Source: Winogradskyella thalassocola (GTDB lineage Bacteria; Bacteroidota; Bacteroidia; Flavobacteriales; Flavobacteriaceae). From it: a DNA stretch of 64,000 nucleotides. A program made the position numbers and the translations under genes. Shown here piece after piece: positions 1-64,000 of this stretch (the first letter of the stretch is position 1; each line of letters opens with the position of its first letter). The notes beneath the pieces were generated by a model. The model was not told the DNA's origin. It ran no database searches and was given only the letters and a program-made list of their open reading frames with translations. The stretch lies in contig NZ_FNCZ01000002.1 of NCBI RefSeq assembly GCF_900099995.1, positions 310,001-374,000 on the forward strand. The letters are read 5' to 3'.

Positions 1-262
1 TTTTATCACGCAATACTTTAATGTCTTCTTCAGTATTATTAATTGCAGTTTCGGAGGTCGATTTAAATTTTTCCCAACTTGCAACTACCGTGTTTTTTAC
101 TTCTTTCTGAGCCTCTATTCCGGCTTTATTTAAGTCTTTTCCAACTTCGGTCATATCTTCTTTTGCAGCTTTTATATCTTTTTTTGAAGCGTCGCCACAA
201 CTTGTTAAAAATGTTCCTGCCATAAATCCTATTATGGTTAAGGATAAAATTCGTGTTTTCAT
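1..262 (-). CDS. Lipoprotein, stress-type helical protein (3' end beyond window)
   Basis: Reading leftward from the ATG at 262, the product begins MKTRILSLTIIGFMAG and has a lipobox-like LTSCG, so it is probably a lipoprotein exported and anchored by its Cys. The rest is charged and helical (repeated Lys/Glu/Asp). It runs off the window without a stop. The stretch W-E-K-F-K-x-x-S-E-T-A about 60 residues in is shared with the upstream neighbour (W-K-A-F-K-x-K-S-E-T-A), so the two are tandem paralogues. It is the last visible gene of the ferritin operon. I do not recognise a defined function; a periplasmic stress or scaffolding role is inference. Confidence 0.75.
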   Translation of the reverse strand, partial: MKTRILSLTIIGFMAGTFLTSCGDASKKDIKAAKEDMTEVGKDLNKAGIEAQKEVKNTVVASWEKFKSTSETAINNTEEDIKVLRDK

Positions 263-707
263 AATGTTTTGTTTTTATCAGCTCTTTTAGCGCTTTTTCT
301 AAGGCCTTCATATCACGATTAAATTTGGCTTCAAATTCTTGTTCTTTAGCTTTAGCAACCTTATGGAATTTGATTCGTTTTTCCTTGAAGTCTTGACTCC
401 GCTTTGTTAAACGATTTTGGAGTATATCTTTTTGTTTTTTTATTAAAGCAAGTTCTTTATTAACCTCATTAATACTTTGTATTCCTAATTGAGAAAATAC
501 CTTTTCAAAGTCATTAATGGTGCTTTCATTCTTTTTCAGTGCAGTTTCTGATTTAGTTTTAAATGCTTTCCAATTGGTTTCAACATCTCGTTTTACTGCT
601 GTATTGGTATTTGTTTTTACCGGCTGTGGTTTTGAAGAACCGCAACTAAGCACAGAGACCGCAATTAATAATATAACAATCCGTAAGGCAAGCAATAAAC
701 GTCTCAT
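126..707 (-). CDS. Lipoprotein with coiled-coil, paralogue of next gene; C-terminus doubtful
   Basis: The N-terminus is a lipoprotein signal (MRRLLLALRIVILLIAV, lipobox-like SVLSCG). A long charged coiled-coil follows, with a paralogous W-K-A-F-K-x-K-S-E-T-A segment. The open frame continues to 126 and overlaps the following gene by 137 bp, reading as a basic, Arg/Trp/Tyr-rich tail unlike the body of the protein. In the neighbouring frame a TGA at 261-259 overlaps the ATG of the next gene (ATGA), the usual junction of coupled genes. One extra base in an A-run around 270-300 would restore that end. The real protein is therefore probably about 150 residues. It starts 12 bp after the gpmA stop. 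No specific function is recognised. Confidence 0.6.
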   Translation of the reverse strand: MRRLLLALRIVILLIAVSVLSCGSSKPQPVKTNTNTAVKRDVETNWKAFKTKSETALKKNESTINDFEKVFSQLGIQSINEVNKELALIKKQKDILQNRLTKRSQDFKEKRIKFHKVAKAKEQEFEAKFNRDMKALEKALKELIKTKHYENTNFILNHNRIYGRNIFNKLWRRFKKRYKSCKRRYDRSWKRLK

Positions 708-719
708 AAGTAATACCCT

Positions 720-1427
720 TTAAATAGTTAATTCGGCTTCTTGAAGTTGATAATGGTTTGTAAGATTTAGGTTATTATCAAATTCGTAAACAGCAGGTAC
801 TGCTGTTTGTACTTCTACATTAGAAATGTTATTCTTGTTAATGTTTTCTATTTGCGCAATTAAAGCACGAATAGAATTACCATGAGCAGAAACCAAAACG
901 GTTTTGCCTTTAACGAGTTCACAAGCTATGGCTTCAAAAAAATACTGTACCACTCTTTTTTGAGTGTCTTCTAACGATTCACTTAGAGGTAAAAGTGATG
1001 GCTCTAAGGCATCGTATTTAGAATCGAACTTAGGATGGCGTTGATCATTAATATCTAAAGGCGGTGGAGGAGTACTGAATCCACGTCTAATATCCCAGTA
1101 TATTTCTTCGCCAACTTTAGTTCTAATGGCGTCTTTAGATTTTCCTTGCCAAGCTCCGTAGTTACGTTCGTTTAATTTCCAGCTTTTTATACAATTGACG
1201 TGCATCATGTCTGATGCTTCTAGTATAATCCAAGCTGTTTTTATAGCTCTTTTTAAATAAGAGGAAAAGCAAATAACAATAGAAAGGTTATGATCCTTAA
1301 TGAGTTTACCTGCTGCTTCTGCCTCTTCAATACCTTCAGGAGCAAGATCGATGTCGGTCCATCCTGTAAAGATGTTTTCCACATTCCAAAGGCTTTTACC
1401 GTGTCTTACTAATATTAGCTTTCCCAT
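720..1427 (-). CDS. gpmA: 2,3-bisphosphoglycerate-dependent phosphoglycerate mutase
   Basis: Glycolytic and gluconeogenic enzyme interconverting 3- and 2-phosphoglycerate. The product is 235 residues, the usual GpmA length. The catalytic histidine motif L-V-R-H-G-K-S is at residues 6-12, followed by W-N; the family usually has RHGQS, so Lys replaces Gln. The E-R-N-Y-G-A-W-Q-G-K segment corresponds to the ERHYGALQG block, and the second active-site His is in V-S-A-H-G-N-S. It lies in the ferritin operon (ferritin, DUF1269-like, gpmA, two lipoproteins). A dedicated gpmA under a low-oxygen-type promoter would fit increased reliance on glycolysis; that link is inference. Confidence 0.9.
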   Translation of the reverse strand: MGKLILVRHGKSLWNVENIFTGWTDIDLAPEGIEEAEAAGKLIKDHNLSIVICFSSYLKRAIKTAWIILEASDMMHVNCIKSWKLNERNYGAWQGKSKDAIRTKVGEEIYWDIRRGFSTPPPPLDINDQRHPKFDSKYDALEPSLLPLSESLEDTQKRVVQYFFEAIACELVKGKTVLVSAHGNSIRALIAQIENINKNNISNVEVQTAVPAVYEFDNNLNLTNHYQLQEAELTI

Positions 1428-1475
1428 TATGTTGTGATTTAATCATTTTGACTACTAGTGTCTCTTTTTTTTAAG

Positions 1476-2294
1476 TTAATCAACGACATCTTCATCTAAT
1501 GCTGTGTGCAATTGAAACAGTTTTTCTTCCTCTCTTTTAATTCTTTTTTTTAATCTATTTTTTCTGATGTTAGAGATAGACTTACTTATTGAATCTTCAT
1601 AGTCGTGAAGGCGTGTTTCTAAAGTGTGAATTTTACTTTTTGTTTTGTCTTTAACCTTTTGTAGTGTTGACTTTCTTTTAGCTTCTAGGTCCGCTAACTT
1701 TGCCTTACGCTGCGCTTTTAACGCGTTAATTTTTGTAATTATTTTGGCTTTTTCGTTAGCTGTCGCTTTTTTAAGTTTTTCACGTTCATCTTCAATGTCG
1801 TCTTCAATATCATCGATTTGTTCATCTATGTAATGATCAAATTCTATATCAGCTTCAGTTCTAATCACATTTACATTAAATGGTTTTAGATAATTATCAA
1901 TAAATACAGCGCTGTCTTCTCCGACTTCGGCGATAATGGTAATATCTCCGACTTCCATTTTGTTGGTAACTTTAGCTATAAAATGATCTTCAAAGTTGTA
2001 GTGACCCACGTCTAGGATGGCGCCTAAGGCGGTTCCTGAGTATAAACAGACAACCAAACCAATAGGTCCTGCAAATGCGCCAATTAAGCCACCTAAAGCC
2101 ATGCCCGTAAATGTTCTCCATGCGTAGTTGTCTGTTTGGTCATTTAGAACGTCGTATTTATCATTTTCATTTTTACGAATCATAAGGTGTTCGTACAACG
2201 TGATATCTCCGTAAGAATCCAATTCTTTCATTTTGTGCAAAGCATCAATAGCTTTTGTTTCTTCCTTAAAAGAAACGATTATAATATGTGCCAT
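1476..2294 (-). CDS. DUF1269-like membrane-associated protein with long coiled-coil tail
   Basis: The N-terminal 150 residues resemble DUF1269/YlbF-independent 'membrane protein' families: a ferredoxin-like start (MAHIIIVSFKEETKAIDALH), then a Gly-rich hydrophobic hairpin (TGMALGGLIGAFAGPIGLVV) and a second alpha-beta unit ending near residue 140. Residues 150-260 are a highly charged coiled-coil (E/K/R/D/A-rich). No catalytic motif is visible. It sits 35 bp after the ferritin gene and is co-transcribed with it. Family members are often stress-induced. The function is not known; the coiled-coil suggests self-assembly or a partner protein. Confidence 0.65.
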   Translation of the reverse strand: MAHIIIVSFKEETKAIDALHKMKELDSYGDITLYEHLMIRKNENDKYDVLNDQTDNYAWRTFTGMALGGLIGAFAGPIGLVVCLYSGTALGAILDVGHYNFEDHFIAKVTNKMEVGDITIIAEVGEDSAVFIDNYLKPFNVNVIRTEADIEFDHYIDEQIDDIEDDIEDEREKLKKATANEKAKIITKINALKAQRKAKLADLEAKRKSTLQKVKDKTKSKIHTLETRLHDYEDSISKSISNIRKNRLKKRIKREEEKLFQLHTALDEDVVD

Positions 2295-2329
2295 TTTGTT
2301 ATATTTTTAATTATTATTTGTTTTTCAAT

Positions 2330-2842
2330 CTAGGCTTTTGCTATATCTCCCATTTCTTCATCTAACTCTCTTAACATGCTTGGTTCTTCTCCAAAAGCTT
2401 CTAAACGATCTAAAAGGCTTTGGATTTTATTGAGTTCTTCAGCTTGCTCTTTACAAAACCAAAAGCCAAGCTCAACCACCATAAAATTGTTTTCATCATG
2501 TGCCGCTTTGGTTAAAGCATAGCATTGGTTTGTTATTTCTTTTTCATGCGATAATGCAGAAATTAGGACATCTGGAAGGCTTAAGAAGTCTTGTTTAGGT
2601 TGTGCTAAACCTGAGGTGTTTGGTCTAATACCATTAGCTAATAACATGTTTTTAGCTTTGTCTGCATGTACCAATTCTTCGTCACTATAGTTTTTGAATA
2701 GCTTAGCGGCTCCTGTGTATCCTTTGGATTCTAACCACTGCGACATAGCAAGATAGATTCTATATGAAAATTCTTCTTGCTCAACCCTATACTGGAGCAA
2801 CTTTACAATAGTTTCGCTTAAAAATTCTGATTTTGTTTTCAT
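2330..2842 (-). CDS. ftnA: Non-haem ferritin
   Basis: Iron storage protein that oxidises Fe(II) and stores it as a mineral inside a 24-mer cage. The product is 170 residues, typical of bacterial FtnA. The four-helix pattern is present with Glu near residue 23 (R-V-E-Q-E-E-F), the E-E-L-V-H ligand pair around residues 55-59, the S-H-E-K-E-I Glu around residue 100, and the F-C-K-E-Q-A-E-E-L Glu/Gln in the fourth helix. It is the first gene of a five-gene leftward operon. Two TGAY-N4-RTCA boxes and a TAATTTTG -7 element lie upstream. Limiting free iron fits a stress or redox regulon. Confidence 0.93.
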   Translation of the reverse strand: MKTKSEFLSETIVKLLQYRVEQEEFSYRIYLAMSQWLESKGYTGAAKLFKNYSDEELVHADKAKNMLLANGIRPNTSGLAQPKQDFLSLPDVLISALSHEKEITNQCYALTKAAHDENNFMVVELGFWFCKEQAEELNKIQSLLDRLEAFGEEPSMLRELDEEMGDIAKA

Positions 2843-2898
2843 GATTATTCTATTTAGAAATAATAGTTTTTGTATACGTTATAATCTTAATTACTAAA

Positions 2899-2965
2899 CA
2901 AAATTAGAGCGAAAAAAGAGGGTCTGAAATGATCTGAGTCAGCACGTATAAACTGATATCAATCA
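2899..2965 (-). promoter_or_regulatory. Ferritin operon promoter with two TGAY-N4-RTCA boxes
   Basis: On the minus strand the -7 element TAATTTTG is at 2906-2899. Box 1, TGATCTGAGTCA (2930-2941), is centred 33 bp upstream of the -7 centre. Box 2, TGATATCAATCA (2954-2965), is centred 24 bp further upstream and lies in a longer perfect palindrome (arms AACTGAT/ATCAGTT, 2951-2968). The geometry is that of a class II CRP/FNR-type activator site with a second upstream site. The proposed regulator is the REC-CRP protein at 21234-22286 (inference). Confidence 0.75.
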
Positions 2966-3042
2966 GTTTGATTTGAGTCTATTATAAAACGAAAAGGCAG
3001 AGGAGGTTAGGTTAGGATAAAGGCTTGAAATAACAGATTTAT

Positions 3043-4724
3043 TTATAGTTTGTTATTCCTAAATATTGAGATGACCACGATAAAACCGAGAATAGCAGAT
3101 AGCGTAAACCCAATAGCACCGAGTAATGGAATTCCTTTTACTTTAGGAGGCATATCTGCAATAACCAAAAGCGCAGATCCAATAGATAAGGCTGCGATAA
3201 TAATAGCAACCACCAAACGGTTAGAGGCTTTGTTTAATGAATGTCTTAGTTCTTCAAGACCTTTAATGTCGTGGATGATGGTGAGTTTGCCATCCTTTAT
3301 TTTATGTATAATACTATTAACGTCTTCTGGTAATGTGTCTATTAAAGCATTGATGTTTTGAACTCTTGTCCAGTTTTTTTTTAATAAACGTTTTATACTG
3401 AATTTTTTACGACTAATAGTAGCCATAAAAGGTTGTAGATTGGTATTGATATTAAAATTAGGATCAAGTTTTAAACCGACACCTTCAATTATGACCAATG
3501 CTCTCATTAACATATATAAATAGTGCGGTAAGGTGACTTTGTTTTGATATAATACGTTTTTGAATTTCTCTATAACGGCTTCTAATTTTATACTTTTTAT
3601 GGAGGTATTGCTGACATCTTCAATTAATTCATACAAATCATATTCTAACTTTTTATAGTCTGGTATTTCGGTTTTAATGGCGATTTTTTCAAGTATAGGA
3701 ATGATTTTCTTAGTGTCTTTACGCATAAAGTTTAAAAGTAATTCTCCAAGAGCTTCCTCATCGTTAGGCATAATTGTGCCCATCATTCCAAAATCTATAA
3801 AACAAATTTGTCCTGAATTAGGCATCACAAAAATATTTCCTGGATGCGGATCGGCATGAAAGAACCCATATTCTAAGATTTGTTTTAGGTATAAATCAAC
3901 ACCCACATTACCAATTTGTACAGGATCTATTTGATGTGCTTTTAGTTTTTCTATATCCGATATTTTAATACCATCAATAAATTCCATGCAGATAATATGA
4001 TTGTTAGACAATGCTCTATAGACTTTAGGAACATAAATGGCATTATTTCCTTCAAAATTTCGTGCAAAATGTTCAATGTTGTCTAGTTCTTTAGAAAACA
4101 GTAATTCTTCTTTTATATTTTTTCAAAGGCTGAAACGATACTTAAAGGCTGAAATGCTTTTGCTTGTGGACTATATTTATCTAATGTTTTTGCAATGTGA
4201 TACATTATCTCAATGTCAGAAGCAATTACGTCATCGACATTGGGACGTTGTATTTTTAGCACAACGTCATCTCCATTTAACAATTTTGCTTGGTGCACCT
4301 GTGCTAGAGAAGCAGCTGCTAAAGGTTGCGGGTTAACGGATTGAAAATAATCACTAATGCTAATGTTTAATTCAGTTTCAATTGTTTTTTCAACATTAAA
4401 ATCTTTTAAAGAGGGAACATTATTTTGAAGTTTTTCGAGCTCCTTAATGAGTTTAGGAGGTAACATATCTTCTCGGTTACTAAAAATTTGTCCGAGTTTG
4501 ACATAGGTAGGACCTAATTCTTCTAATACCATTCGGATCCGTTCAAACTTAGAAAACGAAAGTAGTTTTTGAGTTTCAGGATGTTTTTTTAAATAGCTTT
4601 TTGGTATTAGCTTTTTTAGTTGATCATTAGCCATAACATCCTCAAAACCATACTTTGTGAGCACACTAAAAAGGGTATTGTACCTTTTGAGCTCTTGTTT
4701 ACTGGGCAATTTGAGATCAATCAT
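3043..4724 (-). pseudogene. ubiB: UbiB/ABC1-family atypical kinase, frameshifted
   Basis: UbiB/ABC1 proteins are membrane-tethered atypical kinase/ATPases linked to quinone and lipid homeostasis. The N-terminal half (4724-4113) carries the family-specific KxGQ motif (K-L-G-Q, residues 76-79), the Ala-rich loop A-A-A-S (136-139) and the Lys of V-V-L-K-I-Q-R-P. The C-terminal half (ORF from 4011 to 3043) carries H-A-D-P-H-P-G-N-I-F (catalytic loop), F-I-D-F-G (DFG-like) and two C-terminal membrane helices. Between them the frame shifts at the A6 run at 4118-4123. One added A gives continuous coding (F-E-K-N-I-K-E-E-L through to the second ORF) and a protein of about 560 residues, the normal length. 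It is last in the operon that starts at 5765. The shift is either a recent mutation or a homopolymer sequencing error. Confidence 0.85.
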
Positions 4725-4743
4725 AGCTTAGGTTTTATAGTGT

Positions 4744-5130
4744 TTACATGTATTTTGTAAGAAAGCGGAAAAACTCTTTTTTAAGTTCGGCATAGATATG
4801 TCTTTGTGTTTCCATACGGTTTCTAAATTCTACATGATTTTTTACAAGGACTCTATCTAGGGCATCTTCGCCTTCGTTATCTAGAGCAGACATGTTTGCT
4901 TCGTGCACATGGATGTCGTGTTGTAATATATCGATAACTTCTCCTTGGCGTATAAAGGCATTTTGATAATGTTCTAATTGTGCTAGCATATCTTTATCTG
5001 TCCAGCGCAACACCAATTCTTCTAAACGATTTTTAAATGATTTTAATTCATCTTCCCAAAAGGCAAGTTCACTTCTCCATTGGTTATGTTCAAAATGTAA
5101 GTCTGAATTGTAAATAACTTGAGTTTTCAT
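4744..5130 (-). CDS. Coiled-coil protein, regulon family A
   Basis: Product of 128 residues, soluble, with no signal peptide or membrane segment and no catalytic motif that I recognise. It is rich in Glu, His and aromatic residues. It starts with a W-R-S-E-L-A-F-W-E-D-E-L segment and continues as two or three long helices. The same layout (W, then E-L-x-F/I, helix, long charged helix) appears in the products at 5909-6367 and 28020-28469, which are also driven by TGAY boxes, so the three may be divergent paralogues. It lies between the ArsC-like gene and ubiB with gaps of about 20 bp. Function unknown. Confidence 0.7.
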   Translation of the reverse strand: MKTQVIYNSDLHFEHNQWRSELAFWEDELKSFKNRLEELVLRWTDKDMLAQLEHYQNAFIRQGEVIDILQHDIHVHEANMSALDNEGEDALDRVLVKNHVEFRNRMETQRHIYAELKKEFFRFLTKYM

Positions 5131-5151
5131 AATATTCTGTGTTTAATGTTT

Positions 5152-5517
5152 TTAAATTTTAATGATATCAGTAGGTGTTTCTACCAATAGGGTTTTGTCT
5201 CCACACAAGGCAATGGGTTGTTTCATTATTTCGGGATGATGCTGTATCATTTTAATCCAATCGTCAGTTGAAAAATTATGATGCTCAAAATGTTTTTCAT
5301 ACGATGGATGATCTTGATTAACTAAACGACTGACCTCAATATGCAAGCGATCGGCGAGTTCTACAATTTGAGTTCCTGTGAGTGGTGTTTTTAGGATGTC
5401 TATTTCTTGTATGGCTAAACCTTTTGTTTTAGCATATGCTAAGGTTTGCTTTGCGCGTTCGGATTTAGAACTAAAATACACGGTTATTTGTCTATTTGAT
5501 GTGGCAATTTCTCCCAT
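5152..5517 (-). CDS. ArsC/Spx-fold protein lacking the catalytic cysteine
   Basis: Product of 121 residues with the overall pattern of the arsenate reductase ArsC/YffB/Spx thioredoxin-fold family: a beta-strand, then helix A-K-Q-T-L-A-Y-A-K-x-K-G, then D-I-L-K-T-P-L-T (the conserved cis-Pro region), S-R-L-V-N-Q (compare RxLI/VRT), W-I-K-M-I-Q-H-H-P-E-I-M-K-Q-P-I (compare NPxLLxRPI). The position that normally holds the active-site Cys (Y-N-P-x-C-S-K-S-R) reads V-Y-F-S-S-K-S-E-R, so arsenate reduction is unlikely. The only Cys, near residue 109, is in A-L-C-G-D-K. It is second in the operon from 5765. A redox-independent binding or regulatory role is inference. Confidence 0.75.
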   Translation of the reverse strand: MGEIATSNRQITVYFSSKSERAKQTLAYAKTKGLAIQEIDILKTPLTGTQIVELADRLHIEVSRLVNQDHPSYEKHFEHHNFSTDDWIKMIQHHPEIMKQPIALCGDKTLLVETPTDIIKI

Positions 5518-5537
5518 AATTGTTTGTTTAAAATGGA

Positions 5538-5765
5538 CTATTTGCGTTGTTCTGTTTCAATTTTATAGGTTTCCAAATGGCGTTGTATAAGGTCTTTAAG
5601 GCTTTCTAAATATTCTTGCATAACTTTTTTATCTATATGAGGATGACTCGTTATAGGCAAGGTCATTGGGTTTTCGTTTAGATCACGATAGAGCTCTGGG
5701 TAATTGGTCTCAATGTATAAAGTCAGTTGCGTTATTTCTGTTAGTATATTTTTTAAACTTTCCAT
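5538..5765 (-). CDS. Small 75-residue operon-leader protein, family B
   Basis: I place the start at the ATG at 5765 (M-E-S-L-K-N), not at the longer frame from 5816. The predicted -7 element (5786-5793) lies downstream of 5816, and the TGAY box (5817-5828) sits directly beside that codon. The 75-residue product matches the product at 15171-15383 (I-E-x-N-Y-P-E-L-Y, then E-N/S-P-x-T-x-P, S-H-P, and Y-L-E-S/T-L-K). Both are the first gene of an operon under the same type of promoter. No known domain is recognised. It is probably a small two-helix soluble protein. Confidence 0.75.
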   Translation of the reverse strand: MESLKNILTEITQLTLYIETNYPELYRDLNENPMTLPITSHPHIDKKVMQEYLESLKDLIQRHLETYKIETEQRK

Positions 5766-5785
5766 AAGACATCGATTTATGTTAT

Positions 5786-5828
5786 TAAATTTAAGTGCTA
5801 ATCTTAGCTCTAGCAATGATTTCTATCA
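5786..5828 (-). promoter_or_regulatory. TGAY-box promoter of the 5765-3043 operon
   Basis: The box TGATTTCTATCA (5817-5828) is centred exactly 33 bp upstream of the -7 element TAAATTTA (5793-5786, minus strand). It drives the small protein, ArsC-like, coiled-coil and UbiB genes. It also decides the start codon at 5765. Confidence 0.72.
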
Positions 5829-5908
5829 GTGAACAACGCGTTTTAAAAAAACATTATAATTTGTAACAACAAGCCACAGTATTAGCTTTTGTAGAATGCG
5901 ATAAAGAC

Positions 5909-6367
5909 TTATTTTTTCTTATTCATGATTTGTTCTACAAATTTTTCATTATCAATAACGTATTCTGTAATGGCTAAAATGTCCTTTCTATTGGCTCTAA
6001 AGGCCTTAACAAAATTGGCAATATCATCTTCTAAAGATTCGTGTTCTTCTCTAAGTTTATGAGAATCGTATTTAAATGCATCGTCAATAAGGTTTGCCAA
6101 ATGAATTAGATGGATACTTGTGCGTTTTAATAAGGATATACATTGTGCGCTTGTTTCCATTAAATTTACTTCTACATCTCTGACTTTATCTATGTTTTCT
6201 TTTTTTGACATCCATAAAAAATACTTATCTATGAGATGTTGTAAGAATCTTAAATCATCTTTATAGAATAAGAGATCTGCTTTTAGATTTTCTGTAAGTA
6301 TGTATAATTCTTGCCAGTCAGCTTCAAGAACATATCGACCTTTAGGTCTACTTCTAAGATCATTCAT
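5909..6367 (-). CDS. Helical coiled-coil protein, regulon family A
   Basis: Product of 152 residues, all-helical by composition, with no signal peptide or membrane segment. It opens with a W-Q-E-L-Y-I-L-x-x-N-L-K-A-D-L-x-F segment followed by heptad-like Leu/Ile, and ends in a basic tail (M-N-K-K-K). The layout matches the products at 4744-5130 and 28020-28469: an N-terminal Trp, then x-E-L, then a helix ending near F-L-x-x-L-I-D-K-Y-F, then a long charged helix. It is a single-gene unit divergent from the Usp gene at 6517. Function unknown. Confidence 0.7.
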   Translation of the reverse strand: MNDLRSRPKGRYVLEADWQELYILTENLKADLLFYKDDLRFLQHLIDKYFLWMSKKENIDKVRDVEVNLMETSAQCISLLKRTSIHLIHLANLIDDAFKYDSHKLREEHESLEDDIANFVKAFRANRKDILAITEYVIDNEKFVEQIMNKKK

Positions 6368-6384
6368 GTTGTTATTGTTTTATG

Positions 6385-6427
6385 TAAAATTATTAAACGC
6401 TAGGTGTATATCATATGATGTAGGTCA
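6385..6427 (-). promoter_or_regulatory. TGAY-box promoter, leftward (gene 6367-5909)
   Basis: The box TGATGTAGGTCA (6416-6427) is centred 33 bp from the -7 element TAATTTTA (6392-6385, minus strand). It is paired with a separate box for the divergent Usp gene. The two box centres are 34 bp apart. Confidence 0.7.
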
Positions 6428-6449
6428 TCTTGAACGGCTATTTTATAGA

Positions 6450-6492
6450 TGACTCAAGTCATTTCCTAATACGGAATTGGGCTTTAATTTTG
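6450..6492 (+). promoter_or_regulatory. TGAY-box promoter, rightward (Usp at 6517)
   Basis: The box TGACTCAAGTCA (6450-6461) lies inside the palindrome ATGACT-CA-AGTCAT. Its centre is 33 bp from the -7 element TAATTTTG (6485-6492), a full match to TAnnTTTG. Transcription would start near 6499, which excludes the longer frame beginning at 6430. Confidence 0.75.
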
Positions 6493-6516
6493 GGCAATCT
6501 TTTAAATACTATTGTT

Positions 6517-7389
6517 ATGAAACGAATTGTATGTGCCGTCGATTATTCAAAAAACTCAGTCATAGCATTAAAATATGCCCTTGCTATAAGTAAAACATTA
6601 GAAGCAAACGTATTAGTTACTCATATCTATACCTACCCAATGCCATTAGAATTGGAGGGTAGTTATCCAATTCCAGGTTTAGTGAGTGATACTTATAAAG
6701 AAGAACATGCTAAACTTGAGGAATTTTGTGTTAAACATTTAGGACAAGATGTTTACGAAATGAATGTGAGTATGGAGGTTGTAGAGGGAAAATCTGTTGT
6801 TGATACTATCGTTGAAAAGGCAGATGAAATTCAAGCTTTTATGATTGTTACAGGAATGAAAGGGGTGAGTTTATTGAAAGATTTAATTATGGATAATACG
6901 ACAAGACAGCTTATTGATAAGGCAAATTGTTTAGTCTTAGCAGTACCTTCTGATGCCAACTATTCCGTTGTAAAAACTATGGTGTATGCTACTGATTTTG
7001 ATGCCGATGCAGACATTGAAGTGATTAAAAAAATATCAGGAATAGCCAAGGGATTTGGTGCTACATTAAAAGTGGTTCATATTTCAACTCAGAAAGATTA
7101 TGAAGTAGAATCGCAAATGGAGTGGTTTAAAACGATGCTAAAAGAAAAGGTAGATTATGATAAAATAACATTCGAAATTATATTTTCAGAAATCATTTAT
7201 GAATCCCTCAGAGTTTATTTAGGCGACGTTGGTGCCGATATGGTCGTGTTGTTAGAAAGAGAAGAAAACGGTTTTTTAAAGAAAATTTTTCATCGTGATA
7301 TAGTGAAAAAACTAGAAGGCTATGGTAAGGTGCCTGTAATGAGCTTTAATGAAAAGAATTTTGGGATGTTTCGCTTTTTAGATCTCTAA
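6517..7389 (+). CDS. Universal stress protein, tandem Usp domains
   Basis: The start is the ATG at 6517 (M-K-R-I-V-C-A-V-D-Y-S). The frame is open from 6430 but that codon lies upstream of the promoter. The 290-residue product has an N-terminal Usp domain (about 1-145) with the nucleotide-binding tail M-I-V-T-G-M-K-G-V-S (compare GxxGxxG(S/N)), and a degenerate second domain (V-K-T-M-V-Y-A-T-D-F-D). Usp proteins bind ATP or other nucleotides and are induced by growth arrest and oxygen limitation. It is one of four such proteins in the window. It is a monocistronic unit ending at the hairpin at 7486-7521. Confidence 0.88.
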   Translation: MKRIVCAVDYSKNSVIALKYALAISKTLEANVLVTHIYTYPMPLELEGSYPIPGLVSDTYKEEHAKLEEFCVKHLGQDVYEMNVSMEVVEGKSVVDTIVEKADEIQAFMIVTGMKGVSLLKDLIMDNTTRQLIDKANCLVLAVPSDANYSVVKTMVYATDFDADADIEVIKKISGIAKGFGATLKVVHISTQKDYEVESQMEWFKTMLKEKVDYDKITFEIIFSEIIYESLRVYLGDVGADMVVLLEREENGFLKKIFHRDIVKKLEGYGKVPVMSFNEKNFGMFRFLDL

Positions 7390-7485
7390 AGAAGCAATGG
7401 TAAATCATAAAAACGATTTGATAGGTTGAAATAAGATTTTAAACGTAAAGCTAATAGTGGTAGTTAGCGATTTTTGGTTGGTTGT

Positions 7486-7521
7486 AAAGCCCTTTTTTAA
7501 TGATTAAAAGAGGGCTTTTTT
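7486..7521 (+). terminator. Rho-independent terminator after Usp gene
   Basis: Inverted repeat AAAGCCCTTTTTTAAT/ATTAAAAGAGGGCTTT followed by T-rich sequence, about 100 bp after the stop codon at 7389. Confidence 0.85.
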
Positions 7522-7579
7522 ATTGTTGCTATTTGTATGCTATCTAGAGTGTTAAAATTATTTTGAAGCTTGGCTAAGA

Positions 7580-7622
7580 TGATGAATATCATTTCGTTAT
7601 TCCTCTTTTATAAATAGCTTTA
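7580..7622 (+). promoter_or_regulatory. TGAY-box promoter of the D-2-hydroxyacid dehydrogenase
   Basis: The box TGATGAATATCA (7580-7591) is centred 33 bp upstream of the -7 element TAGCTTTA (7615-7622). The dehydrogenase starts at 7649. Confidence 0.7.
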
Positions 7623-7648
7623 GCCTAATTAATGTTAAGACCTAAATT

Positions 7649-8656
7649 ATGAAAGTACTTGTTTATAGTTCTAAAGAATTTGAAATTCCATATTTAGAAA
7701 AAGCCAATAACAAAAAGCATCAATTCACTTTTATTACTGAGGCGTTGTCTTCAGAAACCGCAATAAAAGCAATAGGTTATGATGCCATATCTATTTTTTC
7801 GTCAGATGAAGCTTGTTTTATGACGGTAGAAAAACTTAAAGATTTTGGAGTAAAATACATCGCTCTAAGATCGGTTGGATTTAATAATGTTAATTTAAGA
7901 GCTGCGGCGCGGCTAAACATTAAAGTGGCTCATGTTCCTAAATATTCTCCTTTTGCGATTGCAGAGCATGCGGTAGGGTTATTACTCGCCTTAAATAGAA
8001 AGCTTATAACGTCTAATTATCGGGTGACACATTATAATTTTAATCTCAATAATTTAGTTGGATTTGATTTAAAAAATAAAACTGTTGGCATCATTGGTAC
8101 AGGGCGAATAGGTAGTGTAATGACTAAAATTATGCACGGCTTTGGCTGTAAATTATTGGGTTATGATATTGAAGAAAATAAGACGCTAAGCGAGCAATAC
8201 AATTTAAAGTATGTTACGTTACAAGAGTTGTGTGCGCAAGCCGATATTATTTCTTTACATGTACCATTAAATAATGACACGTTTCAACTTATTAATGAGG
8301 ATGTTATTTCTGAAATGAAACATGGTGTGATTCTAATAAACACCTCTAGAGGTGACGTTATTAATACAGAACATGTAATAGAAGGATTACTAAAAAGAAG
8401 AATAGGAGCTTTAGGCATTGATGTTTACGTAAATGAAAGAGCTATTTTCTTTAAAGATCATTCCCAGGAGATTCCTAACGATGATTTTTTAATAAAACTA
8501 AATGCATTTCCTAATGTGCTTATTACTGGGCATCAAGCGTTTTTAACCGATGAAGCTTTGGCAAAAATTGCTGAGGGTACGATATATAATTTAGAGTGTT
8601 GGAGTAGAGGTGAAGACACCGAAAATGAATTAACTAATAGCGATAATCTTCTTTAA
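7649..8656 (+). CDS. ldhA: D-2-hydroxyacid dehydrogenase (D-lactate dehydrogenase type)
   Basis: Probably reduces pyruvate to D-lactate with NADH, a fermentative reaction that regenerates NAD+. The 335 residues contain the substrate-loop motif R-S-V-G-F-N-N-V (R-S-x-G-x-(D/N)), the A-E-H-A-V-G-L-L-L-A-L-N-R signature, the Rossmann motif G-I-I-G-T-G-R-I-G, L-I-N-T-S-R-G-D-V, and the catalytic His in T-G-H-Q-A-F-L-T. The length and the GHQAFLT block match the LdhA group rather than glycerate or formate dehydrogenases. Its control by a TGAY box supports a low-oxygen function. Exact substrate specificity cannot be read from the sequence alone. Confidence 0.87.
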   Translation: MKVLVYSSKEFEIPYLEKANNKKHQFTFITEALSSETAIKAIGYDAISIFSSDEACFMTVEKLKDFGVKYIALRSVGFNNVNLRAAARLNIKVAHVPKYSPFAIAEHAVGLLLALNRKLITSNYRVTHYNFNLNNLVGFDLKNKTVGIIGTGRIGSVMTKIMHGFGCKLLGYDIEENKTLSEQYNLKYVTLQELCAQADIISLHVPLNNDTFQLINEDVISEMKHGVILINTSRGDVINTEHVIEGLLKRRIGALGIDVYVNERAIFFKDHSQEIPNDDFLIKLNAFPNVLITGHQAFLTDEALAKIAEGTIYNLECWSRGEDTENELTNSDNLL

Positions 8657-8676
8657 GAATGCTATGTTATTAGGTC

Positions 8677-8901
8677 TTACGATTTTAATCTGTTTTCTGT
8701 GCCCACAATAGGATAACCTATGCGAGATAGGGCATGTTTTGCCATTTCAAAATCATGTTCGGTATGATAATCAAAAGCGACAGTACAAGCTTCAGTATTT
8801 ATATCAACTTCACTGATGTTTTCTATTTTTAATAGTCTATTCATAATCGTTTTTATACAACGATCACATTTTATGTTTTCTATATGAACAGTAGTTCTCA
8901 T
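8677..8901 (-). CDS. Heavy-metal-associated (HMA) domain protein
   Basis: A 74-residue single HMA domain: beta-alpha-beta start V-H-I-E-N-I-K-C-D-R-C with the CxxC metal site (residues 13-16), then a helix and D-I-N-T-E-A-C-T-V-A-F-D-Y. It resembles copper chaperones of the CopZ/Atx1 fold. The usual M-x-C-x-x-C methionine is Lys here, so the metal may differ. It has a divergent promoter arrangement with the Mce/Mla operon. It ends 20 bp from the convergent dehydrogenase. Confidence 0.82.
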   Translation of the reverse strand: MRTTVHIENIKCDRCIKTIMNRLLKIENISEVDINTEACTVAFDYHTEHDFEMAKHALSRIGYPIVGTENRLKS

Positions 8902-8920
8902 AACTATAAATTTTATAGCT

Positions 8921-8963
8921 CTAAGATATCTTAAACAATTGAAATATATTGTGATAATAATCA
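8921..8963 (-). promoter_or_regulatory. TGAY-box promoter, leftward (HMA protein)
   Basis: The box TGATAATAATCA (8952-8963) is centred 33 bp from TATCTTAG (8928-8921, minus strand). That -7 deviates at one position from TAnnTTTG. The same TTAG variant is seen at 27975-27982. Confidence 0.6.
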
Positions 8964-8974
8964 GTATTTCAATA

Positions 8975-9017
8975 TGACGCTTGTCATTTTAAATGGTCTT
9001 ATTATCCTGTACATTTG
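8975..9017 (+). promoter_or_regulatory. TGAY-box promoter of the MlaEFD-like operon
   Basis: The box TGACGCTTGTCA (8975-8986) is centred 33 bp from the perfect -7 element TACATTTG (9010-9017). The -7 overlaps the TTG at 9015, so a start codon there is impossible if this promoter is used. Confidence 0.75.
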
Positions 9018-9035
9018 AAAAATACTGTCGTGCCA

Positions 9036-9818
9036 ATGTTAGTAATTACACAAATAAGAATGCAATTAAGGTCTCTTTTCACAGAGATAGGAGAGCTTTC
9101 ATATTTTACAGCTCGATTTTTTAAAAACGTATTTAATCGTCCTTTTGAGTATAAAGAGTTTTTGCGTCAATGTTACCAAATGGGCAATAAGTCGTTATTA
9201 TTGGTTGGTATTACGGGGTTTATTATTGGTTTGGTACTAACCTTACAAACCCGACCGACATTGATGGAATTTGGTGCCGTAAGTTGGATGCCTTCAATGG
9301 TTGGTATTTCTATAGTGAGAGAAATAGGTCCTATATTAACGGCATTAGTTTGTGCAGGCAAGATTGGATCTGGAATAGGTGCAGAATTAGGTTCTATGCG
9401 CGTTACCGAACAGATTGATGCTATGGAGGTCTCAGGGACCAATCCGTTTAAATATTTAGTTGTTACTCGGGTTTTGGCAATAACTTTAATGTTACCGCTC
9501 TTGGTGATTATTGGTGATGCTATTGCACTTTATGGGTCATATTTGGTAGAAAGCTCTAAAGGCAATGTGTCGTTTTTACTTTATTTCAATCAAGTTTTTG
9601 AAGCTTTAGAATTTGGAGATATCATACCGGCGACAATTAAAACTTTCTTTTTTGGATTTGCAATCGGTATCGTCGGCTGCTTTAAAGGTTATTTTTGTAA
9701 AAAAGGAACAGAAGGAGTTGGTAAAGCCGCTAACTCTGCAGTTGTGTTTACCTCATTGTTATTATTTATAATAGATTTTATTGCTGTTTTTGTAACGGAT
9801 ATATTCTACGATTTATGA
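9036..9818 (+). CDS. mlaE: MlaE-type permease of a Mce/Mla lipid ABC transporter
   Basis: Inner-membrane permease of a phospholipid or hydrophobic-substrate ABC transporter (MlaE/Ttg2B family). I choose the ATG at 9036 over the TTG at 9015, which lies in the -7 element; an ATG at 9060 is also possible. The roughly 260-residue product has the family hallmarks: a membrane hairpin L-L-L-V-G-I-T-G-F-I-I-G, then I-V-R-E-I-G-P-I-L-T-A-L-V-C-A-G-K-I-G-S, G-A-E-L-G-S-M-R-V-T-E-Q-I-D-A-M-E-V-S-G, and C-terminal helices. It overlaps the next gene by 4 bp (ATGA), so the genes are translationally coupled. Confidence 0.88.
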   Translation: MLVITQIRMQLRSLFTEIGELSYFTARFFKNVFNRPFEYKEFLRQCYQMGNKSLLLVGITGFIIGLVLTLQTRPTLMEFGAVSWMPSMVGISIVREIGPILTALVCAGKIGSGIGAELGSMRVTEQIDAMEVSGTNPFKYLVVTRVLAITLMLPLLVIIGDAIALYGSYLVESSKGNVSFLLYFNQVFEALEFGDIIPATIKTFFFGFAIGIVGCFKGYFCKKGTEGVGKAANSAVVFTSLLLFIIDFIAVFVTDIFYDL

Positions 9819-10582
9819 AAGAAGAAACAAACATACAAGATCGAGAGGTTGTTCTTCAAGTCAAAGATTTATATAAAAGTTTTGGAGATAACCAGGTGTT
9901 AAATGGGTTTAATATGCAGTTGCATAAAGGAGAAAACCTTGTGATAATGGGGAAATCTGGCTCGGGAAAATCGGTGATGATTAAATGTTTGGTCGGTTTA
10001 ATGGAGGCGGACAGAGGTACGATTACGGTAATGCATAAAGATATAACCAAACTGAACGAAAAAGCCTTAGATATATTGAGATCGGATATTGGGTTTTTAT
10101 TTCAAGGTAGTGCTTTGTATGATTCAATGACAGTTAGAGAAAACTTAGAGTTTCCTTTAAGACATCATACCGATATCAGTAAAGATGCCAAATCCACTGA
10201 ACAATTAGTGTTGAATACGTTAGATAGTGTTGGTTTAGCCAATACCATAGATTTAATGCCTTCTGAATTGTCTGGTGGTATGAAGCGACGTGTTGCTTTA
10301 GCAAGAACACTAATTCTTCAACCTAAAATAATGTTATATGATGAGCCCACAAGTGGGTTAGATCCTATTACATCAAAAGAAATTATTCTGCTGATGCAAG
10401 ACATTCAAAAGAAGTACAATACATCATCGCTTATTATAACACACGATGTGGATTGTGCCCGGGTAATTTCGGACCGAATGATATTGCTTATAGACGGCAT
10501 AGATTATGCAGTTGGCACGTTTAAAGAATTATCCACTTCAAATGATCCGAAAATAAAAGCATTTTTTAAACAAGATTTATGA
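9815..10582 (+). CDS. mlaF: MlaF-type ATPase of a Mce/Mla ABC transporter
   Basis: The 255-residue ATPase has a Walker A G-K-S-G-S-G-K-S, Q-loop F-L-F-Q-G-S-A-L-Y-D-S-M-T-V-R-E-N (typical of MlaF), the signature L-S-G-G-M-K-R-R-V-A-L-A-R-T, Walker B I-M-L-Y-D-E-P-T-S-G-L-D and the H-loop I-I-T-H-D. It overlaps both neighbours by 4 bp in a tight mlaE-F-D operon. No mlaB or mlaC follows, as is common outside Proteobacteria. Confidence 0.92.
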   Translation: MKEETNIQDREVVLQVKDLYKSFGDNQVLNGFNMQLHKGENLVIMGKSGSGKSVMIKCLVGLMEADRGTITVMHKDITKLNEKALDILRSDIGFLFQGSALYDSMTVRENLEFPLRHHTDISKDAKSTEQLVLNTLDSVGLANTIDLMPSELSGGMKRRVALARTLILQPKIMLYDEPTSGLDPITSKEIILLMQDIQKKYNTSSLIITHDVDCARVISDRMILLIDGIDYAVGTFKELSTSNDPKIKAFFKQDL

Positions 10583-11568
10583 AAAATACAAATTCACAAA
10601 AAATTAGATTAGGCCTTTTTGTTATTATTGGGACCCTACTTTTTATGACTGGAGTTTATTTTATTGGTCAGCGAAAAGAGATGTTTAAGAAGACATTTAC
10701 CGTAAGTACTTATTTTCATAATATAAATGGTTTACAGAAAGGAAATAACGTCCGTTATGCTGGTATCGATATTGGAACCGTTAGTTCTATAGCAATGGTG
10801 AATGATTCCACGATTAAAATTGATATGTCTATTGACGAAAAAATAACGCGACATATTAAAAAGAATGCTATAGCTTCTATTGGATCGGATGGATTAGTTG
10901 GTAATATGATTATCAATATTATTCCTGGGAAAGGGGCTTCAGAAGGAATTAGTAATGGAGATATTATTAAATCTTACAGTAAAATAGGTACTGATGACAT
11001 TTTAAACACCTTGAATACAAGTTCTGAAAATGCAGCAATATTAACTTCCGATTTATTAAAAATTACCAATAGCATCACCGAAGGAAAAGGTACAATAGGT
11101 GTATTGCTCAATGATACGATTATGGCAAAAGACCTGAAACAATCTATTACCAACCTTAAAGTAGCAACCCAAAGTGCTTCTTATACCATTAATGAATTAA
11201 ATACGATTATTGCTTCTGTAAAAACAAATGATAATACCGTTTTAGGAATGTTACTTAACGATACTATTTCTGGCAATAAACTAAAGCATATTGTCATTAA
11301 TCTAGAAACGTCTAGTACAGAAATTGAGACCTTATTAAAAAATGTAAATAGGGTAGTAGATGATTTTAAATTAAGTGAAGGTGGTTATAATTACATCGTA
11401 AAAGACACATCTTTGGTCAATAGTTTAAAATCTTCATTAGAGAACATCAACGAAGGCACTGATAAATTTAATCAGAATATGGAAGCCTTAAAACATAATT
11501 TCTTAACGCGAGGATATTTTAAAAAGTTAGAGCGTCAAAAGGAAAAGGATGAAAAAAAGGAAAATTAG
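10579..11568 (+). CDS. mlaD: MlaD/Mce-domain substrate-binding protein
   Basis: A 329-residue protein with one N-terminal membrane anchor (I-R-L-G-L-F-V-I-I-G-T-L-L-F-M-T-G) followed by a single Mce domain (G-L-Q-K-G-N-N-V-R-Y-A-G-I-D-I-G-T-V). A long helical C-terminal part follows, with two related G-M/V-L-L-N-D-T-I segments near residues 175 and 230. The tail ends in a very charged K/E stretch. Mce domains form a ring or tunnel for lipid passage through the periplasm. The placement of this operon under a TGAY box is unusual. Confidence 0.88.
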   Translation: MKNTNSQKIRLGLFVIIGTLLFMTGVYFIGQRKEMFKKTFTVSTYFHNINGLQKGNNVRYAGIDIGTVSSIAMVNDSTIKIDMSIDEKITRHIKKNAIASIGSDGLVGNMIINIIPGKGASEGISNGDIIKSYSKIGTDDILNTLNTSSENAAILTSDLLKITNSITEGKGTIGVLLNDTIMAKDLKQSITNLKVATQSASYTINELNTIIASVKTNDNTVLGMLLNDTISGNKLKHIVINLETSSTEIETLLKNVNRVVDDFKLSEGGYNYIVKDTSLVNSLKSSLENINEGTDKFNQNMEALKHNFLTRGYFKKLERQKEKDEKKEN

Positions 11569-11633
11569 AGGGGTTACAATAGGCTTATCATCTATCTTAA
11601 TGAAGTGCATGGCAGATTTAATTGGTCCTAGTA

Positions 11634-12869
11634 TTATGATTTTGGCTCGTTAGGGAGTGTTTGTAATTCAATACATGTAATTTCAGGACGCATACCAATT
11701 CTTGCCGGAAAACCCAACCAACCCAAGCCTCTATTGACATAAAGGTATTGCTGTTTGTGTTGGTACAAACCAGCCCAATGTTTAAACTTATATTTTATAG
11801 GACTCCATTGTAATTTTTTATACTGAAAAGCCGCTTGCATACCATGGGTATGACCCGCAAGGGTTAAAGCGATATCTGTTTTATCAATAACTTCTTCTGG
11901 CCAATGCGTAGGATCGTGAGATAATAAAATTTTAAAAGGTATGGTTTTTACATGTGCCATTGCTTTTTGTAAATCACAGTAGCGTTTAAGAGGAGGTTCG
12001 CCCCAATTCTCTACACCAATAATTGCGATGTGTTCATTGTTTTTAGAAATGACTTCAGCTTCGTTTAATAACAATTTAAAATCTATCTTTTTAAAAAACT
12101 GCTTAATGGCTTCAGAATTTTCTTGTTTTGCTTCTAAAGTGTCCCAAGTACTATAATCGCTATAATCGTGATTTCCTAAAATGGCATATTTTCCTTTTTT
12201 TGCTTTTAATTGGCTAAAGACAGTTTCCCAGCCTCGTAATTCCCAAGCATAATTATTTACAATATCACCTGTAAATACAATATAGTCGGGTTGTAGCTTG
12301 TTAATTTTTTCAATGGCTTTTTCTAATTTCTCATAAGCATAATTAAAACTACCTAAATGGAGGTCTGAGATTTGTACAATTTTAATTCCATTAAAAGATT
12401 TTGGTAAAAGTCTGGATTTAATAATATGATGATGGACTTTAAATTTATAAACCGCTATATAAATGCCATACAGTATCACAAAAAATGGAAGAAACCCAGA
12501 AAGTAATCCAACGACAGGAACAATGATGAGTGATTCACTTTCCGAAAACAAATAATTTGAAAAATAAAGCACAGAGATGATAATGACAAAAATCAATTTA
12601 GGAACAAATGATGAAATCGCAAGACCATAAAATTTAGAAATTAAAAGTTGTTTTTTAATAGGGTTTACATCATCTAAAGTCACTTTTAGTACTAAAATAG
12701 AGGTGATTAAACCAATAGAAAATAACCAAAATAAAACATGAATACTTGTTTTTAATAGTGACGATGGTATAAATTGTGTAATAGATTGTAGCCAATAGAA
12801 CGTGAGCAAATCTAAAATTAATATGCCAATACACATTAGTACTATAGAGAAAAGAGAAAATGATTTCAT
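11634..12869 (-). CDS. Membrane-anchored metallophosphoesterase
   Basis: The 411-residue protein starts with four hydrophobic segments (residues about 5-30, 38-60, 85-110, 120-145). A calcineurin-like phosphoesterase domain follows with every metal motif: I-S-D-L-H-L-G, F-T-G-D-I-V-N-N, L-G-N-H-D-Y, L-S-H-D-P, and A-G-H-T-H-G. This resembles the YkuE/YaeI group (UDP-2,3-diacylglucosamine-pyrophosphatase-like or lipid phosphoesterases); substrate unknown. It is convergent with mlaD and downstream of the MscS gene. I saw no TGAY box immediately upstream. Confidence 0.88.
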   Translation of the reverse strand: MKSFSLFSIVLMCIGILILDLLTFYWLQSITQFIPSSLLKTSIHVLFWLFSIGLITSILVLKVTLDDVNPIKKQLLISKFYGLAISSFVPKLIFVIIISVLYFSNYLFSESESLIIVPVVGLLSGFLPFFVILYGIYIAVYKFKVHHHIIKSRLLPKSFNGIKIVQISDLHLGSFNYAYEKLEKAIEKINKLQPDYIVFTGDIVNNYAWELRGWETVFSQLKAKKGKYAILGNHDYSDYSTWDTLEAKQENSEAIKQFFKKIDFKLLLNEAEVISKNNEHIAIIGVENWGEPPLKRYCDLQKAMAHVKTIPFKILLSHDPTHWPEEVIDKTDIALTLAGHTHGMQAAFQYKKLQWSPIKYKFKHWAGLYQHKQQYLYVNRGLGWLGFPARIGMRPEITCIELQTLPNEPKS

Positions 12870-13044
12870 GTGTTCTGTTTTATCAGATCAAAAAATGAAG
12901 CCTGCAATTTAAAAGGCAATATCTTCAGTAACCATTATTAAAAAAAAAATCATTATTAATACATCTTGAGAATTTTCAATACTAAAAAGATCACTATCGA
13001 AAATTTTAGTGTTGCAGATTAGCCTAGCAGGGCTTGTTATAAAT

Positions 13045-13965
13045 TTACTCAGTTTGTTTATGATTCATGTTAACCTTTAAATCTGGTATTTTAATAACTT
13101 CGACGGTTGCAGAGGCTAAAATAATTTTTCCATTAGTGTTTTCAATTTCCAATCTTATTTTATCATTGAGGAGGTGCTTAACATAGCGTCGTTTTTTATA
13201 ATCCACAATGTATCTCAGGTTAAATTGAATCCAATTGTCAGTAAGCGATATGGCTAAGGTTGGGTCTATTTGAGCATCTTCTATGTAGTATTTATTGACT
13301 ACAGTGGTCCAATCTGTTTTAGAATCTATGGTGTATTCAGAAAGTATTTCAGAAGCAATTTTTATAATCATTGATTTGGCCAAATCGATATCCGAACCAT
13401 ATCTGATAGGTAAGTTGAATTCGTCCCATATAAAAGGGAAATCTTGAGAGTAATTATAAATAGGGCCTTTAAAAACAAAAGCATTACTCAATTTTACAAT
13501 ACGTCCGCTATAATTATCACTGCTTACCCATTCGCCAATTTCCATCATGGTGGTGTAGATGCTGTCAACATCAATGACATCACCTTTAATTCCATTAATC
13601 TCAATGCGATCTCCAGGTTTATATACTTTCACTAAAAAAATATAAATAGAACCGGCAATACTGAGTATCAATTCTTGTAATGTAAAGGCTAATCCTGCTG
13701 TAAATAGCCCAATAACAATAGTGAAGTCTTTAATAGAGCCAGAAAAGTAGATAATGGCTAGTATAATCAAAAGCGCATAGCCTACAAGTTCAATGCCTTT
13801 CTGTGCTTTGTAGCGTATAACGGTATTAGATATTCTTTTTTTTAAATACCGTCTTATCAACTGTATCGCTATTAAAATAAGGCCAAGTATTATGATGAAT
13901 TTAATAATACTAACTAACAGAGGATTGGTGTTAATCCACGCTTTTAATGCTTCTAAGTCTATCAT
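13045..13965 (-). CDS. MscS-family small-conductance mechanosensitive channel
   Basis: The 306-residue product has three N-terminal membrane segments (about 12-35, 58-75, 80-110). The last is the Gly/Ala-rich pore helix G-L-F-T-A-G-L-A-F-T-L-Q-E-L. The beta-domain Y-K-P-G-D-R-I-E-I-N-G-I-K-G-D-V-I and T-T-M-M-E-I-G follow, with a longer C-terminal cytoplasmic domain. It opens on membrane tension to release solutes. It is the last gene of the operon small protein, cbpA, cbpM, mscS; gaps are 2-12 bp, implying joint transcription from the TGAY-box promoter at 15408-15450. Confidence 0.85.
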   Translation of the reverse strand: MIDLEALKAWINTNPLLVSIIKFIIILGLILIAIQLIRRYLKKRISNTVIRYKAQKGIELVGYALLIILAIIYFSGSIKDFTIVIGLFTAGLAFTLQELILSIAGSIYIFLVKVYKPGDRIEINGIKGDVIDVDSIYTTMMEIGEWVSSDNYSGRIVKLSNAFVFKGPIYNYSQDFPFIWDEFNLPIRYGSDIDLAKSMIIKIASEILSEYTIDSKTDWTTVVNKYYIEDAQIDPTLAISLTDNWIQFNLRYIVDYKKRRYVKHLLNDKIRLEIENTNGKIILASATVEVIKIPDLKVNMNHKQTE

Positions 13966-13976
13966 TAAAAATTGGT

Positions 13977-14273
13977 TTATAATTTCTCGTAAAAATCCAA
14001 TTTATTCCGGAGAGCTGTAATTTCAGATTGAAGTGTTTCTACTTGTTTTAATAAATTGTAAATAGCATCAATACCTTCAATGTTAATATCTAAATCGTAA
14101 TGCAATCGCATCATTTTTTCAACATCATTCAGTTGGTTTGTTTTGATAAAGTTTTTGTGATCTGTAATGGTAATCTCAACGAGTTCGTACTCATGTAGTG
14201 TATTAATAAAGCTAACAGGAACATTGTAATGGGTACAAAATTGAGAGATTGATATAAGCTGTGTGGTTTCCAT
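13977..14273 (-). CDS. cbpM: CbpM-like chaperone modulator
   Basis: A 98-residue helical protein with the MerR-like arrangement of CbpM: I-S-I-S-Q-F-C-x-x-Y-N-V, L-H-E-Y-E-L-V-E-I, M-M-R-L-H-Y-D-L-D-I-N-I-E-G-I-D-A-I-Y and a C-terminal coiled-coil. CbpM binds the J domain of CbpA and inhibits its action on DnaK. It lies directly after the cbpA-like gene with a 1-bp gap, the classical order. Confidence 0.85.
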   Translation of the reverse strand: METTQLISISQFCTHYNVPVSFINTLHEYELVEITITDHKNFIKTNQLNDVEKMMRLHYDLDINIEGIDAIYNLLKQVETLQSEITALRNKLDFYEKL

Positions 14274-14274
14274 G

Positions 14275-15171
14275 TTATCTTAATTTTGATAATTCAGTAA
14301 AAAGTTCTTTTTCTTTAGGGGTGAGTTTTGTTGGTGTTTTTATAACATAGGTGATGTATAAATCTCCAAATTGTCCTTCTTTTTTATATTTAGGAAACCC
14401 TTTGCCTTTGAGTTTTACTTTTGTACCATTTTGTGTTTCAGGTTTTACAGTAAGTTTTACTTTACCATCAAAAGTATCGACCATAATTTCCCCACCTAAA
14501 AGCGCTTTGTAAAGATCTAAATCTACTGTTGCGTATAAGTTATTACCATCTCTTTTAAAGTTAGTATCATTATGAATTAAAAACTCAATAAGCAAGTCGC
14601 CATTTGGTCCGCCGTTTACTCCTTTTCCTCCGTGACCTTTTATTTTAATAACTTGACCGTTTTCAACACCTGCAGGAATTGTAATTCTAATATTTTTATT
14701 ATTAACCGTTAACGTTCGTTTGTGAGTGCTGTAAACATCTTTGAGGCTAAGTTGTAATTGGGCATTAAAATCTTGACCTCTAAACTGAGATTGTCGACGT
14801 TGTCCTTTTGCACCACCTGCACCACCAAACATAGAACTGAAAAAGTCAGAGAAATCACTTTCGCTATAGTCTCCATAGCTTCCTTGTGAACCTTGTTGTT
14901 GCGAATACTGCTTTTGTTGCTGTTTTGCTTTTTCGTATTCTTCTGCATGTTGCCAGTTTTCACCGTATTCATCGTATTTTTTTCGATTTTCGGGATGACT
15001 CAATACTTCATTAGCTTCATTGATTTCCTTAAACTTTTGCTCTGCTGCTTTGTCATTCGGATTAAGATCTGGATGGTGTTTACGAGCAAGTTTGCGATAC
15101 GCTTTTTTAATATCCTTATCGGAAGCGGTTTTAGACACTCCCAATATTTTATAATAATCTATATATGCCAT
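14275..15171 (-). CDS. cbpA: CbpA-type DnaJ (J-domain) co-chaperone
   Basis: The 298-residue protein has an N-terminal J domain (residues about 1-70) with the catalytic H-P-D in R-K-H-H-P-D-L-N-P, a Gln/Gly/Ser-rich linker (about 75-130) and a C-terminal substrate-binding domain, without the Cys-rich zinc domain of DnaJ. This is the CbpA layout. It stimulates DnaK ATP hydrolysis and delivers unfolded clients. It overlaps the previous gene by one base (the A of ATG is shared with a TAA). It is the second gene of the operon beginning at 15383. Confidence 0.9.
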
Positions 15172-15383
15172 TATTGTTTATTATGAGTTTTAGTATACTG
15201 CTTTAACATCTGCTTTAGCGTTTCAAGATAATCTTCCATAATACTTATGGTCATTTGTGGATGTGATGAAGACGGAATGGTAATAGGACTTTCATCTAAG
15301 GATTTATATAATTCAGGATAATTAACCTCAATGCTCGTCGTAAGTCTTATAATTTGATTTTCTATGTCTTGTAATGTTTTCAT
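15171..15383 (-). CDS. Small 70-residue operon-leader protein, family B
   Basis: Paralogue of the product at 5538-5765: shared I-E-V/T-N-Y-P-E-L-Y, S-P/N-P-x-T-x-P, S-H-P, and Y-L-E-T/S-L-K. Both are first genes of an operon under a TGAY-box promoter; here chaperone genes follow. The stop overlaps the start of cbpA. No domain is recognised. The conserved NYPELY and SHP sequences may be ligand or partner contacts, which is inference only. Confidence 0.75.
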
Positions 15384-15407
15384 AACGTTATCTTTAAAGA
15401 TACACTA

Positions 15408-15450
15408 TAAAATTAACTAAAAGTTGAATGTTTTCAAATGATTAATATCA
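15408..15450 (-). promoter_or_regulatory. TGAY-box promoter of the chaperone/MscS operon
   Basis: The box TGATTAATATCA (15439-15450) is centred 33 bp from the -7 element TAATTTTA (15415-15408, minus strand), in the 82-bp gap between the exporter ATPase gene and the leader gene. Confidence 0.72.
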
Positions 15451-15465
15451 GTGTATAAATCTATT

Positions 15466-16140
15466 TTATAACAATATTTTACCATCTTCCATCTGGATAA
15501 TTCGATCCGTTTTATTGGCAAAATCTTCGTCGTGAGTTACAATAAGCAACGACAAATCTTCTTCTTCACTTAAGCGTTTAAAAATATTAAACACATTATC
15601 CGCATTATGGCTATCTAGATTTCCTGTGGGTTCATCTCCCATAATAATAGAAGGGTTATTTATTAAGGCGCGGGCTATGGCGACCCGTTGTTTTTCACCA
15701 CCAGAAACGCGAGAGGCTTGTTTTTTGGCTAAATGTTCAATATTCAACATTTTTAGTTTTTCCATGGCATCATGTTCAATCTCCTGATACGATTTTTCTC
15801 CTAATTTTTTAGCAGGAAGCATTACGTTTTCTAAAATGGTAAATTCGGAAAGCAAATAATGAAACTGAAACACAAAACCTATATGTTTATTTCGCATATA
15901 GGATAGATGTTCACTATCGCTTCCAGATATAAGTTTATTGTCTAAATACAACTCCCCTTCATAATCGGTATCCATAGTAGAGAGAATATAAAGCAATGTG
16001 GATTTCCCACACCCCGATTTTCCCATTATGGATGCAAATTCTCCCTTTTTTACCTGAAAGTTGATGTCTTTTAAAACATGAAACAATACAGGATTTTTGA
16101 AGTATTTATTGATATGTTTTGCTTCTAGTACAGTAGTCAT
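15466..16140 (-). CDS. ABC exporter ATPase (MacB/LolD type)
   Basis: The 224-residue ATPase has Walker A G-K-S-G-C-G-K-S-T, signature V-S-G-G-E-K-Q-R-V-A-I-A-R-A, Walker B I-I-M-G-D-E-P-T-G-N-L-D and H-loop I-V-T-H-D. It belongs to the MacB/LolD subgroup by the G-N-L-D motif. It is last in the operon WG-repeat protein, HlyD-like adaptor, permease, ATPase. The substrate is unknown; candidates are peptides, lipoproteins or a small toxic compound. Confidence 0.9.
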   Translation of the reverse strand: MTTVLEAKHINKYFKNPVLFHVLKDINFQVKKGEFASIMGKSGCGKSTLLYILSTMDTDYEGELYLDNKLISGSDSEHLSYMRNKHIGFVFQFHYLLSEFTILENVMLPAKKLGEKSYQEIEHDAMEKLKMLNIEHLAKKQASRVSGGEKQRVAIARALINNPSIIMGDEPTGNLDSHNADNVFNIFKRLSEEEDLSLLIVTHDEDFANKTDRIIQMEDGKILL

Positions 16141-16141
16141 G

Positions 16142-17404
16142 TTATAGGCCTCTAATAATTTTTACGGGATCAATTTTTTTAGCTTTTTTAGAGGGTAAAT
16201 ACCCAGCAAGAAAGGTGGAAAGCATAGCGAATGAAAAACCGATAATAAAAAATGATGGTTGAATGTTGATAGGGTAGGTGTCTACAGTTGGAATAGCTTC
16301 TGTTTCAAAAGGAACTGTGGCAATTAAGCTCGATAATCCGTAACCAATGAGCAAGCCCAAAACACCGCCAACAAAACCTATAATCATAGCTTGACTCATA
16401 AATATAAGCTGCACATCTTTACCCGAAAATCCAATGGCTTTTAATATGGCGATATCATTCATTTTTTCATAAATAAGCATGTTTAAAATGTTGTAAATAC
16501 CAAATCCAGCAACAATAAGTAATGTTATAGATACGGCATAAGTAATAAGGTTTCTAATGTCAGTACCTGTCTCAAATTGTGCATTAGCAGTTTTAATATC
16601 AATAGCCTTTAAATCAAATTGCTGTTCAATCTTTTGCGCGAGCGGTAAGGCTTTTTCAATATCGTAAAGCTTCACATTAATATCTGTGATGTAATTATTG
16701 GCTTCACCTAAAATCCGTTGTACTGTTTTTATATTGCTAAAACTTTGGACAGCATCTAAATCTGCAATACCACTCTGATAAAAGCCTACAATCTTTAGAG
16801 GAAAAATGCCTCCGTTAATCGGACTGACTTGTACACGGTCTCCCACTTTTAAAGCCATTTTTTTGGCAATACCAATGCCTAATAAAATACTGTTATCTGT
16901 GTTTTGTAAGGCTTCAGCAGAGCCTTCAAGAATATAATCTCCCAAATTAAAGAGTTCAACTTCGCTCAAGGGATTTATTCCTGTTAAATTTCCGGCGAGT
17001 TCAATAGAACCAGCCATATAAAAAATTTGAGTTTTAACCTGAGGAAGCGCACCTCTAACCGCTTCATCTTTTTCTAAAAAGGTAATAATAGGCAAGCCAT
17101 CGTGGATTTTTTTCTGACTCAATTTTGGTTTAATAGAATGTACGACGTTAAAGCTTTCCTTTAAATTATCATATAAAGAAATGGGTTGCTCTTCTGAGGG
17201 TTCTATTTCATTGTAAATATGAATGTGAGGTGTTTGGTTTAAGACTAAATCATCTAACATGGTGTTTAAACCGGTCATAAAACAGACTAAAGTAATATAT
17301 GAGCCTATACCAAATGTGACCCCAAGTGCAGCAATAGCGGTTTGCTTTATTTTAGTAAGCAAATGGGTTTTAGCGATACTTAAAATGATATTCCAGTTAA
17401 CCAT
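16142..17404 (-). CDS. ABC exporter permease (MacB/FtsX type)
   Basis: A 420-residue permease with one N-terminal membrane helix (about 20-42), a large periplasmic MacB_PCD domain (about 45-290), and three C-terminal helices (about 292-312, 335-365, 385-405) with the K-A-I-G-F-S-G-K-D-V-Q coupling region. This is the four-helix FtsX topology. The last residues are K-K-A-K-K-I-D-P-V-K-I-I-R-G. The start overlaps the previous stop. Confidence 0.9.
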   Translation of the reverse strand: MVNWNIILSIAKTHLLTKIKQTAIAALGVTFGIGSYITLVCFMTGLNTMLDDLVLNQTPHIHIYNEIEPSEEQPISLYDNLKESFNVVHSIKPKLSQKKIHDGLPIITFLEKDEAVRGALPQVKTQIFYMAGSIELAGNLTGINPLSEVELFNLGDYILEGSAEALQNTDNSILLGIGIAKKMALKVGDRVQVSPINGGIFPLKIVGFYQSGIADLDAVQSFSNIKTVQRILGEANNYITDINVKLYDIEKALPLAQKIEQQFDLKAIDIKTANAQFETGTDIRNLITYAVSITLLIVAGFGIYNILNMLIYEKMNDIAILKAIGFSGKDVQLIFMSQAMIIGFVGGVLGLLIGYGLSSLIATVPFETEAIPTVDTYPINIQPSFFIIGFSFAMLSTFLAGYLPSKKAKKIDPVKIIRGL

Positions 17405-18483
17405 TAGTTTTGTTTATAAACATAAGTGTCTTTGTTGATTCCAGACACTATTTCGATGTAATCCATATTTTCTAAACCTGTTTTTACAGTAACAATGCCG
17501 TCATCTGTTTTAACTTTATTCCCGTCAATGAGATAGGCTTTTGGTAAGGTTAAGACCTTTTCTTTTTTAGCAATAATGATATTGGCTTCACCAGAAAGGC
17601 CAGGATATAACACTTTTGGTTGTTCTACAAAAACAGCTTCAACTTTAAAGGTTTGGTTTCGTTCATCCTTTTTAGGGTATATTTTTGAGATTTTTCCTTT
17701 AAATATCACCTCGTCATAAGCATCTAAACTAATCACTACTTCTTGATGTAATGCAATGCGTATAATATCAACTTCATCTACCAAGAGCTCTATGATAAAT
17801 CGATTAGCACTACCAATGCTTGCAATGGGTTCCATGGTGGTTACAATTTCACCAGGTTCTTTATATAACGCATATAGTTTACCATTGATTTTACTTTCTA
17901 CGGTAAAATCTTGGTTGAGAATAGAAGACGATTGGTAATTATTTTGAGCTTGTTTTACAGCTGTATTTAATTCGTTTTTTGTTCTATTATATTTATTGCG
18001 CAAGAGTTTTAATTGCGTTGAAGCCAATTCGTAATTTAGTTTTTTGGTATCGTATTGTACTTTAGACCCAATATGTTGATCCCATAGATTCTTTTGTCTG
18101 TAGTAATTGATAGAATCATTTTTATAAGTCAATGTGGCTGCGGTTATTTCATCTTCAATACTGCTTAAAACTGCAGCGCTACCCGAGTAGTTTTCTTGAG
18201 CCAGATGTAAAGCTAGTTTTGCATTCTGACTATTTATTTTGGGTGTACTATTAATGATTTGTATGAGCGGTTCACCTTTAGAAACCAAATCACCTTCTTC
18301 AACTAAATTAGTATCTAATATGCCAGAGACAATCGCATAGACTTGATATAAGCTATCGGGTTGAATAATGGCAGAAGAATACACGGCTTCCGTTAAGGCA
18401 CGCTCCTCAGGTAAAATTTTGTCTTGCTTAGATCCACAAGAGAGCAGGATTAAAAAAAAGAATAGAACGCTACTGAATTTCAT
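17404..18483 (-). CDS. HlyD/MFP-type adaptor lipoprotein of the exporter
   Basis: The 359-residue protein has a lipoprotein signal (MKFSSVLFFFLILLSCGSKQ). A barrel-sandwich start follows (A-I-V-S-G-I-L-D-T-N-L-V-E-E-G-D-L-V-S-K-G-E-P-L), then a long helical hairpin (about residues 80-170) and beta-rich domains (S-K-I-N-G-K-L-Y-A-L). This is a membrane fusion protein that links the MacB-type permease to an outer-membrane exit. No TolC-type gene is present nearby, so a distant partner must be used. Confidence 0.87.
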   Translation of the reverse strand: MKFSSVLFFFLILLSCGSKQDKILPEERALTEAVYSSAIIQPDSLYQVYAIVSGILDTNLVEEGDLVSKGEPLIQIINSTPKINSQNAKLALHLAQENYSGSAAVLSSIEDEITAATLTYKNDSINYYRQKNLWDQHIGSKVQYDTKKLNYELASTQLKLLRNKYNRTKNELNTAVKQAQNNYQSSSILNQDFTVESKINGKLYALYKEPGEIVTTMEPIASIGSANRFIIELLVDEVDIIRIALHQEVVISLDAYDEVIFKGKISKIYPKKDERNQTFKVEAVFVEQPKVLYPGLSGEANIIIAKKEKVLTLPKAYLIDGNKVKTDDGIVTVKTGLENMDYIEIVSGINKDTYVYKQN

Positions 18484-18489
18484 TACAAG

Positions 18490-19101
18490 TTATTTTAGCT
18501 TTATTAAAGACCATTTGTTGTTCTTGTTTTTTACAGCATATAAATGATCTGAAAGTCGTTTTGCGGCGATGGTCGGTGGTTGGCGTAAGAATTCTTTATC
18601 TACCACCACATTAACACCAGCAGGATTTAAATAATATTCAACTGTTCCATCAAGGTCAATCACAACTTCATAATATTTATAGTAGACTATATTTTTATCT
18701 AAAGCTTCATTTTTAGCCACAGTCTTTTTTATAAGTTCTAAGGCCAGTGCTTTTCCATTGTTGAAATTAGCAGCATTTAGAAATTGAGGGTCAATAACGG
18801 TTGTACCTGTCGTGTCTATATAACCGAAGTAAGAAATGCCAGCTTTAGAGGTTTCAATAATACAGCGATCATCACTAAACATGGGATAACTAACATTGTC
18901 GATTGTAGTGAGAACTAAATCCGATCTGTAATCAATAGCAATAGCTCCTTTTGTATCTATAAAGGCCCATTGTCCATTTTTTTTGATGGCCGCTAATCCA
19001 TTGTGAAACGGCGAAACAAAATCAATATCTTCTATAGTCTGTCCATTTCCAAATAACGGAACCATAATTAGTACGAGTAATAATAATAGTGCTCTTTTCA
19101 T
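18490..19101 (-). CDS. Secreted WG-repeat protein
   Basis: Product of 203 residues with a signal peptide (M-K-R-A-L-L-L-L-L-V-L-I-M-V-P-L-F-G-N-G-Q). At least two WG-type repeats follow (G-L-A-A-I-K-K-N-G-Q-W-A-F-I-D-T-K-G and Y-F-G-Y-I-D-T-T-G-T-T-V-I-D-P). It is the first gene of the exporter operon and lies downstream of a TGAY-box promoter. It is a periplasmic or surface beta-protein of unknown role; it may be an accessory of the exporter. Confidence 0.8.
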   Translation of the reverse strand: MKRALLLLLVLIMVPLFGNGQTIEDIDFVSPFHNGLAAIKKNGQWAFIDTKGAIAIDYRSDLVLTTIDNVSYPMFSDDRCIIETSKAGISYFGYIDTTGTTVIDPQFLNAANFNNGKALALELIKKTVAKNEALDKNIVYYKYYEVVIDLDGTVEYYLNPAGVNVVVDKEFLRQPPTIAAKRLSDHLYAVKNKNNKWSLIKLK

Positions 19102-19129
19102 GATTTCTATGTTTTAATAATTAATATGT

Positions 19130-19172
19130 TAAAATTACTTTTGCTAGAAGTCTTATGAAATGATATTGGTCA
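19130..19172 (-). promoter_or_regulatory. TGAY-box promoter of the WG-repeat/exporter operon
   Basis: The box TGATATTGGTCA (19161-19172) is centred 33 bp from the -7 element TAATTTTA (19137-19130, minus strand). The gene starts at 19101. Confidence 0.72.
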
Positions 19173-19197
19173 GATGGCCAATTTATTTAACCATTAT

Positions 19198-19578
19198 TTA
19201 TTTCTTTTTTAATTCTAAATCAAGTTTTGCAAGCAGTATTAATTCAGACTTGTTTTGTCCAGAAAAACTGGTAGTGATAGCACTGGCTGTTTTTAAAATC
19301 TTAGAACTTATAGTTGTATCAAACAACGTAGGATGAGCTCTTTTAAAATCTACAAATCTCTGAAAACAAGTCATAGGATTGTGTTCTTCATTACTTTGTA
19401 ATTCATTAAAGGTTTCTAAAATGTATTTTGCATCTTCATTTAATGATAACCAATCCTTATAAATAATAGTTTGAAGGGTCTTAAATTCTTCGTCTCTTAC
19501 ACAATTGTCTGTTGCAGCAATAGCAAAAAAGAGATGGCCAAGACGTCGATAAAATTCTATATGTGATTTTTGGTTCAA
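19198..19578 (-). CDS. TerB-like helical protein
   Basis: Product of 126 residues, all-helical, with the TerB-like pattern L-G-H-L-F-F-A-I-A-A-T-D-N-C-V-R-D-E-E-F near the N-terminus (compare A-x-A-D-G-x-V-x-x-x-E). TerB domains are metal- or membrane-associated and tied to tellurite and other stresses. It is read away from the kinase gene at 19732. The box in the intergenic gap gives the correct spacing for this gene and not for the kinase. Confidence 0.65.
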   Translation of the reverse strand: MNQKSHIEFYRRLGHLFFAIAATDNCVRDEEFKTLQTIIYKDWLSLNEDAKYILETFNELQSNEEHNPMTCFQRFVDFKRAHPTLFDTTISSKILKTASAITTSFSGQNKSELILLAKLDLELKKK

Positions 19579-19596
19579 GATTCAATATTTTAAATC

Positions 19597-19639
19597 TAAA
19601 AATAAATAGTTTTCTGCTTTATTCATATGATATAAATCA
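19597..19639 (-). promoter_or_regulatory. TGAY-box promoter (TerB-like gene)
   Basis: The box TGATATAAATCA (19628-19639) is centred 33 bp from the -7 element TATTTTTA (19604-19597, minus strand). In the rightward direction the equivalent position (19663-19670) reads TAGCAATT, a poor match, so the kinase operon seems not to be class II-activated from this box. Confidence 0.65.
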
Positions 19640-19731
19640 GTTTAGAAGGTTCTGTGATAACTTAGCAATTCAAAATATTAATAATTGATTAGGAATAATT
19701 ATCTTAGTCGCTTTCAATAAAAACAACCACT

Positions 19732-21237
19732 ATGTTTGATCAAGACCGAGATATTTTTAATATTCTTTTAGATTCTATTTCTGAAGGGGTTGTTGTGGTC
19801 GATGAACATCAAAAGATTGTTGAGGTTAATAAAGCTGGCGAAATTATGTTTGGCTATGATGAGGGTGAGCTTTCTAATCAACCCTTAAATATTTTAATCC
19901 CGAAGAATTATCATGCAAATCATGGTGCACATTTTAAAGGGTTTGTTAAAGAGCATAAACAACGTAGCATGGGACATGGCCGTGACATCTATGGCGCAAA
20001 AAAGGATGGTAGCATTTTCCCGATTGAAGCGAGTTTAAATCCGTTTAATTTTCATGGTCATAATTTTATTATGACATTAGTCATTGATATTACAGAGCGA
20101 AAAAAACTAGAACAAGAAAAAAATCATTTAGCTAAAATCTTTCTAGAATCCCTTAACGAGATTTATGTGTTTGACGCTAAAACTTTAAAATTTATTAATG
20201 TTAATCAAGGGGCTGAAAAAAATATAGGTTATAGCGTAGAAGAACTTAAGTCGATGACACCTCTAGATATTAAACCTAATTATACGGAAACTAGGTTTAG
20301 GAAGGAGATAGAAACACTTAATAATGGTAGCGTAGAAAAAATAGAGTTTGAAGCCGTACATCAACGGAAATGTGGTAGTACTTATCCTGTAAGTATTCAT
20401 TTACAACGTTCTAAGCTTGGTAATAGAGATGTATATGTTGCTATTATCTTAGATATTACAGAACAAAAAAGCTATACTGAACGCTTAGAAAAAACAGTTG
20501 CTTTAAGAACGGATGAATTAAAAACGGCTTTAGCAGCAGAAAAAGAGCTTAACGATTTAAAAACGAAATTCCTATCCATGGTGTCTCACGAGTTTAAAAC
20601 ACCATTAAGCGGAATTTTAACATCAACAATGTTGTTGAGTAAATATAAGCTCACCGAGCAACAAGATAAGCGCGAAAAACACATCATGACCATTACAGAT
20701 AAAGTACAATATCTGAATGTTATTTTAAATGATTTTCTGTCTGTTGAAAAACTAGAAAAAGGAAAGATCAATTATAAATTCTCAAACTTTAAAATAAGTA
20801 AGGTTTTAAATGAAGTTATTTATAATGCCAATATGATTTTAAAAGATGGGCAACACATTAACTATCCAGAAAACATTGATGATTTATCTCTATTTCAAGA
20901 TGAAAAAATAGTAGAATTAGCGTTGTCTAATTTAATATATAACGCTATTAAATATTCATCTGAAAACACTATTATAGATATTGAAATTTCTCAGAATAAC
21001 GATACAACCGTTTTTAAAATAACGGATAATGGTATCGGTATTCCTCAGAAGGATCAAAAAAATATTTTCGGACGGTATTTTAGAGCCGAAAATGCCCTTC
21101 TTATGCAAGGAACTGGTATTGGATTAAATATCGTGAAAGATCATTTAGAGAACCTAAATGGTAACATTACATTTACAAGCATAGAGCATAAAGGCTCAAC
21201 GTTCATTATTGAACTCCCTAACAAAGCACAATTATGA
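19732..21237 (+). CDS. PAS-PAS histidine kinase, FixL-like haem-PAS candidate
   Basis: Soluble 501-residue kinase without a membrane segment. PAS1 is at residues about 8-125 and PAS2 at about 131-245, then coiled-coil, HisKA with phospho-acceptor H286 (V-S-H-E-F-K-T-P-L), and HATPase with the N box, the D-N-G-I-G-I box and the G-T-G-I-G-L box. In PAS1, H64 (A-N-H-G-A-H-F) and R84 (G-H-G-R) lie 20 residues apart, followed by K-K-D-G-S-I-F-P. FixL has the proximal haem His and distal Arg with the same spacing, followed by R-R-D-G-T-T-F-P. An oxygen- or redox-sensing role is therefore inferred; haem binding is not proven. The stop overlaps the start of the regulator gene by 4 bp, so the two are a cognate pair. 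Confidence 0.87.
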   Translation: MFDQDRDIFNILLDSISEGVVVVDEHQKIVEVNKAGEIMFGYDEGELSNQPLNILIPKNYHANHGAHFKGFVKEHKQRSMGHGRDIYGAKKDGSIFPIEASLNPFNFHGHNFIMTLVIDITERKKLEQEKNHLAKIFLESLNEIYVFDAKTLKFINVNQGAEKNIGYSVEELKSMTPLDIKPNYTETRFRKEIETLNNGSVEKIEFEAVHQRKCGSTYPVSIHLQRSKLGNRDVYVAIILDITEQKSYTERLEKTVALRTDELKTALAAEKELNDLKTKFLSMVSHEFKTPLSGILTSTMLLSKYKLTEQQDKREKHIMTITDKVQYLNVILNDFLSVEKLEKGKINYKFSNFKISKVLNEVIYNANMILKDGQHINYPENIDDLSLFQDEKIVELALSNLIYNAIKYSSENTIIDIEISQNNDTTVFKITDNGIGIPQKDQKNIFGRYFRAENALLMQGTGIGLNIVKDHLENLNGNITFTSIEHKGSTFIIELPNKAQL

Positions 21238-22286
21238 AAAAAGTATTACTAATAGAGGACGATACCGTATTAAGAGAAAATACAGCTGAATTATTAGAAC
21301 TTTCAGATTACGAAGTTATCACAGCTGTTAATGGAAAAAAAGGTCTCGAAATGGCGAAAATTAATAAACCAGACATCATTGTTTGCGATATTATGATGCC
21401 AATTCTCGATGGTTATGGTGTTTTAGAAGGCTTGTCTAAAGACAGTGATACTAAGTTTATACCTTTTATTTTTTTATCTGCTAAGACAGAACGCCAAGAT
21501 GTGAGAAGAGGTATGGAATTAGGTGCTGATGATTACATTACGAAACCTTTTACAGAAGACGAAATTATAAATGCCATTGAAAGTAGAATTGCAAAAGTGG
21601 AGCTATTGAAAGAAGAACAAGAATCTCTTCAAAATACCACAACAAGCAATGAGGATGAATTAAGAACTTTAGGTGACCTAAAAAACTTTTTTGATGATAA
21701 TGGTATAATTTCTAATTATAGTAAAAATGATATTATTTATAACGAAGGGCATAACTCTAACTTTATCTACTTAATCTTAAAAGGTGTTGTAAAATGCTAC
21801 AAGTTTGATACAAAAGGAAAAGAATTGACAACGGCACTTCATGCAGAAGATGACCTTTTTGGTTACACTTCATTTACTCAAAATATACCCTATAGAGAAA
21901 CTGCTATTGCTATGAAAGATGTAGAATTGGCTGGCGTTTCTAAATCAGAATTAACCGATGTGTTGGAGAATAACCATAAATTAACGTTAGAGGTAATTCA
22001 ATTATTAACCGAAGATGTTACAGGTGTTAAAGATCAGTTACTACTCATGGCTTATAGCTCCGTGCAACGAAAAACAGCCTCGACCATTTTGAGATTTGCA
22101 GAAAAATTAAATTCAAAACCAAACGATTCAATTGTCATCTCTAGAAATGACTTGGCAAGTGTTGCAGGTATTGCTACTGAAACCTTAATAAGAACTATGT
22201 CAGATTTTAAGAAAAAAGGGATTATAGATATGGAAGGTAGAAATATTAAAATTTTAGATCTTCAAAAACTACATGATATCACTTAA
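21234..22286 (+). CDS. Response regulator with CRP/FNR-type DNA-binding output (REC-CNB-HTH)
   Basis: The 350-residue product combines a receiver domain (residues 1-120; acidic pocket E8-D9-D10, phospho-acceptor D52 in C-D-I-M-M-P, K104 in T-K-P-F) with a cNMP-binding-fold domain (about 145-260; Y-N-E-G-H-N-S-N-F-I-Y-L) and a winged HTH (about 275-340; S-R-N-D-L-A-S-V-A-G-I-A-T-E-T-L-I-R). The recognition helix keeps the E316 and R320 pair (E-T-x-x-R) used by CRP and FNR to read TGA. No FNR-type Cys cluster is present. This fusion would join the jobs of FixJ and FixK. It is the proposed activator of the TGAY-N4-RTCA promoters. Confidence 0.9.
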   Translation: MKKVLLIEDDTVLRENTAELLELSDYEVITAVNGKKGLEMAKINKPDIIVCDIMMPILDGYGVLEGLSKDSDTKFIPFIFLSAKTERQDVRRGMELGADDYITKPFTEDEIINAIESRIAKVELLKEEQESLQNTTTSNEDELRTLGDLKNFFDDNGIISNYSKNDIIYNEGHNSNFIYLILKGVVKCYKFDTKGKELTTALHAEDDLFGYTSFTQNIPYRETAIAMKDVELAGVSKSELTDVLENNHKLTLEVIQLLTEDVTGVKDQLLLMAYSSVQRKTASTILRFAEKLNSKPNDSIVISRNDLASVAGIATETLIRTMSDFKKKGIIDMEGRNIKILDLQKLHDIT

Positions 22287-22364
22287 TGCTTAAGCGTACT
22301 TTTCAATATATCTATTTAAACTTTTTGAGTTTTAGTGAATTAAAAACGTATAACCGGAGCAATA

Positions 22365-22407
22365 TGACCAATATCATATTTTAAGAACCCTCATCGATTT
22401 AGATTTG
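22365..22407 (+). promoter_or_regulatory. TGAY-box promoter (Usp at 22430)
   Basis: The box TGACCAATATCA (22365-22376) is centred 33 bp from the perfect -7 element TAGATTTG (22400-22407). The start codon is at 22430. Confidence 0.75.
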
Positions 22408-22429
22408 TATATACTAAGAAATTTAAACG

Positions 22430-23269
22430 ATGAACATTTTATTACCAACAGATTTTTCTGAAAACTCGTGGAATGCCATTTCTTATGCTATTGATTTTTT
22501 TGAACCAGTAGCATGTAATTTTTATCTACTTCACGTGAATAGGCTAGATACCTTTATGTCTGGTGATAGTGGCTATGTGCCAACTGCAGATCAAATTGAG
22601 GAAATATATGTTAAACCTTCAAAGCTTAAGTTAAAAACGTTACTTAAAGAAATTAAAGAACACCGCAAACCAAATAAAAATCATAAGTTTTATACGTTAA
22701 GCGATTATGGTTTTTTCTTAGAGTCTATTAGAAAATACGTTAATAAGAAAAAGATTGACTTATTGGTAATGGGAACTAAAGGCGCATCAGGACTCAAAGA
22801 ATATATTGTCGGTAGTAATACAGGAGACATTATAACAAAAGTAAAATGTACAACATTGGTAGTTCCTGAAGATGCTAAATACAAACCGCTTAAAGAAATT
22901 GCATTTCCAACAGATTTTAACCTCTCTTATGATTTATTATCGCTTCAGCCATTTACGGATATTTTAAAAACTGTAGAAGCGAGTTTACATATCGTTCATA
23001 TTCAGAAAAAAAATGCGACGCTAAATACAGAACAGCTTGAAAATAAAGATGTGTTAAGCGATTATTTTGAAGAGTTTAAACCTAGTTTTCATTTTCTAAC
23101 TAATGGAAAAGTAGAAGATGCTATACAATGCTTTGTTGAAAGTAGAGATATTAATATGATTGTCATGGTTGCAAAGAATCTCAACTATTTTCAGAGTATA
23201 TTATTTCATTCTAATGTAGAAAAAATCACGTATCACACAGATATACCATTTCTGGTTTTACATGAATAA
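22430..23269 (+). CDS. Universal stress protein, tandem Usp domains
   Basis: A 279-residue protein with two Usp domains: domain 1 (M-N-I-L-L-P-T-D-F-S-E-N-S-W, nucleotide motif V-M-G-T-K-G-A-S-G followed by V-G-S-N-T) and domain 2 (I-A-F-P-T-D-F-N-L-S). Domain 1 has the G-x-x-G-x9-G-(S/N) type ATP-binding motif. It is first in an operon with a small membrane protein. The sequence is close to the products at 23870 and 24762, so these three arose by local duplication; the one at 6517 is more distant. Confidence 0.9.
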   Translation: MNILLPTDFSENSWNAISYAIDFFEPVACNFYLLHVNRLDTFMSGDSGYVPTADQIEEIYVKPSKLKLKTLLKEIKEHRKPNKNHKFYTLSDYGFFLESIRKYVNKKKIDLLVMGTKGASGLKEYIVGSNTGDIITKVKCTTLVVPEDAKYKPLKEIAFPTDFNLSYDLLSLQPFTDILKTVEASLHIVHIQKKNATLNTEQLENKDVLSDYFEEFKPSFHFLTNGKVEDAIQCFVESRDINMIVMVAKNLNYFQSILFHSNVEKITYHTDIPFLVLHE

Positions 23270-23281
23270 AATACTTAAATT

Positions 23282-23668
23282 ATGGGAAATTCAATTTTTT
23301 TAGCAAAGTTTTGGGGATGGTATCTTATTATTTTCTTTTTAATTTTAAGTCTAAACCCTAAACGTATTAAGCAGATCTTTAACGACCTTAAAGATGAAAA
23401 ATTCTTAATTATTTTTTCATTTGTTGCCATAATTGTAGGACTATTAAATGTACTGTTTCACAATATATGGGAGCCTAACTATAAAATAATTGTGACGCTA
23501 ATTGGTTGGTCATCTTTATTTTTTGGATTAGCCTTATTTATGTTTCCAAAACCAACCGTTTACTGGCTAGAGATTATTAACATAAAAATGGTGCAAGTGA
23601 TTTATACATTATTGTTTTTGATTGGTATCTTTTTGCTTAATGTGGTTTATAATATTGTACCTATATAG
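23282..23668 (+). CDS. Small four-helix membrane protein
   Basis: The 128-residue product consists mainly of four hydrophobic segments (about 8-22, 40-58, 67-88, 103-125), joined by short loops with a charged cytosolic-type loop K-R-I-K-Q-I-F-N-D-L-K-D-E-K. No family motif is recognised. It starts 12 bp after the Usp stop and so is co-expressed with it. Function unknown. Confidence 0.75.
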   Translation: MGNSIFLAKFWGWYLIIFFLILSLNPKRIKQIFNDLKDEKFLIIFSFVAIIVGLLNVLFHNIWEPNYKIIVTLIGWSSLFFGLALFMFPKPTVYWLEIINIKMVQVIYTLLFLIGIFLLNVVYNIVPI

Positions 23669-23749
23669 TGCGCTTTAAGTTGACGTAACTATTAAACATA
23701 ATTAAATACAACATAAAGTATTGTACGTTTTTTTTGCTATTAATCATTT

Positions 23750-23787
23750 AAGGCATCCAGCTAAACGAAGTTGGATGTCTTTTATTT
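23750..23787 (+). terminator. Terminator after membrane protein gene
   Basis: Hairpin AAGGCATCCAGC / GTTGGATGTCTT (with G-T pairs), followed by T-rich sequence. It ends the 22430-23668 unit just before the next TGAY box. Confidence 0.7.
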
Positions 23788-23802
23788 TATAATAGTCTCA
23801 TC

Positions 23803-23845
23803 TGATATATATCATTGTTTTATGTTTTTGAGTGCTTTAACTTTA
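23803..23845 (+). promoter_or_regulatory. TGAY-box promoter of the Usp-nuclease-MBL operon
   Basis: The box TGATATATATCA (23803-23814) is centred 33 bp from the -7 element TAACTTTA (23838-23845). Transcription near 23852 supports the ATG at 23870 and rules out the longer frame from 23771. Confidence 0.72.
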
Positions 23846-23869
23846 GTAAAGAAATTTAAAACAATCATT

Positions 23870-24712
23870 ATGTTATCCGTTCTACTTCCCACCGATTTTT
23901 CCGAAAATTCTCAGAATGCCATTAATTACGCTGTACAATTATTAAAAGACGAAAAGTGTACGTTTTATTTATTTAACGCGTATACACCTGTTATTTATCA
24001 TGTGGAATATGTTCTTGGTTACCCTGCTCAATTTGGCTTAGGAGATGCTGTTAGAAATACATCGCAGAATAATTTGAATGCTATAGTTTCAAAACTTAAT
24101 GACACTTATGCTAACGATAATCACAAGTTTGAAACATTTGCAAGATTCGATACGCCAGTGTTGGGCATTAAAGAGTTCGTCGAAGAGTATAAAATTGATT
24201 TTGTCGTTATGGGAACTAAAGGGGCCACTGGAGCAAAAGAAGTGCTATTAGGCTCAAATACAGTGCATGTGTTCAAAGATGTAAAATGTCCTATTTTGGC
24301 TGTTCCATCAAGCTTTTCTTTCGAAGCTCCTCACGAGATTTTATTTCCTACCGATTTAGATGTAAAATATAACGGTTCGAATCTTAAAATTCTAAAAAAT
24401 TTAGTAGACTCCAATCATGCTAGACTAAATGTTTTACATGTGTCAACAGGTTCTGAACTTAATGAAAAACAAAAATCAAATAAAGAAAAACTAGAGTCAT
24501 TATTTAAAAACTCAGCGTTTTTGTTTCATCAGTTGAAAAGCATGGAAATTACGCATGCTATAAATGAATTTCAAATAAAACATAAAATCAATCTCTTGGT
24601 GATGATAAATAATAAGCATTCTTTTTTTGAGAATCTGTTCTTTAAAAATACAATTAATCAGATTGGTTTTCATTTAAACGTTCCTTTTTTAGTAATTCCG
24701 TCAGAGCCGTAA
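23870..24712 (+). CDS. Universal stress protein, tandem Usp domains
   Basis: The start is the ATG at 23870 (M-L-S-V-L-L-P-T-D-F-S-E-N-S-Q-N); the frame is open further upstream but across the promoter. The 280-residue product has N-terminal nucleotide motif V-M-G-T-K-G-A-T-G followed by L-G-S-N-T, and second domain I-L-F-P-T-D-L-D. It is first in a run of four rightward genes: Usp, Usp, ATP-cone nuclease, MBL. A small GC hairpin near 24704-24721 may give partial termination. Confidence 0.9.
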   Translation: MLSVLLPTDFSENSQNAINYAVQLLKDEKCTFYLFNAYTPVIYHVEYVLGYPAQFGLGDAVRNTSQNNLNAIVSKLNDTYANDNHKFETFARFDTPVLGIKEFVEEYKIDFVVMGTKGATGAKEVLLGSNTVHVFKDVKCPILAVPSSFSFEAPHEILFPTDLDVKYNGSNLKILKNLVDSNHARLNVLHVSTGSELNEKQKSNKEKLESLFKNSAFLFHQLKSMEITHAINEFQIKHKINLLVMINNKHSFFENLFFKNTINQIGFHLNVPFLVIPSEP

Positions 24713-24761
24713 AGGGCTTTGTATTTATAAATTGATCATTAATACATAATAACATGTAATC

Positions 24762-25595
24762 ATGAAAAAGCACATAGTATTACCCACAGATTTTTCGGAC
24801 AATGCATGGAGTGCAGCCGTTTATGCTTTAAAATTATATGCTGAGGTTGAATGCAAATTTTATTTTTTACACGCTTGGTCAGTTACGACTAATACAACTA
24901 GAACTTACATTACCGCTAATTATGTAGATTCTGTAAAAGATGACGCCTGGCGACAATTAGCTGAATTAAAGGAAATGTCTGAGAATGCTGATAGTAATGC
25001 TAATCATAGTTTCGAGATTATTTTAAGTAGCGATAAATTACAGAAAGCTATTGATGCTACCGTAGAAAAGTATAGTATAGATCTTATTGTAATGGGGACT
25101 AAGGGAGCTTCAAAAACAAAAGAACTATTCTTTGGAAGCAATACTGTTAACACGTTAAAAACAAATTTGTGCCCAATACTAGTTGTTCCAGATGAATTTG
25201 ATTTTATTGAGCCAAAACAAATTGCATTTCCTACAGATTTCAATAGGTTCTATGGAGAGGAATTAGAACCCATAAAATACTTGGCAGAATTATATAACTC
25301 TAAAATCAGGATTGTTCATATTACTAAAAATAGTAAACTCACAAGTACACAAGATTATAATTTGTCGATGCTAAAAGTGTACTTAGAAAACCATCCACAT
25401 ACATTTCATTGGATGCCTGATTACGCTAAAAAACACGAAGAAATAAATGACTTTATTGAAGAGCTGGATATTGATATTCTAGTAATGATAAATTATAAAC
25501 ATAGCCTTATCGAGAATATAATGAACGAACCCGTAGTGCATAAAATTGGGTTCCATCCAAAAGTCCCTTTTTTGGTTATTCCTAGTAAAGCCTAA
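24762..25595 (+). CDS. Universal stress protein, tandem Usp domains
   Basis: The 277-residue product is the third close paralogue: M-K-K-H-I-V-L-P-T-D-F-S-D-N-A-W, nucleotide motif V-M-G-T-K-G-A-S followed by F-G-S-N-T, and second domain I-A-F-P-T-D-F-N. It lies 49 bp after the previous Usp gene, without its own TGAY box, so it probably depends on the promoter at 23803-23845. Confidence 0.9.
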   Translation: MKKHIVLPTDFSDNAWSAAVYALKLYAEVECKFYFLHAWSVTTNTTRTYITANYVDSVKDDAWRQLAELKEMSENADSNANHSFEIILSSDKLQKAIDATVEKYSIDLIVMGTKGASKTKELFFGSNTVNTLKTNLCPILVVPDEFDFIEPKQIAFPTDFNRFYGEELEPIKYLAELYNSKIRIVHITKNSKLTSTQDYNLSMLKVYLENHPHTFHWMPDYAKKHEEINDFIEELDIDILVMINYKHSLIENIMNEPVVHKIGFHPKVPFLVIPSKA

Positions 25596-25682
25596 GATGT
25601 TATTTAATATCAAGGAGGTCTGAACGTCGCGTTAAAATTTAATAATAATATAGATTTTATTAATTCTTTTTAAACATAGATT

Positions 25683-26522
25683 ATGGATATTGCAGATATA
25701 GATATTATTAAATACTCAGGCGAAAAAGTGAAATTTTCGTTAAACAAATTACGTGCCTCTCTAAAAAGAACAGGGGCAGATGATACTATTATTAATCCAA
25801 TCCTAGATAAAGTCAGAGATGAATTGTATCAAGGCATTTCAACGAAAGAAATTTACAATAGGGCATTTGCCTTACTTAAAAAAAACAAGAGCTATTTCGC
25901 ATCAAAATATAAACTTAAAAAGGCTTTGTATGAATTAGGACCAACAGGTTTCCCTTTTGAGCATTTTGTAAGTGCAGTGTTAAATTATTCAGGCTACAAA
26001 ACAGAGGTTGGTAAAATTTTACAAGGAAAATGTGTATCGCACGAAATTGATGTCATCGCCCATAAAAATACAGAGTCAACCCTTATAGAATGCAAATTTC
26101 ATAGTGAACAAGGGCTTAATTGCAATGTGAAAATTCCTTTATACATCAACTCAAGGTATCAAGATGTAAAAGTAAATTGGGATAAAAACTCAAAAGATAA
26201 TGCCAAGTTAACTCAAGGTTGGGTGGTAACCAATACGCGGTTTACAAAAGACGCTTTACAATATGGTAGCTGTTGTGGCTTGTATTTATTGAGTTGGGAT
26301 TTTCCACCGAATAATGGTCTCAAAGATAGGATAGATCGCTTAGGACTATACCCAATAACCGTATCTACGCTACTAAGTCAAAGAGAAAAGCAATTTCTTC
26401 TTAGTAGATCTATTGTGTTGTGTAGAGATTTAATTAACGATAAATTTTATTTAGATCATCTTGGAGTTTCCGAGACACGGAAAAAGAAAATTTTAAATGA
26501 AATCTCTCAATTGTGTACCTAA
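25683..26522 (+). CDS. ATP-cone domain fused to a PD-(D/E)XK (Mrr-like) nuclease domain
   Basis: The 279-residue product has an N-terminal ATP-cone (residues about 8-95; I-I-K-Y-S-G-E-K-V-K-F-S-L-N-K-L-R-A-S-L-K-R-T-G-A), a nucleotide-sensing module. A restriction-endonuclease-like core follows (about 105-215) with H-E-I-D-V-I-A and I-E-C-K-F, giving the D-x(n)-E-x-K catalytic pattern, and a C-terminal helical part. Dinucleotide sensing combined with a nuclease suggests (d)ATP-gated nucleic-acid cleavage; that is inference. It lies between Usp genes and a beta-CASP nuclease and 14 bp before the latter. I see no DNA-methylase partner, so it is not a standard restriction system. Confidence 0.85.
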   Translation: MDIADIDIIKYSGEKVKFSLNKLRASLKRTGADDTIINPILDKVRDELYQGISTKEIYNRAFALLKKNKSYFASKYKLKKALYELGPTGFPFEHFVSAVLNYSGYKTEVGKILQGKCVSHEIDVIAHKNTESTLIECKFHSEQGLNCNVKIPLYINSRYQDVKVNWDKNSKDNAKLTQGWVVTNTRFTKDALQYGSCCGLYLLSWDFPPNNGLKDRIDRLGLYPITVSTLLSQREKQFLLSRSIVLCRDLINDKFYLDHLGVSETRKKKILNEISQLCT

Positions 26523-26536
26523 TTAAATAATAAATC

Positions 26537-27910
26537 ATGGAAAAATTTGCCAAAATCAATTTTTTGGGAGCAGCAGGAGTTGTTACTGGATCAAAATTCT
26601 TAATTGAAACTTCAGAAAAAAATATACTGATTGATTGCGGTATGTTTCAAGGTTTAAAAGAATTAAGAGAGCTTAATTGGGAAGATTTACCCATAGATGT
26701 GGCATCGATTGATGTTGTTTTGTTAACCCATGGTCATTTAGACCATGTTGGCTATCTACCACGGTTATTAAAACAAGGATTTCAAGGCAAAATTAAAGGT
26801 ACTGCTCCAACGCTTGCCATTGCAGAAATAATATTAAAGGATAGTGCTAAAATCCACGAAGAAGAAGCCAATAAAGCCAATAAGGAAAAGTATAGCAAAC
26901 ATCAACCTGCGTTACCATTTTACACCATCAAAGATGCTGAAAATACCATAAAACAATTTGAAATAGAACTTGCAGATAAATGGATTCAGTTATCAGAACA
27001 TATATCTTATCGATTTCAGTATAACGGTCATATTATAGGGTCTACATTTATAGAAATTGATATCAATGGTAAACGCTTTGTGTTTTCTGGAGATATTGGC
27101 AGACGGAATGATTATTTACTCAATGCTCCCAAAAAACCGGAATGGGCAGATTTTTTATGTATTGAAAGTACGTACGGAAACAAAATACATCCAGAAGAAA
27201 ATGTTGAAGATGTCTTAACAGAAATCGTTTTAGAGACTCTACAAAAAAAAGGCAATCTTATTATTCCAAGCTTTGCGGTAGAACGATTACAAACACTAAT
27301 GTATATTCTCTGGAAATTGTATCAGCAAAATAGAATTCCTAATATCCCCATTTTTGTAGATAGTCCAATGGGCAACAACGTGTTAGATGTTTTTAAACGT
27401 TTTCCGAAGTGGCACAAACTATCTATACAAGAATATAATGCCATGTGCAATCATGTCAATATTATTGAATCTTATAAAGAAACTTGGGAAACTATTGATG
27501 ACAAAAGATCTAAGATTATTATTGCAGGCAGTGGTATGGTTACAGGTGGACGTGTACTCACATATCTCCAGCAGCTTATAGATGAGCCCACAACGACTGT
27601 ATTGTTAGTTGGGTATCAGGCCGAAGGTACGCGTGGGAGACAACTTTTAGAGGGGGCGCACGAGATTCGCTTTTTTGGGAAATACTATCCCGTAAAAGCG
27701 ACTATAAAAAATATTGAGAGTCTATCAGCACATGCCGACCAGCAAGATTTGTTAGATTGGGTAAGTGACATAAAAAATGTACCAGAAAATGTCTATTTAA
27801 TTCATGGAGAACCAACAGCGCTCGATGCTTTTAGAGTGAAATTAAAAGATAAATACAATTGGAATGTCACCATTCCAAAATTAACAGATGTTGAAAAAGT
27901 AATGCTATAA
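26537..27910 (+). CDS. Metallo-beta-lactamase/beta-CASP RNA-processing nuclease
   Basis: The 457-residue product has the zinc motif T-H-G-H-L-D-H-V-G (HxHxDH), a later D-I-G motif (F-S-G-D-I-G-R) and a beta-CASP domain (I-P-S-F-A-V-E-R-L-Q-T, D-S-P-M-G). The C-terminal RMMBL part has S-A-H-A-D-Q and Y-L-I-H-G-E-P. This is the CPSF73-like group of bacterial RNases. The expected role is RNA cleavage. Pairing with an ATP-cone nuclease and Usp proteins is notable. Confidence 0.92.
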   Translation: MEKFAKINFLGAAGVVTGSKFLIETSEKNILIDCGMFQGLKELRELNWEDLPIDVASIDVVLLTHGHLDHVGYLPRLLKQGFQGKIKGTAPTLAIAEIILKDSAKIHEEEANKANKEKYSKHQPALPFYTIKDAENTIKQFEIELADKWIQLSEHISYRFQYNGHIIGSTFIEIDINGKRFVFSGDIGRRNDYLLNAPKKPEWADFLCIESTYGNKIHPEENVEDVLTEIVLETLQKKGNLIIPSFAVERLQTLMYILWKLYQQNRIPNIPIFVDSPMGNNVLDVFKRFPKWHKLSIQEYNAMCNHVNIIESYKETWETIDDKRSKIIIAGSGMVTGGRVLTYLQQLIDEPTTTVLLVGYQAEGTRGRQLLEGAHEIRFFGKYYPVKATIKNIESLSAHADQQDLLDWVSDIKNVPENVYLIHGEPTALDAFRVKLKDKYNWNVTIPKLTDVEKVML

Positions 27911-27939
27911 ATATAAAAGGTAATTAATAAACCCTTAAC

Positions 27940-27982
27940 TGATATTTATCATTTTAGTTTTTAGATATACAGATTAACTTAG
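27940..27982 (+). promoter_or_regulatory. TGAY-box promoter (gene at 28020)
   Basis: The box TGATATTTATCA (27940-27951) is centred 33 bp from TAACTTAG (27975-27982), a one-position deviation from TAnnTTTG that matches the variant of the HMA gene promoter. Confidence 0.65.
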
Positions 27983-28019
27983 AGGTGAAATTGATGTTTA
28001 ACCCAAAACTTATAAAATC

Positions 28020-28469
28020 ATGAAAACCACAAAAAAACATTTACGCTACGCAGAATGGTTGAGTGCAGAAGAAATGCACACAGCGTCTAAAGAATGGTTG
28101 TCTGAATTGAATTTTGTAAAAGATGAACATCTGTTTTTTGAAGATTTAGTAACGCGATTTACGTCACAATTGATAGCATCCGATAAGTTTTCTAATAGTT
28201 ATGAGATTGTAGATGCCATTAACAGATCAGAAAAGTTTAACAATAATCTTATAGAGGCCGTTAAAATTCATGAAAATGAGTTACAAATAATGGTGGATGG
28301 AGTTGATCAAAAAGAAGAAGAAAAAGCATATACTAAAGAACATCAGGATTTAATCATTGGGATTAAAGAATTCTTAAAAGAGTATAAGTCATTAAAAATG
28401 CAGCTTTTTGAGATTATAAAAAACATCAAAAAAGAAGATAAACTAAATCATCTTTTAGATAGAAAATAA
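28020..28469 (+). CDS. Helical coiled-coil protein, regulon family A
   Basis: Product of 149 residues, soluble and Lys/Glu-rich. After A-S-K-E-W-L-S-E-L-N-F-V-K-D-E-H-L-F-F-E-D-L-V-x-R-F it forms long helices. The N-terminal W-x-x-E-L-x-F pattern and overall size match the products at 4744-5130 and 5909-6367, which are also under TGAY boxes. It is the last box-driven gene of the island. Function unknown. Confidence 0.72.
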   Translation: MKTTKKHLRYAEWLSAEEMHTASKEWLSELNFVKDEHLFFEDLVTRFTSQLIASDKFSNSYEIVDAINRSEKFNNNLIEAVKIHENELQIMVDGVDQKEEEKAYTKEHQDLIIGIKEFLKEYKSLKMQLFEIIKNIKKEDKLNHLLDRK

Positions 28470-28500
28470 ACTAGCAAGGAAAAATTAGTATTTAATGAGT

Positions 28501-28560
28501 TGTACAGAAGATGAAGATGCACAAAATAGACGCTCTGAATTTTTGATTGTTAAGGATTAA
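28501..28560 (+). pseudogene. 60-bp remnant of an OmpA-family gene end
   Basis: These 60 bp match the last 60 bp of the OmpA-like gene at 43499-45370 (positions 45311-45370) with one mismatch, ending in the same stop codon. The encoded end is C-T-E-D-E-D-A-Q-N-R-R-S-E-F-L-I-V-K-D. Upstream and downstream sequences differ completely, so the similarity is limited to the gene tail. A terminator follows at 28607-28639. It is the residue of a deleted or recombined T9SS-type OmpA gene. Confidence 0.85.
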
Positions 28561-28606
28561 AAGTTTTTTATTTCTAGTTTGTAATAAGTAATTATTTATA
28601 AAAAAT

Positions 28607-28639
28607 GCTTTTAGTATGTCTACTAAAAGTATTTTTTTT
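28607..28639 (+). terminator. Terminator after the OmpA remnant
   Basis: Stem GCTTTTAGTA / TACTAAAAGT with loop TGTC and a run of eight T. It would have ended the lost gene. Confidence 0.85.
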
Positions 28640-28952
28640 GGTGAAAATCTTAGGCTTATTTTTACCATTAATTTATATTGTGTGTTAAGTGTTTTCTATC
28701 TTAAGAGTGTCTATTTATATGTTATTTTAATAATAACTAGAGATTTAGCTCAGTTTGTGTCTAAAGCAATATATAAATAGTATATCCATTTAGTTTGTTG
28801 ATTGTCAGTATTTTGAATGTAGTTTTTGTTTTTAATATTTCGGGAAATATTAAAAACAACCACTATATATAACGTATTTCTATTCCTATATTAGTCTTTT
28901 CAAACATTAACCAAAACACAAAAATCAGACTATTAACTAAAATTCAAAACCA
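28640..28952. other. Intergenic region with strong palindrome
   Basis: No ORF is supported here. It holds the perfect palindrome at 28831-28854 (arms TTTAATATTTC and GAAATATTAAA around GG), about 100 bp upstream of the T9SS cargo gene. The core ATTTCGGGAAA recurs upstream of the large adhesin gene (35131-35141). This is a candidate operator. Confidence 0.6.
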
Positions 28953-31900
28953 ATGAGAAAAATTACTTTGTACATTATGATGCTCTTAAGCATTACAGCA
29001 TTCTCCCAAGTAGAGATTGTTGAAAATTTTGATACCGCAGCAGCTTATACGCTTCCTGCTGATTGGACTGAAACTGGATTTTTTGTACCTCGTCCTGAAA
29101 ATCAATGTGGAGGAAGTGGACAAAGCGCAATTACAACTTTAGAGTTTGCAGGGGCGTCAACATTAACAACTCCCAATTACACGGCTATAACCAATGATAC
29201 TGATCTTACCATTAGTTTTTCAGCAAATGTATTTGATCAAAATGGTACTGGTGGTCCTTGGGGAGGTCCTATAACCTTCGAGTCGCCTAGTACAGATTGG
29301 GGTAGTTTAGTACTTGAATACACATTAGATGGTGGAGAAAACTGGATTTTAGCATATACTTTAGATGATTCTAATTATAGCTATGTAGATACGGAAACCT
29401 GTTTTACAATACCTGCTACTAGTATGGGTGCTCTAACTGCAGGAAGTGATTTTCAAGCACGTTTTACAGCGACTGCTGTTAACATTGGGTATACTTTTTT
29501 AGTTTTTACAGTAGATAATATATCAATTACACAAGGAGCCACTGAAACACCAAATTGTGATGCTGTTTTATTAACACCTGTTGATGGTGAAACTGCTGCA
29601 GCTTTAGATACTACGCTATCTTGGCAAGCCGCTACTGGTTTACCTACAAGCTATACCCTTTCTGTAGGGACAACTTCAGGAGGTACAGATATTGTTAATG
29701 CTGTTGCAGAGACAGGTACAACGTATTCATTAGATGGTCTTTTAGCTTATGAAACAGAATATTTTGTTAACATCGTACCTAATAATAGTTTTGGTGCTGC
29801 AACAGTAGGTTGTACAGAACAAAGCTTTACAACGCGTGTAACGCCAATAGATGGTGCTACATGTTCTAAGCCGCTTGTTATAGATTTAGACGTCGCTAAC
29901 CCATATGTTAGCTTGCAAAACACAGTGGATTTTGAAAACAATCTCAGTGTTGGACCTTGTGGTGGTTTTTCTGGAGCCTATATAAATGGTAATGATGTAT
30001 ATTATGAAATTACACCAACTACAGATGTTTCAATAGATTTAGATCTTTTAGTAACTTCTGGTAGCAATCCTGGTATCCATATTATGAACGATTGTCCAGA
30101 TGTGGCTACTGAATGTATTGCTTTTATTGGTGCAAACCAACCTCAACTTGCCTTAACAGACGTTGTTTTATCTGCAGGAAACTCTTACTTTATTATAATA
30201 AGTAGTGCAGGAAATAATAGTACAATTGATTATACACTTATAATTTCTAAAAATGATTGTATTCATCCTGAATTTACGTATGCTATAGTTGAAGACTGTG
30301 ACAATGACCAGTATTTTGTTGATGTTGATGTTACCTATTTAGGATTAGCGTCTTCATTAGCGTTAACAGATTATACTGGTAACATTTCTTCTACTGGAAT
30401 TGTACAAGTTGGTCCTTATGCTAGTGGTACTACATTTGATTTAACATTAACTAATAATGATAATGGTGACTGTTATTTTGAAGAAACTGTATACTATTTT
30501 TGCCCACCAGCAAATGATGATTGTGGAGGCAGCATTGCATTAACCATAAATACAGATGAATACTGTAATGTAGTTAATAGCGGAACTAATGCAGGAGCGA
30601 CAGAAAACGCTGCTAATCCAGTATTCTGTGAAGCAGGTTTTTCTAATACTAATGACGTTTGGTATACCTTTGTTGCTACTAGCGCAACTGTAATTTTAGA
30701 ATATTCGAATATAGTAACTGTAATTGGCGAAGAGACTGATTTTAACACAGCACAAGCTACGGAATTATTATCAGGAAACTGTGGTACTTTTACAAGCCTT
30801 CAATGTTCTCGTTTCGACTATATGGTATTTAATGATTTAACTATAGGTGATACGTACTATATTAGAAATAGCTCAAGAAGTCATGATGTTGCTCATACTT
30901 ATGATATGTGTTTAAGACAACCAATCACGCCTCCTGCAAACGACGAGTGTACAGGAGCCATTGCGTTAACACTTTCTACAGAAGACATTTGCGACGACCT
31001 ATCTTTTACAACTGAAGGCGCTACGCCATCTTTAGATAATAGTTGTTCAGATGATTACGCAGATGTATGGTTTGAATTTACAGCTGCTGAAGCTGGAATT
31101 TACCAGTTTACCTTTTCAAGAGAGGAAGATTCATTTATTCCAAGTGCAAATTTCATGGTATATTCAGGTGAATGTGGTGCTTTGGTAGAAAAGAGTACAA
31201 ATTGTTATGGTAATGAATATAACGCACAACCTTTTGCAATGGAGAGTGGTGAAACCTTTTACATTATGGTAAGGGCAGCACAGACCGCACCTAGCCTTGA
31301 ATTTGATTTATGTGTATTTCAATTACCAGATGCAGTCGAAAATAACGAGTGTTCAGACGCTATAACAATATTAGAGTCAGATGACGAAACGGGTAATAAC
31401 ATGGTATCTGGTGATTTTGCTAATGCATATCCGTCTTCAGAGAACACTTGTAATACAGGTACCAACGCTATGTGGTATAGCTTTACACCAACTTATACAG
31501 GTTTATATAACATTAATTTTGTAAGAACTTTAGGTTTTCCAAGCTATTCAGTTTATAATACAGATGATTGTTCTGCCACTGCTAGTGATAATCTTGTATC
31601 AGGGACGTATTGCACTAACAATACGTTTCCCATAGATCCAGAATTTGTAGCTGGTAACACATATTTAATAGCAGTATATAGCTATGATTCAGAGGCTGCT
31701 TTTGAATTATTAATATATCCAGATGCAACTTTAAGCGTAGGCTCAACTAGTATCGATTCATTTAAATACTATCCAAATCCTATAGTAAATACATTAACGA
31801 TTGAAGCGACAAGCACAATCTCAAATGTAAGTGTTTTCAATATTGTTGGTCAAAAAGTGCAGATAGCTAATCCTAATAGCTTAGAAGCAACAATTAATAT

Positions 31901-31982
31901 GGAAGAGTTAATCAGTGGAGTGTACTTCGTTACAATAACTGCTAATGGTTCTCAAAATACTATTAAAGTTGTTAAAAAATAA
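28953..31982 (+). CDS. T9SS type A cargo protein with anchor-J, Fn3 and PPC-like domains
   Basis: The 1009-residue secreted protein begins with a signal peptide (M-R-K-I-T-L-Y-I-M-M-L-L-S-I-T-A-F-S-Q). In order: a choice-of-anchor/MAM-like domain with V-E-N-F-D-T and D-N-I-S-I-T-Q, one fibronectin-like domain (about 195-290), then four or more beta-sandwich units that start N-D/E-C-x-x-A/S-I and contain D-V-W-F/Y-x-F-x-A. The last 75 residues are a type A sorting domain (Y-Y-P-N-P-I-V-N-T-L-T-I, G-V-Y-F-V-T-I-T). It is likely displayed on the cell surface. No enzymatic motif is recognised; an adhesive role is inferred. Confidence 0.88.
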   Translation: MRKITLYIMMLLSITAFSQVEIVENFDTAAAYTLPADWTETGFFVPRPENQCGGSGQSAITTLEFAGASTLTTPNYTAITNDTDLTISFSANVFDQNGTGGPWGGPITFESPSTDWGSLVLEYTLDGGENWILAYTLDDSNYSYVDTETCFTIPATSMGALTAGSDFQARFTATAVNIGYTFLVFTVDNISITQGATETPNCDAVLLTPVDGETAAALDTTLSWQAATGLPTSYTLSVGTTSGGTDIVNAVAETGTTYSLDGLLAYETEYFVNIVPNNSFGAATVGCTEQSFTTRVTPIDGATCSKPLVIDLDVANPYVSLQNTVDFENNLSVGPCGGFSGAYINGNDVYYEITPTTDVSIDLDLLVTSGSNPGIHIMNDCPDVATECIAFIGANQPQLALTDVVLSAGNSYFIIISSAGNNSTIDYTLIISKNDCIHPEFTYAIVEDCDNDQYFVDVDVTYLGLASSLALTDYTGNISSTGIVQVGPYASGTTFDLTLTNNDNGDCYFEETVYYFCPPANDDCGGSIALTINTDEYCNVVNSGTNAGATENAANPVFCEAGFSNTNDVWYTFVATSATVILEYSNIVTVIGEETDFNTAQATELLSGNCGTFTSLQCSRFDYMVFNDLTIGDTYYIRNSSRSHDVAHTYDMCLRQPITPPANDECTGAIALTLSTEDICDDLSFTTEGATPSLDNSCSDDYADVWFEFTAAEAGIYQFTFSREEDSFIPSANFMVYSGECGALVEKSTNCYGNEYNAQPFAMESGETFYIMVRAAQTAPSLEFDLCVFQLPDAVENNECSDAITILESDDETGNNMVSGDFANAYPSSENTCNTGTNAMWYSFTPTYTGLYNINFVRTLGFPSYSVYNTDDCSATASDNLVSGTYCTNNTFPIDPEFVAGNTYLIAVYSYDSEAAFELLIYPDATLSVGSTSIDSFKYYPNPIVNTLTIEATSTISNVSVFNIVGQKVQIANPNSLEATINMEELISGVYFVTITANGSQNTIKVVKK

Positions 31983-32022
31983 ACTGCAATGACTTTCAAT
32001 TGATTTAATAGCAGATCAATTA

Positions 32023-32105
32023 ACATGGGCTATATAGACTATAGTCCATGTTTTAAAACAAAATTTATTTACTAAAAAAAGCAGCCTAAATGGCTGCTTT
32101 TTTTT
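32023..32105 (+). terminator. Two successive hairpins, second a strong terminator
   Basis: The first hairpin (32023-32051) has stem ACATGG-CTATA. The second (32074-32105) has stem AAAAAAGCAGCC / GGCTGCTTTTTT with a T-run. They end the type A cargo gene. The rest of 32106-32298 holds only a promoter candidate. Confidence 0.85.
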
Positions 32106-32276
32106 ATGCGTTTTACACAAATGTTTTGCAGTAAATAAAAAGCTATATTTATATTGTTACGTTTAATGGGTATAGTTTAATATTTTTATACCTATATTTT
32201 AATGCTGCTGAGTAGTTTTATTTGAAAGAATAATCCATTTACTTGCTATAGTTTTAGATATTAATGACTCGAAAAC

Positions 32277-32284
32277 TATATTTG
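32277..32284 (+). promoter_or_regulatory. -7 element TATATTTG upstream of the AraC/TPR gene
   Basis: TATATTTG matches TAnnTTTG, 15 bp before the ATG at 32299. No TGAY box is present. The leader would be only a few bases. Confidence 0.45.
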
Positions 32285-32298
32285 CATTGTAGTATAAT

Positions 32299-33912
32299 AT
32301 GATATTCAATTTAATAAATATAAAAGCATTACATTTTCTTAACGGACTTCCGCTAAGAAAGCCTTGTGTACTTGTGATTCTAAGCTTTTTGTTGTCGATA
32401 AATATGTATTCGCAACAAAGTGATCTTGTGTTAAAGGCAGAGGAGCTTGTTTATTCTAATCCGGTCGAAGCTATAAAAATAGCAGATCATATCTTAAATA
32501 TTAGTCAAGAACCCAATGAAAGTGCCATTGCAAACCTGCTATTAGCTAAAAGTTATATAGCCAATGGGGATTATGATAAGGCTATTGTTTATGCCTTTGA
32601 TAATATTAATCAGTTAGAAGAAGTAGATGTTAATACTCGAATTGAAAATAATATTATTAAAGCTACACTATTACGAAAACTATATTTAGATCCCCAATCT
32701 ATAGAATGCCTCAATAAAGCAAGAACTTTAAATTCTGAAATTTTATTAGAAAAAGACCGTTTTGAATTTCATATTTTTCTAGAACATATAAATATGCTTC
32801 TAGATAGACTTAATATTGATGAAGCACTTACAGAATTAAAAGAAAACGAAATTCATTTTAAAAATTTTTTAAATGAAAATGTAAATGAGAAAAGAGCACA
32901 TTATTTAGTAACTGCAAAAGCTTATAATAGTTTAACTCAGTACGATTCTGCGTTCGTTTATATAGACAAGACATTTGAACTTTTAAACACTTCTCAAAAT
33001 AATAACTTGTATGAAAAAGCCTTAGTTTATAAAGAATCGGGGCTATTATTTCTTCAAAATAAGGAATTTAAAAAAAGTAAAGAAACATTATTTATCGCAT
33101 TACAATTTGCTGAAATTTTAGATAATCCGTTTTTATTAGAGCAAATACATAGAGGGTTGGCGATCAATTATTTGGCCTCTAACCAGAATAATCAACATAA
33201 TGTCTATTATAAAAAATTTTTAAATCTAAATAATTCAATTGAAGAAATAGAGCAACAATCTGTTAATACGTATTTTAATATTATAAGTAGTCAAGAAGAA
33301 AGCAAACTAGAAAGTTATAATTCAAAATACAATCAGTATTTATTCATTTCATTTGCTGTGGCCATATTTATTATAATCGTTGGGATTTTAATTCTAATAA
33401 AAAGCGAAAACAGAAAAAAACGTAAAAGAGAAATTATCAATTATTTAGAGGTAAGCCGAAATGTCTTTACAAAAGTAAAACCAATACAAAAGGTACAAAA
33501 ACAAACTAGTAAACGTTTAGTCATACCAGAAGAAACCGAGCAAAATATAATAGTAAAGCTTCAACGATTTGAGAAATCTTTAAAGTATTTAAACAAAGAC
33601 ATGTCGCTTGCGTTGTTAGCAGGGCAATTTGAAACAAACACCAAATATCTATCTGAAATTATTAATAAAAACTATAATGATAATTTTAACACCTTTATAA
33701 ACAAGCTCAGAGTTAATTATATTATCGAAAAATTAAAAAGTGATACCAATTATATCAATTATAAAATTAGCTTTTTAGCAGATGAAAGTGGGTTTTCGTC
33801 ACATAGTAATTTTACAACAGTATTCAAAGGAATAGTTGGTATGTCACCAGCGACATTCATAAATTTATTAAAAATAGAACGAGAAGAAATTATAAATAAT
33901 AAGGAAACGTAA
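32299..33912 (+). CDS. TPR sensor-type transcription regulator with AraC HTH
   Basis: The 537-residue protein has an N-terminal signal/anchor (V-L-V-I-L-S-F-L-L-S-I-N-M-Y-S-Q), TPR-like helices in the expected periplasm (about 45-335), one membrane helix (about 350-370) and a cytosolic AraC/XylS HTH at about 425-530 (M-S-L-A-L-L-A-G-Q-F, then S-F-L-A-D-E-S-G-F-S-S-H-S-N-F, then V-G-M-S-P-A-T-F). This suggests one-component signalling across the membrane. Its stop shares a base with the start of the following TPR protein. It sits between two cargo genes and may control them (inference). Confidence 0.85.
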   Translation: MIFNLINIKALHFLNGLPLRKPCVLVILSFLLSINMYSQQSDLVLKAEELVYSNPVEAIKIADHILNISQEPNESAIANLLLAKSYIANGDYDKAIVYAFDNINQLEEVDVNTRIENNIIKATLLRKLYLDPQSIECLNKARTLNSEILLEKDRFEFHIFLEHINMLLDRLNIDEALTELKENEIHFKNFLNENVNEKRAHYLVTAKAYNSLTQYDSAFVYIDKTFELLNTSQNNNLYEKALVYKESGLLFLQNKEFKKSKETLFIALQFAEILDNPFLLEQIHRGLAINYLASNQNNQHNVYYKKFLNLNNSIEEIEQQSVNTYFNIISSQEESKLESYNSKYNQYLFISFAVAIFIIIVGILILIKSENRKKRKREIINYLEVSRNVFTKVKPIQKVQKQTSKRLVIPEETEQNIIVKLQRFEKSLKYLNKDMSLALLAGQFETNTKYLSEIINKNYNDNFNTFINKLRVNYIIEKLKSDTNYINYKISFLADESGFSSHSNFTTVFKGIVGMSPATFINLLKIEREEIINNKET

Positions 33913-35069
33913 TGCGTCTGAAATATCAATATTATCTTCTTTTTTTTGTGTTTATTTTTATAACACCTTCACTTGCTGCAACTCAAATATCAGTAAAAGA
34001 GGGGGACAGTTTGGTAAAGGAAGCCATAAAAGCAATTTACAAGGATCCTAACAAAGCAATTGCGTCAGGTTTATCTATTTATCATAATCAGGCTTTTTCT
34101 AAGCAAACTCGTACGAATGCATTAATTGTTGTTTCTACAGCGTATACCTCAAAAAGAGATTATCAAAAAGCTTTAGATTATGTTATTAAAGCTAATGAGT
34201 TTTCTAGTCAATTAGATAATAAAAAACTTCAAATTGAAATTTTATTTAAAACAGGAATTTTATATCAGCAACTAAAGATTTATGATAAGGCCATAGAATA
34301 TATGGAGGACGTTGAAAAAAGATGTTTAGAGTATCCTGATAGAGATGTTGTTGGAGGAACCTTGGCGTCTAGCTATTTGGTAAAAGGATTTGTGTATAAA
34401 GACAATTTAAATTGTGATATTGCTATAGAGTTTTTTGACAAAGGATTAAAAGAATACGAAAGACTAGGTAATTATAATCATAATAGAAGTATAGGCTATT
34501 ATAACAAAGGAAATTGTCAAATATTGCTTTCAGAAAACGCTAATGCAAAGGAAAGTTTTAATAAGTCTATAGAATTGGCAAATATCGAAAATGCCAGTAG
34601 CTTAGTTTCATTTGCAGAAAAAGGTATGGCAGAAGTACATACGTTAGAAGGCAAATACCAAGAGTCTGTTTTTCTTTTGCAATCTGCACTTGAAAAATCT
34701 AAAAATGTAGGAGATTTAGTTTTAAATTTAGGAATATACAAAGGACTCTTTGAGAATTATTTAGCGCTAAATAATTGGAGCGAATATCAAAAATATTACG
34801 AACTCTTTCTGAAAACACAATTGGAAATTAAAAAATCTGAACGCAACTCTGTAAGTGTATCGATTATTGAAAATTCTAAAAATTTAAATGCAGAATTAGA
34901 TGGTATTCAATCTAAATTTAAAAATAGAATTTACGTAATTGTTTTAATAGTATTAACCTTCATATTGGTCGTGATTTTTATTGAAATTAAAAATAAAAAG
35001 GCTATAAAAGTACTACAACAAAAAATAGAAAGCACTCAAAGCATAAAACCTTCAATTAATATTAAATAG
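33912..35069 (+). CDS. TPR membrane protein lacking the AraC domain
   Basis: The 385-residue protein has the same plan as the previous product up to the membrane helix: signal peptide, TPR helices (about 35-310), and membrane segment (I-V-L-I-V-L-T-F-I-L-V-V-I-F-I) near residue 345. It then stops after about 25 basic residues, with no DNA-binding domain. It overlaps the upstream stop codon by one base. It may be a co-sensor, decoy or a gene that lost its HTH. Confidence 0.82.
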   Translation: MRLKYQYYLLFFVFIFITPSLAATQISVKEGDSLVKEAIKAIYKDPNKAIASGLSIYHNQAFSKQTRTNALIVVSTAYTSKRDYQKALDYVIKANEFSSQLDNKKLQIEILFKTGILYQQLKIYDKAIEYMEDVEKRCLEYPDRDVVGGTLASSYLVKGFVYKDNLNCDIAIEFFDKGLKEYERLGNYNHNRSIGYYNKGNCQILLSENANAKESFNKSIELANIENASSLVSFAEKGMAEVHTLEGKYQESVFLLQSALEKSKNVGDLVLNLGIYKGLFENYLALNNWSEYQKYYELFLKTQLEIKKSERNSVSVSIIENSKNLNAELDGIQSKFKNRIYVIVLIVLTFILVVIFIEIKNKKAIKVLQQKIESTQSIKPSINIK

Positions 35070-35130
35070 TATAATATTTTCGTCTAAAAGACTGTTTGTT
35101 AGGTTTTTAGATGTTAGTTTTGACTGTTAG

Positions 35131-35145
35131 ATTTCGGGAAAAAAT
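35131..35145 (+). promoter_or_regulatory. ATTTCGGGAAA motif upstream of the giant adhesin
   Basis: The same core as the centre of the palindrome at 28831-28854 (ATTTCGGGAAA). Here the outer arms are only partly conserved. It lies about 150 bp upstream of the chosen start at 35279. Candidate binding site. Confidence 0.4.
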
Positions 35146-35278
35146 AAAGACTTAAGCTATATATATTGATCATATAGATATATATTTAGCATTAAATTAT
35201 TAATTCTGAAATTGATTTAACATGAGAAACAAGTTACAAAAATCAGTAGAAAGAGAGTCTAGCTTTTCTTCGATTACA

Positions 35279-38200
35279 ATGTTTAAAAACAGAAATTTCC
35301 GTTTTGCCTTTACACTATTTTTATTAATTTCAGTAAAAGGGTTTGCGCAATTAAATGAAACTTTTGATAGTGGTATTCCTGCAACATGGACACTCATTGG
35401 AAATGGAGTTGGTGGCGTTGATTGGAGTACAACTACAGACGGTTATTTAAGTACTAACGGAGTTTCAATAAATCCGAGTTCAGATAATATTGGTGATCAA
35501 AATACAGCTCAGTATTTTTTAGTTACTCCGCAAATTGCGGTTCCGGAAAATGGTGAAATTCAATTTTATACAAAGCAAGCGAGTGATATAGATAATGGTG
35601 CGCAATACCAAATAAGACTTTCTACGGCAGCGCAACCCGATGTTAATGGGTTCAACATTACGCTTCAATCTTATACCGAATCTACCTTAAATATAGGTGA
35701 TCAAACAACTTATGAAAAAAAGGTTATTGAAATACCTACTTCAATTCCGGCTGGATTAAATATATATATTGCATTTGTGACCATAAACACGCAAAATGGA
35801 GCAGTACCAACTGGTGACGAATGGTTTGTAGATGAAGTTTCTATTTTAGAAGGTTGTATAGAAGTTGACGATGACACTGTTACTATTGATAGCATAACCG
35901 TAGACACAGCTGAAGTAACTTGGTCGCATCCTACGACAACCAATTTTGAAATTCAAATAATTCCTGCTGGTGGTGTGCCTGCCGATAGTGGGATTTCAGT
36001 AACAGGAACTAGTTATTCTTTAATGAATTTAGATCCTGAAACAGAATTCGATATTTATATAGCTGCCATATGTGATAACGATACACAGAGTACATTTACA
36101 GGTCCTTATACTTTTGAAACTTCTAAATATGGCTTGTCTTGTGCTGAGCCTATTGTGGTTCCAGATATTTCAACAACTCCTTACGTCTTAGCAGACAATT
36201 TAGCTAATTGGGTAAACCCAGATGAAGAATATCCCACACAAGGCACAAATTGCCTACCAGGCAATAGCATATATAACTATTTAAGAGGTGATAAAGTATT
36301 CTTAACTTACACTCCAACTCAAGATGGGTTAGTAACAATAACACAAACTACTTTTGATACTAATGATCCAGTTACCAACTGTTATAATCCTCAAAGTTCG
36401 GTTCTTGTTTATGATAGTTGTGCTTCTGTTGGAGTTAACTGTATTGCAGGAACAGCCACAGTAAATGGTAACGAACCAAAAGCTATTAGCAACCTCTTTG
36501 TTGAGGCAGGACAAACATACGTTATAGTTGTATCTTCATTTTTTGGAACTGGCGCAGGAATCTGTTTTGAATTAGAAATTTCAGCACCAGCATGTGCGCC
36601 TCCAGCAGATTTTGAATATAATAATTTAACGGAAAACAGTGTTGCATACTCTTGGGATAATATTGGAGGATTTTCAGAGGCTTGGGAGTATATTGTTGTA
36701 CCAGCCGGTTCTGGAGAACCAACAGGTTCGGGAACACCAACGACTACCAATGTAGGAAATGTTATTAATACAGGATTAATACCAGCTACCGCATACGATC
36801 TTTATGCAAGGTCTATGTGTAATGGCATACCTGGTGCTTGGAGTATTCCAAATAGATTTACTACACAATGTCCAACGTTTGATACACCATATTTTACAGA
36901 TTTCGATACGGCAACTCCAGAAAATCCTGAAACATGTTGGACAGCAATAGATAAAAACAAGGATGGTACAACTTGGACTTTTATTGGTGGATGGGCTACT
37001 GTAGCAACTTCAATTGCGCGATACGAAAATAATGATATTTATGCGTCACCTCGTGTGAATTTAGACGGAACACCAAAACGTGTACGTTATAAGGTGAGAT
37101 CAAATCAAGGAGCTTCAACTTACACGTTAAAGTTATCTACAACAGGAGTGGGTTATGATGATTTTACTACAGTTCTTTTACCAACAACAACGATAACTAA
37201 TACAACTTTTGATGAAATAATTGTTGATATCCCAGAAACTATCACAGGTGAGGTAAATATTGCATGGATTGTTGAACCTAACACTACAGAAACAGGAAAC
37301 AGAATCCTTTTTGATGAAGTATATATTGAAGACAAACCATCTTGTCCAGATCCACTAAATCCATTTGTAATACAGATTACGGCCAATTCGGCATGGTTTT
37401 TTTGGACTGCTGGAGATGAAGAATCCCAGTGGGAAGTTGTTATTCAAGATTTAGACACAGGTATACCTACCGTATCTGGCGTTTTAACATCTAGCAATTT
37501 TCCTTATATGGCAACTGGTTTAGATTCAGGTAATAGATATGAATATTATGTAAGAGCTGTTTGTGCGGAAGATGACTTAAGTCAATGGGTTGGGCCAGTA
37601 CCTTTTACGACGCTATGTACGTCATATGACACTCCGTTTTATGAGAGCTTTGATGATAGTGACCCAGATACTCAAAAATTCTGTTGGAAAATTACAGATT
37701 CAAATAATGACGATATAAAATGGACAATTGACGGAACCCATGCTATTTTAAGTACAGCTTCATTTACACCACCTACAAGCTTTAATGATTATTTAATTTC
37801 TCCAAAAATTAATTTAGATGGCACTCCAAAAGCATTAACATTTAAAGTAAGAGCTGATTTTTCACTCTTCGCTAGTGCAACACGTTTTGGTCTAGAAGTT
37901 TTGATGTCTACCACAAATACCAGTCCAGGTAGTTTTTCAGTTATTTCTCCACTTGAAATAATCACCAACAGTTCATACGAGGAAAGAACCATAATAGTAG
38001 AAGGTACAGGAGCAGTTTATTTTGCCTTTAGAGTACCACCACAATTTACAGGACCTTGGTCAGACTTAAGTATTGACGATGTTAGGATTACAGATGCGCC
38101 AACATGTCCTAATCCTACTGATTTAGTCGTTAACACTGTTTTAACTGATGCCGCTGATTTATCATGGACAGCAGGCTATCAAGAGACAAGTTGGAATATA

Positions 38201-41200
38201 GCTGTGCAATTGGCAGGTTCAGGAATTCCAACATCAGGTATAGCTGAATCAACTACGGGTTATATTGCCTCTGATTTAACACCAAATACTGAATACGAAT
38301 ACTATGTGCAAGCAGATTGTGGTGATACAACTAGTGAATGGGTTGGGCCAATTATCTTTAGAACCCTTTGTACTGCTTTTACAACGCCTTTTGTAGAAAC
38401 ATTTAACTATGATTCTACTTCTGAAGATTGCTGGCAAATCGTTAATAATAATGGTGATATTTATTGGTGGGGAATGGATAACACAGCTTTCTCTTACGAA
38501 GGTGATCAAGCTGCAGCAATTGGTACGACAACTAACGGAGCTAGTGACGATTGGTTAATTTCTCCAACAATTACTGTTACAGAAAATCAACGCTTAAGAT
38601 TTTATTATAGAGTAACTTACGACTGGGGAACTGAAGATTTAGAAGTATTACTCTCTACTAATGGAACGGGATTAGATCAATTTACAACGGTTTTATATGA
38701 TTCTGGCAACGATCCTGTGGTCATCAATAATGAAAACTATTTAGTTAAGATCATTAATTTACCAGATGGAATTGTAGGTGATGTAAATATCGCTTTTCAC
38801 GTACCAGAATATCCACCTAATCCAGAGGGCTATCGTGGTTTAGGTCTTATTATAGACAATATTAATATTGAAGATAGACCTGAATGTGCAGAGCCAACAA
38901 ATGTTACGTTCGCCAACATTATAGATACAGAAGTGCTAGTAGGCTGGGATGTTAATGGTTCTGAAACCGAATGGGAAGTTTCAGTACAACCATCAGGAAC
39001 ACCTGCACCAGTAGGAGATACAGATCCTAGCTATTTATACACAGCAACATCTAATCCATTTCTAGTAACCGGACTTACAGCTTCAACGAGCTACGAAGTG
39101 TATATTAGAGCCGTATGTGATAGCTCTGAAAGTGAATGGACAAGTCCACAAGACTTACTAACAAAATGTAGTTTTGAAAACCTATGTCAATATACCTTTT
39201 TACTAACAAGCGGCTATGATATATCGGCAACACTAGACATTACTCAAAACAACCAAGTTGTTCAATCTTTACCTTTCGAAGGTGAAGAAGATGAAGAATT
39301 TACTGTGTTTTTATGTTCTGGAGTAGAATTTTCAGTTCACTTTTCCACATTAGGTAGTGCACAGTCTCAATACGATGATTATCAATTTGACATTTTAAAC
39401 GAACAAGGAATTGTTTATGAAAGTCCCGTTGGTCTTCCACTAGGAACTATTGTATATGAAGGTGCTGCCTTATGTGGTGCCATTTCATGTCCACAACCCA
39501 CAGATTTAACCATTAGCGCAACCAATGTCATGTCTTGGACAGCTGGAGGAAGTGAAACGCAATGGGAAGTGGTCATTCAACCATTAGAGAATGGTACCAT
39601 ACCACAATCTGGAACAATAGTTTCCACAAACTCATTTACACCTATAGCTTCCGATTTTGTAGACCCTTATGCGACAACTTACGAATACTTTGTTAGAGCT
39701 ATTTGTGGAACAGATGACGAAAGTTATTGGTCTGGACCTTTTGAATTTGTAAGGAATGATGATGTTTCAACAGCTACTACGCTTCCAATAAATTCAAATG
39801 AATTCTGTGATCATTATGCAGCAGATGTGTCGTTCCTTGGCGCTACAGCATCATCAGAAACTATGAGTTGTGATGGTGATAATGCAGGGGATGTCTGGTT
39901 TAATTTTACAGCTGAATCTATCATCCATATTATAGAGGTTAACGGGTTTACTGGAACCTTTTACTACGCAACTGGTGATGAAGCTTATCCAGATATTACA
40001 ATGACGCTTTACAAAGATAATGGCGCTGGCAATCTTGAAGAATTAGCGTGCACCTACGACAAAGCATTAGTTGCTATGTATTCATCTGAATTAATTGTAG
40101 GTGAAAATTATAAATTAAGATTAACATTAAATAGTACAGTAACTAATAGCCGTAAATTTAAGGTCTGTTTAAGTACACCTTCAGACCTTTGTTCAGTAAA
40201 AACTGTAAATGGTGATTTTGAAGATCCGATCGTAGACAGAACAAATAGTTTTCTCGGATTTATAACAACAAAAGTTTTAACTGGATGGAGTAGTAACTTA
40301 CTTTTAGAGGAAGCTAATTCTGTGCTTGTTTGGGATGATTTATCATCTTCAGGTTTTGAACCTTATGAAGGAGGTCAAAGTGTTCAAATAAGAACCGATG
40401 ATCCTGATCTTATAGATCCAAATGACCCAGAAGTTAGAGGCTATTATAGAGACTTTGACTCTTCTGAAATAACATTATTCGATTTTAGTTATGCACATTT
40501 AGGTAGAGGTGGTGACAGAAGTCTTCAATTATTTGCAGGCCCTCCAGGTGGACCTTATACTATGATTAACGAAAACGTAGCTAGTATGGCTTGGACTCTT
40601 GTTACAGGAGAATATCAAGTTCCAGCAGGTCAAAATTTCACCCGATTCATTTTTAGAGCTAGCACGACCGATGATCTTGGTAATGTTATTGATGCTGTAA
40701 ATTTTGTTGCAAACAACGAGATAATCACAGAACCTTTCACTGTAGATTGCGATAATAACAATGCCAACGTATCAGCCAACGGAAAAGGCACTTGGATTCC
40801 AAGTGATTCTAACCCAGGAGCAGTTGCAATAACAGACGCTAATAGTAGATCAACATCTATTACTAATTTTGTACAACCAGGAGTTTATACGTTCACATGG
40901 CAAACGTCTTACTGTTCATATGATATAGAAATCACGTATAACGGCATCTCTGACACGCCAGAAGTTACTAGCCCAGTAGAGTATTGTTTAGGAGATACCG
41001 CCGCACAACTGACAGCTACAGGTTCAGACACATACAATTTAATGTGGTTTACCCAAGCCGTTGGAGGTACAGCAAGTGCAACAGCACCGACACCAAATAC
41101 CTCAGTTGTAAATACAACATCCTATTATGCCGCTTATGTCGATACCGAAGGTTGTGAAGGTCCACGAGCAGAAATCGAAGTTGTCGTTAGTGATTCATTT

Positions 41201-42511
41201 ACACCAGAATTGACGTTTACTTACGAAGATACGTGTGTGGTTTCAACAGTAAACCCAACACCAAGTTTGATTACTGATTTTGCAACCGGAGGGACATTTA
41301 CATCAACGACCTTAACTGTAGATGCAAGTACAGGTGTTATAGATATAACATCAGCTACCTCAGGAGAACACGAGATCACCTATACATACGAAGGAGATGA
41401 GGATACTTGTACTTCTGCCGGAACGTATATCGCAACATTAAATTTAACCGCTGCTACAACCCCTGTAACACAATTTGATTATGGAACATCACCTTACTGT
41501 GAATTAGAAACGACTTCGGTACTACCGTCTGTTGCTTCAGGATTTACATTAGGTGGTGTCTATAGTTCAGCGTCATTAACAGTGGATTCTGCAACAGGTG
41601 CCATTGATTTATCAACGGTAACAGCAGGAAGTCATGAGGTAACTTATATGGTAGAAGCTGATGAAACCAATTGTTCAGAAGCCGCAACCGAAACTGCAAC
41701 TATTGAAATTACAGCAAGTATAACTCCTGTAACAGACTTCAGTTATGCTGAAGATATTTACTGTGCAGACAGTAGTTCTATTTTGCCAGAACTTGTTGCA
41801 GGATTTACCACAGGAGGTACATATAGTGCAGAAAGTGGATTATCTCTAAACGCAGCCACAGGGGAAATCAACGTGGCCTCAAGTACATTAGGAAATTATA
41901 ATGTGACTTATGAAATCGCAGAAGATGTTTCAAGCTGTATTGAAAACACCACGAGCACATTTAACATCACCATTCTCGATGCGATAGAAGTAGGAGTGGA
42001 AGGTGAGTGTAACGATTCGGATTATATTCTTACAGCATCTGCTTTAAATAATTCTTTTGATACAAGCGAGGCCAACTACACGTGGAAGGATGCAAATGGC
42101 AATGTCGTCGGTCAAAACTCAGAAGTATTCAATGTTTCGGATTATGCGAGTCAAAACCCAAATGCAAGCGTACCCTTACAATTTTCAATAACCGTAGATT
42201 TTGGAGGCTGTTCAATAACAACAAGCTATACCACCGAACGTTTATCCTGTCGTGATATTCCAAGAGGAATTTCCCCAGATGGTAATGGTAAAAACGACAC
42301 GTTCGATTTATCGGGTTATGGTGTTAAAGAACTAAATATCTTCAACCGTCATGGAGTTGCCGTTTATAACTTTAATGGTACCTATACCAAACAATGGCAT
42401 GGGCAGACCAACAAAGGAGACGACTTACCAGATGGTACGTATTTCTATACCATTCATAAAGACGACGGGAGTTCATTAACGGGTTGGGTATTTATCAACA
42501 GAGCACAATAA
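35279..42511 (+). CDS. Giant T9SS type B adhesin with anchor-J and Fn3 domains
   Basis: I choose the ATG at 35279, which starts the signal peptide (M-F-K-N-R-N-F-R-F-A-F-T-L-F-L-L-I-S-V-K), rather than 35222. The roughly 2410-residue product has an N-terminal choice-of-anchor/MAM-like domain, then alternating MAM-like units (T-P-F-x-E-x-F, D-C-W-Q/K-I-x-D/N, D-x-I-x-I-x-D) and Fn3-like units (W-E-V-V/S-I/V-Q). Later it has a PPC-like unit near 1530 and Ig-like domains from about 1840. The last 85 residues are a gliding-associated type B sorting domain (P-R-G-I-S-P-D-G-N-G-K-N-D-T-F, D-G-T-Y-F-Y). The PorP/SprF-like gene directly downstream is the typical partner of type B cargo. Confidence 0.9.
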   Translation: MFKNRNFRFAFTLFLLISVKGFAQLNETFDSGIPATWTLIGNGVGGVDWSTTTDGYLSTNGVSINPSSDNIGDQNTAQYFLVTPQIAVPENGEIQFYTKQASDIDNGAQYQIRLSTAAQPDVNGFNITLQSYTESTLNIGDQTTYEKKVIEIPTSIPAGLNIYIAFVTINTQNGAVPTGDEWFVDEVSILEGCIEVDDDTVTIDSITVDTAEVTWSHPTTTNFEIQIIPAGGVPADSGISVTGTSYSLMNLDPETEFDIYIAAICDNDTQSTFTGPYTFETSKYGLSCAEPIVVPDISTTPYVLADNLANWVNPDEEYPTQGTNCLPGNSIYNYLRGDKVFLTYTPTQDGLVTITQTTFDTNDPVTNCYNPQSSVLVYDSCASVGVNCIAGTATVNGNEPKAISNLFVEAGQTYVIVVSSFFGTGAGICFELEISAPACAPPADFEYNNLTENSVAYSWDNIGGFSEAWEYIVVPAGSGEPTGSGTPTTTNVGNVINTGLIPATAYDLYARSMCNGIPGAWSIPNRFTTQCPTFDTPYFTDFDTATPENPETCWTAIDKNKDGTTWTFIGGWATVATSIARYENNDIYASPRVNLDGTPKRVRYKVRSNQGASTYTLKLSTTGVGYDDFTTVLLPTTTITNTTFDEIIVDIPETITGEVNIAWIVEPNTTETGNRILFDEVYIEDKPSCPDPLNPFVIQITANSAWFFWTAGDEESQWEVVIQDLDTGIPTVSGVLTSSNFPYMATGLDSGNRYEYYVRAVCAEDDLSQWVGPVPFTTLCTSYDTPFYESFDDSDPDTQKFCWKITDSNNDDIKWTIDGTHAILSTASFTPPTSFNDYLISPKINLDGTPKALTFKVRADFSLFASATRFGLEVLMSTTNTSPGSFSVISPLEIITNSSYEERTIIVEGTGAVYFAFRVPPQFTGPWSDLSIDDVRITDAPTCPNPTDLVVNTVLTDAADLSWTAGYQETSWNIAVQLAGSGIPTSGIAESTTGYIASDLTPNTEYEYYVQADCGDTTSEWVGPIIFRTLCTAFTTPFVETFNYDSTSEDCWQIVNNNGDIYWWGMDNTAFSYEGDQAAAIGTTTNGASDDWLISPTITVTENQRLRFYYRVTYDWGTEDLEVLLSTNGTGLDQFTTVLYDSGNDPVVINNENYLVKIINLPDGIVGDVNIAFHVPEYPPNPEGYRGLGLIIDNINIEDRPECAEPTNVTFANIIDTEVLVGWDVNGSETEWEVSVQPSGTPAPVGDTDPSYLYTATSNPFLVTGLTASTSYEVYIRAVCDSSESEWTSPQDLLTKCSFENLCQYTFLLTSGYDISATLDITQNNQVVQSLPFEGEEDEEFTVFLCSGVEFSVHFSTLGSAQSQYDDYQFDILNEQGIVYESPVGLPLGTIVYEGAALCGAISCPQPTDLTISATNVMSWTAGGSETQWEVVIQPLENGTIPQSGTIVSTNSFTPIASDFVDPYATTYEYFVRAICGTDDESYWSGPFEFVRNDDVSTATTLPINSNEFCDHYAADVSFLGATASSETMSCDGDNAGDVWFNFTAESIIHIIEVNGFTGTFYYATGDEAYPDITMTLYKDNGAGNLEELACTYDKALVAMYSSELIVGENYKLRLTLNSTVTNSRKFKVCLSTPSDLCSVKTVNGDFEDPIVDRTNSFLGFITTKVLTGWSSNLLLEEANSVLVWDDLSSSGFEPYEGGQSVQIRTDDPDLIDPNDPEVRGYYRDFDSSEITLFDFSYAHLGRGGDRSLQLFAGPPGGPYTMINENVASMAWTLVTGEYQVPAGQNFTRFIFRASTTDDLGNVIDAVNFVANNEIITEPFTVDCDNNNANVSANGKGTWIPSDSNPGAVAITDANSRSTSITNFVQPGVYTFTWQTSYCSYDIEITYNGISDTPEVTSPVEYCLGDTAAQLTATGSDTYNLMWFTQAVGGTASATAPTPNTSVVNTTSYYAAYVDTEGCEGPRAEIEVVVSDSFTPELTFTYEDTCVVSTVNPTPSLITDFATGGTFTSTTLTVDASTGVIDITSATSGEHEITYTYEGDEDTCTSAGTYIATLNLTAATTPVTQFDYGTSPYCELETTSVLPSVASGFTLGGVYSSASLTVDSATGAIDLSTVTAGSHEVTYMVEADETNCSEAATETATIEITASITPVTDFSYAEDIYCADSSSILPELVAGFTTGGTYSAESGLSLNAATGEINVASSTLGNYNVTYEIAEDVSSCIENTTSTFNITILDAIEVGVEGECNDSDYILTASALNNSFDTSEANYTWKDANGNVVGQNSEVFNVSDYASQNPNASVPLQFSITVDFGGCSITTSYTTERLSCRDIPRGISPDGNGKNDTFDLSGYGVKELNIFNRHGVAVYNFNGTYTKQWHGQTNKGDDLPDGTYFYTIHKDDGSSLTGWVFINRAQ

Positions 42512-42547
42512 TCATAAATGAAAACACAGCAATATAAAATAGACATG

Positions 42548-43480
42548 AAGAAACTATATTTTACAATCGCCTTTGCACTTATGATTTTAGTGAGTGCCCA
42601 AGCACAGCAAGACCCTCAGTACACACAGTACATGTATAATATGAATGTTGTTAACCCGGCTTATGCAGGTTCTAATGAAGCTTTATCCATAGGATTGTTA
42701 TACAGATCACAATGGATTGGTATTACGGACGCCCCAAAAACAGCAACCCTTTCGGTGCATAGTCCCGTAGGGAAAAATGTAGGTTTAGGATTATCGGTTA
42801 TTTCGGATAAAATAGGCCCCGTAGAAGAAAACAATGTGTATGCTGATTTTTCATACACCTTAAACTTAGGCGGAGAACATCGCTTAGCCTTTGGTTTAAA
42901 AGGGGGAGCAACCTTTCAAAATATAGGTTTGTTTAGTGATATTGGTAATGGTTATGTGCCAGATGCAAGTGATGAAGCTTTTAGCCAAAACACAAGTAAT
43001 ACCTATTTAAACATAGGAGCAGGTGCCTTTTATTACTCAGACAACTACTATGTGTCGCTATCCGTGCCCAACATGTTAAAGAGTACGTATTTAGATGTCA
43101 CCAACAATGGCCAACAATTTGAATACGGCTCAGAGGTTTTACATTATTTTCTATCTGCAGGATATGTGTTTGACTTATCAGCCAACACCAAATTTAAACC
43201 TTCATTTTTAGTGAAGTCCGCATTTAATGCCCCTACGTCTTTAGATCTGTCCGCAAACTTTTTGTTTCATGATAAATTTGAAGTAGGAGCCACGTATCGT
43301 TTAGACGACTCTGTAGGAGCGATGGCAAATTTTGCCGTAACACCAGATATTAGAATCGGTTACGCTTATGATTATACGACATCAGATCTTAATATAAAAT
43401 CGTCTGGGTCACATGAAATCATGTTGTTATTCGACCTTAATTTCTCTAAAAAAGTATCCATTTCACCTAGATTTTTCTAA
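42548..43480 (+). CDS. PorP/SprF-family outer-membrane protein
   Basis: Chosen start at 42548, which gives a clean signal peptide (M-K-K-L-Y-F-T-I-A-F-A-L-M-I-L-V-S-A-Q-A); an ATG at 42518 is also open. About 310 residues, outer-membrane beta-barrel, with the family start Q-D-P-Q-Y-T-Q-Y-M-Y-N-M-N-V-V-N-P-A-Y-A and the following G-S. PorP/SprF proteins handle export or anchoring of type B cargo. It lies between the giant adhesin and the OmpA/PD40 gene, the usual trio. Confidence 0.93.
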   Translation, partial: KKLYFTIAFALMILVSAQAQQDPQYTQYMYNMNVVNPAYAGSNEALSIGLLYRSQWIGITDAPKTATLSVHSPVGKNVGLGLSVISDKIGPVEENNVYADFSYTLNLGGEHRLAFGLKGGATFQNIGLFSDIGNGYVPDASDEAFSQNTSNTYLNIGAGAFYYSDNYYVSLSVPNMLKSTYLDVTNNGQQFEYGSEVLHYFLSAGYVFDLSANTKFKPSFLVKSAFNAPTSLDLSANFLFHDKFEVGATYRLDDSVGAMANFAVTPDIRIGYAYDYTTSDLNIKSSGSHEIMLLFDLNFSKKVSISPRFF

Positions 43481-43498
43481 CAAAATAAACGTTTTAAA

Positions 43499-45370
43499 AT
43501 GAAAAAAACATATAGTCTTTTATGCCTTTTATTAATCGTAACATTAGGCTACGGACAAAGCAAAGCAACAGAAAAAGCAGATAAACTTTACGATGGTTAT
43601 CAATATGTAGATGCTATTGATGCGTATCTAAAAGTCGTTGAAGACAATAGTGCAGATACTTATGTTTATAAGCAATTAGCAGATAGTTATTACCACTTGT
43701 TTAACATCAAAGAAGCCTCAACGTGGTATAAAAAAGCTTTGACGACGACTCAAGATTCTGAAACCTATTTTCGTTATGCACAAGTTTTAAAGTCAGAAGG
43801 AAACTATGACCAGGCGAATAAACAAATGGATATATTTTCTAAAATGGAGCCTAACGATCAACGTGCGAAAGCGCATTTAAAAAATCCTAATTACATTCCA
43901 AAATTAGCAGATATCTCTAAAACATTTAATGTTGAAGAGGTTGGAATTAACGATGGAGCACAAAGTGATTTTGGAGCTGTTTTATCTAATGACAATATTT
44001 TATACTTTGTAAGTACAAGAAAAATGTCTGGCAAAGAAGATGCTTGGACCAACCAACCGTATTTAGATATTTACAAATCTACCCGAAATGAAGACGGTAA
44101 TTTATCAGAACCAGAAGGAGTAGAGGAGTTGAATACCATCTATCACGATGGGCCATTAACCATAAGTGCTGATGGAAAAACGATGTACTTCTCACGAGAC
44201 GGACACAGTGATGGTACCTTTAAAAAGATAAAAAGCAAACGTGTAAAAGTCGCACAGCAAGGTATTTATAAAGCCACTATGGTCGAAGGTAAATGGGGAA
44301 ACATAGAAGCATTACCTATAAATAGTATAGAGTATACGGTAAGTCATCCAAGCATCAGTAGCGATGGGAAAACCCTTTATTTTGCATCAAATATGCCAAA
44401 CGGTATGGGAGATTCAGACATCTGGAAAATAAGTGTATCAGGAAACACCTATGGAGAACCTGTAAACTTAGGACCAAAAGTAAACACTTCAGGTAAGGAA
44501 GGCTTCCCTTATATCAGTGAAGATGGTATATTGTACTTTGCTTCAAGCGGACATCAAGGTTTTGGTGGATTAGATATTTTTCAATTCGATTTAAATAAAA
44601 ACGAAGCATCGGTAAACTTGGGAAACGCCATTAACACTACTAGAGACGATTTTGCTTTTAGTGTTAACAACACCTTAAAAGTCGGTTATTTTTCATCAAA
44701 CAAATCTGGTGTAGATAATATTTATATGGCGATTCCTATCTGTCAGTTTGAAACTGTAGCACTCGTAAAAGATCAGGATACAAATGCCATACTACCAGGA
44801 GCAAGCGTTACCATTTTAGATGCTCAATTAAATGAGATCGCAGCGCAAGCGACAGAGATGACTGGCAAAACAAGCTTTAATGTTAGCTGTGATAACACTT
44901 ATACTATAAATGTTTCCATGGATGGTTATGAAACGGCTTCGTTTAAAGTAGAAGCTTCAGAAGGTGAAGATGTCATTGTTAATGCGGATTTAAAACCAAT
45001 AAACGAAATGATTACTGAGACCGAAGTCAAGTTAAAGAACATTTACTTTGAGTTCAATAAGAGTAACATTACCAATCAAGGAGCCTTAGAATTAGATAAA
45101 TTGGTTGAGATTATGAAGGATTACCCAGAGATGGTCATTATGATACGTTCACATACAGACACCAAAGGAAAGGCTGATTACAATTTAAAATTATCAGAAA
45201 GACGTGCACAATCCACGATGCACTATGTGATTTCTAAAGGTGTCAATAAAGCGAGATTATCAGCCAAAGGTATGGGATCTACAACACCAAAAATAGATTG
45301 TAAATCTAATTGTACAGAAGATGAAGATGCACAAAATAGACGCTCTGAGTTTTTGATTGTTAAGGATTAA
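43499..45370 (+). CDS. OmpA-family protein with TPR and PD40 repeats (PorE/SprF-associated)
   Basis: The 623-residue product has a signal peptide, TPR-like helices (about 25-130), a PD40 beta-propeller (about 150-410, repeated L-Y-F-A/V-S), a carboxypeptidase-regulatory-like domain (about 420-500) and an OmpA peptidoglycan-binding domain (about 515-623; Y-F-E-F-N-K-S-N-I, S-H-T-D-T-K-G, L-S-E-R-R-A-Q). This is the usual partner of PorP/SprF genes. Its last 60 bp occur again as a fragment at 28501-28560. Confidence 0.92.
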   Translation: MKKTYSLLCLLLIVTLGYGQSKATEKADKLYDGYQYVDAIDAYLKVVEDNSADTYVYKQLADSYYHLFNIKEASTWYKKALTTTQDSETYFRYAQVLKSEGNYDQANKQMDIFSKMEPNDQRAKAHLKNPNYIPKLADISKTFNVEEVGINDGAQSDFGAVLSNDNILYFVSTRKMSGKEDAWTNQPYLDIYKSTRNEDGNLSEPEGVEELNTIYHDGPLTISADGKTMYFSRDGHSDGTFKKIKSKRVKVAQQGIYKATMVEGKWGNIEALPINSIEYTVSHPSISSDGKTLYFASNMPNGMGDSDIWKISVSGNTYGEPVNLGPKVNTSGKEGFPYISEDGILYFASSGHQGFGGLDIFQFDLNKNEASVNLGNAINTTRDDFAFSVNNTLKVGYFSSNKSGVDNIYMAIPICQFETVALVKDQDTNAILPGASVTILDAQLNEIAAQATEMTGKTSFNVSCDNTYTINVSMDGYETASFKVEASEGEDVIVNADLKPINEMITETEVKLKNIYFEFNKSNITNQGALELDKLVEIMKDYPEMVIMIRSHTDTKGKADYNLKLSERRAQSTMHYVISKGVNKARLSAKGMGSTTPKIDCKSNCTEDEDAQNRRSEFLIVKD

Positions 45371-45445
45371 ATAGGATGACGTGATTTAGTCTCTGATTTT
45401 ATTAAAGATTCTAAAACAAAGAATTATTAATCGTAAAATTCAATT

Positions 45446-45485
45446 AACAGTCAGGCTTAAGTAACTATAAGCTTGGCTGTTTGTT
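45446..45485 (+). terminator. Terminator of the adhesin/SprF/OmpA unit
   Basis: Stem AACAGTCAGGCTTA / TAAGCTTGGCTGTT with an 8-base loop, followed by a T-rich stretch, about 75 bp after the OmpA stop. Confidence 0.75.
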
Positions 45486-45654
45486 TTAATAGGTAGGGAA
45501 TTATTAGATATAATTGTTCTATTATTTTTAGCAAAATTTTTATTTTCACAAACAATTAACAACGGCATATTAAGTTAATAAAATAGTTTAAAATAATCAA
45601 AGTTTATGTCTTTTTAACGTGTTGATTATTAGAGGTTTTTGATAAAGGATTCAA

Positions 45655-48600
45655 ATGGGTAGATATTTATTTTTAATAGTTTTTAGTATATTTTTCTTTC
45701 AGTTACATGCACAAGAACCAAACGATTGTGTAAATGCTGTAACGGTTTGTGGTAATGGTACATTTTCGTCTAATGCTACAGGATATGGTAATGACTATGA
45801 GGTTAGTTCTTGCGGTGGTAGTGAGCATAATTCACTTTGGTTAGAAGTTAATATTGTGCAATCCGGAACTTTAGGGTTTGATTTAATTCCTAATGATCCA
45901 GATATTTTGGTCGATTATGATTTTTGGGTTTATGGACCAAATCGTATTTGTTCTAACCTAGGAAGTCCAATTCGATGTGCAACAACCAATCCTAATGAAG
46001 CGGGTCTTGCAAGTAACCAAACAGGTATTAACGGAAGTACAACTTTAACACAATCAGGACCAGGAGCCAATGGTAATGGTTATGTATATTGGTTAAATGT
46101 TAATGTTGGGGAATCCTATTTTATTGTTATTGATAGACCTGCTGGAGATGGCGGTTTTCAATTAGAATGGACAGGTACCGCAAACGATGGGACAGGGGCA
46201 TTTCCGGCGCCACCAGTTGTCAATGATATTGACGATGTTCTACAATGTAGTAGTACTCCAGATATAGCCGTATTTGGTTTAGATGGTTTAAAGTCAAGTA
46301 TTAATTCGGACCCACTAAATACTATTGATTTCTATGGAAGTTTGGCCGATGCTACAGATGATATTAATGAATTACCAGGTATTTATGCCAATACATCTAA
46401 CCCACAAACTATTTATGCTAAAGTCAAATCTTCAGGAACAGATTGTTATTCTATAGTTGATTTTGATTTAATAGTGACTCCAATTCCCACCGCGGCATTA
46501 GCAGTATCAAGTACAGCGATATGTGAAGGTGAAGACGTGACATTTACAATAACAGGAACACCAAATGCGACAATACTTTATAACATAGATGGAGGTACTA
46601 CGCAATCCATATTATTAGACGCCACAGGTTCTACTATTATAACACAATCGGCTACGAGTGATATAACGTTAAACTTAGAAGATGCACAAATCTTAAATGA
46701 TGCAGGAATTGTAGTATGTGCGCAAGGTTTAACGGATTCTGAAACCGTAACGGTATCTTCTAATGCCACACCCGTAATGGTTAATAATTCTCCAATTTGT
46801 GAAGGTGAAGATGGTGAGATAGAATTTTCAGGAGATCCTAACGCAACAATTGCTTATACTGTAGATACCGGATCACCTCAAACATTATCTTTAGATGCCA
46901 CCGGAAATTTCACACTTACATTACCTGCTTTAACAGCGACTACCAACGTAGAAATACTAACGGTTACAAGTCCGATTCCACCAAATTGTGTAAATACACT
47001 TAATGTTATTGAAACCATAACTGTTAATCCATCACCAACAGTTATAAACCCAAGTCCTTTATTAGTCTGTAATGACGGTATAAACCCTAATTCAGCGGAA
47101 TTCGATTTAGATCTTGAAAGCGCTGCTATTTCGAATAACGAAGCAAACGTAAACGTAACATATTACGAAACTCAAGCTTTAGCTGAAGCAGGAAATCCGC
47201 TTACGGCACTTGTGTCTCCTTATGATAGTACGTCAGCAAGTCAAACTGTTTATGTGCGCGTAGAAACTAATTTAGGCTGTGTTGATTATACGACTCTTAA
47301 TCTTGAAGTGGTTGGTGCTCCTATTGCAAATACAGTAGCTCCATTGCAAAGCTGTGATGCCAATAGTCAAGGTTTTGGAACTTTCGATTTAACCCAAGCC
47401 GAAGCCGATATTATTGCCGGAAACACACAGCCCGTGCAAGTATCATATTATATATCGCAAGCCGAAGCAGAAGCTGGCACTCCAGAAATTACAGATCCAA
47501 CAGCGTTTCAAAATACGTCTGCATATAACCAAACGATTCATGTTCGTGTAGATACAGACGGAACAGCGTGTTATAATGTATCGAGCTTAGACTTAGAAGT
47601 ATTCGATACTCCAGCAATGAACACCTTACTACCTTTGGAAGTTTGTGATGATGCAGTAAATGATGGATTTACACAATTCGATTTAGATTCTCAAACCCCT
47701 TTACTTTTAGGTGGTACTACAGATGTTACGGTAACTTATCATATATCGCAATCCGATGCTGAAGATAGATTAAATGCTATTTCCGGATTATATACAAATA
47801 CAAGTAGTACGCAAACTATTTATATACGTGCCGAAAATAATTTTAATACAGATTGTTTTGAAATTACGACGCTTAGCTTAATTGTTAATCCTTTGCCTAC
47901 AGCAATTACGCCAACGGCCTTACAAGTTTGCGACGATGGCACACCAGATGGTTTAACTCAGATCGATTTAAGTTTAAAGACCACAGAAATTACAGGTAAT
48001 AATCCTAATTATTCGGTAAATTATTATGAAACTTTAGCTGAAGCAGAATCAGAAACCAATGTTTTACCGACGTTATACACCAATACAAGTAACGGGCAAA
48101 TTGTTATTGCAAGAATTGAAAATATAAATACAGGTTGTTACGATTTTACAACATTAGAATTAGTTGTAGAGCAAGCACCTGTCGCAAATAGTCCTACAGC
48201 CTTAGACTATTGTGATCCTGATAGTGATGGTTTTGGACTTTTTGATTTAACAACTAAAGACAATGAGATTACAGGGGGAGATACAACATTAACAGTGAGT
48301 TACCATGAGACAATGGCAGATGCTGATATTAATGTCAACCCTATAGTAGGTCTTTATCCAAATATTGTACAAAATGCGCAAACGGTTTATGCGCGTGTAG
48401 AAAGTTCAACAATTGCAACAGATTGTGATTCTATTGTAACCTTACAACTTTTTGTTAATCCAACTCCACAATTGGGAGCGACATCACCTGACCCCTTAGA
48501 GATTTGTGATGATATATCTGCAGATGGTTTCGGACAGTTCGATTTAACTAGTAAAATACCGGAGATTCTACAGAATTTAACAGATCCTACATTCTATACA

Positions 48601-51594
48601 GTCTCATTTTACTTGAATGAAACTGACGCAGATGATGGATTAAACCCAATCACTAATTCAGCAAACTATACCAATAGTGATGATTTTAATCAAGTGATTT
48701 GGATTCGTGTTGAAGATAATGCTTCAGGTTGTTATAAATTAACAACTTTAGAATTGATTGTAAATGCCATACCAGTATTGGTGCAAGCAAATCCATTGTT
48801 GTTATGTGATGATAATAATCCAGGTGATGAAATTGAAGCATTTACTTTAGAAAATGCTGCTGATGAGATTCTAAACGGACAATCTGGTATCGGACTAACG
48901 TTTTTTGAAACACAATTGGATGCTGATACTAATACCAATCCTATTTTTAGTCCTTATTCAAATACTTCAAATCCACAGACCATATTTGTAAAAGCAACCA
49001 ATAATGCAACAGGTTGTACAAATACCATAACATTAACGTTGCGAGTAAGTCCAATTCCATCACCAACGGCTCCTGCAGATTTAGAAGTCTGTGATGACGA
49101 TACAGACGGATTTACAAATTTTAATTTAGAAGAAAGAACAATCGAAATCATAGGTGGTGAGCTTGATGTTGCTATTACGTATCACGAAACCTTAGAAGAT
49201 GCCAATACAGGTGTTAATGCTTTTGCAAGTCCTTACACTAATATAGTGATGAACCAGCAAACGATTTATATCAGAGCAACTAATACAATTACGGGTTGTT
49301 ACGATATTTCAAGGACCTTAACGCTTCGTGTTTTAGAGACACCACAAGTGCCTGTGGCATTATCTGAATATGTGACTTGTGATTCAAATGCGGATGGTTT
49401 TACGCAGTTCGATTTAACAAATAAAGATTTAGAAATACTAGGAAATCAAACCGATGTCAGTTTAACCTATCATGTTAATGAAGCGGATGCCTTATCTGGA
49501 AATAATCCAATATCGACACCAGGAAGTTTTACCAATTCTAGCAATCCACAAACCATTTTTGTGCGTTTAGAGAATGACAATAATGTTTGTTTTGATATTG
49601 GTTCTTTTGAAATTAGTGTGGCTCTTCCACCAGAAGCGATACAACCACTTCCACTAGAATTATGTGATGATGCTGTTGCAGATGAAATTACTGTTTTTGA
49701 TTTAACAGTAAAAAATGACGAGATTACTGGTGGCCAAGCAGGTTGGAGTGTTGCCTATTATGAAACTTTAGCTGCTGCTGAAAATGAAATCGATCCTGTT
49801 GATGCGGAAGCTTATACTAATGTATCCGTTTTAGGCGCATTAGCCAATCCACAAACCTTATTTGCTGTGGTCACAGATACAGACACTGGTTGTAGAGATA
49901 TGGCAACGCTGACTATACGTGTTATGCCTAATCCAACGCCAACACCAAGCGATCAATTACCTGATTTAGAATTGTGTGATGCTATAAATACAGGAGATGG
50001 AGTAGAAGTTTTTGATTTAACCGAAAATGAAATTCTAATCCTTAATGGAGAAGCCGGAGTCACAGCAAGCTACTATGAGAGTTTAGACGATGCTGAATCG
50101 GGAACTAACGGTATACCAGACCCAACGCAATACACTAATATCGATACACCAGAACAAGAAATTTATGTTAGAGTAACCAATGATGTTACAGACTGTTATA
50201 CCATAGTAGATTTTACAATTAAAGTGCATCCATTACCAGAAGTGGTTGCCGTAACAGATTTTATTCAATGTGAATTGTTTACTGATGGCTTTGACAATTT
50301 TGACTTAACGACAAAAGACGAAGAAGTTTTAAATGGGCAAGATCCAACACAGTTTATGGTGACTTATCACGCTAATTTAGCGGATGCGGAAGCGGGGATG
50401 AATGGTTTAGTGAGTTTGTATACCAATACGAGTAATCCTCAACAAATCTTTGTAACCATCACCAATACTGTTACAGGATGTTCAATAAGTACACAAAGTT
50501 TTAATATTGAAGTACAAGAAGCCGCACAAGCGAATCCAAATATGGATCCTATTATTTACGAAACTTGTGATGACAATATGGAAACGGACGACAATCCAAC
50601 TAATGACAGTGCTCAGTTCGATTTAACCACGAGAGATCCAGAAGTTTTAGATGGCCAAGATCCATTGAATTACATAGTAACCTATTATGAAAACCAAGAG
50701 GATGCAGACTTAAAGGTTAATCCTCTACCAACTTTATATGAAAATATCGTGAATCCACAAGTGATTTATGCGAGGGTTGATAATGATACTTTAGATGGTA
50801 CAGGCAATGATACGTCTGTTTGTTATGAAGTTGCTGCATTGACATTATTAGTAAATCCGATACCAGAGTTTAATTTAGAAGACAGCTACACATTATGTTT
50901 AAATACTAATGGGACCGAAGTTTTAGATCCATTAGTAATAGACACTGGTTTATCTGCAACTGATTATAGTTTTGTATGGACTCTTGAAGGGTCTTTCATT
51001 GGCCAGACGGGATCTAGTATTATGCCAACTCAAGGAGGAAATTATTCGGTTTATATAACGAATCTAGTTACAGGTTGTGAAAATGACGATGCAACAGTAG
51101 TCATAGAAAGTGAGCCACCAAGTCTAAGCGTGGAGCTGTTAACACAAGCCTTTGCTAATAACCACGTTTTAGAAGCGATAGCGACAGGCATTAGTGTTTA
51201 CGAGTACAGTTTAGATGGAGGGCCTTGGCAAGATGAAGGTATATTTGCTAATGTGTCTACAGGTGAGCATCTCATAACAGCAAGAGATAAAAATGGTTGT
51301 GGAATCACCACCGAATCAATTTTTGTGATCGATTACCCATTATATTTTACACCAAATGGAGATGGTAATAATGACACTTGGAATATTGAAGGTATAGGAA
51401 GTAATGCTATAATTTACATATTTGACCGTTACGGAAAGTTATTAAAGCAACTAAGTCCGGATGGAGAAGGTTGGAACGGAACATTGAACGGTAATGCTAT
51501 GCCAACGAGCGACTATTGGTTTACAGTAGAGTATGATGAGCCTAGTAGTGGTGTCCGTAAAGAATTTCAAGCCCATTTTGCGTTGAAGAGATAG
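45655..51594 (+). CDS. Giant repeat-built T9SS type B surface protein
   Basis: The 1979-residue product has a signal peptide (M-G-R-Y-L-F-L-I-V-F-S-I-F-F-F-Q-L-H-A-Q), a lectin-like N-terminal sandwich (about 22-180) and irregular beta domains to about residue 460. About 13 repeats of about 98 residues follow, with the pattern C-D-D, D-G-F, F-D-L-T, E-I/L-x-x-G, V-T/S-Y-H/Y-E-T, T-N-T-S-N-P-Q-T-I-Y/F, V-N-P-x-P. It ends with a type B sorting domain (Y-F-T-P-N-G-D-G-N-N-D-T-W, F-D-R-Y-G-K). Many acidic residues suggest calcium binding. It is probably a stalk-like adhesin and has no neighbouring SprF of its own other than the one at 42548. Confidence 0.9.
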   Translation: MGRYLFLIVFSIFFFQLHAQEPNDCVNAVTVCGNGTFSSNATGYGNDYEVSSCGGSEHNSLWLEVNIVQSGTLGFDLIPNDPDILVDYDFWVYGPNRICSNLGSPIRCATTNPNEAGLASNQTGINGSTTLTQSGPGANGNGYVYWLNVNVGESYFIVIDRPAGDGGFQLEWTGTANDGTGAFPAPPVVNDIDDVLQCSSTPDIAVFGLDGLKSSINSDPLNTIDFYGSLADATDDINELPGIYANTSNPQTIYAKVKSSGTDCYSIVDFDLIVTPIPTAALAVSSTAICEGEDVTFTITGTPNATILYNIDGGTTQSILLDATGSTIITQSATSDITLNLEDAQILNDAGIVVCAQGLTDSETVTVSSNATPVMVNNSPICEGEDGEIEFSGDPNATIAYTVDTGSPQTLSLDATGNFTLTLPALTATTNVEILTVTSPIPPNCVNTLNVIETITVNPSPTVINPSPLLVCNDGINPNSAEFDLDLESAAISNNEANVNVTYYETQALAEAGNPLTALVSPYDSTSASQTVYVRVETNLGCVDYTTLNLEVVGAPIANTVAPLQSCDANSQGFGTFDLTQAEADIIAGNTQPVQVSYYISQAEAEAGTPEITDPTAFQNTSAYNQTIHVRVDTDGTACYNVSSLDLEVFDTPAMNTLLPLEVCDDAVNDGFTQFDLDSQTPLLLGGTTDVTVTYHISQSDAEDRLNAISGLYTNTSSTQTIYIRAENNFNTDCFEITTLSLIVNPLPTAITPTALQVCDDGTPDGLTQIDLSLKTTEITGNNPNYSVNYYETLAEAESETNVLPTLYTNTSNGQIVIARIENINTGCYDFTTLELVVEQAPVANSPTALDYCDPDSDGFGLFDLTTKDNEITGGDTTLTVSYHETMADADINVNPIVGLYPNIVQNAQTVYARVESSTIATDCDSIVTLQLFVNPTPQLGATSPDPLEICDDISADGFGQFDLTSKIPEILQNLTDPTFYTVSFYLNETDADDGLNPITNSANYTNSDDFNQVIWIRVEDNASGCYKLTTLELIVNAIPVLVQANPLLLCDDNNPGDEIEAFTLENAADEILNGQSGIGLTFFETQLDADTNTNPIFSPYSNTSNPQTIFVKATNNATGCTNTITLTLRVSPIPSPTAPADLEVCDDDTDGFTNFNLEERTIEIIGGELDVAITYHETLEDANTGVNAFASPYTNIVMNQQTIYIRATNTITGCYDISRTLTLRVLETPQVPVALSEYVTCDSNADGFTQFDLTNKDLEILGNQTDVSLTYHVNEADALSGNNPISTPGSFTNSSNPQTIFVRLENDNNVCFDIGSFEISVALPPEAIQPLPLELCDDAVADEITVFDLTVKNDEITGGQAGWSVAYYETLAAAENEIDPVDAEAYTNVSVLGALANPQTLFAVVTDTDTGCRDMATLTIRVMPNPTPTPSDQLPDLELCDAINTGDGVEVFDLTENEILILNGEAGVTASYYESLDDAESGTNGIPDPTQYTNIDTPEQEIYVRVTNDVTDCYTIVDFTIKVHPLPEVVAVTDFIQCELFTDGFDNFDLTTKDEEVLNGQDPTQFMVTYHANLADAEAGMNGLVSLYTNTSNPQQIFVTITNTVTGCSISTQSFNIEVQEAAQANPNMDPIIYETCDDNMETDDNPTNDSAQFDLTTRDPEVLDGQDPLNYIVTYYENQEDADLKVNPLPTLYENIVNPQVIYARVDNDTLDGTGNDTSVCYEVAALTLLVNPIPEFNLEDSYTLCLNTNGTEVLDPLVIDTGLSATDYSFVWTLEGSFIGQTGSSIMPTQGGNYSVYITNLVTGCENDDATVVIESEPPSLSVELLTQAFANNHVLEAIATGISVYEYSLDGGPWQDEGIFANVSTGEHLITARDKNGCGITTESIFVIDYPLYFTPNGDGNNDTWNIEGIGSNAIIYIFDRYGKLLKQLSPDGEGWNGTLNGNAMPTSDYWFTVEYDEPSSGVRKEFQAHFALKR
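47029..50870 (+). repeat. About 13 tandem protein repeats of ~98 residues
   Basis: In-frame repeats within the surface protein, each about 294 bp. Repeated landmarks are C-D-D, F-D-L-T, Y-T-N-T-S-N-P-Q-T and V-N-P-x-P. Protein sequence is conserved more than DNA, so the repeats are old. A further degenerate unit precedes at about 46200-46490. Confidence 0.8.
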
Positions 51595-51616
51595 TTTCAA
51601 TTTAAAAATTATTTAT

Positions 51617-51655
51617 AAAAAAGCTGAATATCATAAAGGATCATTCAGCTTTTTC
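51617..51655 (+). terminator. Terminator after the repeat protein gene
   Basis: Stem AAAAAAGCTGAAT / ATTCAGCTTTTT with a loop of about 15 bases and a T-rich tail. Confidence 0.85.
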
Positions 51656-51707
51656 TTTTTGTAACAGCCGTTCTTGGATCTACTAAGCAATCCAAAGATA
51701 TATTATG

Positions 51708-51715
51708 TATTTTTG
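51708..51715 (+). promoter_or_regulatory. -7 element TATTTTTG (nitroreductase gene)
   Basis: Match to TAnnTTTG 16 bp before the ATG at 51732. No TGAY box is upstream. Confidence 0.45.
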
Positions 51716-51731
51716 AAAAAAATTAGAACAA

Positions 51732-52361
51732 ATGTCCATCATAGAAAAGTTGCAATGGCGTTATGCTACCAAAAAATTTGATGCTACTAAAACACTTTCA
51801 AAGGAAAAACTAAATACCTTAAAGGAAGCTTTCAATTTAACGGCTTTATCATATGGTCTACAAACCTTAAAGTTAGTCGTTATTGAAGATAAAATAGCTA
51901 GAGAAAGATTGGTTGAAGTGGCTTATGGTCAACGTCAAGTTGTCGATGCGTCTCATTTATTGGTCTTATGTATTCAAACTGAAATTGATGGTAATGATGT
52001 TAATAACCATTTTGATACTATAAAAGCGATTCGAAATACACCTGATGCGATTCTGAACCCTTTTAAAAAGGAATTAAAATCTACAGTTGAAGACATGCCT
52101 GCAGATAAGAAGCTTATTTGGGCAACTAAGCAGGCGTATATTGCTCTAGGTAATCTAATGACTGTTTGTGCCGTAGAAGGCATAGATAGTTGTCCCATGG
52201 AAGGGTTTATACCAACAGCATTAGATGAAAAATTGGAATTACAGAAGCATGGTTTAAGTTCTGTTTTATTGCTTCCGGTTGGGTATAGAGCTGATGATGA
52301 TATGTTTTCAGAACTCAAAAAAGTGAGACAACCACTTTCAAAAACGATTGTAGAATTATAG
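51732..52361 (+). CDS. Nitroreductase-family NAD(P)H-dependent oxidoreductase
   Basis: A 209-residue FMN-dependent nitroreductase-fold protein. The typical start is I-E-K-L-Q-W-R-Y-A-T-K-K-F-D (compare R-R-S-I-R-x-F). It has a dimer-type core L-S-Y-G-L-Q-T-L and C-P-M-E-G-F (usual C-P-I-G/M-E-G), and ends in V-R-Q-P-L-S. It belongs to the NfsB-like subgroup that reduces nitro compounds or quinones. It stands alone with its own promoter and a terminator upstream. Confidence 0.9.
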   Translation: MSIIEKLQWRYATKKFDATKTLSKEKLNTLKEAFNLTALSYGLQTLKLVVIEDKIARERLVEVAYGQRQVVDASHLLVLCIQTEIDGNDVNNHFDTIKAIRNTPDAILNPFKKELKSTVEDMPADKKLIWATKQAYIALGNLMTVCAVEGIDSCPMEGFIPTALDEKLELQKHGLSSVLLLPVGYRADDDMFSELKKVRQPLSKTIVEL

Positions 52362-52392
52362 CAGTTTTAACTGTAAGAAATATGTAAAATGA

Positions 52393-52400
52393 TATCTTTG
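52393..52400 (+). promoter_or_regulatory. -7 element TATCTTTG (aminotransferase gene)
   Basis: Perfect match to TAnnTTTG about 40 bp before the ATG at 52441. Confidence 0.5.
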
Positions 52401-52440
52401 TTTTTCGACTGAAAAAACACAATAAAAATCAAAATTCACT

Positions 52441-53634
52441 ATGCCAGGATTCGAGTTATTTAGCGATTTAGAACGCAAAGAAGTTAATGATGTTTTAGAT
52501 AACGGAGTATTAATGCGCTATGGTTTTGAAGGCATGCGTAAAGGGCATTGGAAAGCTAAAGAACTGGAAGCTGAATTGACAACCACGTTTCAATCTAAGC
52601 ACGTTCAATTGGTGTCTAGCGGAACAGCTGCAGTATCTGTAGCATTAGCATCGGCAGGAGTGGGAGCAAGTGATGAAGTAATTATGCCAACCTTTACCTT
52701 TGTGGCTAGTTTTGAGGCTATTATGATGTTAGGCGCTATTCCTATTTTGGTGGATATCGATGATACCTTAACATTAGATCCTAAAGCTTTAGAAGCAGCA
52801 ATAACTCCGAAGACGAAAGCCGTTATGGTCGTGCAAATGTGTGGAAGTATGGGCAATATGGATGCGTTGCAAGACATTTGTAATACACATAATTTATTGT
52901 TTATAGAAGATGCTTGCCAAGCCATTGGTGGGACGTATAAAGGAAAACCATTAGGGAGTATTGCGGACTTAGGATGTTTTTCCTTCGACTTTGTAAAAAC
53001 CATTACCTGCGGTGAAGGTGGAGCTGTGGTTACTAATAATAAAGAGTATTATGTAAATGCTGACCATTACAGTGATCATGGTCATGACCATGTTGGTAAT
53101 GATAGAGGTGCCGAAACCCATCCGTTTATGGGGTATAATTTTAGAATTTCAGAATTGCATGCAGCCGTTGGCTTAGCACAAGTAAGACGTTTGCCAGAGT
53201 TTATTGCTATTCAGAAACGAAATTATACCATTTTGAGAAATGCCTTGGCAAGAGTACCAGGAGTGACTTTTAGAACCGTCCCAAAAGGAGGTGAAGAAAG
53301 TTATGCGTTTTTAAACTTCTTTTTACCAGATTTAGAAATAGCAGAAAAAGTTGCAACAGCATTTAAAGTAAATGGAGTAGATGCTTGTTGGAATTACTAC
53401 CACAACAATTGGCATTATATTAAAAAATGGAATCATCTTAAAGATTTAAAATCTTTGTTTCCAATTTCAACAGAAGTAAAAAAAGGTTTAGAATATCTTC
53501 AAACAAAAACCTTTGAACAATCAGATCATTATATTGCTCGTAATATATCGTGTTTAATTAAATTGTCTTGGACGGAAGACGAAGTTAAAGAGCGTGCTGA
53601 AAAGATGGCGAAAATTATAAAAGCACATATTTAA
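52441..53634 (+). CDS. DegT/DnrJ/EryC1/StrS-family PLP aminotransferase, KdnA-like
   Basis: The 397-residue PLP enzyme has S-S-G-T-A-A-V-S-V-A-L (phosphate-binding), E-D-A-C-Q-A-I-G-G-T (Asp binds the pyridine nitrogen) and K-T-I-T-C-G-E-G-G-A (Schiff-base Lys). These enzymes aminate keto-sugars of LPS or capsule. The opening P-G-F-E-L-F-S-D-L-E-R-K-E-V-N-D-V-L and G-F-E-G-M-R-K remind me of the 8-amino-3,8-dideoxy-octulosonate (Kdo8N) aminotransferase KdnA. No KdnB-like dehydrogenase is next to it, so this assignment is tentative. Confidence 0.88.
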   Translation: MPGFELFSDLERKEVNDVLDNGVLMRYGFEGMRKGHWKAKELEAELTTTFQSKHVQLVSSGTAAVSVALASAGVGASDEVIMPTFTFVASFEAIMMLGAIPILVDIDDTLTLDPKALEAAITPKTKAVMVVQMCGSMGNMDALQDICNTHNLLFIEDACQAIGGTYKGKPLGSIADLGCFSFDFVKTITCGEGGAVVTNNKEYYVNADHYSDHGHDHVGNDRGAETHPFMGYNFRISELHAAVGLAQVRRLPEFIAIQKRNYTILRNALARVPGVTFRTVPKGGEESYAFLNFFLPDLEIAEKVATAFKVNGVDACWNYYHNNWHYIKKWNHLKDLKSLFPISTEVKKGLEYLQTKTFEQSDHYIARNISCLIKLSWTEDEVKERAEKMAKIIKAHI

Positions 53635-53822
53635 ATTATAAACATTTCAACTTCTGTGTGATAAGCAAATATTTCGGTATGATTTATCACCATTATAATT
53701 ACCTTTTTTTAACGATTAGAGCAATACTATAATGTATGTAACCTATTTTGTTACATGATTTACAGCTATAATTGATTGATTTTTATATAATTGCTATGTT
53801 TAATTAGTAGTTAGCATATTGT

Positions 53823-56723
53823 ATGAAATATCATTTCTTGATTTTATTCTGTTTCGTTTTTTCTTCAATTTTTGGACAAACTAAAGTGTCTGATTCATTA
53901 AGTATTATTGCCCTTATAGAAGAAGGTGAAAAAGAATCTGATACCATTTTGCAACTCCAGAAATTCGAAAGAGCTCTTATTTTATCACGAAAAAGTAATT
54001 TTAATTATGGAATGTATACACTTCATAAGAGAATTGCAGAATGGAAAAAAGAAAAATATAATACAGATTCAACTATTTCTCAATATAAAAAAGGTATTAA
54101 AGATTTAAGTTCATCAAAAATTTATAATTATAATTTACACGAATTAGTCGGTTTAGAATATACAAAGAATGGTAAATATGATTCTGCGTTGTTTTATTTA
54201 GATAAAAGCATAAAAATTAGTAATAGAATTGATCTAATAGGAAGAAGCTACATGGGTATTGGAAATATGTGGTTACAGAAGTATGATTATAGTAAAGCTT
54301 TTATAAGCTATACTACAGCAGATTCTATTTTTGAAAACTCTCCAAAATTTGTTATATCTAAAAAGAGAGCGCAAGTTAATAACTACTTGGGGTTCTGTGT
54401 GCGTAAAACTCATGGCGACAAAACAGCTTTAAAGTATTTTAATATCTCCAAAAAATTGTATTTAGAACTAAACAACACGTTTGGAGTTCAAGAAGTGAAC
54501 ATTGCTATCGCCCAAGTAGAAACGGCATTAGGCAATTTTGATAGTGCTCTAAATTTATTAAACGAGTCCATAGATTACCATCAAAAACATGCGCAAGAAG
54601 CTAACTCTTATTCGTACAGTGTTATTGTTAGAGGCTTTTTGTTGGTTAAAATGGGAAAAATCAAGGATGCAGAAAAAGACTATAAATTATACTATGATCT
54701 TGCTGTAGATTCTAAAAACAGATTCTACCAAATACGTGGACTAACTTATCTTGGAGATTTTTATACGAACACAAATCAGTTTCAAAAGGCAATTGACTAT
54801 TTCAAATCTGCTATAAAAGAATGTCAGGACTTAAATGATTTTAATAAAGAACTTAAAATAACAGAAGCCTTAATTAAACTCTATAAAAAAAATAACGATT
54901 TATCCTTGGCCTTGGAAGCTTATGATAATTATATCGCTATTCAAAAAAAAGTAGATGAAAAGGATATTAAAGAAAAAACATTTGAACTTGAAGCCAAATA
55001 CCAAACCGAAAAAAAAGAGCAAGAGATTACGTTATTAAAATCTCAAAAGGAAATTATAGAACAACAGAATAGAAATCAAAAAAATCTTATGTTAGGTGGT
55101 ATTGGTATTACTACAATTGCAGGTTTATTTTTATTTTTTCTTTACCGTAATCACCAAAAAACAAATACTAAATTAAAAGAGTTGGATGCATTAAAGTCAA
55201 ACTTCTTTACCAATATTTCTCATGAATTCCGCACTCCATTGACTTTAATCACTAGTCCTATTGATGACATGATATCCGATGATACGATCTCAGATAAAAA
55301 ACGTCAGCAATTTACTGTTGCTAAACAGAACTCAAATCGTCTATTAGAGCTCGTGAATCAAATATTAGATTTGTCTAAAATTGATGCAGGACATTTAAAA
55401 TTATATCTTCAACAAGGTAATGTACTTCAACTTGTTTCGGCTTTAAGCGAATCTTTTTCCTATTCTGCAAAACAAAAAAACATTAGATATACTATTGATG
55501 TGGAGCAAAGCTCAGAAGCGGTATGGTATGATAAAGATGCGGTTGAGAAAATAACAATTAATTTATTGTCTAATGCTTTAAAATACACACCAGAGAATGG
55601 AACCGTTTCTTGTAAGGCATATGTGGAAAATAATAGATTATTCCTAACGATTAAGAATTCTGGAAAAGGATTAACATCATACGAATTAAAAAATATTTTT
55701 GAGCGTTTTTATCAAACCAATGATCAAAATCAAGGTTCAGGAATTGGTCTGGCTTTAGTTAAAGAATTAGTTGAGTTACACAATGGAAAGATCGAAGTAC
55801 AAAGTAAACCAAACGGAGAAACATCATTTAGTCTCAATATATCTCTTGATAAAAAAAGATTTAAAAAAGATACCATACTAATTAAATCAAAGACTAAGGT
55901 TGAAAGTGGCGTACCGCTGTATACTAGTGCTTCCATCGAAGAAGACGAAGAATTTAAAGATAGTGATTTACCAATTTTATTAATTGTTGAAGATAATAAT
56001 GACTTGCGAAGTTTGCTAAAACAATCGTTTGAAAATAATTACAATGTCATTACTGCACCAAACGGAAAAATTGGTGTAGAATTAGCATTAGAGCATATTC
56101 CAGATCTTATTATTTCGGATATTATGATGCCCGAAAAAGATGGTATTACATTATCTGAAGAGTTAAAAACTGACGAACGTTCAGCACATATTCCTATTAT
56201 ATTATTAACGGCTAAAGCAGAAGTTGAAAGTCAATATAAAGGTATTGGTACTGGTGCTGATGATTATATCTCCAAACCTTTTGATAAGAAATTATTAGCC
56301 CTTAAAGTTGAAAAACTAATTGAATCGAGACGACAACTGCAATTACGTTACAGTCAAGAATTAGTGTTACTGCCCAAGGATATTGCTATGACTAACTTGG
56401 ATGAAAAATTCCTCGAAAAAGTACAGCTTTCCTTAGATCAAAGTCTTACAGATCCTTCTTTTAATGTTACAGAATTTTCGGAAGCTGTTGGTATGAGTCG
56501 AATGCAGCTTCATAGAAAGCTAAAGGCTTTAACCGGACTTACTGCATCCGAATTTATTCGTTCGCAACGGCTTAAATTGGCTACAGAATTCTTAAAATCC
56601 TCAGATATTAATATATCTCAAATTGGGTATTCGGTTGGTTTTAATGACCATTCTTATTTCGCAAAGTGCTTTAAGGAAGTTTATAATTGCAGTCCTACGG
56701 ATTATGCAAATAAACATACGTAG
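53823..56723 (+). CDS. Hybrid two-component protein: TPR sensor, kinase, receiver, AraC
   Basis: The 966-residue chain has a signal peptide (M-K-Y-H-F-L-I-L-F-C-F-V-F), periplasmic TPR helices (about 25-385), a coiled-coil with A-K-Y-Q-T-E-K-K-E-Q-E-I, one membrane helix (about 425-445), HisKA (N-I-S-H-E-F-R-T-P-L), HATPase (N-L-L-S-N-A-L-K-Y-T, G-S-G-I-G-L), a receiver (I-V-E-D-N-N-D, S-D-I-M-M-P) and an AraC HTH. The G1 box reads N-S-G-K-G instead of D-x-G-x-G. Such HTCS proteins typically sense a periplasmic ligand with beta-propellers; here TPRs replace them. It is paralogous to the next gene. Confidence 0.92.
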   Translation: MKYHFLILFCFVFSSIFGQTKVSDSLSIIALIEEGEKESDTILQLQKFERALILSRKSNFNYGMYTLHKRIAEWKKEKYNTDSTISQYKKGIKDLSSSKIYNYNLHELVGLEYTKNGKYDSALFYLDKSIKISNRIDLIGRSYMGIGNMWLQKYDYSKAFISYTTADSIFENSPKFVISKKRAQVNNYLGFCVRKTHGDKTALKYFNISKKLYLELNNTFGVQEVNIAIAQVETALGNFDSALNLLNESIDYHQKHAQEANSYSYSVIVRGFLLVKMGKIKDAEKDYKLYYDLAVDSKNRFYQIRGLTYLGDFYTNTNQFQKAIDYFKSAIKECQDLNDFNKELKITEALIKLYKKNNDLSLALEAYDNYIAIQKKVDEKDIKEKTFELEAKYQTEKKEQEITLLKSQKEIIEQQNRNQKNLMLGGIGITTIAGLFLFFLYRNHQKTNTKLKELDALKSNFFTNISHEFRTPLTLITSPIDDMISDDTISDKKRQQFTVAKQNSNRLLELVNQILDLSKIDAGHLKLYLQQGNVLQLVSALSESFSYSAKQKNIRYTIDVEQSSEAVWYDKDAVEKITINLLSNALKYTPENGTVSCKAYVENNRLFLTIKNSGKGLTSYELKNIFERFYQTNDQNQGSGIGLALVKELVELHNGKIEVQSKPNGETSFSLNISLDKKRFKKDTILIKSKTKVESGVPLYTSASIEEDEEFKDSDLPILLIVEDNNDLRSLLKQSFENNYNVITAPNGKIGVELALEHIPDLIISDIMMPEKDGITLSEELKTDERSAHIPIILLTAKAEVESQYKGIGTGADDYISKPFDKKLLALKVEKLIESRRQLQLRYSQELVLLPKDIAMTNLDEKFLEKVQLSLDQSLTDPSFNVTEFSEAVGMSRMQLHRKLKALTGLTASEFIRSQRLKLATEFLKSSDINISQIGYSVGFNDHSYFAKCFKEVYNCSPTDYANKHT

Positions 56724-56794
56724 TTTAAAAATATAGTTGACTAATTGATATTCATAATATTGACTTATCTTTAAATGGTCTATTGATAAATGTT

Positions 56795-59656
56795 ATGAAT
56801 TTAAAATACCTCGTAATCTTCTTAACAATGCCTTTGTTCTGTCTTGGGCAAAAAGGAAAACCACTAGATTCTTTAAAACAACTTATTTATACATCTAAGG
56901 AGTTTTCAGATAAAGGCCAACTCGATAGTAGTTATCATTATGCTAAAATTAGTTATAGTTTGGCCAAACAACTCAAAGCAGATTCATTGCAAGTAGAAAT
57001 TGTAGGCACCTTAAGTTATTATGAACCTGATTTAGAAAAAGCATTGGAGTATTTAGCGGAATCAGAACCTATTGCTATTAAGAATAAACAGTGGAAGTAC
57101 TTAAAAAACATGTATTATGTAAGAGGTACTCTATTCTATCATAGAACTAAAGATGAACGTGCGTTAGTTCATTTTCTAAAACTAGATTCACTTTTAGAAA
57201 AGAGAAATGATGATATCTTCCTGGCTGCTATGAATAAAGTGAGTATCGTGAATATTCTATATGATTCGCGGACCGCAAATGATACCAGTTTTTTTGCTCA
57301 GATGAATAAAAATATCAAAGACGGACTTCAACTGGTTAATGCGGGTTTAAAGATTAGTAAGGATAGTCTTAAATTCTATAATGCGTATTACCTTAATGTA
57401 CCAGCTGCTATTCTGTACGAGAAAAAGGCCTATATGCATGTTCAAAGAAAAGAACCTAAAAAGGCCATTATTAATTATCAGAAGGCACTTTCAAATACAG
57501 GATATGTCGATTCTAAATTTACCGATAATCCACTTAGAAAATCTTTAATCTATAATGGATTAGCAAACCTATATGAGAGAGAAAATCAAAAAGATTCGGC
57601 CTTACACTATTATAAGAAGGAGTTAGTAGCTATTTATAAAACCACAGATACCTTAATGCAAGCCATATCTAATTATAAAATAGCCGAATTTTATAATAAC
57701 AACAATAATCCAAAAACAGCACTGCTATACCTCAACACCGCTCAAGATTTAATGGAGAGCGCTTATTTTGTTCGTGACGAACATAACTATAAGCTTCTAG
57801 ATATTCTGGCCAGTGTTTATTTTAACCTTGGAAATTTCGAGAAAGCTTATGAAGCTTCGGAAAAGGCTAGGCAGCATCTTATTAAAATACAAACTGCGTT
57901 TAATAAAGAAAATATATCTGAACTTGAAACGAAATACCAAACCGAAAAAAAAGAACAAGAGATTTCCTTATTAAAATCTCAAAACGAGATTGAAGAACAA
58001 CACAATAAGAATCAAAAAAATATGTTTTTGGGAGGTATAAGTATCCTTTCTATTGCCGGATTGTTTCTGTTTTTTCTCTATCGAAATCGCCAAAAAACAA
58101 ATATAAAATTAAAAGAATTAGACGCCTTAAAATCGAACTTCTTTGCTAATATTTCGCATGAGTTTCGGACACCGTTAACCTTAATATCTAGTCCTATTAA
58201 TGATATTTTAGCAGAAGATTCAATATCAGATAAAAAACGTAAACAATTTACTATTGCCAAACAAAATTCTGAACGCCTGTTAGAACTGGTCAATCAGTTG
58301 TTAGATCTCTCAAAAATTGATGAAGGTCATTTAAGACTACAGCTTCAAAAGGGCAATGTGCTTCAACTTATTGCTGCATTAAGTGAATCATTTATCTATC
58401 ATGCAGAGCAGAAAAACATTATATATAATATTGCTGTTTCAGAAGATGAAAGAGCAGTTTGGTTCGATAAAAGTGCCATCGAAAAAATAACCATTAATCT
58501 ATTGTCTAATGCTATAAAATACACTCCTAATAATGGTGTAATTTCTTGCGAAGCTTATCTCAAAAACCAAACGTTATTTTTTAAAATTTCAAACTCAGGA
58601 AAAGGTTTAACATCGTATGAATTGAATAATATTTTTGAGCGTTTTTACCAAACTAACGATCAAAACCAGGGTTCAGGAATCGGTTTGGCTTTGGTGAAGG
58701 AATTGGTAGAACTGCATAAAGGCTCTATTGAAGCCCAGAGTATACCAAATGAGGAAACATCATTTATTCTTAAGCTTTCTGTCGATAAAAATAGCTTTAA
58801 AGACGCGACATTATTAACGACATCAAATCACAAGGTAGACGAAGGAATACCGCTGTATACAAACGTTATAAATGATGAAGATGAAACCTTTATAGACAAT
58901 GACTTACCAATCCTATTAATTGTTGAAGATAACGATGACTTACGGCACCTGCTAAAACAAATTTTTGAAGAACAGTATAATGTGATAGTTGCGTCTAATG
59001 GCAAAATAGGAGTTGATTTGGCATTAGAGCACATTCCCGATTTAATTATATCGGATATTATGATGCCAGAAAAGGATGGTATTGCTTTAACCAAAGCATT
59101 AAAAAATGACGAACGTTCTGCGCATATCCCAATTATATTACTGACCGCAAAAGCAGAAGTTGAAAGTCAGTTTGAAGGGATTGAAACTGGTGCAGACGAT
59201 TATACAATCAAGCCTTTTAACAAAAAATTATTGCTTCTAAAAGTTGAAAAACTAATTGAATCTAGACGACAACTACAATTACGGTACAGTCAAGAATTGG
59301 TCTTATTACCTAAAGACATTGCGGTGACCAATCTAGATGAAAAATTTCTTAAAAAAGTGGAGACCATTTTAGAGAAAAACCTCATAGATCCTTCTTTTAA
59401 TGTCACCGAATTTTCAGAGGCTGTTGGTATGAGTAGAATGCAATTACACAGAAAGCTAAAAGCGTTAACAGGACTTACGGCATCAGAATTTATCCGTTCT
59501 CAACGGCTTAAATTAGCTGCGAAATTATTAAAAACGTCAGATATTAATATGTCTCAAGTTGGATATTCTGTGGGTTTTAATGACCATTCTTATTTTACCA
59601 AATGTTTTAAGGAAGCCTACAATTGCACACCAACTGAGTTTGCAAACCGTAGTTAA
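56795..59656 (+). CDS. Second TPR hybrid two-component protein (tandem paralogue)
   Basis: I choose the ATG at 56795 (M-N-L-K-Y-L-V-I-F-L) over a TTG at 56783. The roughly 950-residue product has the same order as its neighbour: signal peptide, TPR, coiled-coil, membrane helix, HisKA, HATPase with N-S-G-K-G, receiver and AraC. Kinase, receiver and HTH parts are very similar to those of the neighbour, while the TPR halves differ, so the two probably read different signals and may act on overlapping targets. No polysaccharide-utilisation (SusC/D) genes are nearby. Confidence 0.92.
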   Translation: MNLKYLVIFLTMPLFCLGQKGKPLDSLKQLIYTSKEFSDKGQLDSSYHYAKISYSLAKQLKADSLQVEIVGTLSYYEPDLEKALEYLAESEPIAIKNKQWKYLKNMYYVRGTLFYHRTKDERALVHFLKLDSLLEKRNDDIFLAAMNKVSIVNILYDSRTANDTSFFAQMNKNIKDGLQLVNAGLKISKDSLKFYNAYYLNVPAAILYEKKAYMHVQRKEPKKAIINYQKALSNTGYVDSKFTDNPLRKSLIYNGLANLYERENQKDSALHYYKKELVAIYKTTDTLMQAISNYKIAEFYNNNNNPKTALLYLNTAQDLMESAYFVRDEHNYKLLDILASVYFNLGNFEKAYEASEKARQHLIKIQTAFNKENISELETKYQTEKKEQEISLLKSQNEIEEQHNKNQKNMFLGGISILSIAGLFLFFLYRNRQKTNIKLKELDALKSNFFANISHEFRTPLTLISSPINDILAEDSISDKKRKQFTIAKQNSERLLELVNQLLDLSKIDEGHLRLQLQKGNVLQLIAALSESFIYHAEQKNIIYNIAVSEDERAVWFDKSAIEKITINLLSNAIKYTPNNGVISCEAYLKNQTLFFKISNSGKGLTSYELNNIFERFYQTNDQNQGSGIGLALVKELVELHKGSIEAQSIPNEETSFILKLSVDKNSFKDATLLTTSNHKVDEGIPLYTNVINDEDETFIDNDLPILLIVEDNDDLRHLLKQIFEEQYNVIVASNGKIGVDLALEHIPDLIISDIMMPEKDGIALTKALKNDERSAHIPIILLTAKAEVESQFEGIETGADDYTIKPFNKKLLLLKVEKLIESRRQLQLRYSQELVLLPKDIAVTNLDEKFLKKVETILEKNLIDPSFNVTEFSEAVGMSRMQLHRKLKALTGLTASEFIRSQRLKLAAKLLKTSDINMSQVGYSVGFNDHSYFTKCFKEAYNCTPTEFANRS

Positions 59657-59961
59657 TTTTAAGGTCACTTTAAGCAATTTGGCGAACTAGGTTTTCATTT
59701 CATATAAATATTGTATCCAGCTTCACTTTTTTGATTTGGTTCTTGGCTCTAAATGTCTTGTATTGAACCTGTCGAAGCAAGCGGTTTAGACGCGTTTATC
59801 CAATTAATCCTAAATAAATTCACTTCCATAGCTCTTATATCTCTTGCTATAGCTAGCATGTTACAATAATCATAACAATTGTTACATAAGTAATATCCTT
59901 CTCACAACTTACATTCTACATTTACTACATACTTCTTCCCTGCAGTAGTAATATCGTTCTA
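59657..59961. other. Intergenic region without a supported gene
   Basis: About 305 bp, AT-rich. I see no ORF and no TGAY box. Around 59766-59785 the sequence TTGAACCTGTCGAAGCAAG resembles scattered intergenic repeats seen in flavobacteria, but this is one copy only. Confidence 0.4.
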
Positions 59962-60114
59962 ATGGTTAAAAAAAAAAACAGCATTAAAGGTGAAATAGAT
60001 CACTTCCCTGAGTATCAAATTTATCTCAATGTTAACCATTTAGAAACAGGTATATATACTTTGAAAATTACACATAAAAACAAAGTTATAAAAACAACCA
60101 CTTTTAAAAAATAG
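59962..60114 (+). CDS. Small 50-residue protein, T9SS-tail-like
   Basis: The ATG at 59962 is followed by a run of 11 A and ends at the TAG at 60112-60114. The product begins M-V-K-K-K-N-S-I-K-G-E-I and ends L-E-T-G-I-Y-T-L-K-I-T-H-K-N-K with a final F-K-K. That ending resembles the last strands of a type A sorting domain (G-I-Y-x-L-K-I). There is no signal peptide, so this may be a free-standing tail or the end of a degraded cargo gene. The A11 run could hide a frameshift. Confidence 0.5.
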   Translation: MVKKKNSIKGEIDHFPEYQIYLNVNHLETGIYTLKITHKNKVIKTTTFKK

Positions 60115-60160
60115 GATTATGAAATCACAGATTCACAACTATCAAAACAAATATTTAAAG

Positions 60161-61651
60161 ATGAGTAAAATACTATTTGCAGTGCTTGTTATCTGTTTGA
60201 TGTCAATCTCCAGTTTTGCGCAAACGGGTTTTAATTATAAAGCGCTTATAAAAGATGCAAATGGGAACGTTCTAAGCAATCAAGAAATTGATATACGATT
60301 CACAATCCAAACACTCGAAGGACCTATTTATATTGCTTCATATCAAGAACTTCATTCACCCACGACAGATAGTAATGGTATTGCGATTGTTACTATAGGC
60401 GAAGGTAATATTATAGCAGGGACTTTTCCAGATAATTTTTGGCTTCCTAACATTACACTTAACACAGAAATAGATATAGAAAGAGATGGCACATTTGTAG
60501 ATTTTGGTGAATCTAACTTTAAAAAAGTACCAATGGCAATTCATGCCGATAATGTTTTTAGTGGTGATTATAACGATTTAATCAACCCACCCGTAATAAC
60601 TCCAGCCAGTGGTTTAGAACAAATTACAGAAGAAACAGCGAACAATTCAGGTTTATTTCGTACTGGATGGAGGTTATTTGATGCAGATCCGGCAAAACAT
60701 GGCCCAATAGGTGACAATGCTATAGACTTAAGTTTTAGTATTAGTGAATCAACGACTCGCGGAGCTACAGGTGAACATTCAGTAGCATTCGGTTTATCTA
60801 CTACTGCGTCAGGAAAATATTCAACTGCAACTGGTATAGCAACAACTGCTTCTGGAATCTATTCAACAGCACTAGGTTATGGAACCAAAGCTGAATCTTT
60901 TAGGTCTTTTGCAATTGGAAGTTATAATATTGGTGGTGGGTATGCAGGTGTTCCTGAAAATCCAAATTCAACCCTTAGTTGGGTAGGGACCGACCCTTTG
61001 TTCGAAATTGGTAATGGTAGAAATGCAAGAAGTAATGCATTAACCGTCTTAAAAAATGGTAAAGTTGGCATTGGCAGGCATCAACCTACTAGTTTATTAG
61101 AAGTACAACATCCAAATGTTGCACCAACTTCAACTAACTTAAGTAATGCTTTTAGTATAAGAAATATAGAAAACGAATCTTGGCAATTCTATACACAATA
61201 TAACGGCAATTTACATTTATATAATAATGGTGTTTATCGCGGTGCTTTTCTAGGTTCATCTGGTGCTTATACACAAACTTCAGACAGACGCACAAAGAAA
61301 GACATCACTTCCTTAGAAAATGGCACTTTGGATAAAGTAATGCAACTTAATCCTGTGAGTTACTTAATGAAAGCCCAAACCGATACCAAACGAAATGTAG
61401 GTCTAATCTCTCAAGAAGTTCAAGACATCTTTCCAAGCATTACATATTATGTTGAAGAATCCGACTTAATCACCTTGTCTTATACAGAGTTGATTCCAAT
61501 TTTAATAAAAGCACTGCAAGAGCAGCAAGACATTATTGAAGCTCAAAAAGCTAAGGATGTTGTGCAAGATAAATCGATTTCAGAACAATCTCAAACTATT
61601 AAATCATTAGTCGTGCGATTAGATCAATTAGAAGCAAAATCAAGTAATTAA
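60161..61651 (+). CDS. Secreted tail-fibre-like protein with YadA-head repeats and S74 chaperone
   Basis: Start chosen at 60161 for its signal peptide (M-S-K-I-L-F-A-V-L-V-I-C-L-M-S-I-S-S-F-A); an ATG at 60119 is open too. About 496 residues. The N-terminal domain (G-F-N-Y-K-A-L-I-K-D-A-N-G-N-V) is shared by three genes here. A YadA-like head segment (G-E-H-S-V-A-F-G-L-S, G-K-Y-S-T-A-T-G-I-A, G-I-Y-S-T-A-L-G-Y-G) follows. The C-terminal intramolecular chaperone (Peptidase_S74: S-D-R-R-T-K-K-D-I, G-L-I-S-Q-E-V-Q) and a coiled-coil finish the chain. It probably forms trimeric fibres, from which the S74 domain is usually self-cleaved. Confidence 0.88.
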   Translation: MSKILFAVLVICLMSISSFAQTGFNYKALIKDANGNVLSNQEIDIRFTIQTLEGPIYIASYQELHSPTTDSNGIAIVTIGEGNIIAGTFPDNFWLPNITLNTEIDIERDGTFVDFGESNFKKVPMAIHADNVFSGDYNDLINPPVITPASGLEQITEETANNSGLFRTGWRLFDADPAKHGPIGDNAIDLSFSISESTTRGATGEHSVAFGLSTTASGKYSTATGIATTASGIYSTALGYGTKAESFRSFAIGSYNIGGGYAGVPENPNSTLSWVGTDPLFEIGNGRNARSNALTVLKNGKVGIGRHQPTSLLEVQHPNVAPTSTNLSNAFSIRNIENESWQFYTQYNGNLHLYNNGVYRGAFLGSSGAYTQTSDRRTKKDITSLENGTLDKVMQLNPVSYLMKAQTDTKRNVGLISQEVQDIFPSITYYVEESDLITLSYTELIPILIKALQEQQDIIEAQKAKDVVQDKSISEQSQTIKSLVVRLDQLEAKSSN

Positions 61652-61662
61652 AAAATTAGAAC

Positions 61663-63015
61663 ATGAAAAAAACTATAGTCACATTAGTCATCGCTTTTTT
61701 TGTTACGATTTCAAGCTTTGCCCAACAAGGCATTAACTACAAAGCGGTTATAAAAGACAATTTAGGAAACATACAAGCCAGCCAAACTATTGGTGTACAG
61801 TTTCAAATACGAGAAGCCTCAGCAAATGGGAGTGCTGTTTATACAGAGACACATACATCCACAACGGACGCTAACGGCATCTTAATTTTAAATATTGGAA
61901 CAGGCACTACTACAGATACATTTAATACTGTTGATTGGAGTAGTAACGAACACTGGCTTAACGTGCAAATTGATGTTTCAGGAGGTACTAATTATACTGA
62001 TATGAGTACCACTCAATTTATGGCAGTGCCTTATTCATTGAGCTCTGCTGATAACCTTTGGCAAAGAAATGGAGATGATGCAACTGCTATTACAGAAAAA
62101 GTTGGTATTGGTACTTCAGAACCAGAAAGCTTATTGCATATCGAAAATGATGGTGAGACTAACGTGACTGATCTAAGAGTGCATTCAAATTTTGGACCGA
62201 GCGATATTATATTAAGTGTTGGTCGTTTTTCAGAAACAAATAACAAAATTACTTCTAGTGGAGGTAATTTGACCATCAGCCGATATTTTGAAGATATGGG
62301 TGAAACTCTTGATCTCTTGCATATAACACATGATGGAAACATAATAGCACCAAATAGTAATTATGTATATGATTCCCATGCGCTCACAACAAGAGGTTAT
62401 AATGATAACAGATATTTGAAAAAGGGAGGCAATATTACTTCTGATAATATAGGGATTGGTAGAGATACACCTTCAAGTCTATTAGAAGTTGCCCATCAAG
62501 ATGGAAGCCCTTCTTCATCAAGCCGCACCAATGCTTTTAGTATTCGCAATTTAGGTACCGGAAGATCGTGGCAATTTTATACACATTCTTCGGGTTATTT
62601 AGAATTGTTTAATGATGGTAATCATAAAGGATCTTTTAATCCAAACTCTGGTGTTTACAATACAGTTTCAGACAGACGCCTAAAAAAAGACATCACAGCT
62701 TTAGAAAATGGCACACTCAATAAAGTAATGCAACTCAACCCTGTAAGCTACTTAATGAAAGACCAAACGGATACTAAGCGTAACTTAGGTTTAATCTCTC
62801 AAGAAGTACAAGTGATATTTCCAAGTATTACAAATTATGTTGAAGAATCAGACTTAATAACCTTGTCTTATACTGAGCTGATTCCAATTCTCATAAAAGC
62901 ATTGCAAGAGCAACAAAATATTATTGATGGTCAACATTCAGAAAACATACAACAGAACCACGCTATTCAATCTTTGCTGCAGCGCATGGATGCGCTAGAA
63001 TCCGCAAATAATTAA
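61663..63015 (+). CDS. Secreted tail-fibre-like protein with S74 chaperone
   Basis: The 450-residue product has a signal peptide (M-K-K-T-I-V-T-L-V-I-A-F-F-V-T-I-S-S-F-A), the same N-terminal domain (G-I-N-Y-K-A-V-I-K-D-N-L-G-N-I), a central beta region with V-G-I-G-T-S-E-P-E-S-L-L-H-I, and a C-terminal S74 domain (S-D-R-R-L-K-K-D-I, N-L-G-L-I-S-Q-E-V-Q) plus coiled-coil. It is 11 bp after the previous gene. The S74 parts of the two genes are nearly identical. Confidence 0.88.
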   Translation: MKKTIVTLVIAFFVTISSFAQQGINYKAVIKDNLGNIQASQTIGVQFQIREASANGSAVYTETHTSTTDANGILILNIGTGTTTDTFNTVDWSSNEHWLNVQIDVSGGTNYTDMSTTQFMAVPYSLSSADNLWQRNGDDATAITEKVGIGTSEPESLLHIENDGETNVTDLRVHSNFGPSDIILSVGRFSETNNKITSSGGNLTISRYFEDMGETLDLLHITHDGNIIAPNSNYVYDSHALTTRGYNDNRYLKKGGNITSDNIGIGRDTPSSLLEVAHQDGSPSSSSRTNAFSIRNLGTGRSWQFYTHSSGYLELFNDGNHKGSFNPNSGVYNTVSDRRLKKDITALENGTLNKVMQLNPVSYLMKDQTDTKRNLGLISQEVQVIFPSITNYVEESDLITLSYTELIPILIKALQEQQNIIDGQHSENIQQNHAIQSLLQRMDALESANN

Positions 63016-63045
63016 ATATGTTTAACCAATAAACAAAAGCACATT

Positions 63046-63579
63046 ATGAAAAAATCAATTTTAACATTAATAACACTAATTGCTCTATTAACTTTTAGTT
63101 GTGAAACAGAAATTCCAGAAACCGATTCAACAGCTCCAACATTTAGTTTACACATTAAAAGCGCAAGATTTGAACATACGTTTACGCAAGATGACGATTT
63201 TAATAACATCACCCTTAAATTAAAAAATGATGCAGGTTATCAATTTACTCTAACAGGAGTTGATAATGGTGGAGTAAGAATGATGCGCTGGCAAGTGCCA
63301 AGTAATGATCATATAGAATTTGATAATGAAATATTAAGCCCTTGGACTATAAGAAATATATCACCTTTTAACAGAATGATTGAGTTTTTAGGTGACAGGA
63401 ATAACCCATATACTGCTGAGTTTCTAAATGGAAAATTCAGAGCGAAAGGAAACCAAGCATTTGCCGTTTTCAACATTTTTATATCAGATTTTGGTGGGGA
63501 ATCTGCTAATTATAACAATGCTTCTGCAGCATTAGATATAGCTATAGGCAATTGGGAAGCAGAAATTATTGAGAATTAA
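63046..63579 (+). CDS. Lipoprotein of unknown function
   Basis: Product of 177 residues with a lipoprotein signal (M-K-K-S-I-L-T-L-I-T-L-I-A-L-L-T-F-S-C). A beta-rich domain of about 150 residues follows, with W-Q-V-P-S and F-L-N-G-K-F-R-A-K-G. No family is recognised. It lies between S74 fibre genes, so it may be an accessory or anchor (inference). Confidence 0.75.
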   Translation: MKKSILTLITLIALLTFSCETEIPETDSTAPTFSLHIKSARFEHTFTQDDDFNNITLKLKNDAGYQFTLTGVDNGGVRMMRWQVPSNDHIEFDNEILSPWTIRNISPFNRMIEFLGDRNNPYTAEFLNGKFRAKGNQAFAVFNIFISDFGGESANYNNASAALDIAIGNWEAEIIEN

Positions 63580-63583
63580 AAAA

Positions 63584-63640
63584 AGCTTATTAAATAACCT
63601 CATCTCACGTGTAGAAAAAATAGAAACCAATAACCAATAA
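63584..63640 (+). pseudogene. Remnant of an S74-protein 3' end
   Basis: An in-frame stretch encodes S-L-L-N-N-L-I-S-R-V-E-K-I-E-T-N-N-Q and a stop. It resembles the coiled-coil ends of the neighbouring S74 proteins (S-L-L-Q-R-M-D-A-L-E and S-L-V-V-R-L-D-Q-L-E). No start or S74 domain precedes it, since the lipoprotein gene ends five bases before. It is probably the tail of a lost copy. Confidence 0.55.
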
Positions 63641-63651
63641 AAATCAGCACT

Positions 63652-64000
63652 ATGAAAGCATTTACGTTATTAATTGTATTAATCATTTCAAGTATAAGCT
63701 TTGCGCAGCAAGGCATTAACTACAAGGCACTTATTAAAGATGACCTAGGAAATGTTCTGGCCGACCAAACTATTGGTGTTCAGTTTCAAATACGTGAAGC
63801 CGCAGCAAATGGTAGTGTTGTTTATTCTGAAACACATACACCAACAACTGACGCTAACGGAATCATAGTTTTAAACATTGGTACAGGTACTACTACAGAT
63901 ACATTTAGTGCTATTGATTGGAGTAGCAATGAGCATTGGCTTAATCTACAAATTGATATTACAGGTGGCACGAATTATACAGATATGAGTAACACTCAAT
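63652..64000 (+). CDS. Tail-fibre-like protein, N-terminal part (runs off window)
   Basis: The ATG at 63652 opens a frame to the window end. It has a signal peptide (M-K-A-F-T-L-L-I-V-L-I-I-S-S-I-S-F-A) and the same first domain as the gene at 61663 (G-I-N-Y-K-A-L-I-K-D-D-L-G-N-V, I-G-V-Q-F-Q-I-R-E-A). It is the third tandem copy; the S74 domain is expected beyond the window. Confidence 0.85.
   Translation, partial: MKAFTLLIVLIISSISFAQQGINYKALIKDDLGNVLADQTIGVQFQIREAAANGSVVYSETHTPTTDANGIIVLNIGTGTTTDTFSAIDWSSNEHWLNLQIDITGGTNYTDMSNTQ

Follow-up and report, generated by a model that had tools for sequence, protein, structure and literature searches.

A candidate class II CRP/FNR-type regulon in Winogradskyella thalassocola and its relatives, with receiver-CRP fusions and FixL-like kinases as putative readers

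FNR recognises sites with the core TGAT-N4-ATCA, and FixL and DosP are oxygen sensors. The boxes described here share with class II FNR regulons both this core and a centre at -41.5. With the FixL-FixJ-FixK pathway of Alphaproteobacteria, the locus has in common a FixL-like PAS kinase, a receiver domain and an activator of the CRP/FNR type. The FixK/FnrN site, given as TTGANCNNGATCAANG in PMC4999443, also resembles a TGAYCT...RTCA dialect found here. Two features set the flavobacterial system apart: its promoters are of the TAnnTTTG type, and its receiver and CRP/FNR module form a direct fusion, without the NarL-type output domain of FixJ. The hFixL-FxkR-FixK system of Rhizobium, as presented in PMC4999443, is another wiring of FixL-to-FixK logic; there, unlike here, a distinct regulator, FxkR, has a site of its own in front of fixK. 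A flavobacterial REC-CRP/FixL system has no recognisable description in the part of the literature searched, and neither 'Fnr' nor 'Crp' occurs in the main text of a flavobacterial transcriptome paper (PMC9723704).

The window, i.e. the whole stretch of DNA analysed, comprises 64,000 nt of Winogradskyella thalassocola (Flavobacteriaceae; GCF_900099995.1, NZ_FNCZ01000002.1, positions 310,001-374,000, forward strand). A previous sequence-only reading had listed 13 boxes of the form TGAY-N4-RTCA with a -7-like element: in all 13, the centres of box and element are exactly 33.0 bp apart, and the element is on the strand claimed. These -7 elements are TAnnTTTG/A or TAnnTTAG, the TTAG type occurring, as listed, at boxes 8952 and 27940.

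On the minus strand, box 2930-2941 (-7 at 2899-2906) precedes ferritin (2330-2842, Pfam), then 1476-2294 and a GpmA-like gene (720-1427, by eye). The further box claimed upstream of this ferritin promoter, 2954-2965 (no strand assigned), is confirmed and lacks a -7 at 33 bp. Box 5817-5828 (-7 at 5786-5793) precedes a 75-aa ORF (5538-5765) and downstream ORFs including UbiB-like ones (by eye); box 6416-6427 (-7 at 6385-6392), an ORF without a Pfam match (5909-6367); box 8952-8963 (-7 at 8921-8928), a small CxxC ORF (8677-8901). Behind box 15439-15450 (-7 at 15408-15415) come an ORF at 15171-15383, a DnaJ-type gene (14275-15171), 13977-14273 and an MscS-type gene (13045-13965); behind box 19161-19172 (-7 at 19130-19137), 18490-19101 and a HlyD/MacB-like exporter (15466-18483, by eye); behind box 19628-19639 (-7 at 19597-19604), an ORF with a TTG start (19198-19578).

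On the plus strand, box 6450-6461 (-7 at 6485-6492) faces a Usp-like gene (6517-7389, by eye), box 7580-7591 (-7 at 7615-7622) a D-LDH-like gene (7649-8656, by eye) and box 8975-8986 (-7 at 9010-9017) an operon for Mce-type transport (9036-11568, by eye). Box 22365-22376 (-7 at 22400-22407) is followed by a Usp gene (22430-23269, Pfam) and an ORF at 23282-23668. Box 23803-23814 (-7 at 23838-23845) is followed by two Usp-like genes (23870-24712, its start chosen by us, and 24762-25595), an ATP-cone/Mrr gene (25683-26522) and a beta-CASP gene (26537-27910), and box 27940-27951 (-7 at 27975-27982) by an ORF at 28020-28469.

Altogether the window contains 24 boxes, a number not reached in any of 100 shuffles (4.44, s.d. 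2.25), and the chance rate quoted earlier, one box per 16 kb, is about right by the same shuffles. Fourteen of the 24 fall within the 5,137 intergenic bases (binomial p = 4.2e-10), all of them in positions 1-28950, and none of the ten boxes inside genes has a -7 at 33 bp.

The geometry extends to the whole genome and to related loci, where the earlier reading had proposed to look for it. In W. thalassocola, a box followed by N10-40 and TAnnTTTR occurs 96 times, against 39 for the reversed pattern. With the gap fixed at N23, which places the -7 at 33 bp, there are 58 matches against 2 reversed; 38 thus remain over the other 30 gaps, about the control rate, and these gaps were not accepted as sites. 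Eighty related loci contain 323 pairs at 33 bp, with at least one in each (80/80); between 10 and 61 bp, no other distance has more than nine. Shuffles, reversed-pattern control and the 33-bp peak rule out a chance palindrome.

In F. psychrophilum, the -7 box TAnnTTTG lies at -12 to -5, according to PMC9723704, so that position -41.5 is predicted for a box centred 33 bp upstream. This position, which is taken from the F. psychrophilum promoter, fits the class II CRP/FNR reading made from the sequence. The boxes might instead be repressor operators overlapping the -33 region: the flank on their 3' side, which in island sites mostly resembles TCATTT, overlaps what we take to be the place of the -33 element. 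Repressor sites, however, usually vary in position, and here one fixed distance holds over hundreds of promoters, at the class II activator position -41.5, which makes repression very improbable and leads us to favour activation.

Two plus-strand genes overlapping by 4 bp encode a sensor kinase with PAS-PAS-HisKA-HATPase domains (19732-21237, Pfam) and a REC-cNMP-HTH_Crp response regulator (REC-CRP, type L; 21234-22286, Pfam). The latter has the cNMP-type beta-roll (PF00027, 3e-16) and HTH_Crp domain (PF13545, 9.9e-14) of the CRP/FNR superfamily, and its PDB matches include FNR and FixK2. It differs from FixK, which has no receiver, by the receiver domain at residues 4-116 (Pfam), and from FixJ, with its NarL-type HTH output, by its HTH_Crp output. 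Residues D52, K104, E316 and R320 are present in 81/81 REC-CRP proteins. The 4Fe-4S cysteine cluster of FNR proper is absent from them, the only cysteine conserved in more than half of the 81 being C51 of the receiver; the boxes here likewise do not require the outer T/A of FNR sites.

In the first PAS of the kinase, the two FixL residues, proximal His and distal Arg, are both present. Its best PDB match is FixL 1d06 (E 5.8e-13), and together with HisKA and HATPase it gives the kinase the predicted make-up of FixL, a histidine kinase whose heme-type PAS has the proximal His; the resemblance is no proof of heme. No adjacent kinase ORF was seen by our script in 5 of the 80 loci (L021, L050, L074, L082 and L086), leaving 75 kinases, or 76 with that of the window. 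The proximal His is found in 72/76 and both His and Arg in 54/76; the 4/76 without His and the 22/76 without Arg count against our preferred reading. With regulators and sites unchanged, the kinase signal could be redox, nitric oxide, carbon monoxide or general stress instead of oxygen. Heme PAS domains can bind gases besides oxygen, His or Arg is missing in some kinases, and Usp, ferritin, chaperone, MscS and exporter genes abound in the regulon. All eight top PDB matches of the PAS are nevertheless FixL or DosP, and scattered sites lie upstream of hemN-like and ccoN-like genes as well as nirK-like and Usp-like ones (by eye); we regard a signal other than oxygen as possible, if rather unlikely.

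Protein 21234-22286 had been proposed as the reader of the boxes. It is a plausible candidate, but not the sole one: the genome encodes two further REC-CRP fusions and one classic FNR-like protein, whose gene adjoins that of a CcoI-like ATPase. The earlier description had also missed the fused nature of the protein, its FixL-like kinase neighbour and the likely use of the sites by both kinds of regulator. Three more HTH_Crp proteins of this genome, one of them below cut-off, are further candidate readers and count against our explanation.

We compared sites and regulators in 148 genomes of the family, which are related, so that the counts are not independent. The cut-offs were E 1e-70 for REC-CRP and E 1e-40 for FNR, and diverged copies of either may be missed at these values. 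The W. thalassocola genome was left out of these counts, as well as of the 50-kb count, the 2x2 test and the TGAYCT test below, since the patterns derive from it. A/T-type sites occur in 46/46 genomes with both regulators and in 1/19 with neither, and their mean number is roughly additive, 7.13 with both against 3.07 and 3.58 with a single regulator. C-type sites occur in 33/76 REC-CRP genomes, and a REC-CRP gene lies within 50 kb of 35/71 of them. Were the classic FNR-like protein the only reader, with REC-CRP acting elsewhere and merely co-resident in the islands, the A/T-type sites of FNR-only genomes (47/53) would be expected, and the recognition helices are indeed close (ATESAIR in the FNR-like protein, ATETLIR/ATETAIR in REC-CRP). 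However, among genomes with REC-CRP and no FNR match, 29/30 have A/T-type and 12/30 C-type sites, and C-type sites are almost lacking without REC-CRP (1/72), so that FNR alone is a quite improbable reader. These counts, like the extra fusions and FNR-like protein of W. thalassocola, speak against any single regulator and indicate that both kinds probably use such sites.

Several observations count against this shared use. Genome G264 has neither regulator and three sites, 6/53 FNR-only genomes lack A/T-type sites, and of the 19 genomes with neither, 10 are smaller than 2.6 Mb. Outside the family, site number did not clearly differ, in a plain comparison, between genomes of the same class that have the fusion and those that lack it; 2 of 26 listed genomes (G023 and G047) match the receiver part only and were not counted as REC-CRP.

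The TGAYCT dialect tracks one REC-CRP clade, type A (support 99/97). In the discovery set, type A proteins are at least 54% identical to the C8 protein, and the rest at most 48%; two or more C-type sites are found in 7/11 type-A genomes against 6/65 others (2x2 test). Outside the 149-genome set, 246 genomes were compared, of which three (G025, G057 and G088) had been covered by earlier site and fusion searches, and some of the 246 by the RNA search. TGAYCT sites are present in 19/20 of those with type A, defined by identity alone (at least 52% to the C8 protein among the matches listed at E 1e-90), and in 52/226 without it; the latter count against our explanation. Since type A is a single clade, all its differences are linked, and we do not claim that residue 318 (A versus L/F) is shown to cause the dialect. 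Near type-L fusions in the 80 loci, most sites are A/T-type, so a single site of the window is not assignable to one regulator. Rfam gave no match at gathering score in the window and two island loci.

Our best reading is a collapsed FixL-FixJ-FixK pathway that shares class II sites with FNR. The boxes, centred at -41.5, are probably class II activator sites in ordinary sigma-A promoters of the flavobacterial kind, read by two sorts of CRP/FNR-superfamily protein. One reader would be the FNR-like protein encoded beside the CcoI-like ATPase, and the other the REC-CRP family, binding DNA once switched on: as oxygen falls, the neighbouring heme-PAS kinase would phosphorylate the fusion. A single step by kinase and fusion would in this way replace the three-step work of FixL, FixJ and FixK. 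The window would hold one such pair within a stress-protein regulon. In F. psychrophilum, cbb3 oxidase and heme synthesis are induced by oxygen limitation, as reported in PMC9723704. Whether a low-oxygen phosphorelay from FixL-like kinase to receiver-FixK fusion extends across the family Flavobacteriaceae, with duplicated fusions diverged in operator dialect, seems to us evenly balanced: clade A (helix TATETAIR) would read TGAYCT...RTCA and drive a tandem array of conserved noncoding RNA genes, present in three copies on contig C8, and clade L and FNR would share A/T-type sites. If true, the paralogous islands of one cell would form parallel circuits, all using position -41.5.

The box and its fixed spacing, seen in W. 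thalassocola and its relatives, give a large bacterial family a strongly supported candidate activator regulon that can be recognised by sequence, and the fixed geometry makes it possible to list candidate targets across many genomes that lack annotation. The presence of the box follows that of regulators resembling a low-oxygen sensing system, with two usually separate proteins joined into one, suggesting a one-step form of the textbook oxygen cascade, and the two paralogous clades offer a testable change in protein-DNA specificity.

All 13 boxes of the form TGAY-N4-RTCA listed in the sequence-only reading are present, each with a TAnnTTTG/A or TAnnTTAG -7 element on the correct strand at exactly 33.0 bp between centres. 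The window holds 24 boxes against 4.44 expected; 14 lie within its 5,137 intergenic bases, all at positions 1-28950, and the 10 inside genes have no -7 element at 33 bp. The constant distance claimed in that reading holds across the whole genome (4.57 Mb): with the gap free to vary from 10 to 40 there are 96 matches versus 39 for the reversed pattern, and with it fixed at 23 there are 58 versus 2, so that the excess falls at a single spacing. The window and 262.5 kb fetched around matches, to which the TAnnTTAG count is confined, contain 65 sites (57 TAnnTTTR and 8 TAnnTTAG). In 51 of them, the -7 element is followed 15-70 bp later by the start of an ORF.

The geometry is shared by relatives. 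Around related regulators, the best 80 of 581 loci (closest: Winogradskyella psychrotolerans, 87%) carry 323 sites at 33 bp and 0-9 at every other distance from 10 to 61; each locus has at least one site at 33 bp, and a reversed -7 element gives one at that distance. Across 158 genomes of the phylum, the geometry is pronounced within the family, and most of the distant genomes show it weakly or not at all. An excerpt of PMC9723704 places the sigma-A -7 box of F. psychrophilum at -12 to -5, which puts the centre of our 8-mer at -8.5 and that of the box at -41.5, the class II position, as had been proposed.

Seven proteins of the genome match HTH_Crp, six of them above cut-off. Three of the seven, 350-356 aa long, are REC-cNMP-HTH_Crp fusions, each within a site island: in the window (21234-22286), at about 295 kb of contig C18 and at about 81 kb of contig C8. 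Across 81 fusions, receiver residues D52 and K104 and helix residues E316 and R320 are invariant, and C51 of the receiver is the only cysteine kept in over half. Another is, by eye, a classic FNR-like protein adjoining a CcoI-like P-type ATPase. The FNR-like protein at L001:1048-1725 has Cys 4, Cys 7 and a cysteine in EVCFIP resembling FNR's fourth, and by eye lacks FNR's third cysteine.

Sites follow regulators. We scored 149 family genomes, which are related to one another, our own being left out of the counts, for both regulators and for A/T-type (TGAYWWWWRTCATRNT) and C-type (TGAYCNNNRTCATT) sites with the fixed -7 element. Genomes with neither regulator, 10/19 of which are small (under 2.6 Mb), have A/T-type sites in 1/19 (G264, with 3 sites) and C-type in 0/19, with a mean A/T-type count of 0.16. 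The corresponding values are 47/53, 1/53 and 3.58 with FNR only, 29/30, 12/30 and 3.07 with a fusion only, and 46/46, 21/46 and 7.13 with both. C-type sites are associated with the fusion (Fisher p 8.5e-11; 6.6e-8 among FNR-positive genomes), and 35/71 lie at most 50 kb from a fusion gene, in 20/34 genomes. At phylum scale 24 of the 158 genomes encode a full-length fusion; among same-class genomes outside the family, carriers of the fusion and non-carriers show no clear difference by eye.

The operator also varies with the fusion paralogue. Among 97 fusions (94 from relatives and three of our own), 13 are type A, with recognition helix TATETAIR (12) or AAKETAIR (1), and group in a single clade (support 99/97). 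The window fusion belongs to type L, and A/T-type sites are the majority in the best 80 of 581 loci, which were picked with this protein. C-type sites occur in 11/11 type-A genomes other than our own versus 22/65 other fusion genomes. In the 246 of 395 genomes lying outside the 149-genome set, a TGAYCT site is present in 19/20 type-A genomes (75 sites) versus 52/226 others (82 sites; p 1.3e-10), and two or more in 16/20 versus 17/226 (p 8.1e-13). Since the reversed pattern gives 9 matches in all 395 genomes, the 82 sites without type A also exceed the control. Type-A genomes are enriched in the dialect but are not its only carriers. Because the correlation comes from one clade, it does not pin down the causal residue. 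The FixK/FnrN consensus TTGANCNNGATCAANG, from an excerpt of PMC4999443, has C and G at the positions matching the TGAYCT dialect.

Two islands, at about 27-100 kb of C8 and about 279-338 kb of C18 (the latter including the window), hold 48 sites; 17 are scattered. G or C occurs in N4 in 37/48 island versus 3/17 scattered sites of this genome (p 2.5e-5). Judged by eye from translations, the genes downstream of scattered sites include hemN-like, ccoN-like, nirK-like, triose-phosphate isomerase-like and Usp-like ones, and those downstream of island sites include Usp-like, BON-domain-like, Hsp20-like, PEP-synthase-like, peroxiredoxin-like, Mce and exporter genes. A UbiB-like gene at 3043-4724 is broken into two ORFs (4113-4724 and 3043-4011), which may reflect a frameshift, an error or a pseudogene.

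The window fusion gene overlaps by 4 bp a kinase gene (19732-21237) whose first PAS domain has 15 matches among solved structures, the best being FixL (1d06, E 5.8e-13), then DosP. In 76 kinases, from 75/80 loci and the window, the proximal His of FixL is kept in 72 and missing in 4, and His and distal Arg occur together in 54. Longer kinases beside the fusion (626-628 aa; L015, L018, L019, L030 and L060) have a PAS without the distal Arg, in L019 and L060 also without the proximal His, and may sense something else.

On C8 at about 75.35-76.70 kb (L090:15353-16700), a unit of about 450 nt is repeated three times in tandem; each copy begins with a TGAYCT-type box and a TAAATTAG -7 element and ends in a terminator-like hairpin. 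The longest ORF is 26 aa on the same strand and up to 71 aa on the opposite one, and the copies have no Rfam match. Relatives occur in G203 (75%), about 2 kb from its type-A fusion gene, and G337 (70% over about 300 nt), and G241 and G335 have the 5' part only; the terminator stem shows paired changes among relatives. The copies are a candidate regulatory RNA family.

The simplest account would be class II activation from -41.5 by CRP/FNR-type proteins, whose binding and activation we propose, with two inputs: the FNR-like protein, and the REC-CRP fusions, which FixL-like kinases would phosphorylate. Each component belongs to a known kind. The literature searched, whose coverage is incomplete, has no match for the fused wiring, for an operator dialect linked to paralogues or for a strict geometry throughout the family. 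In F. psychrophilum, oxygen limitation induces cbb3 oxidase and heme genes (excerpt of PMC9723704). The signal in our system would be oxygen, a proposal based on the PAS resemblance and on the presence of ccoN-like and hemN-like genes among the targets.
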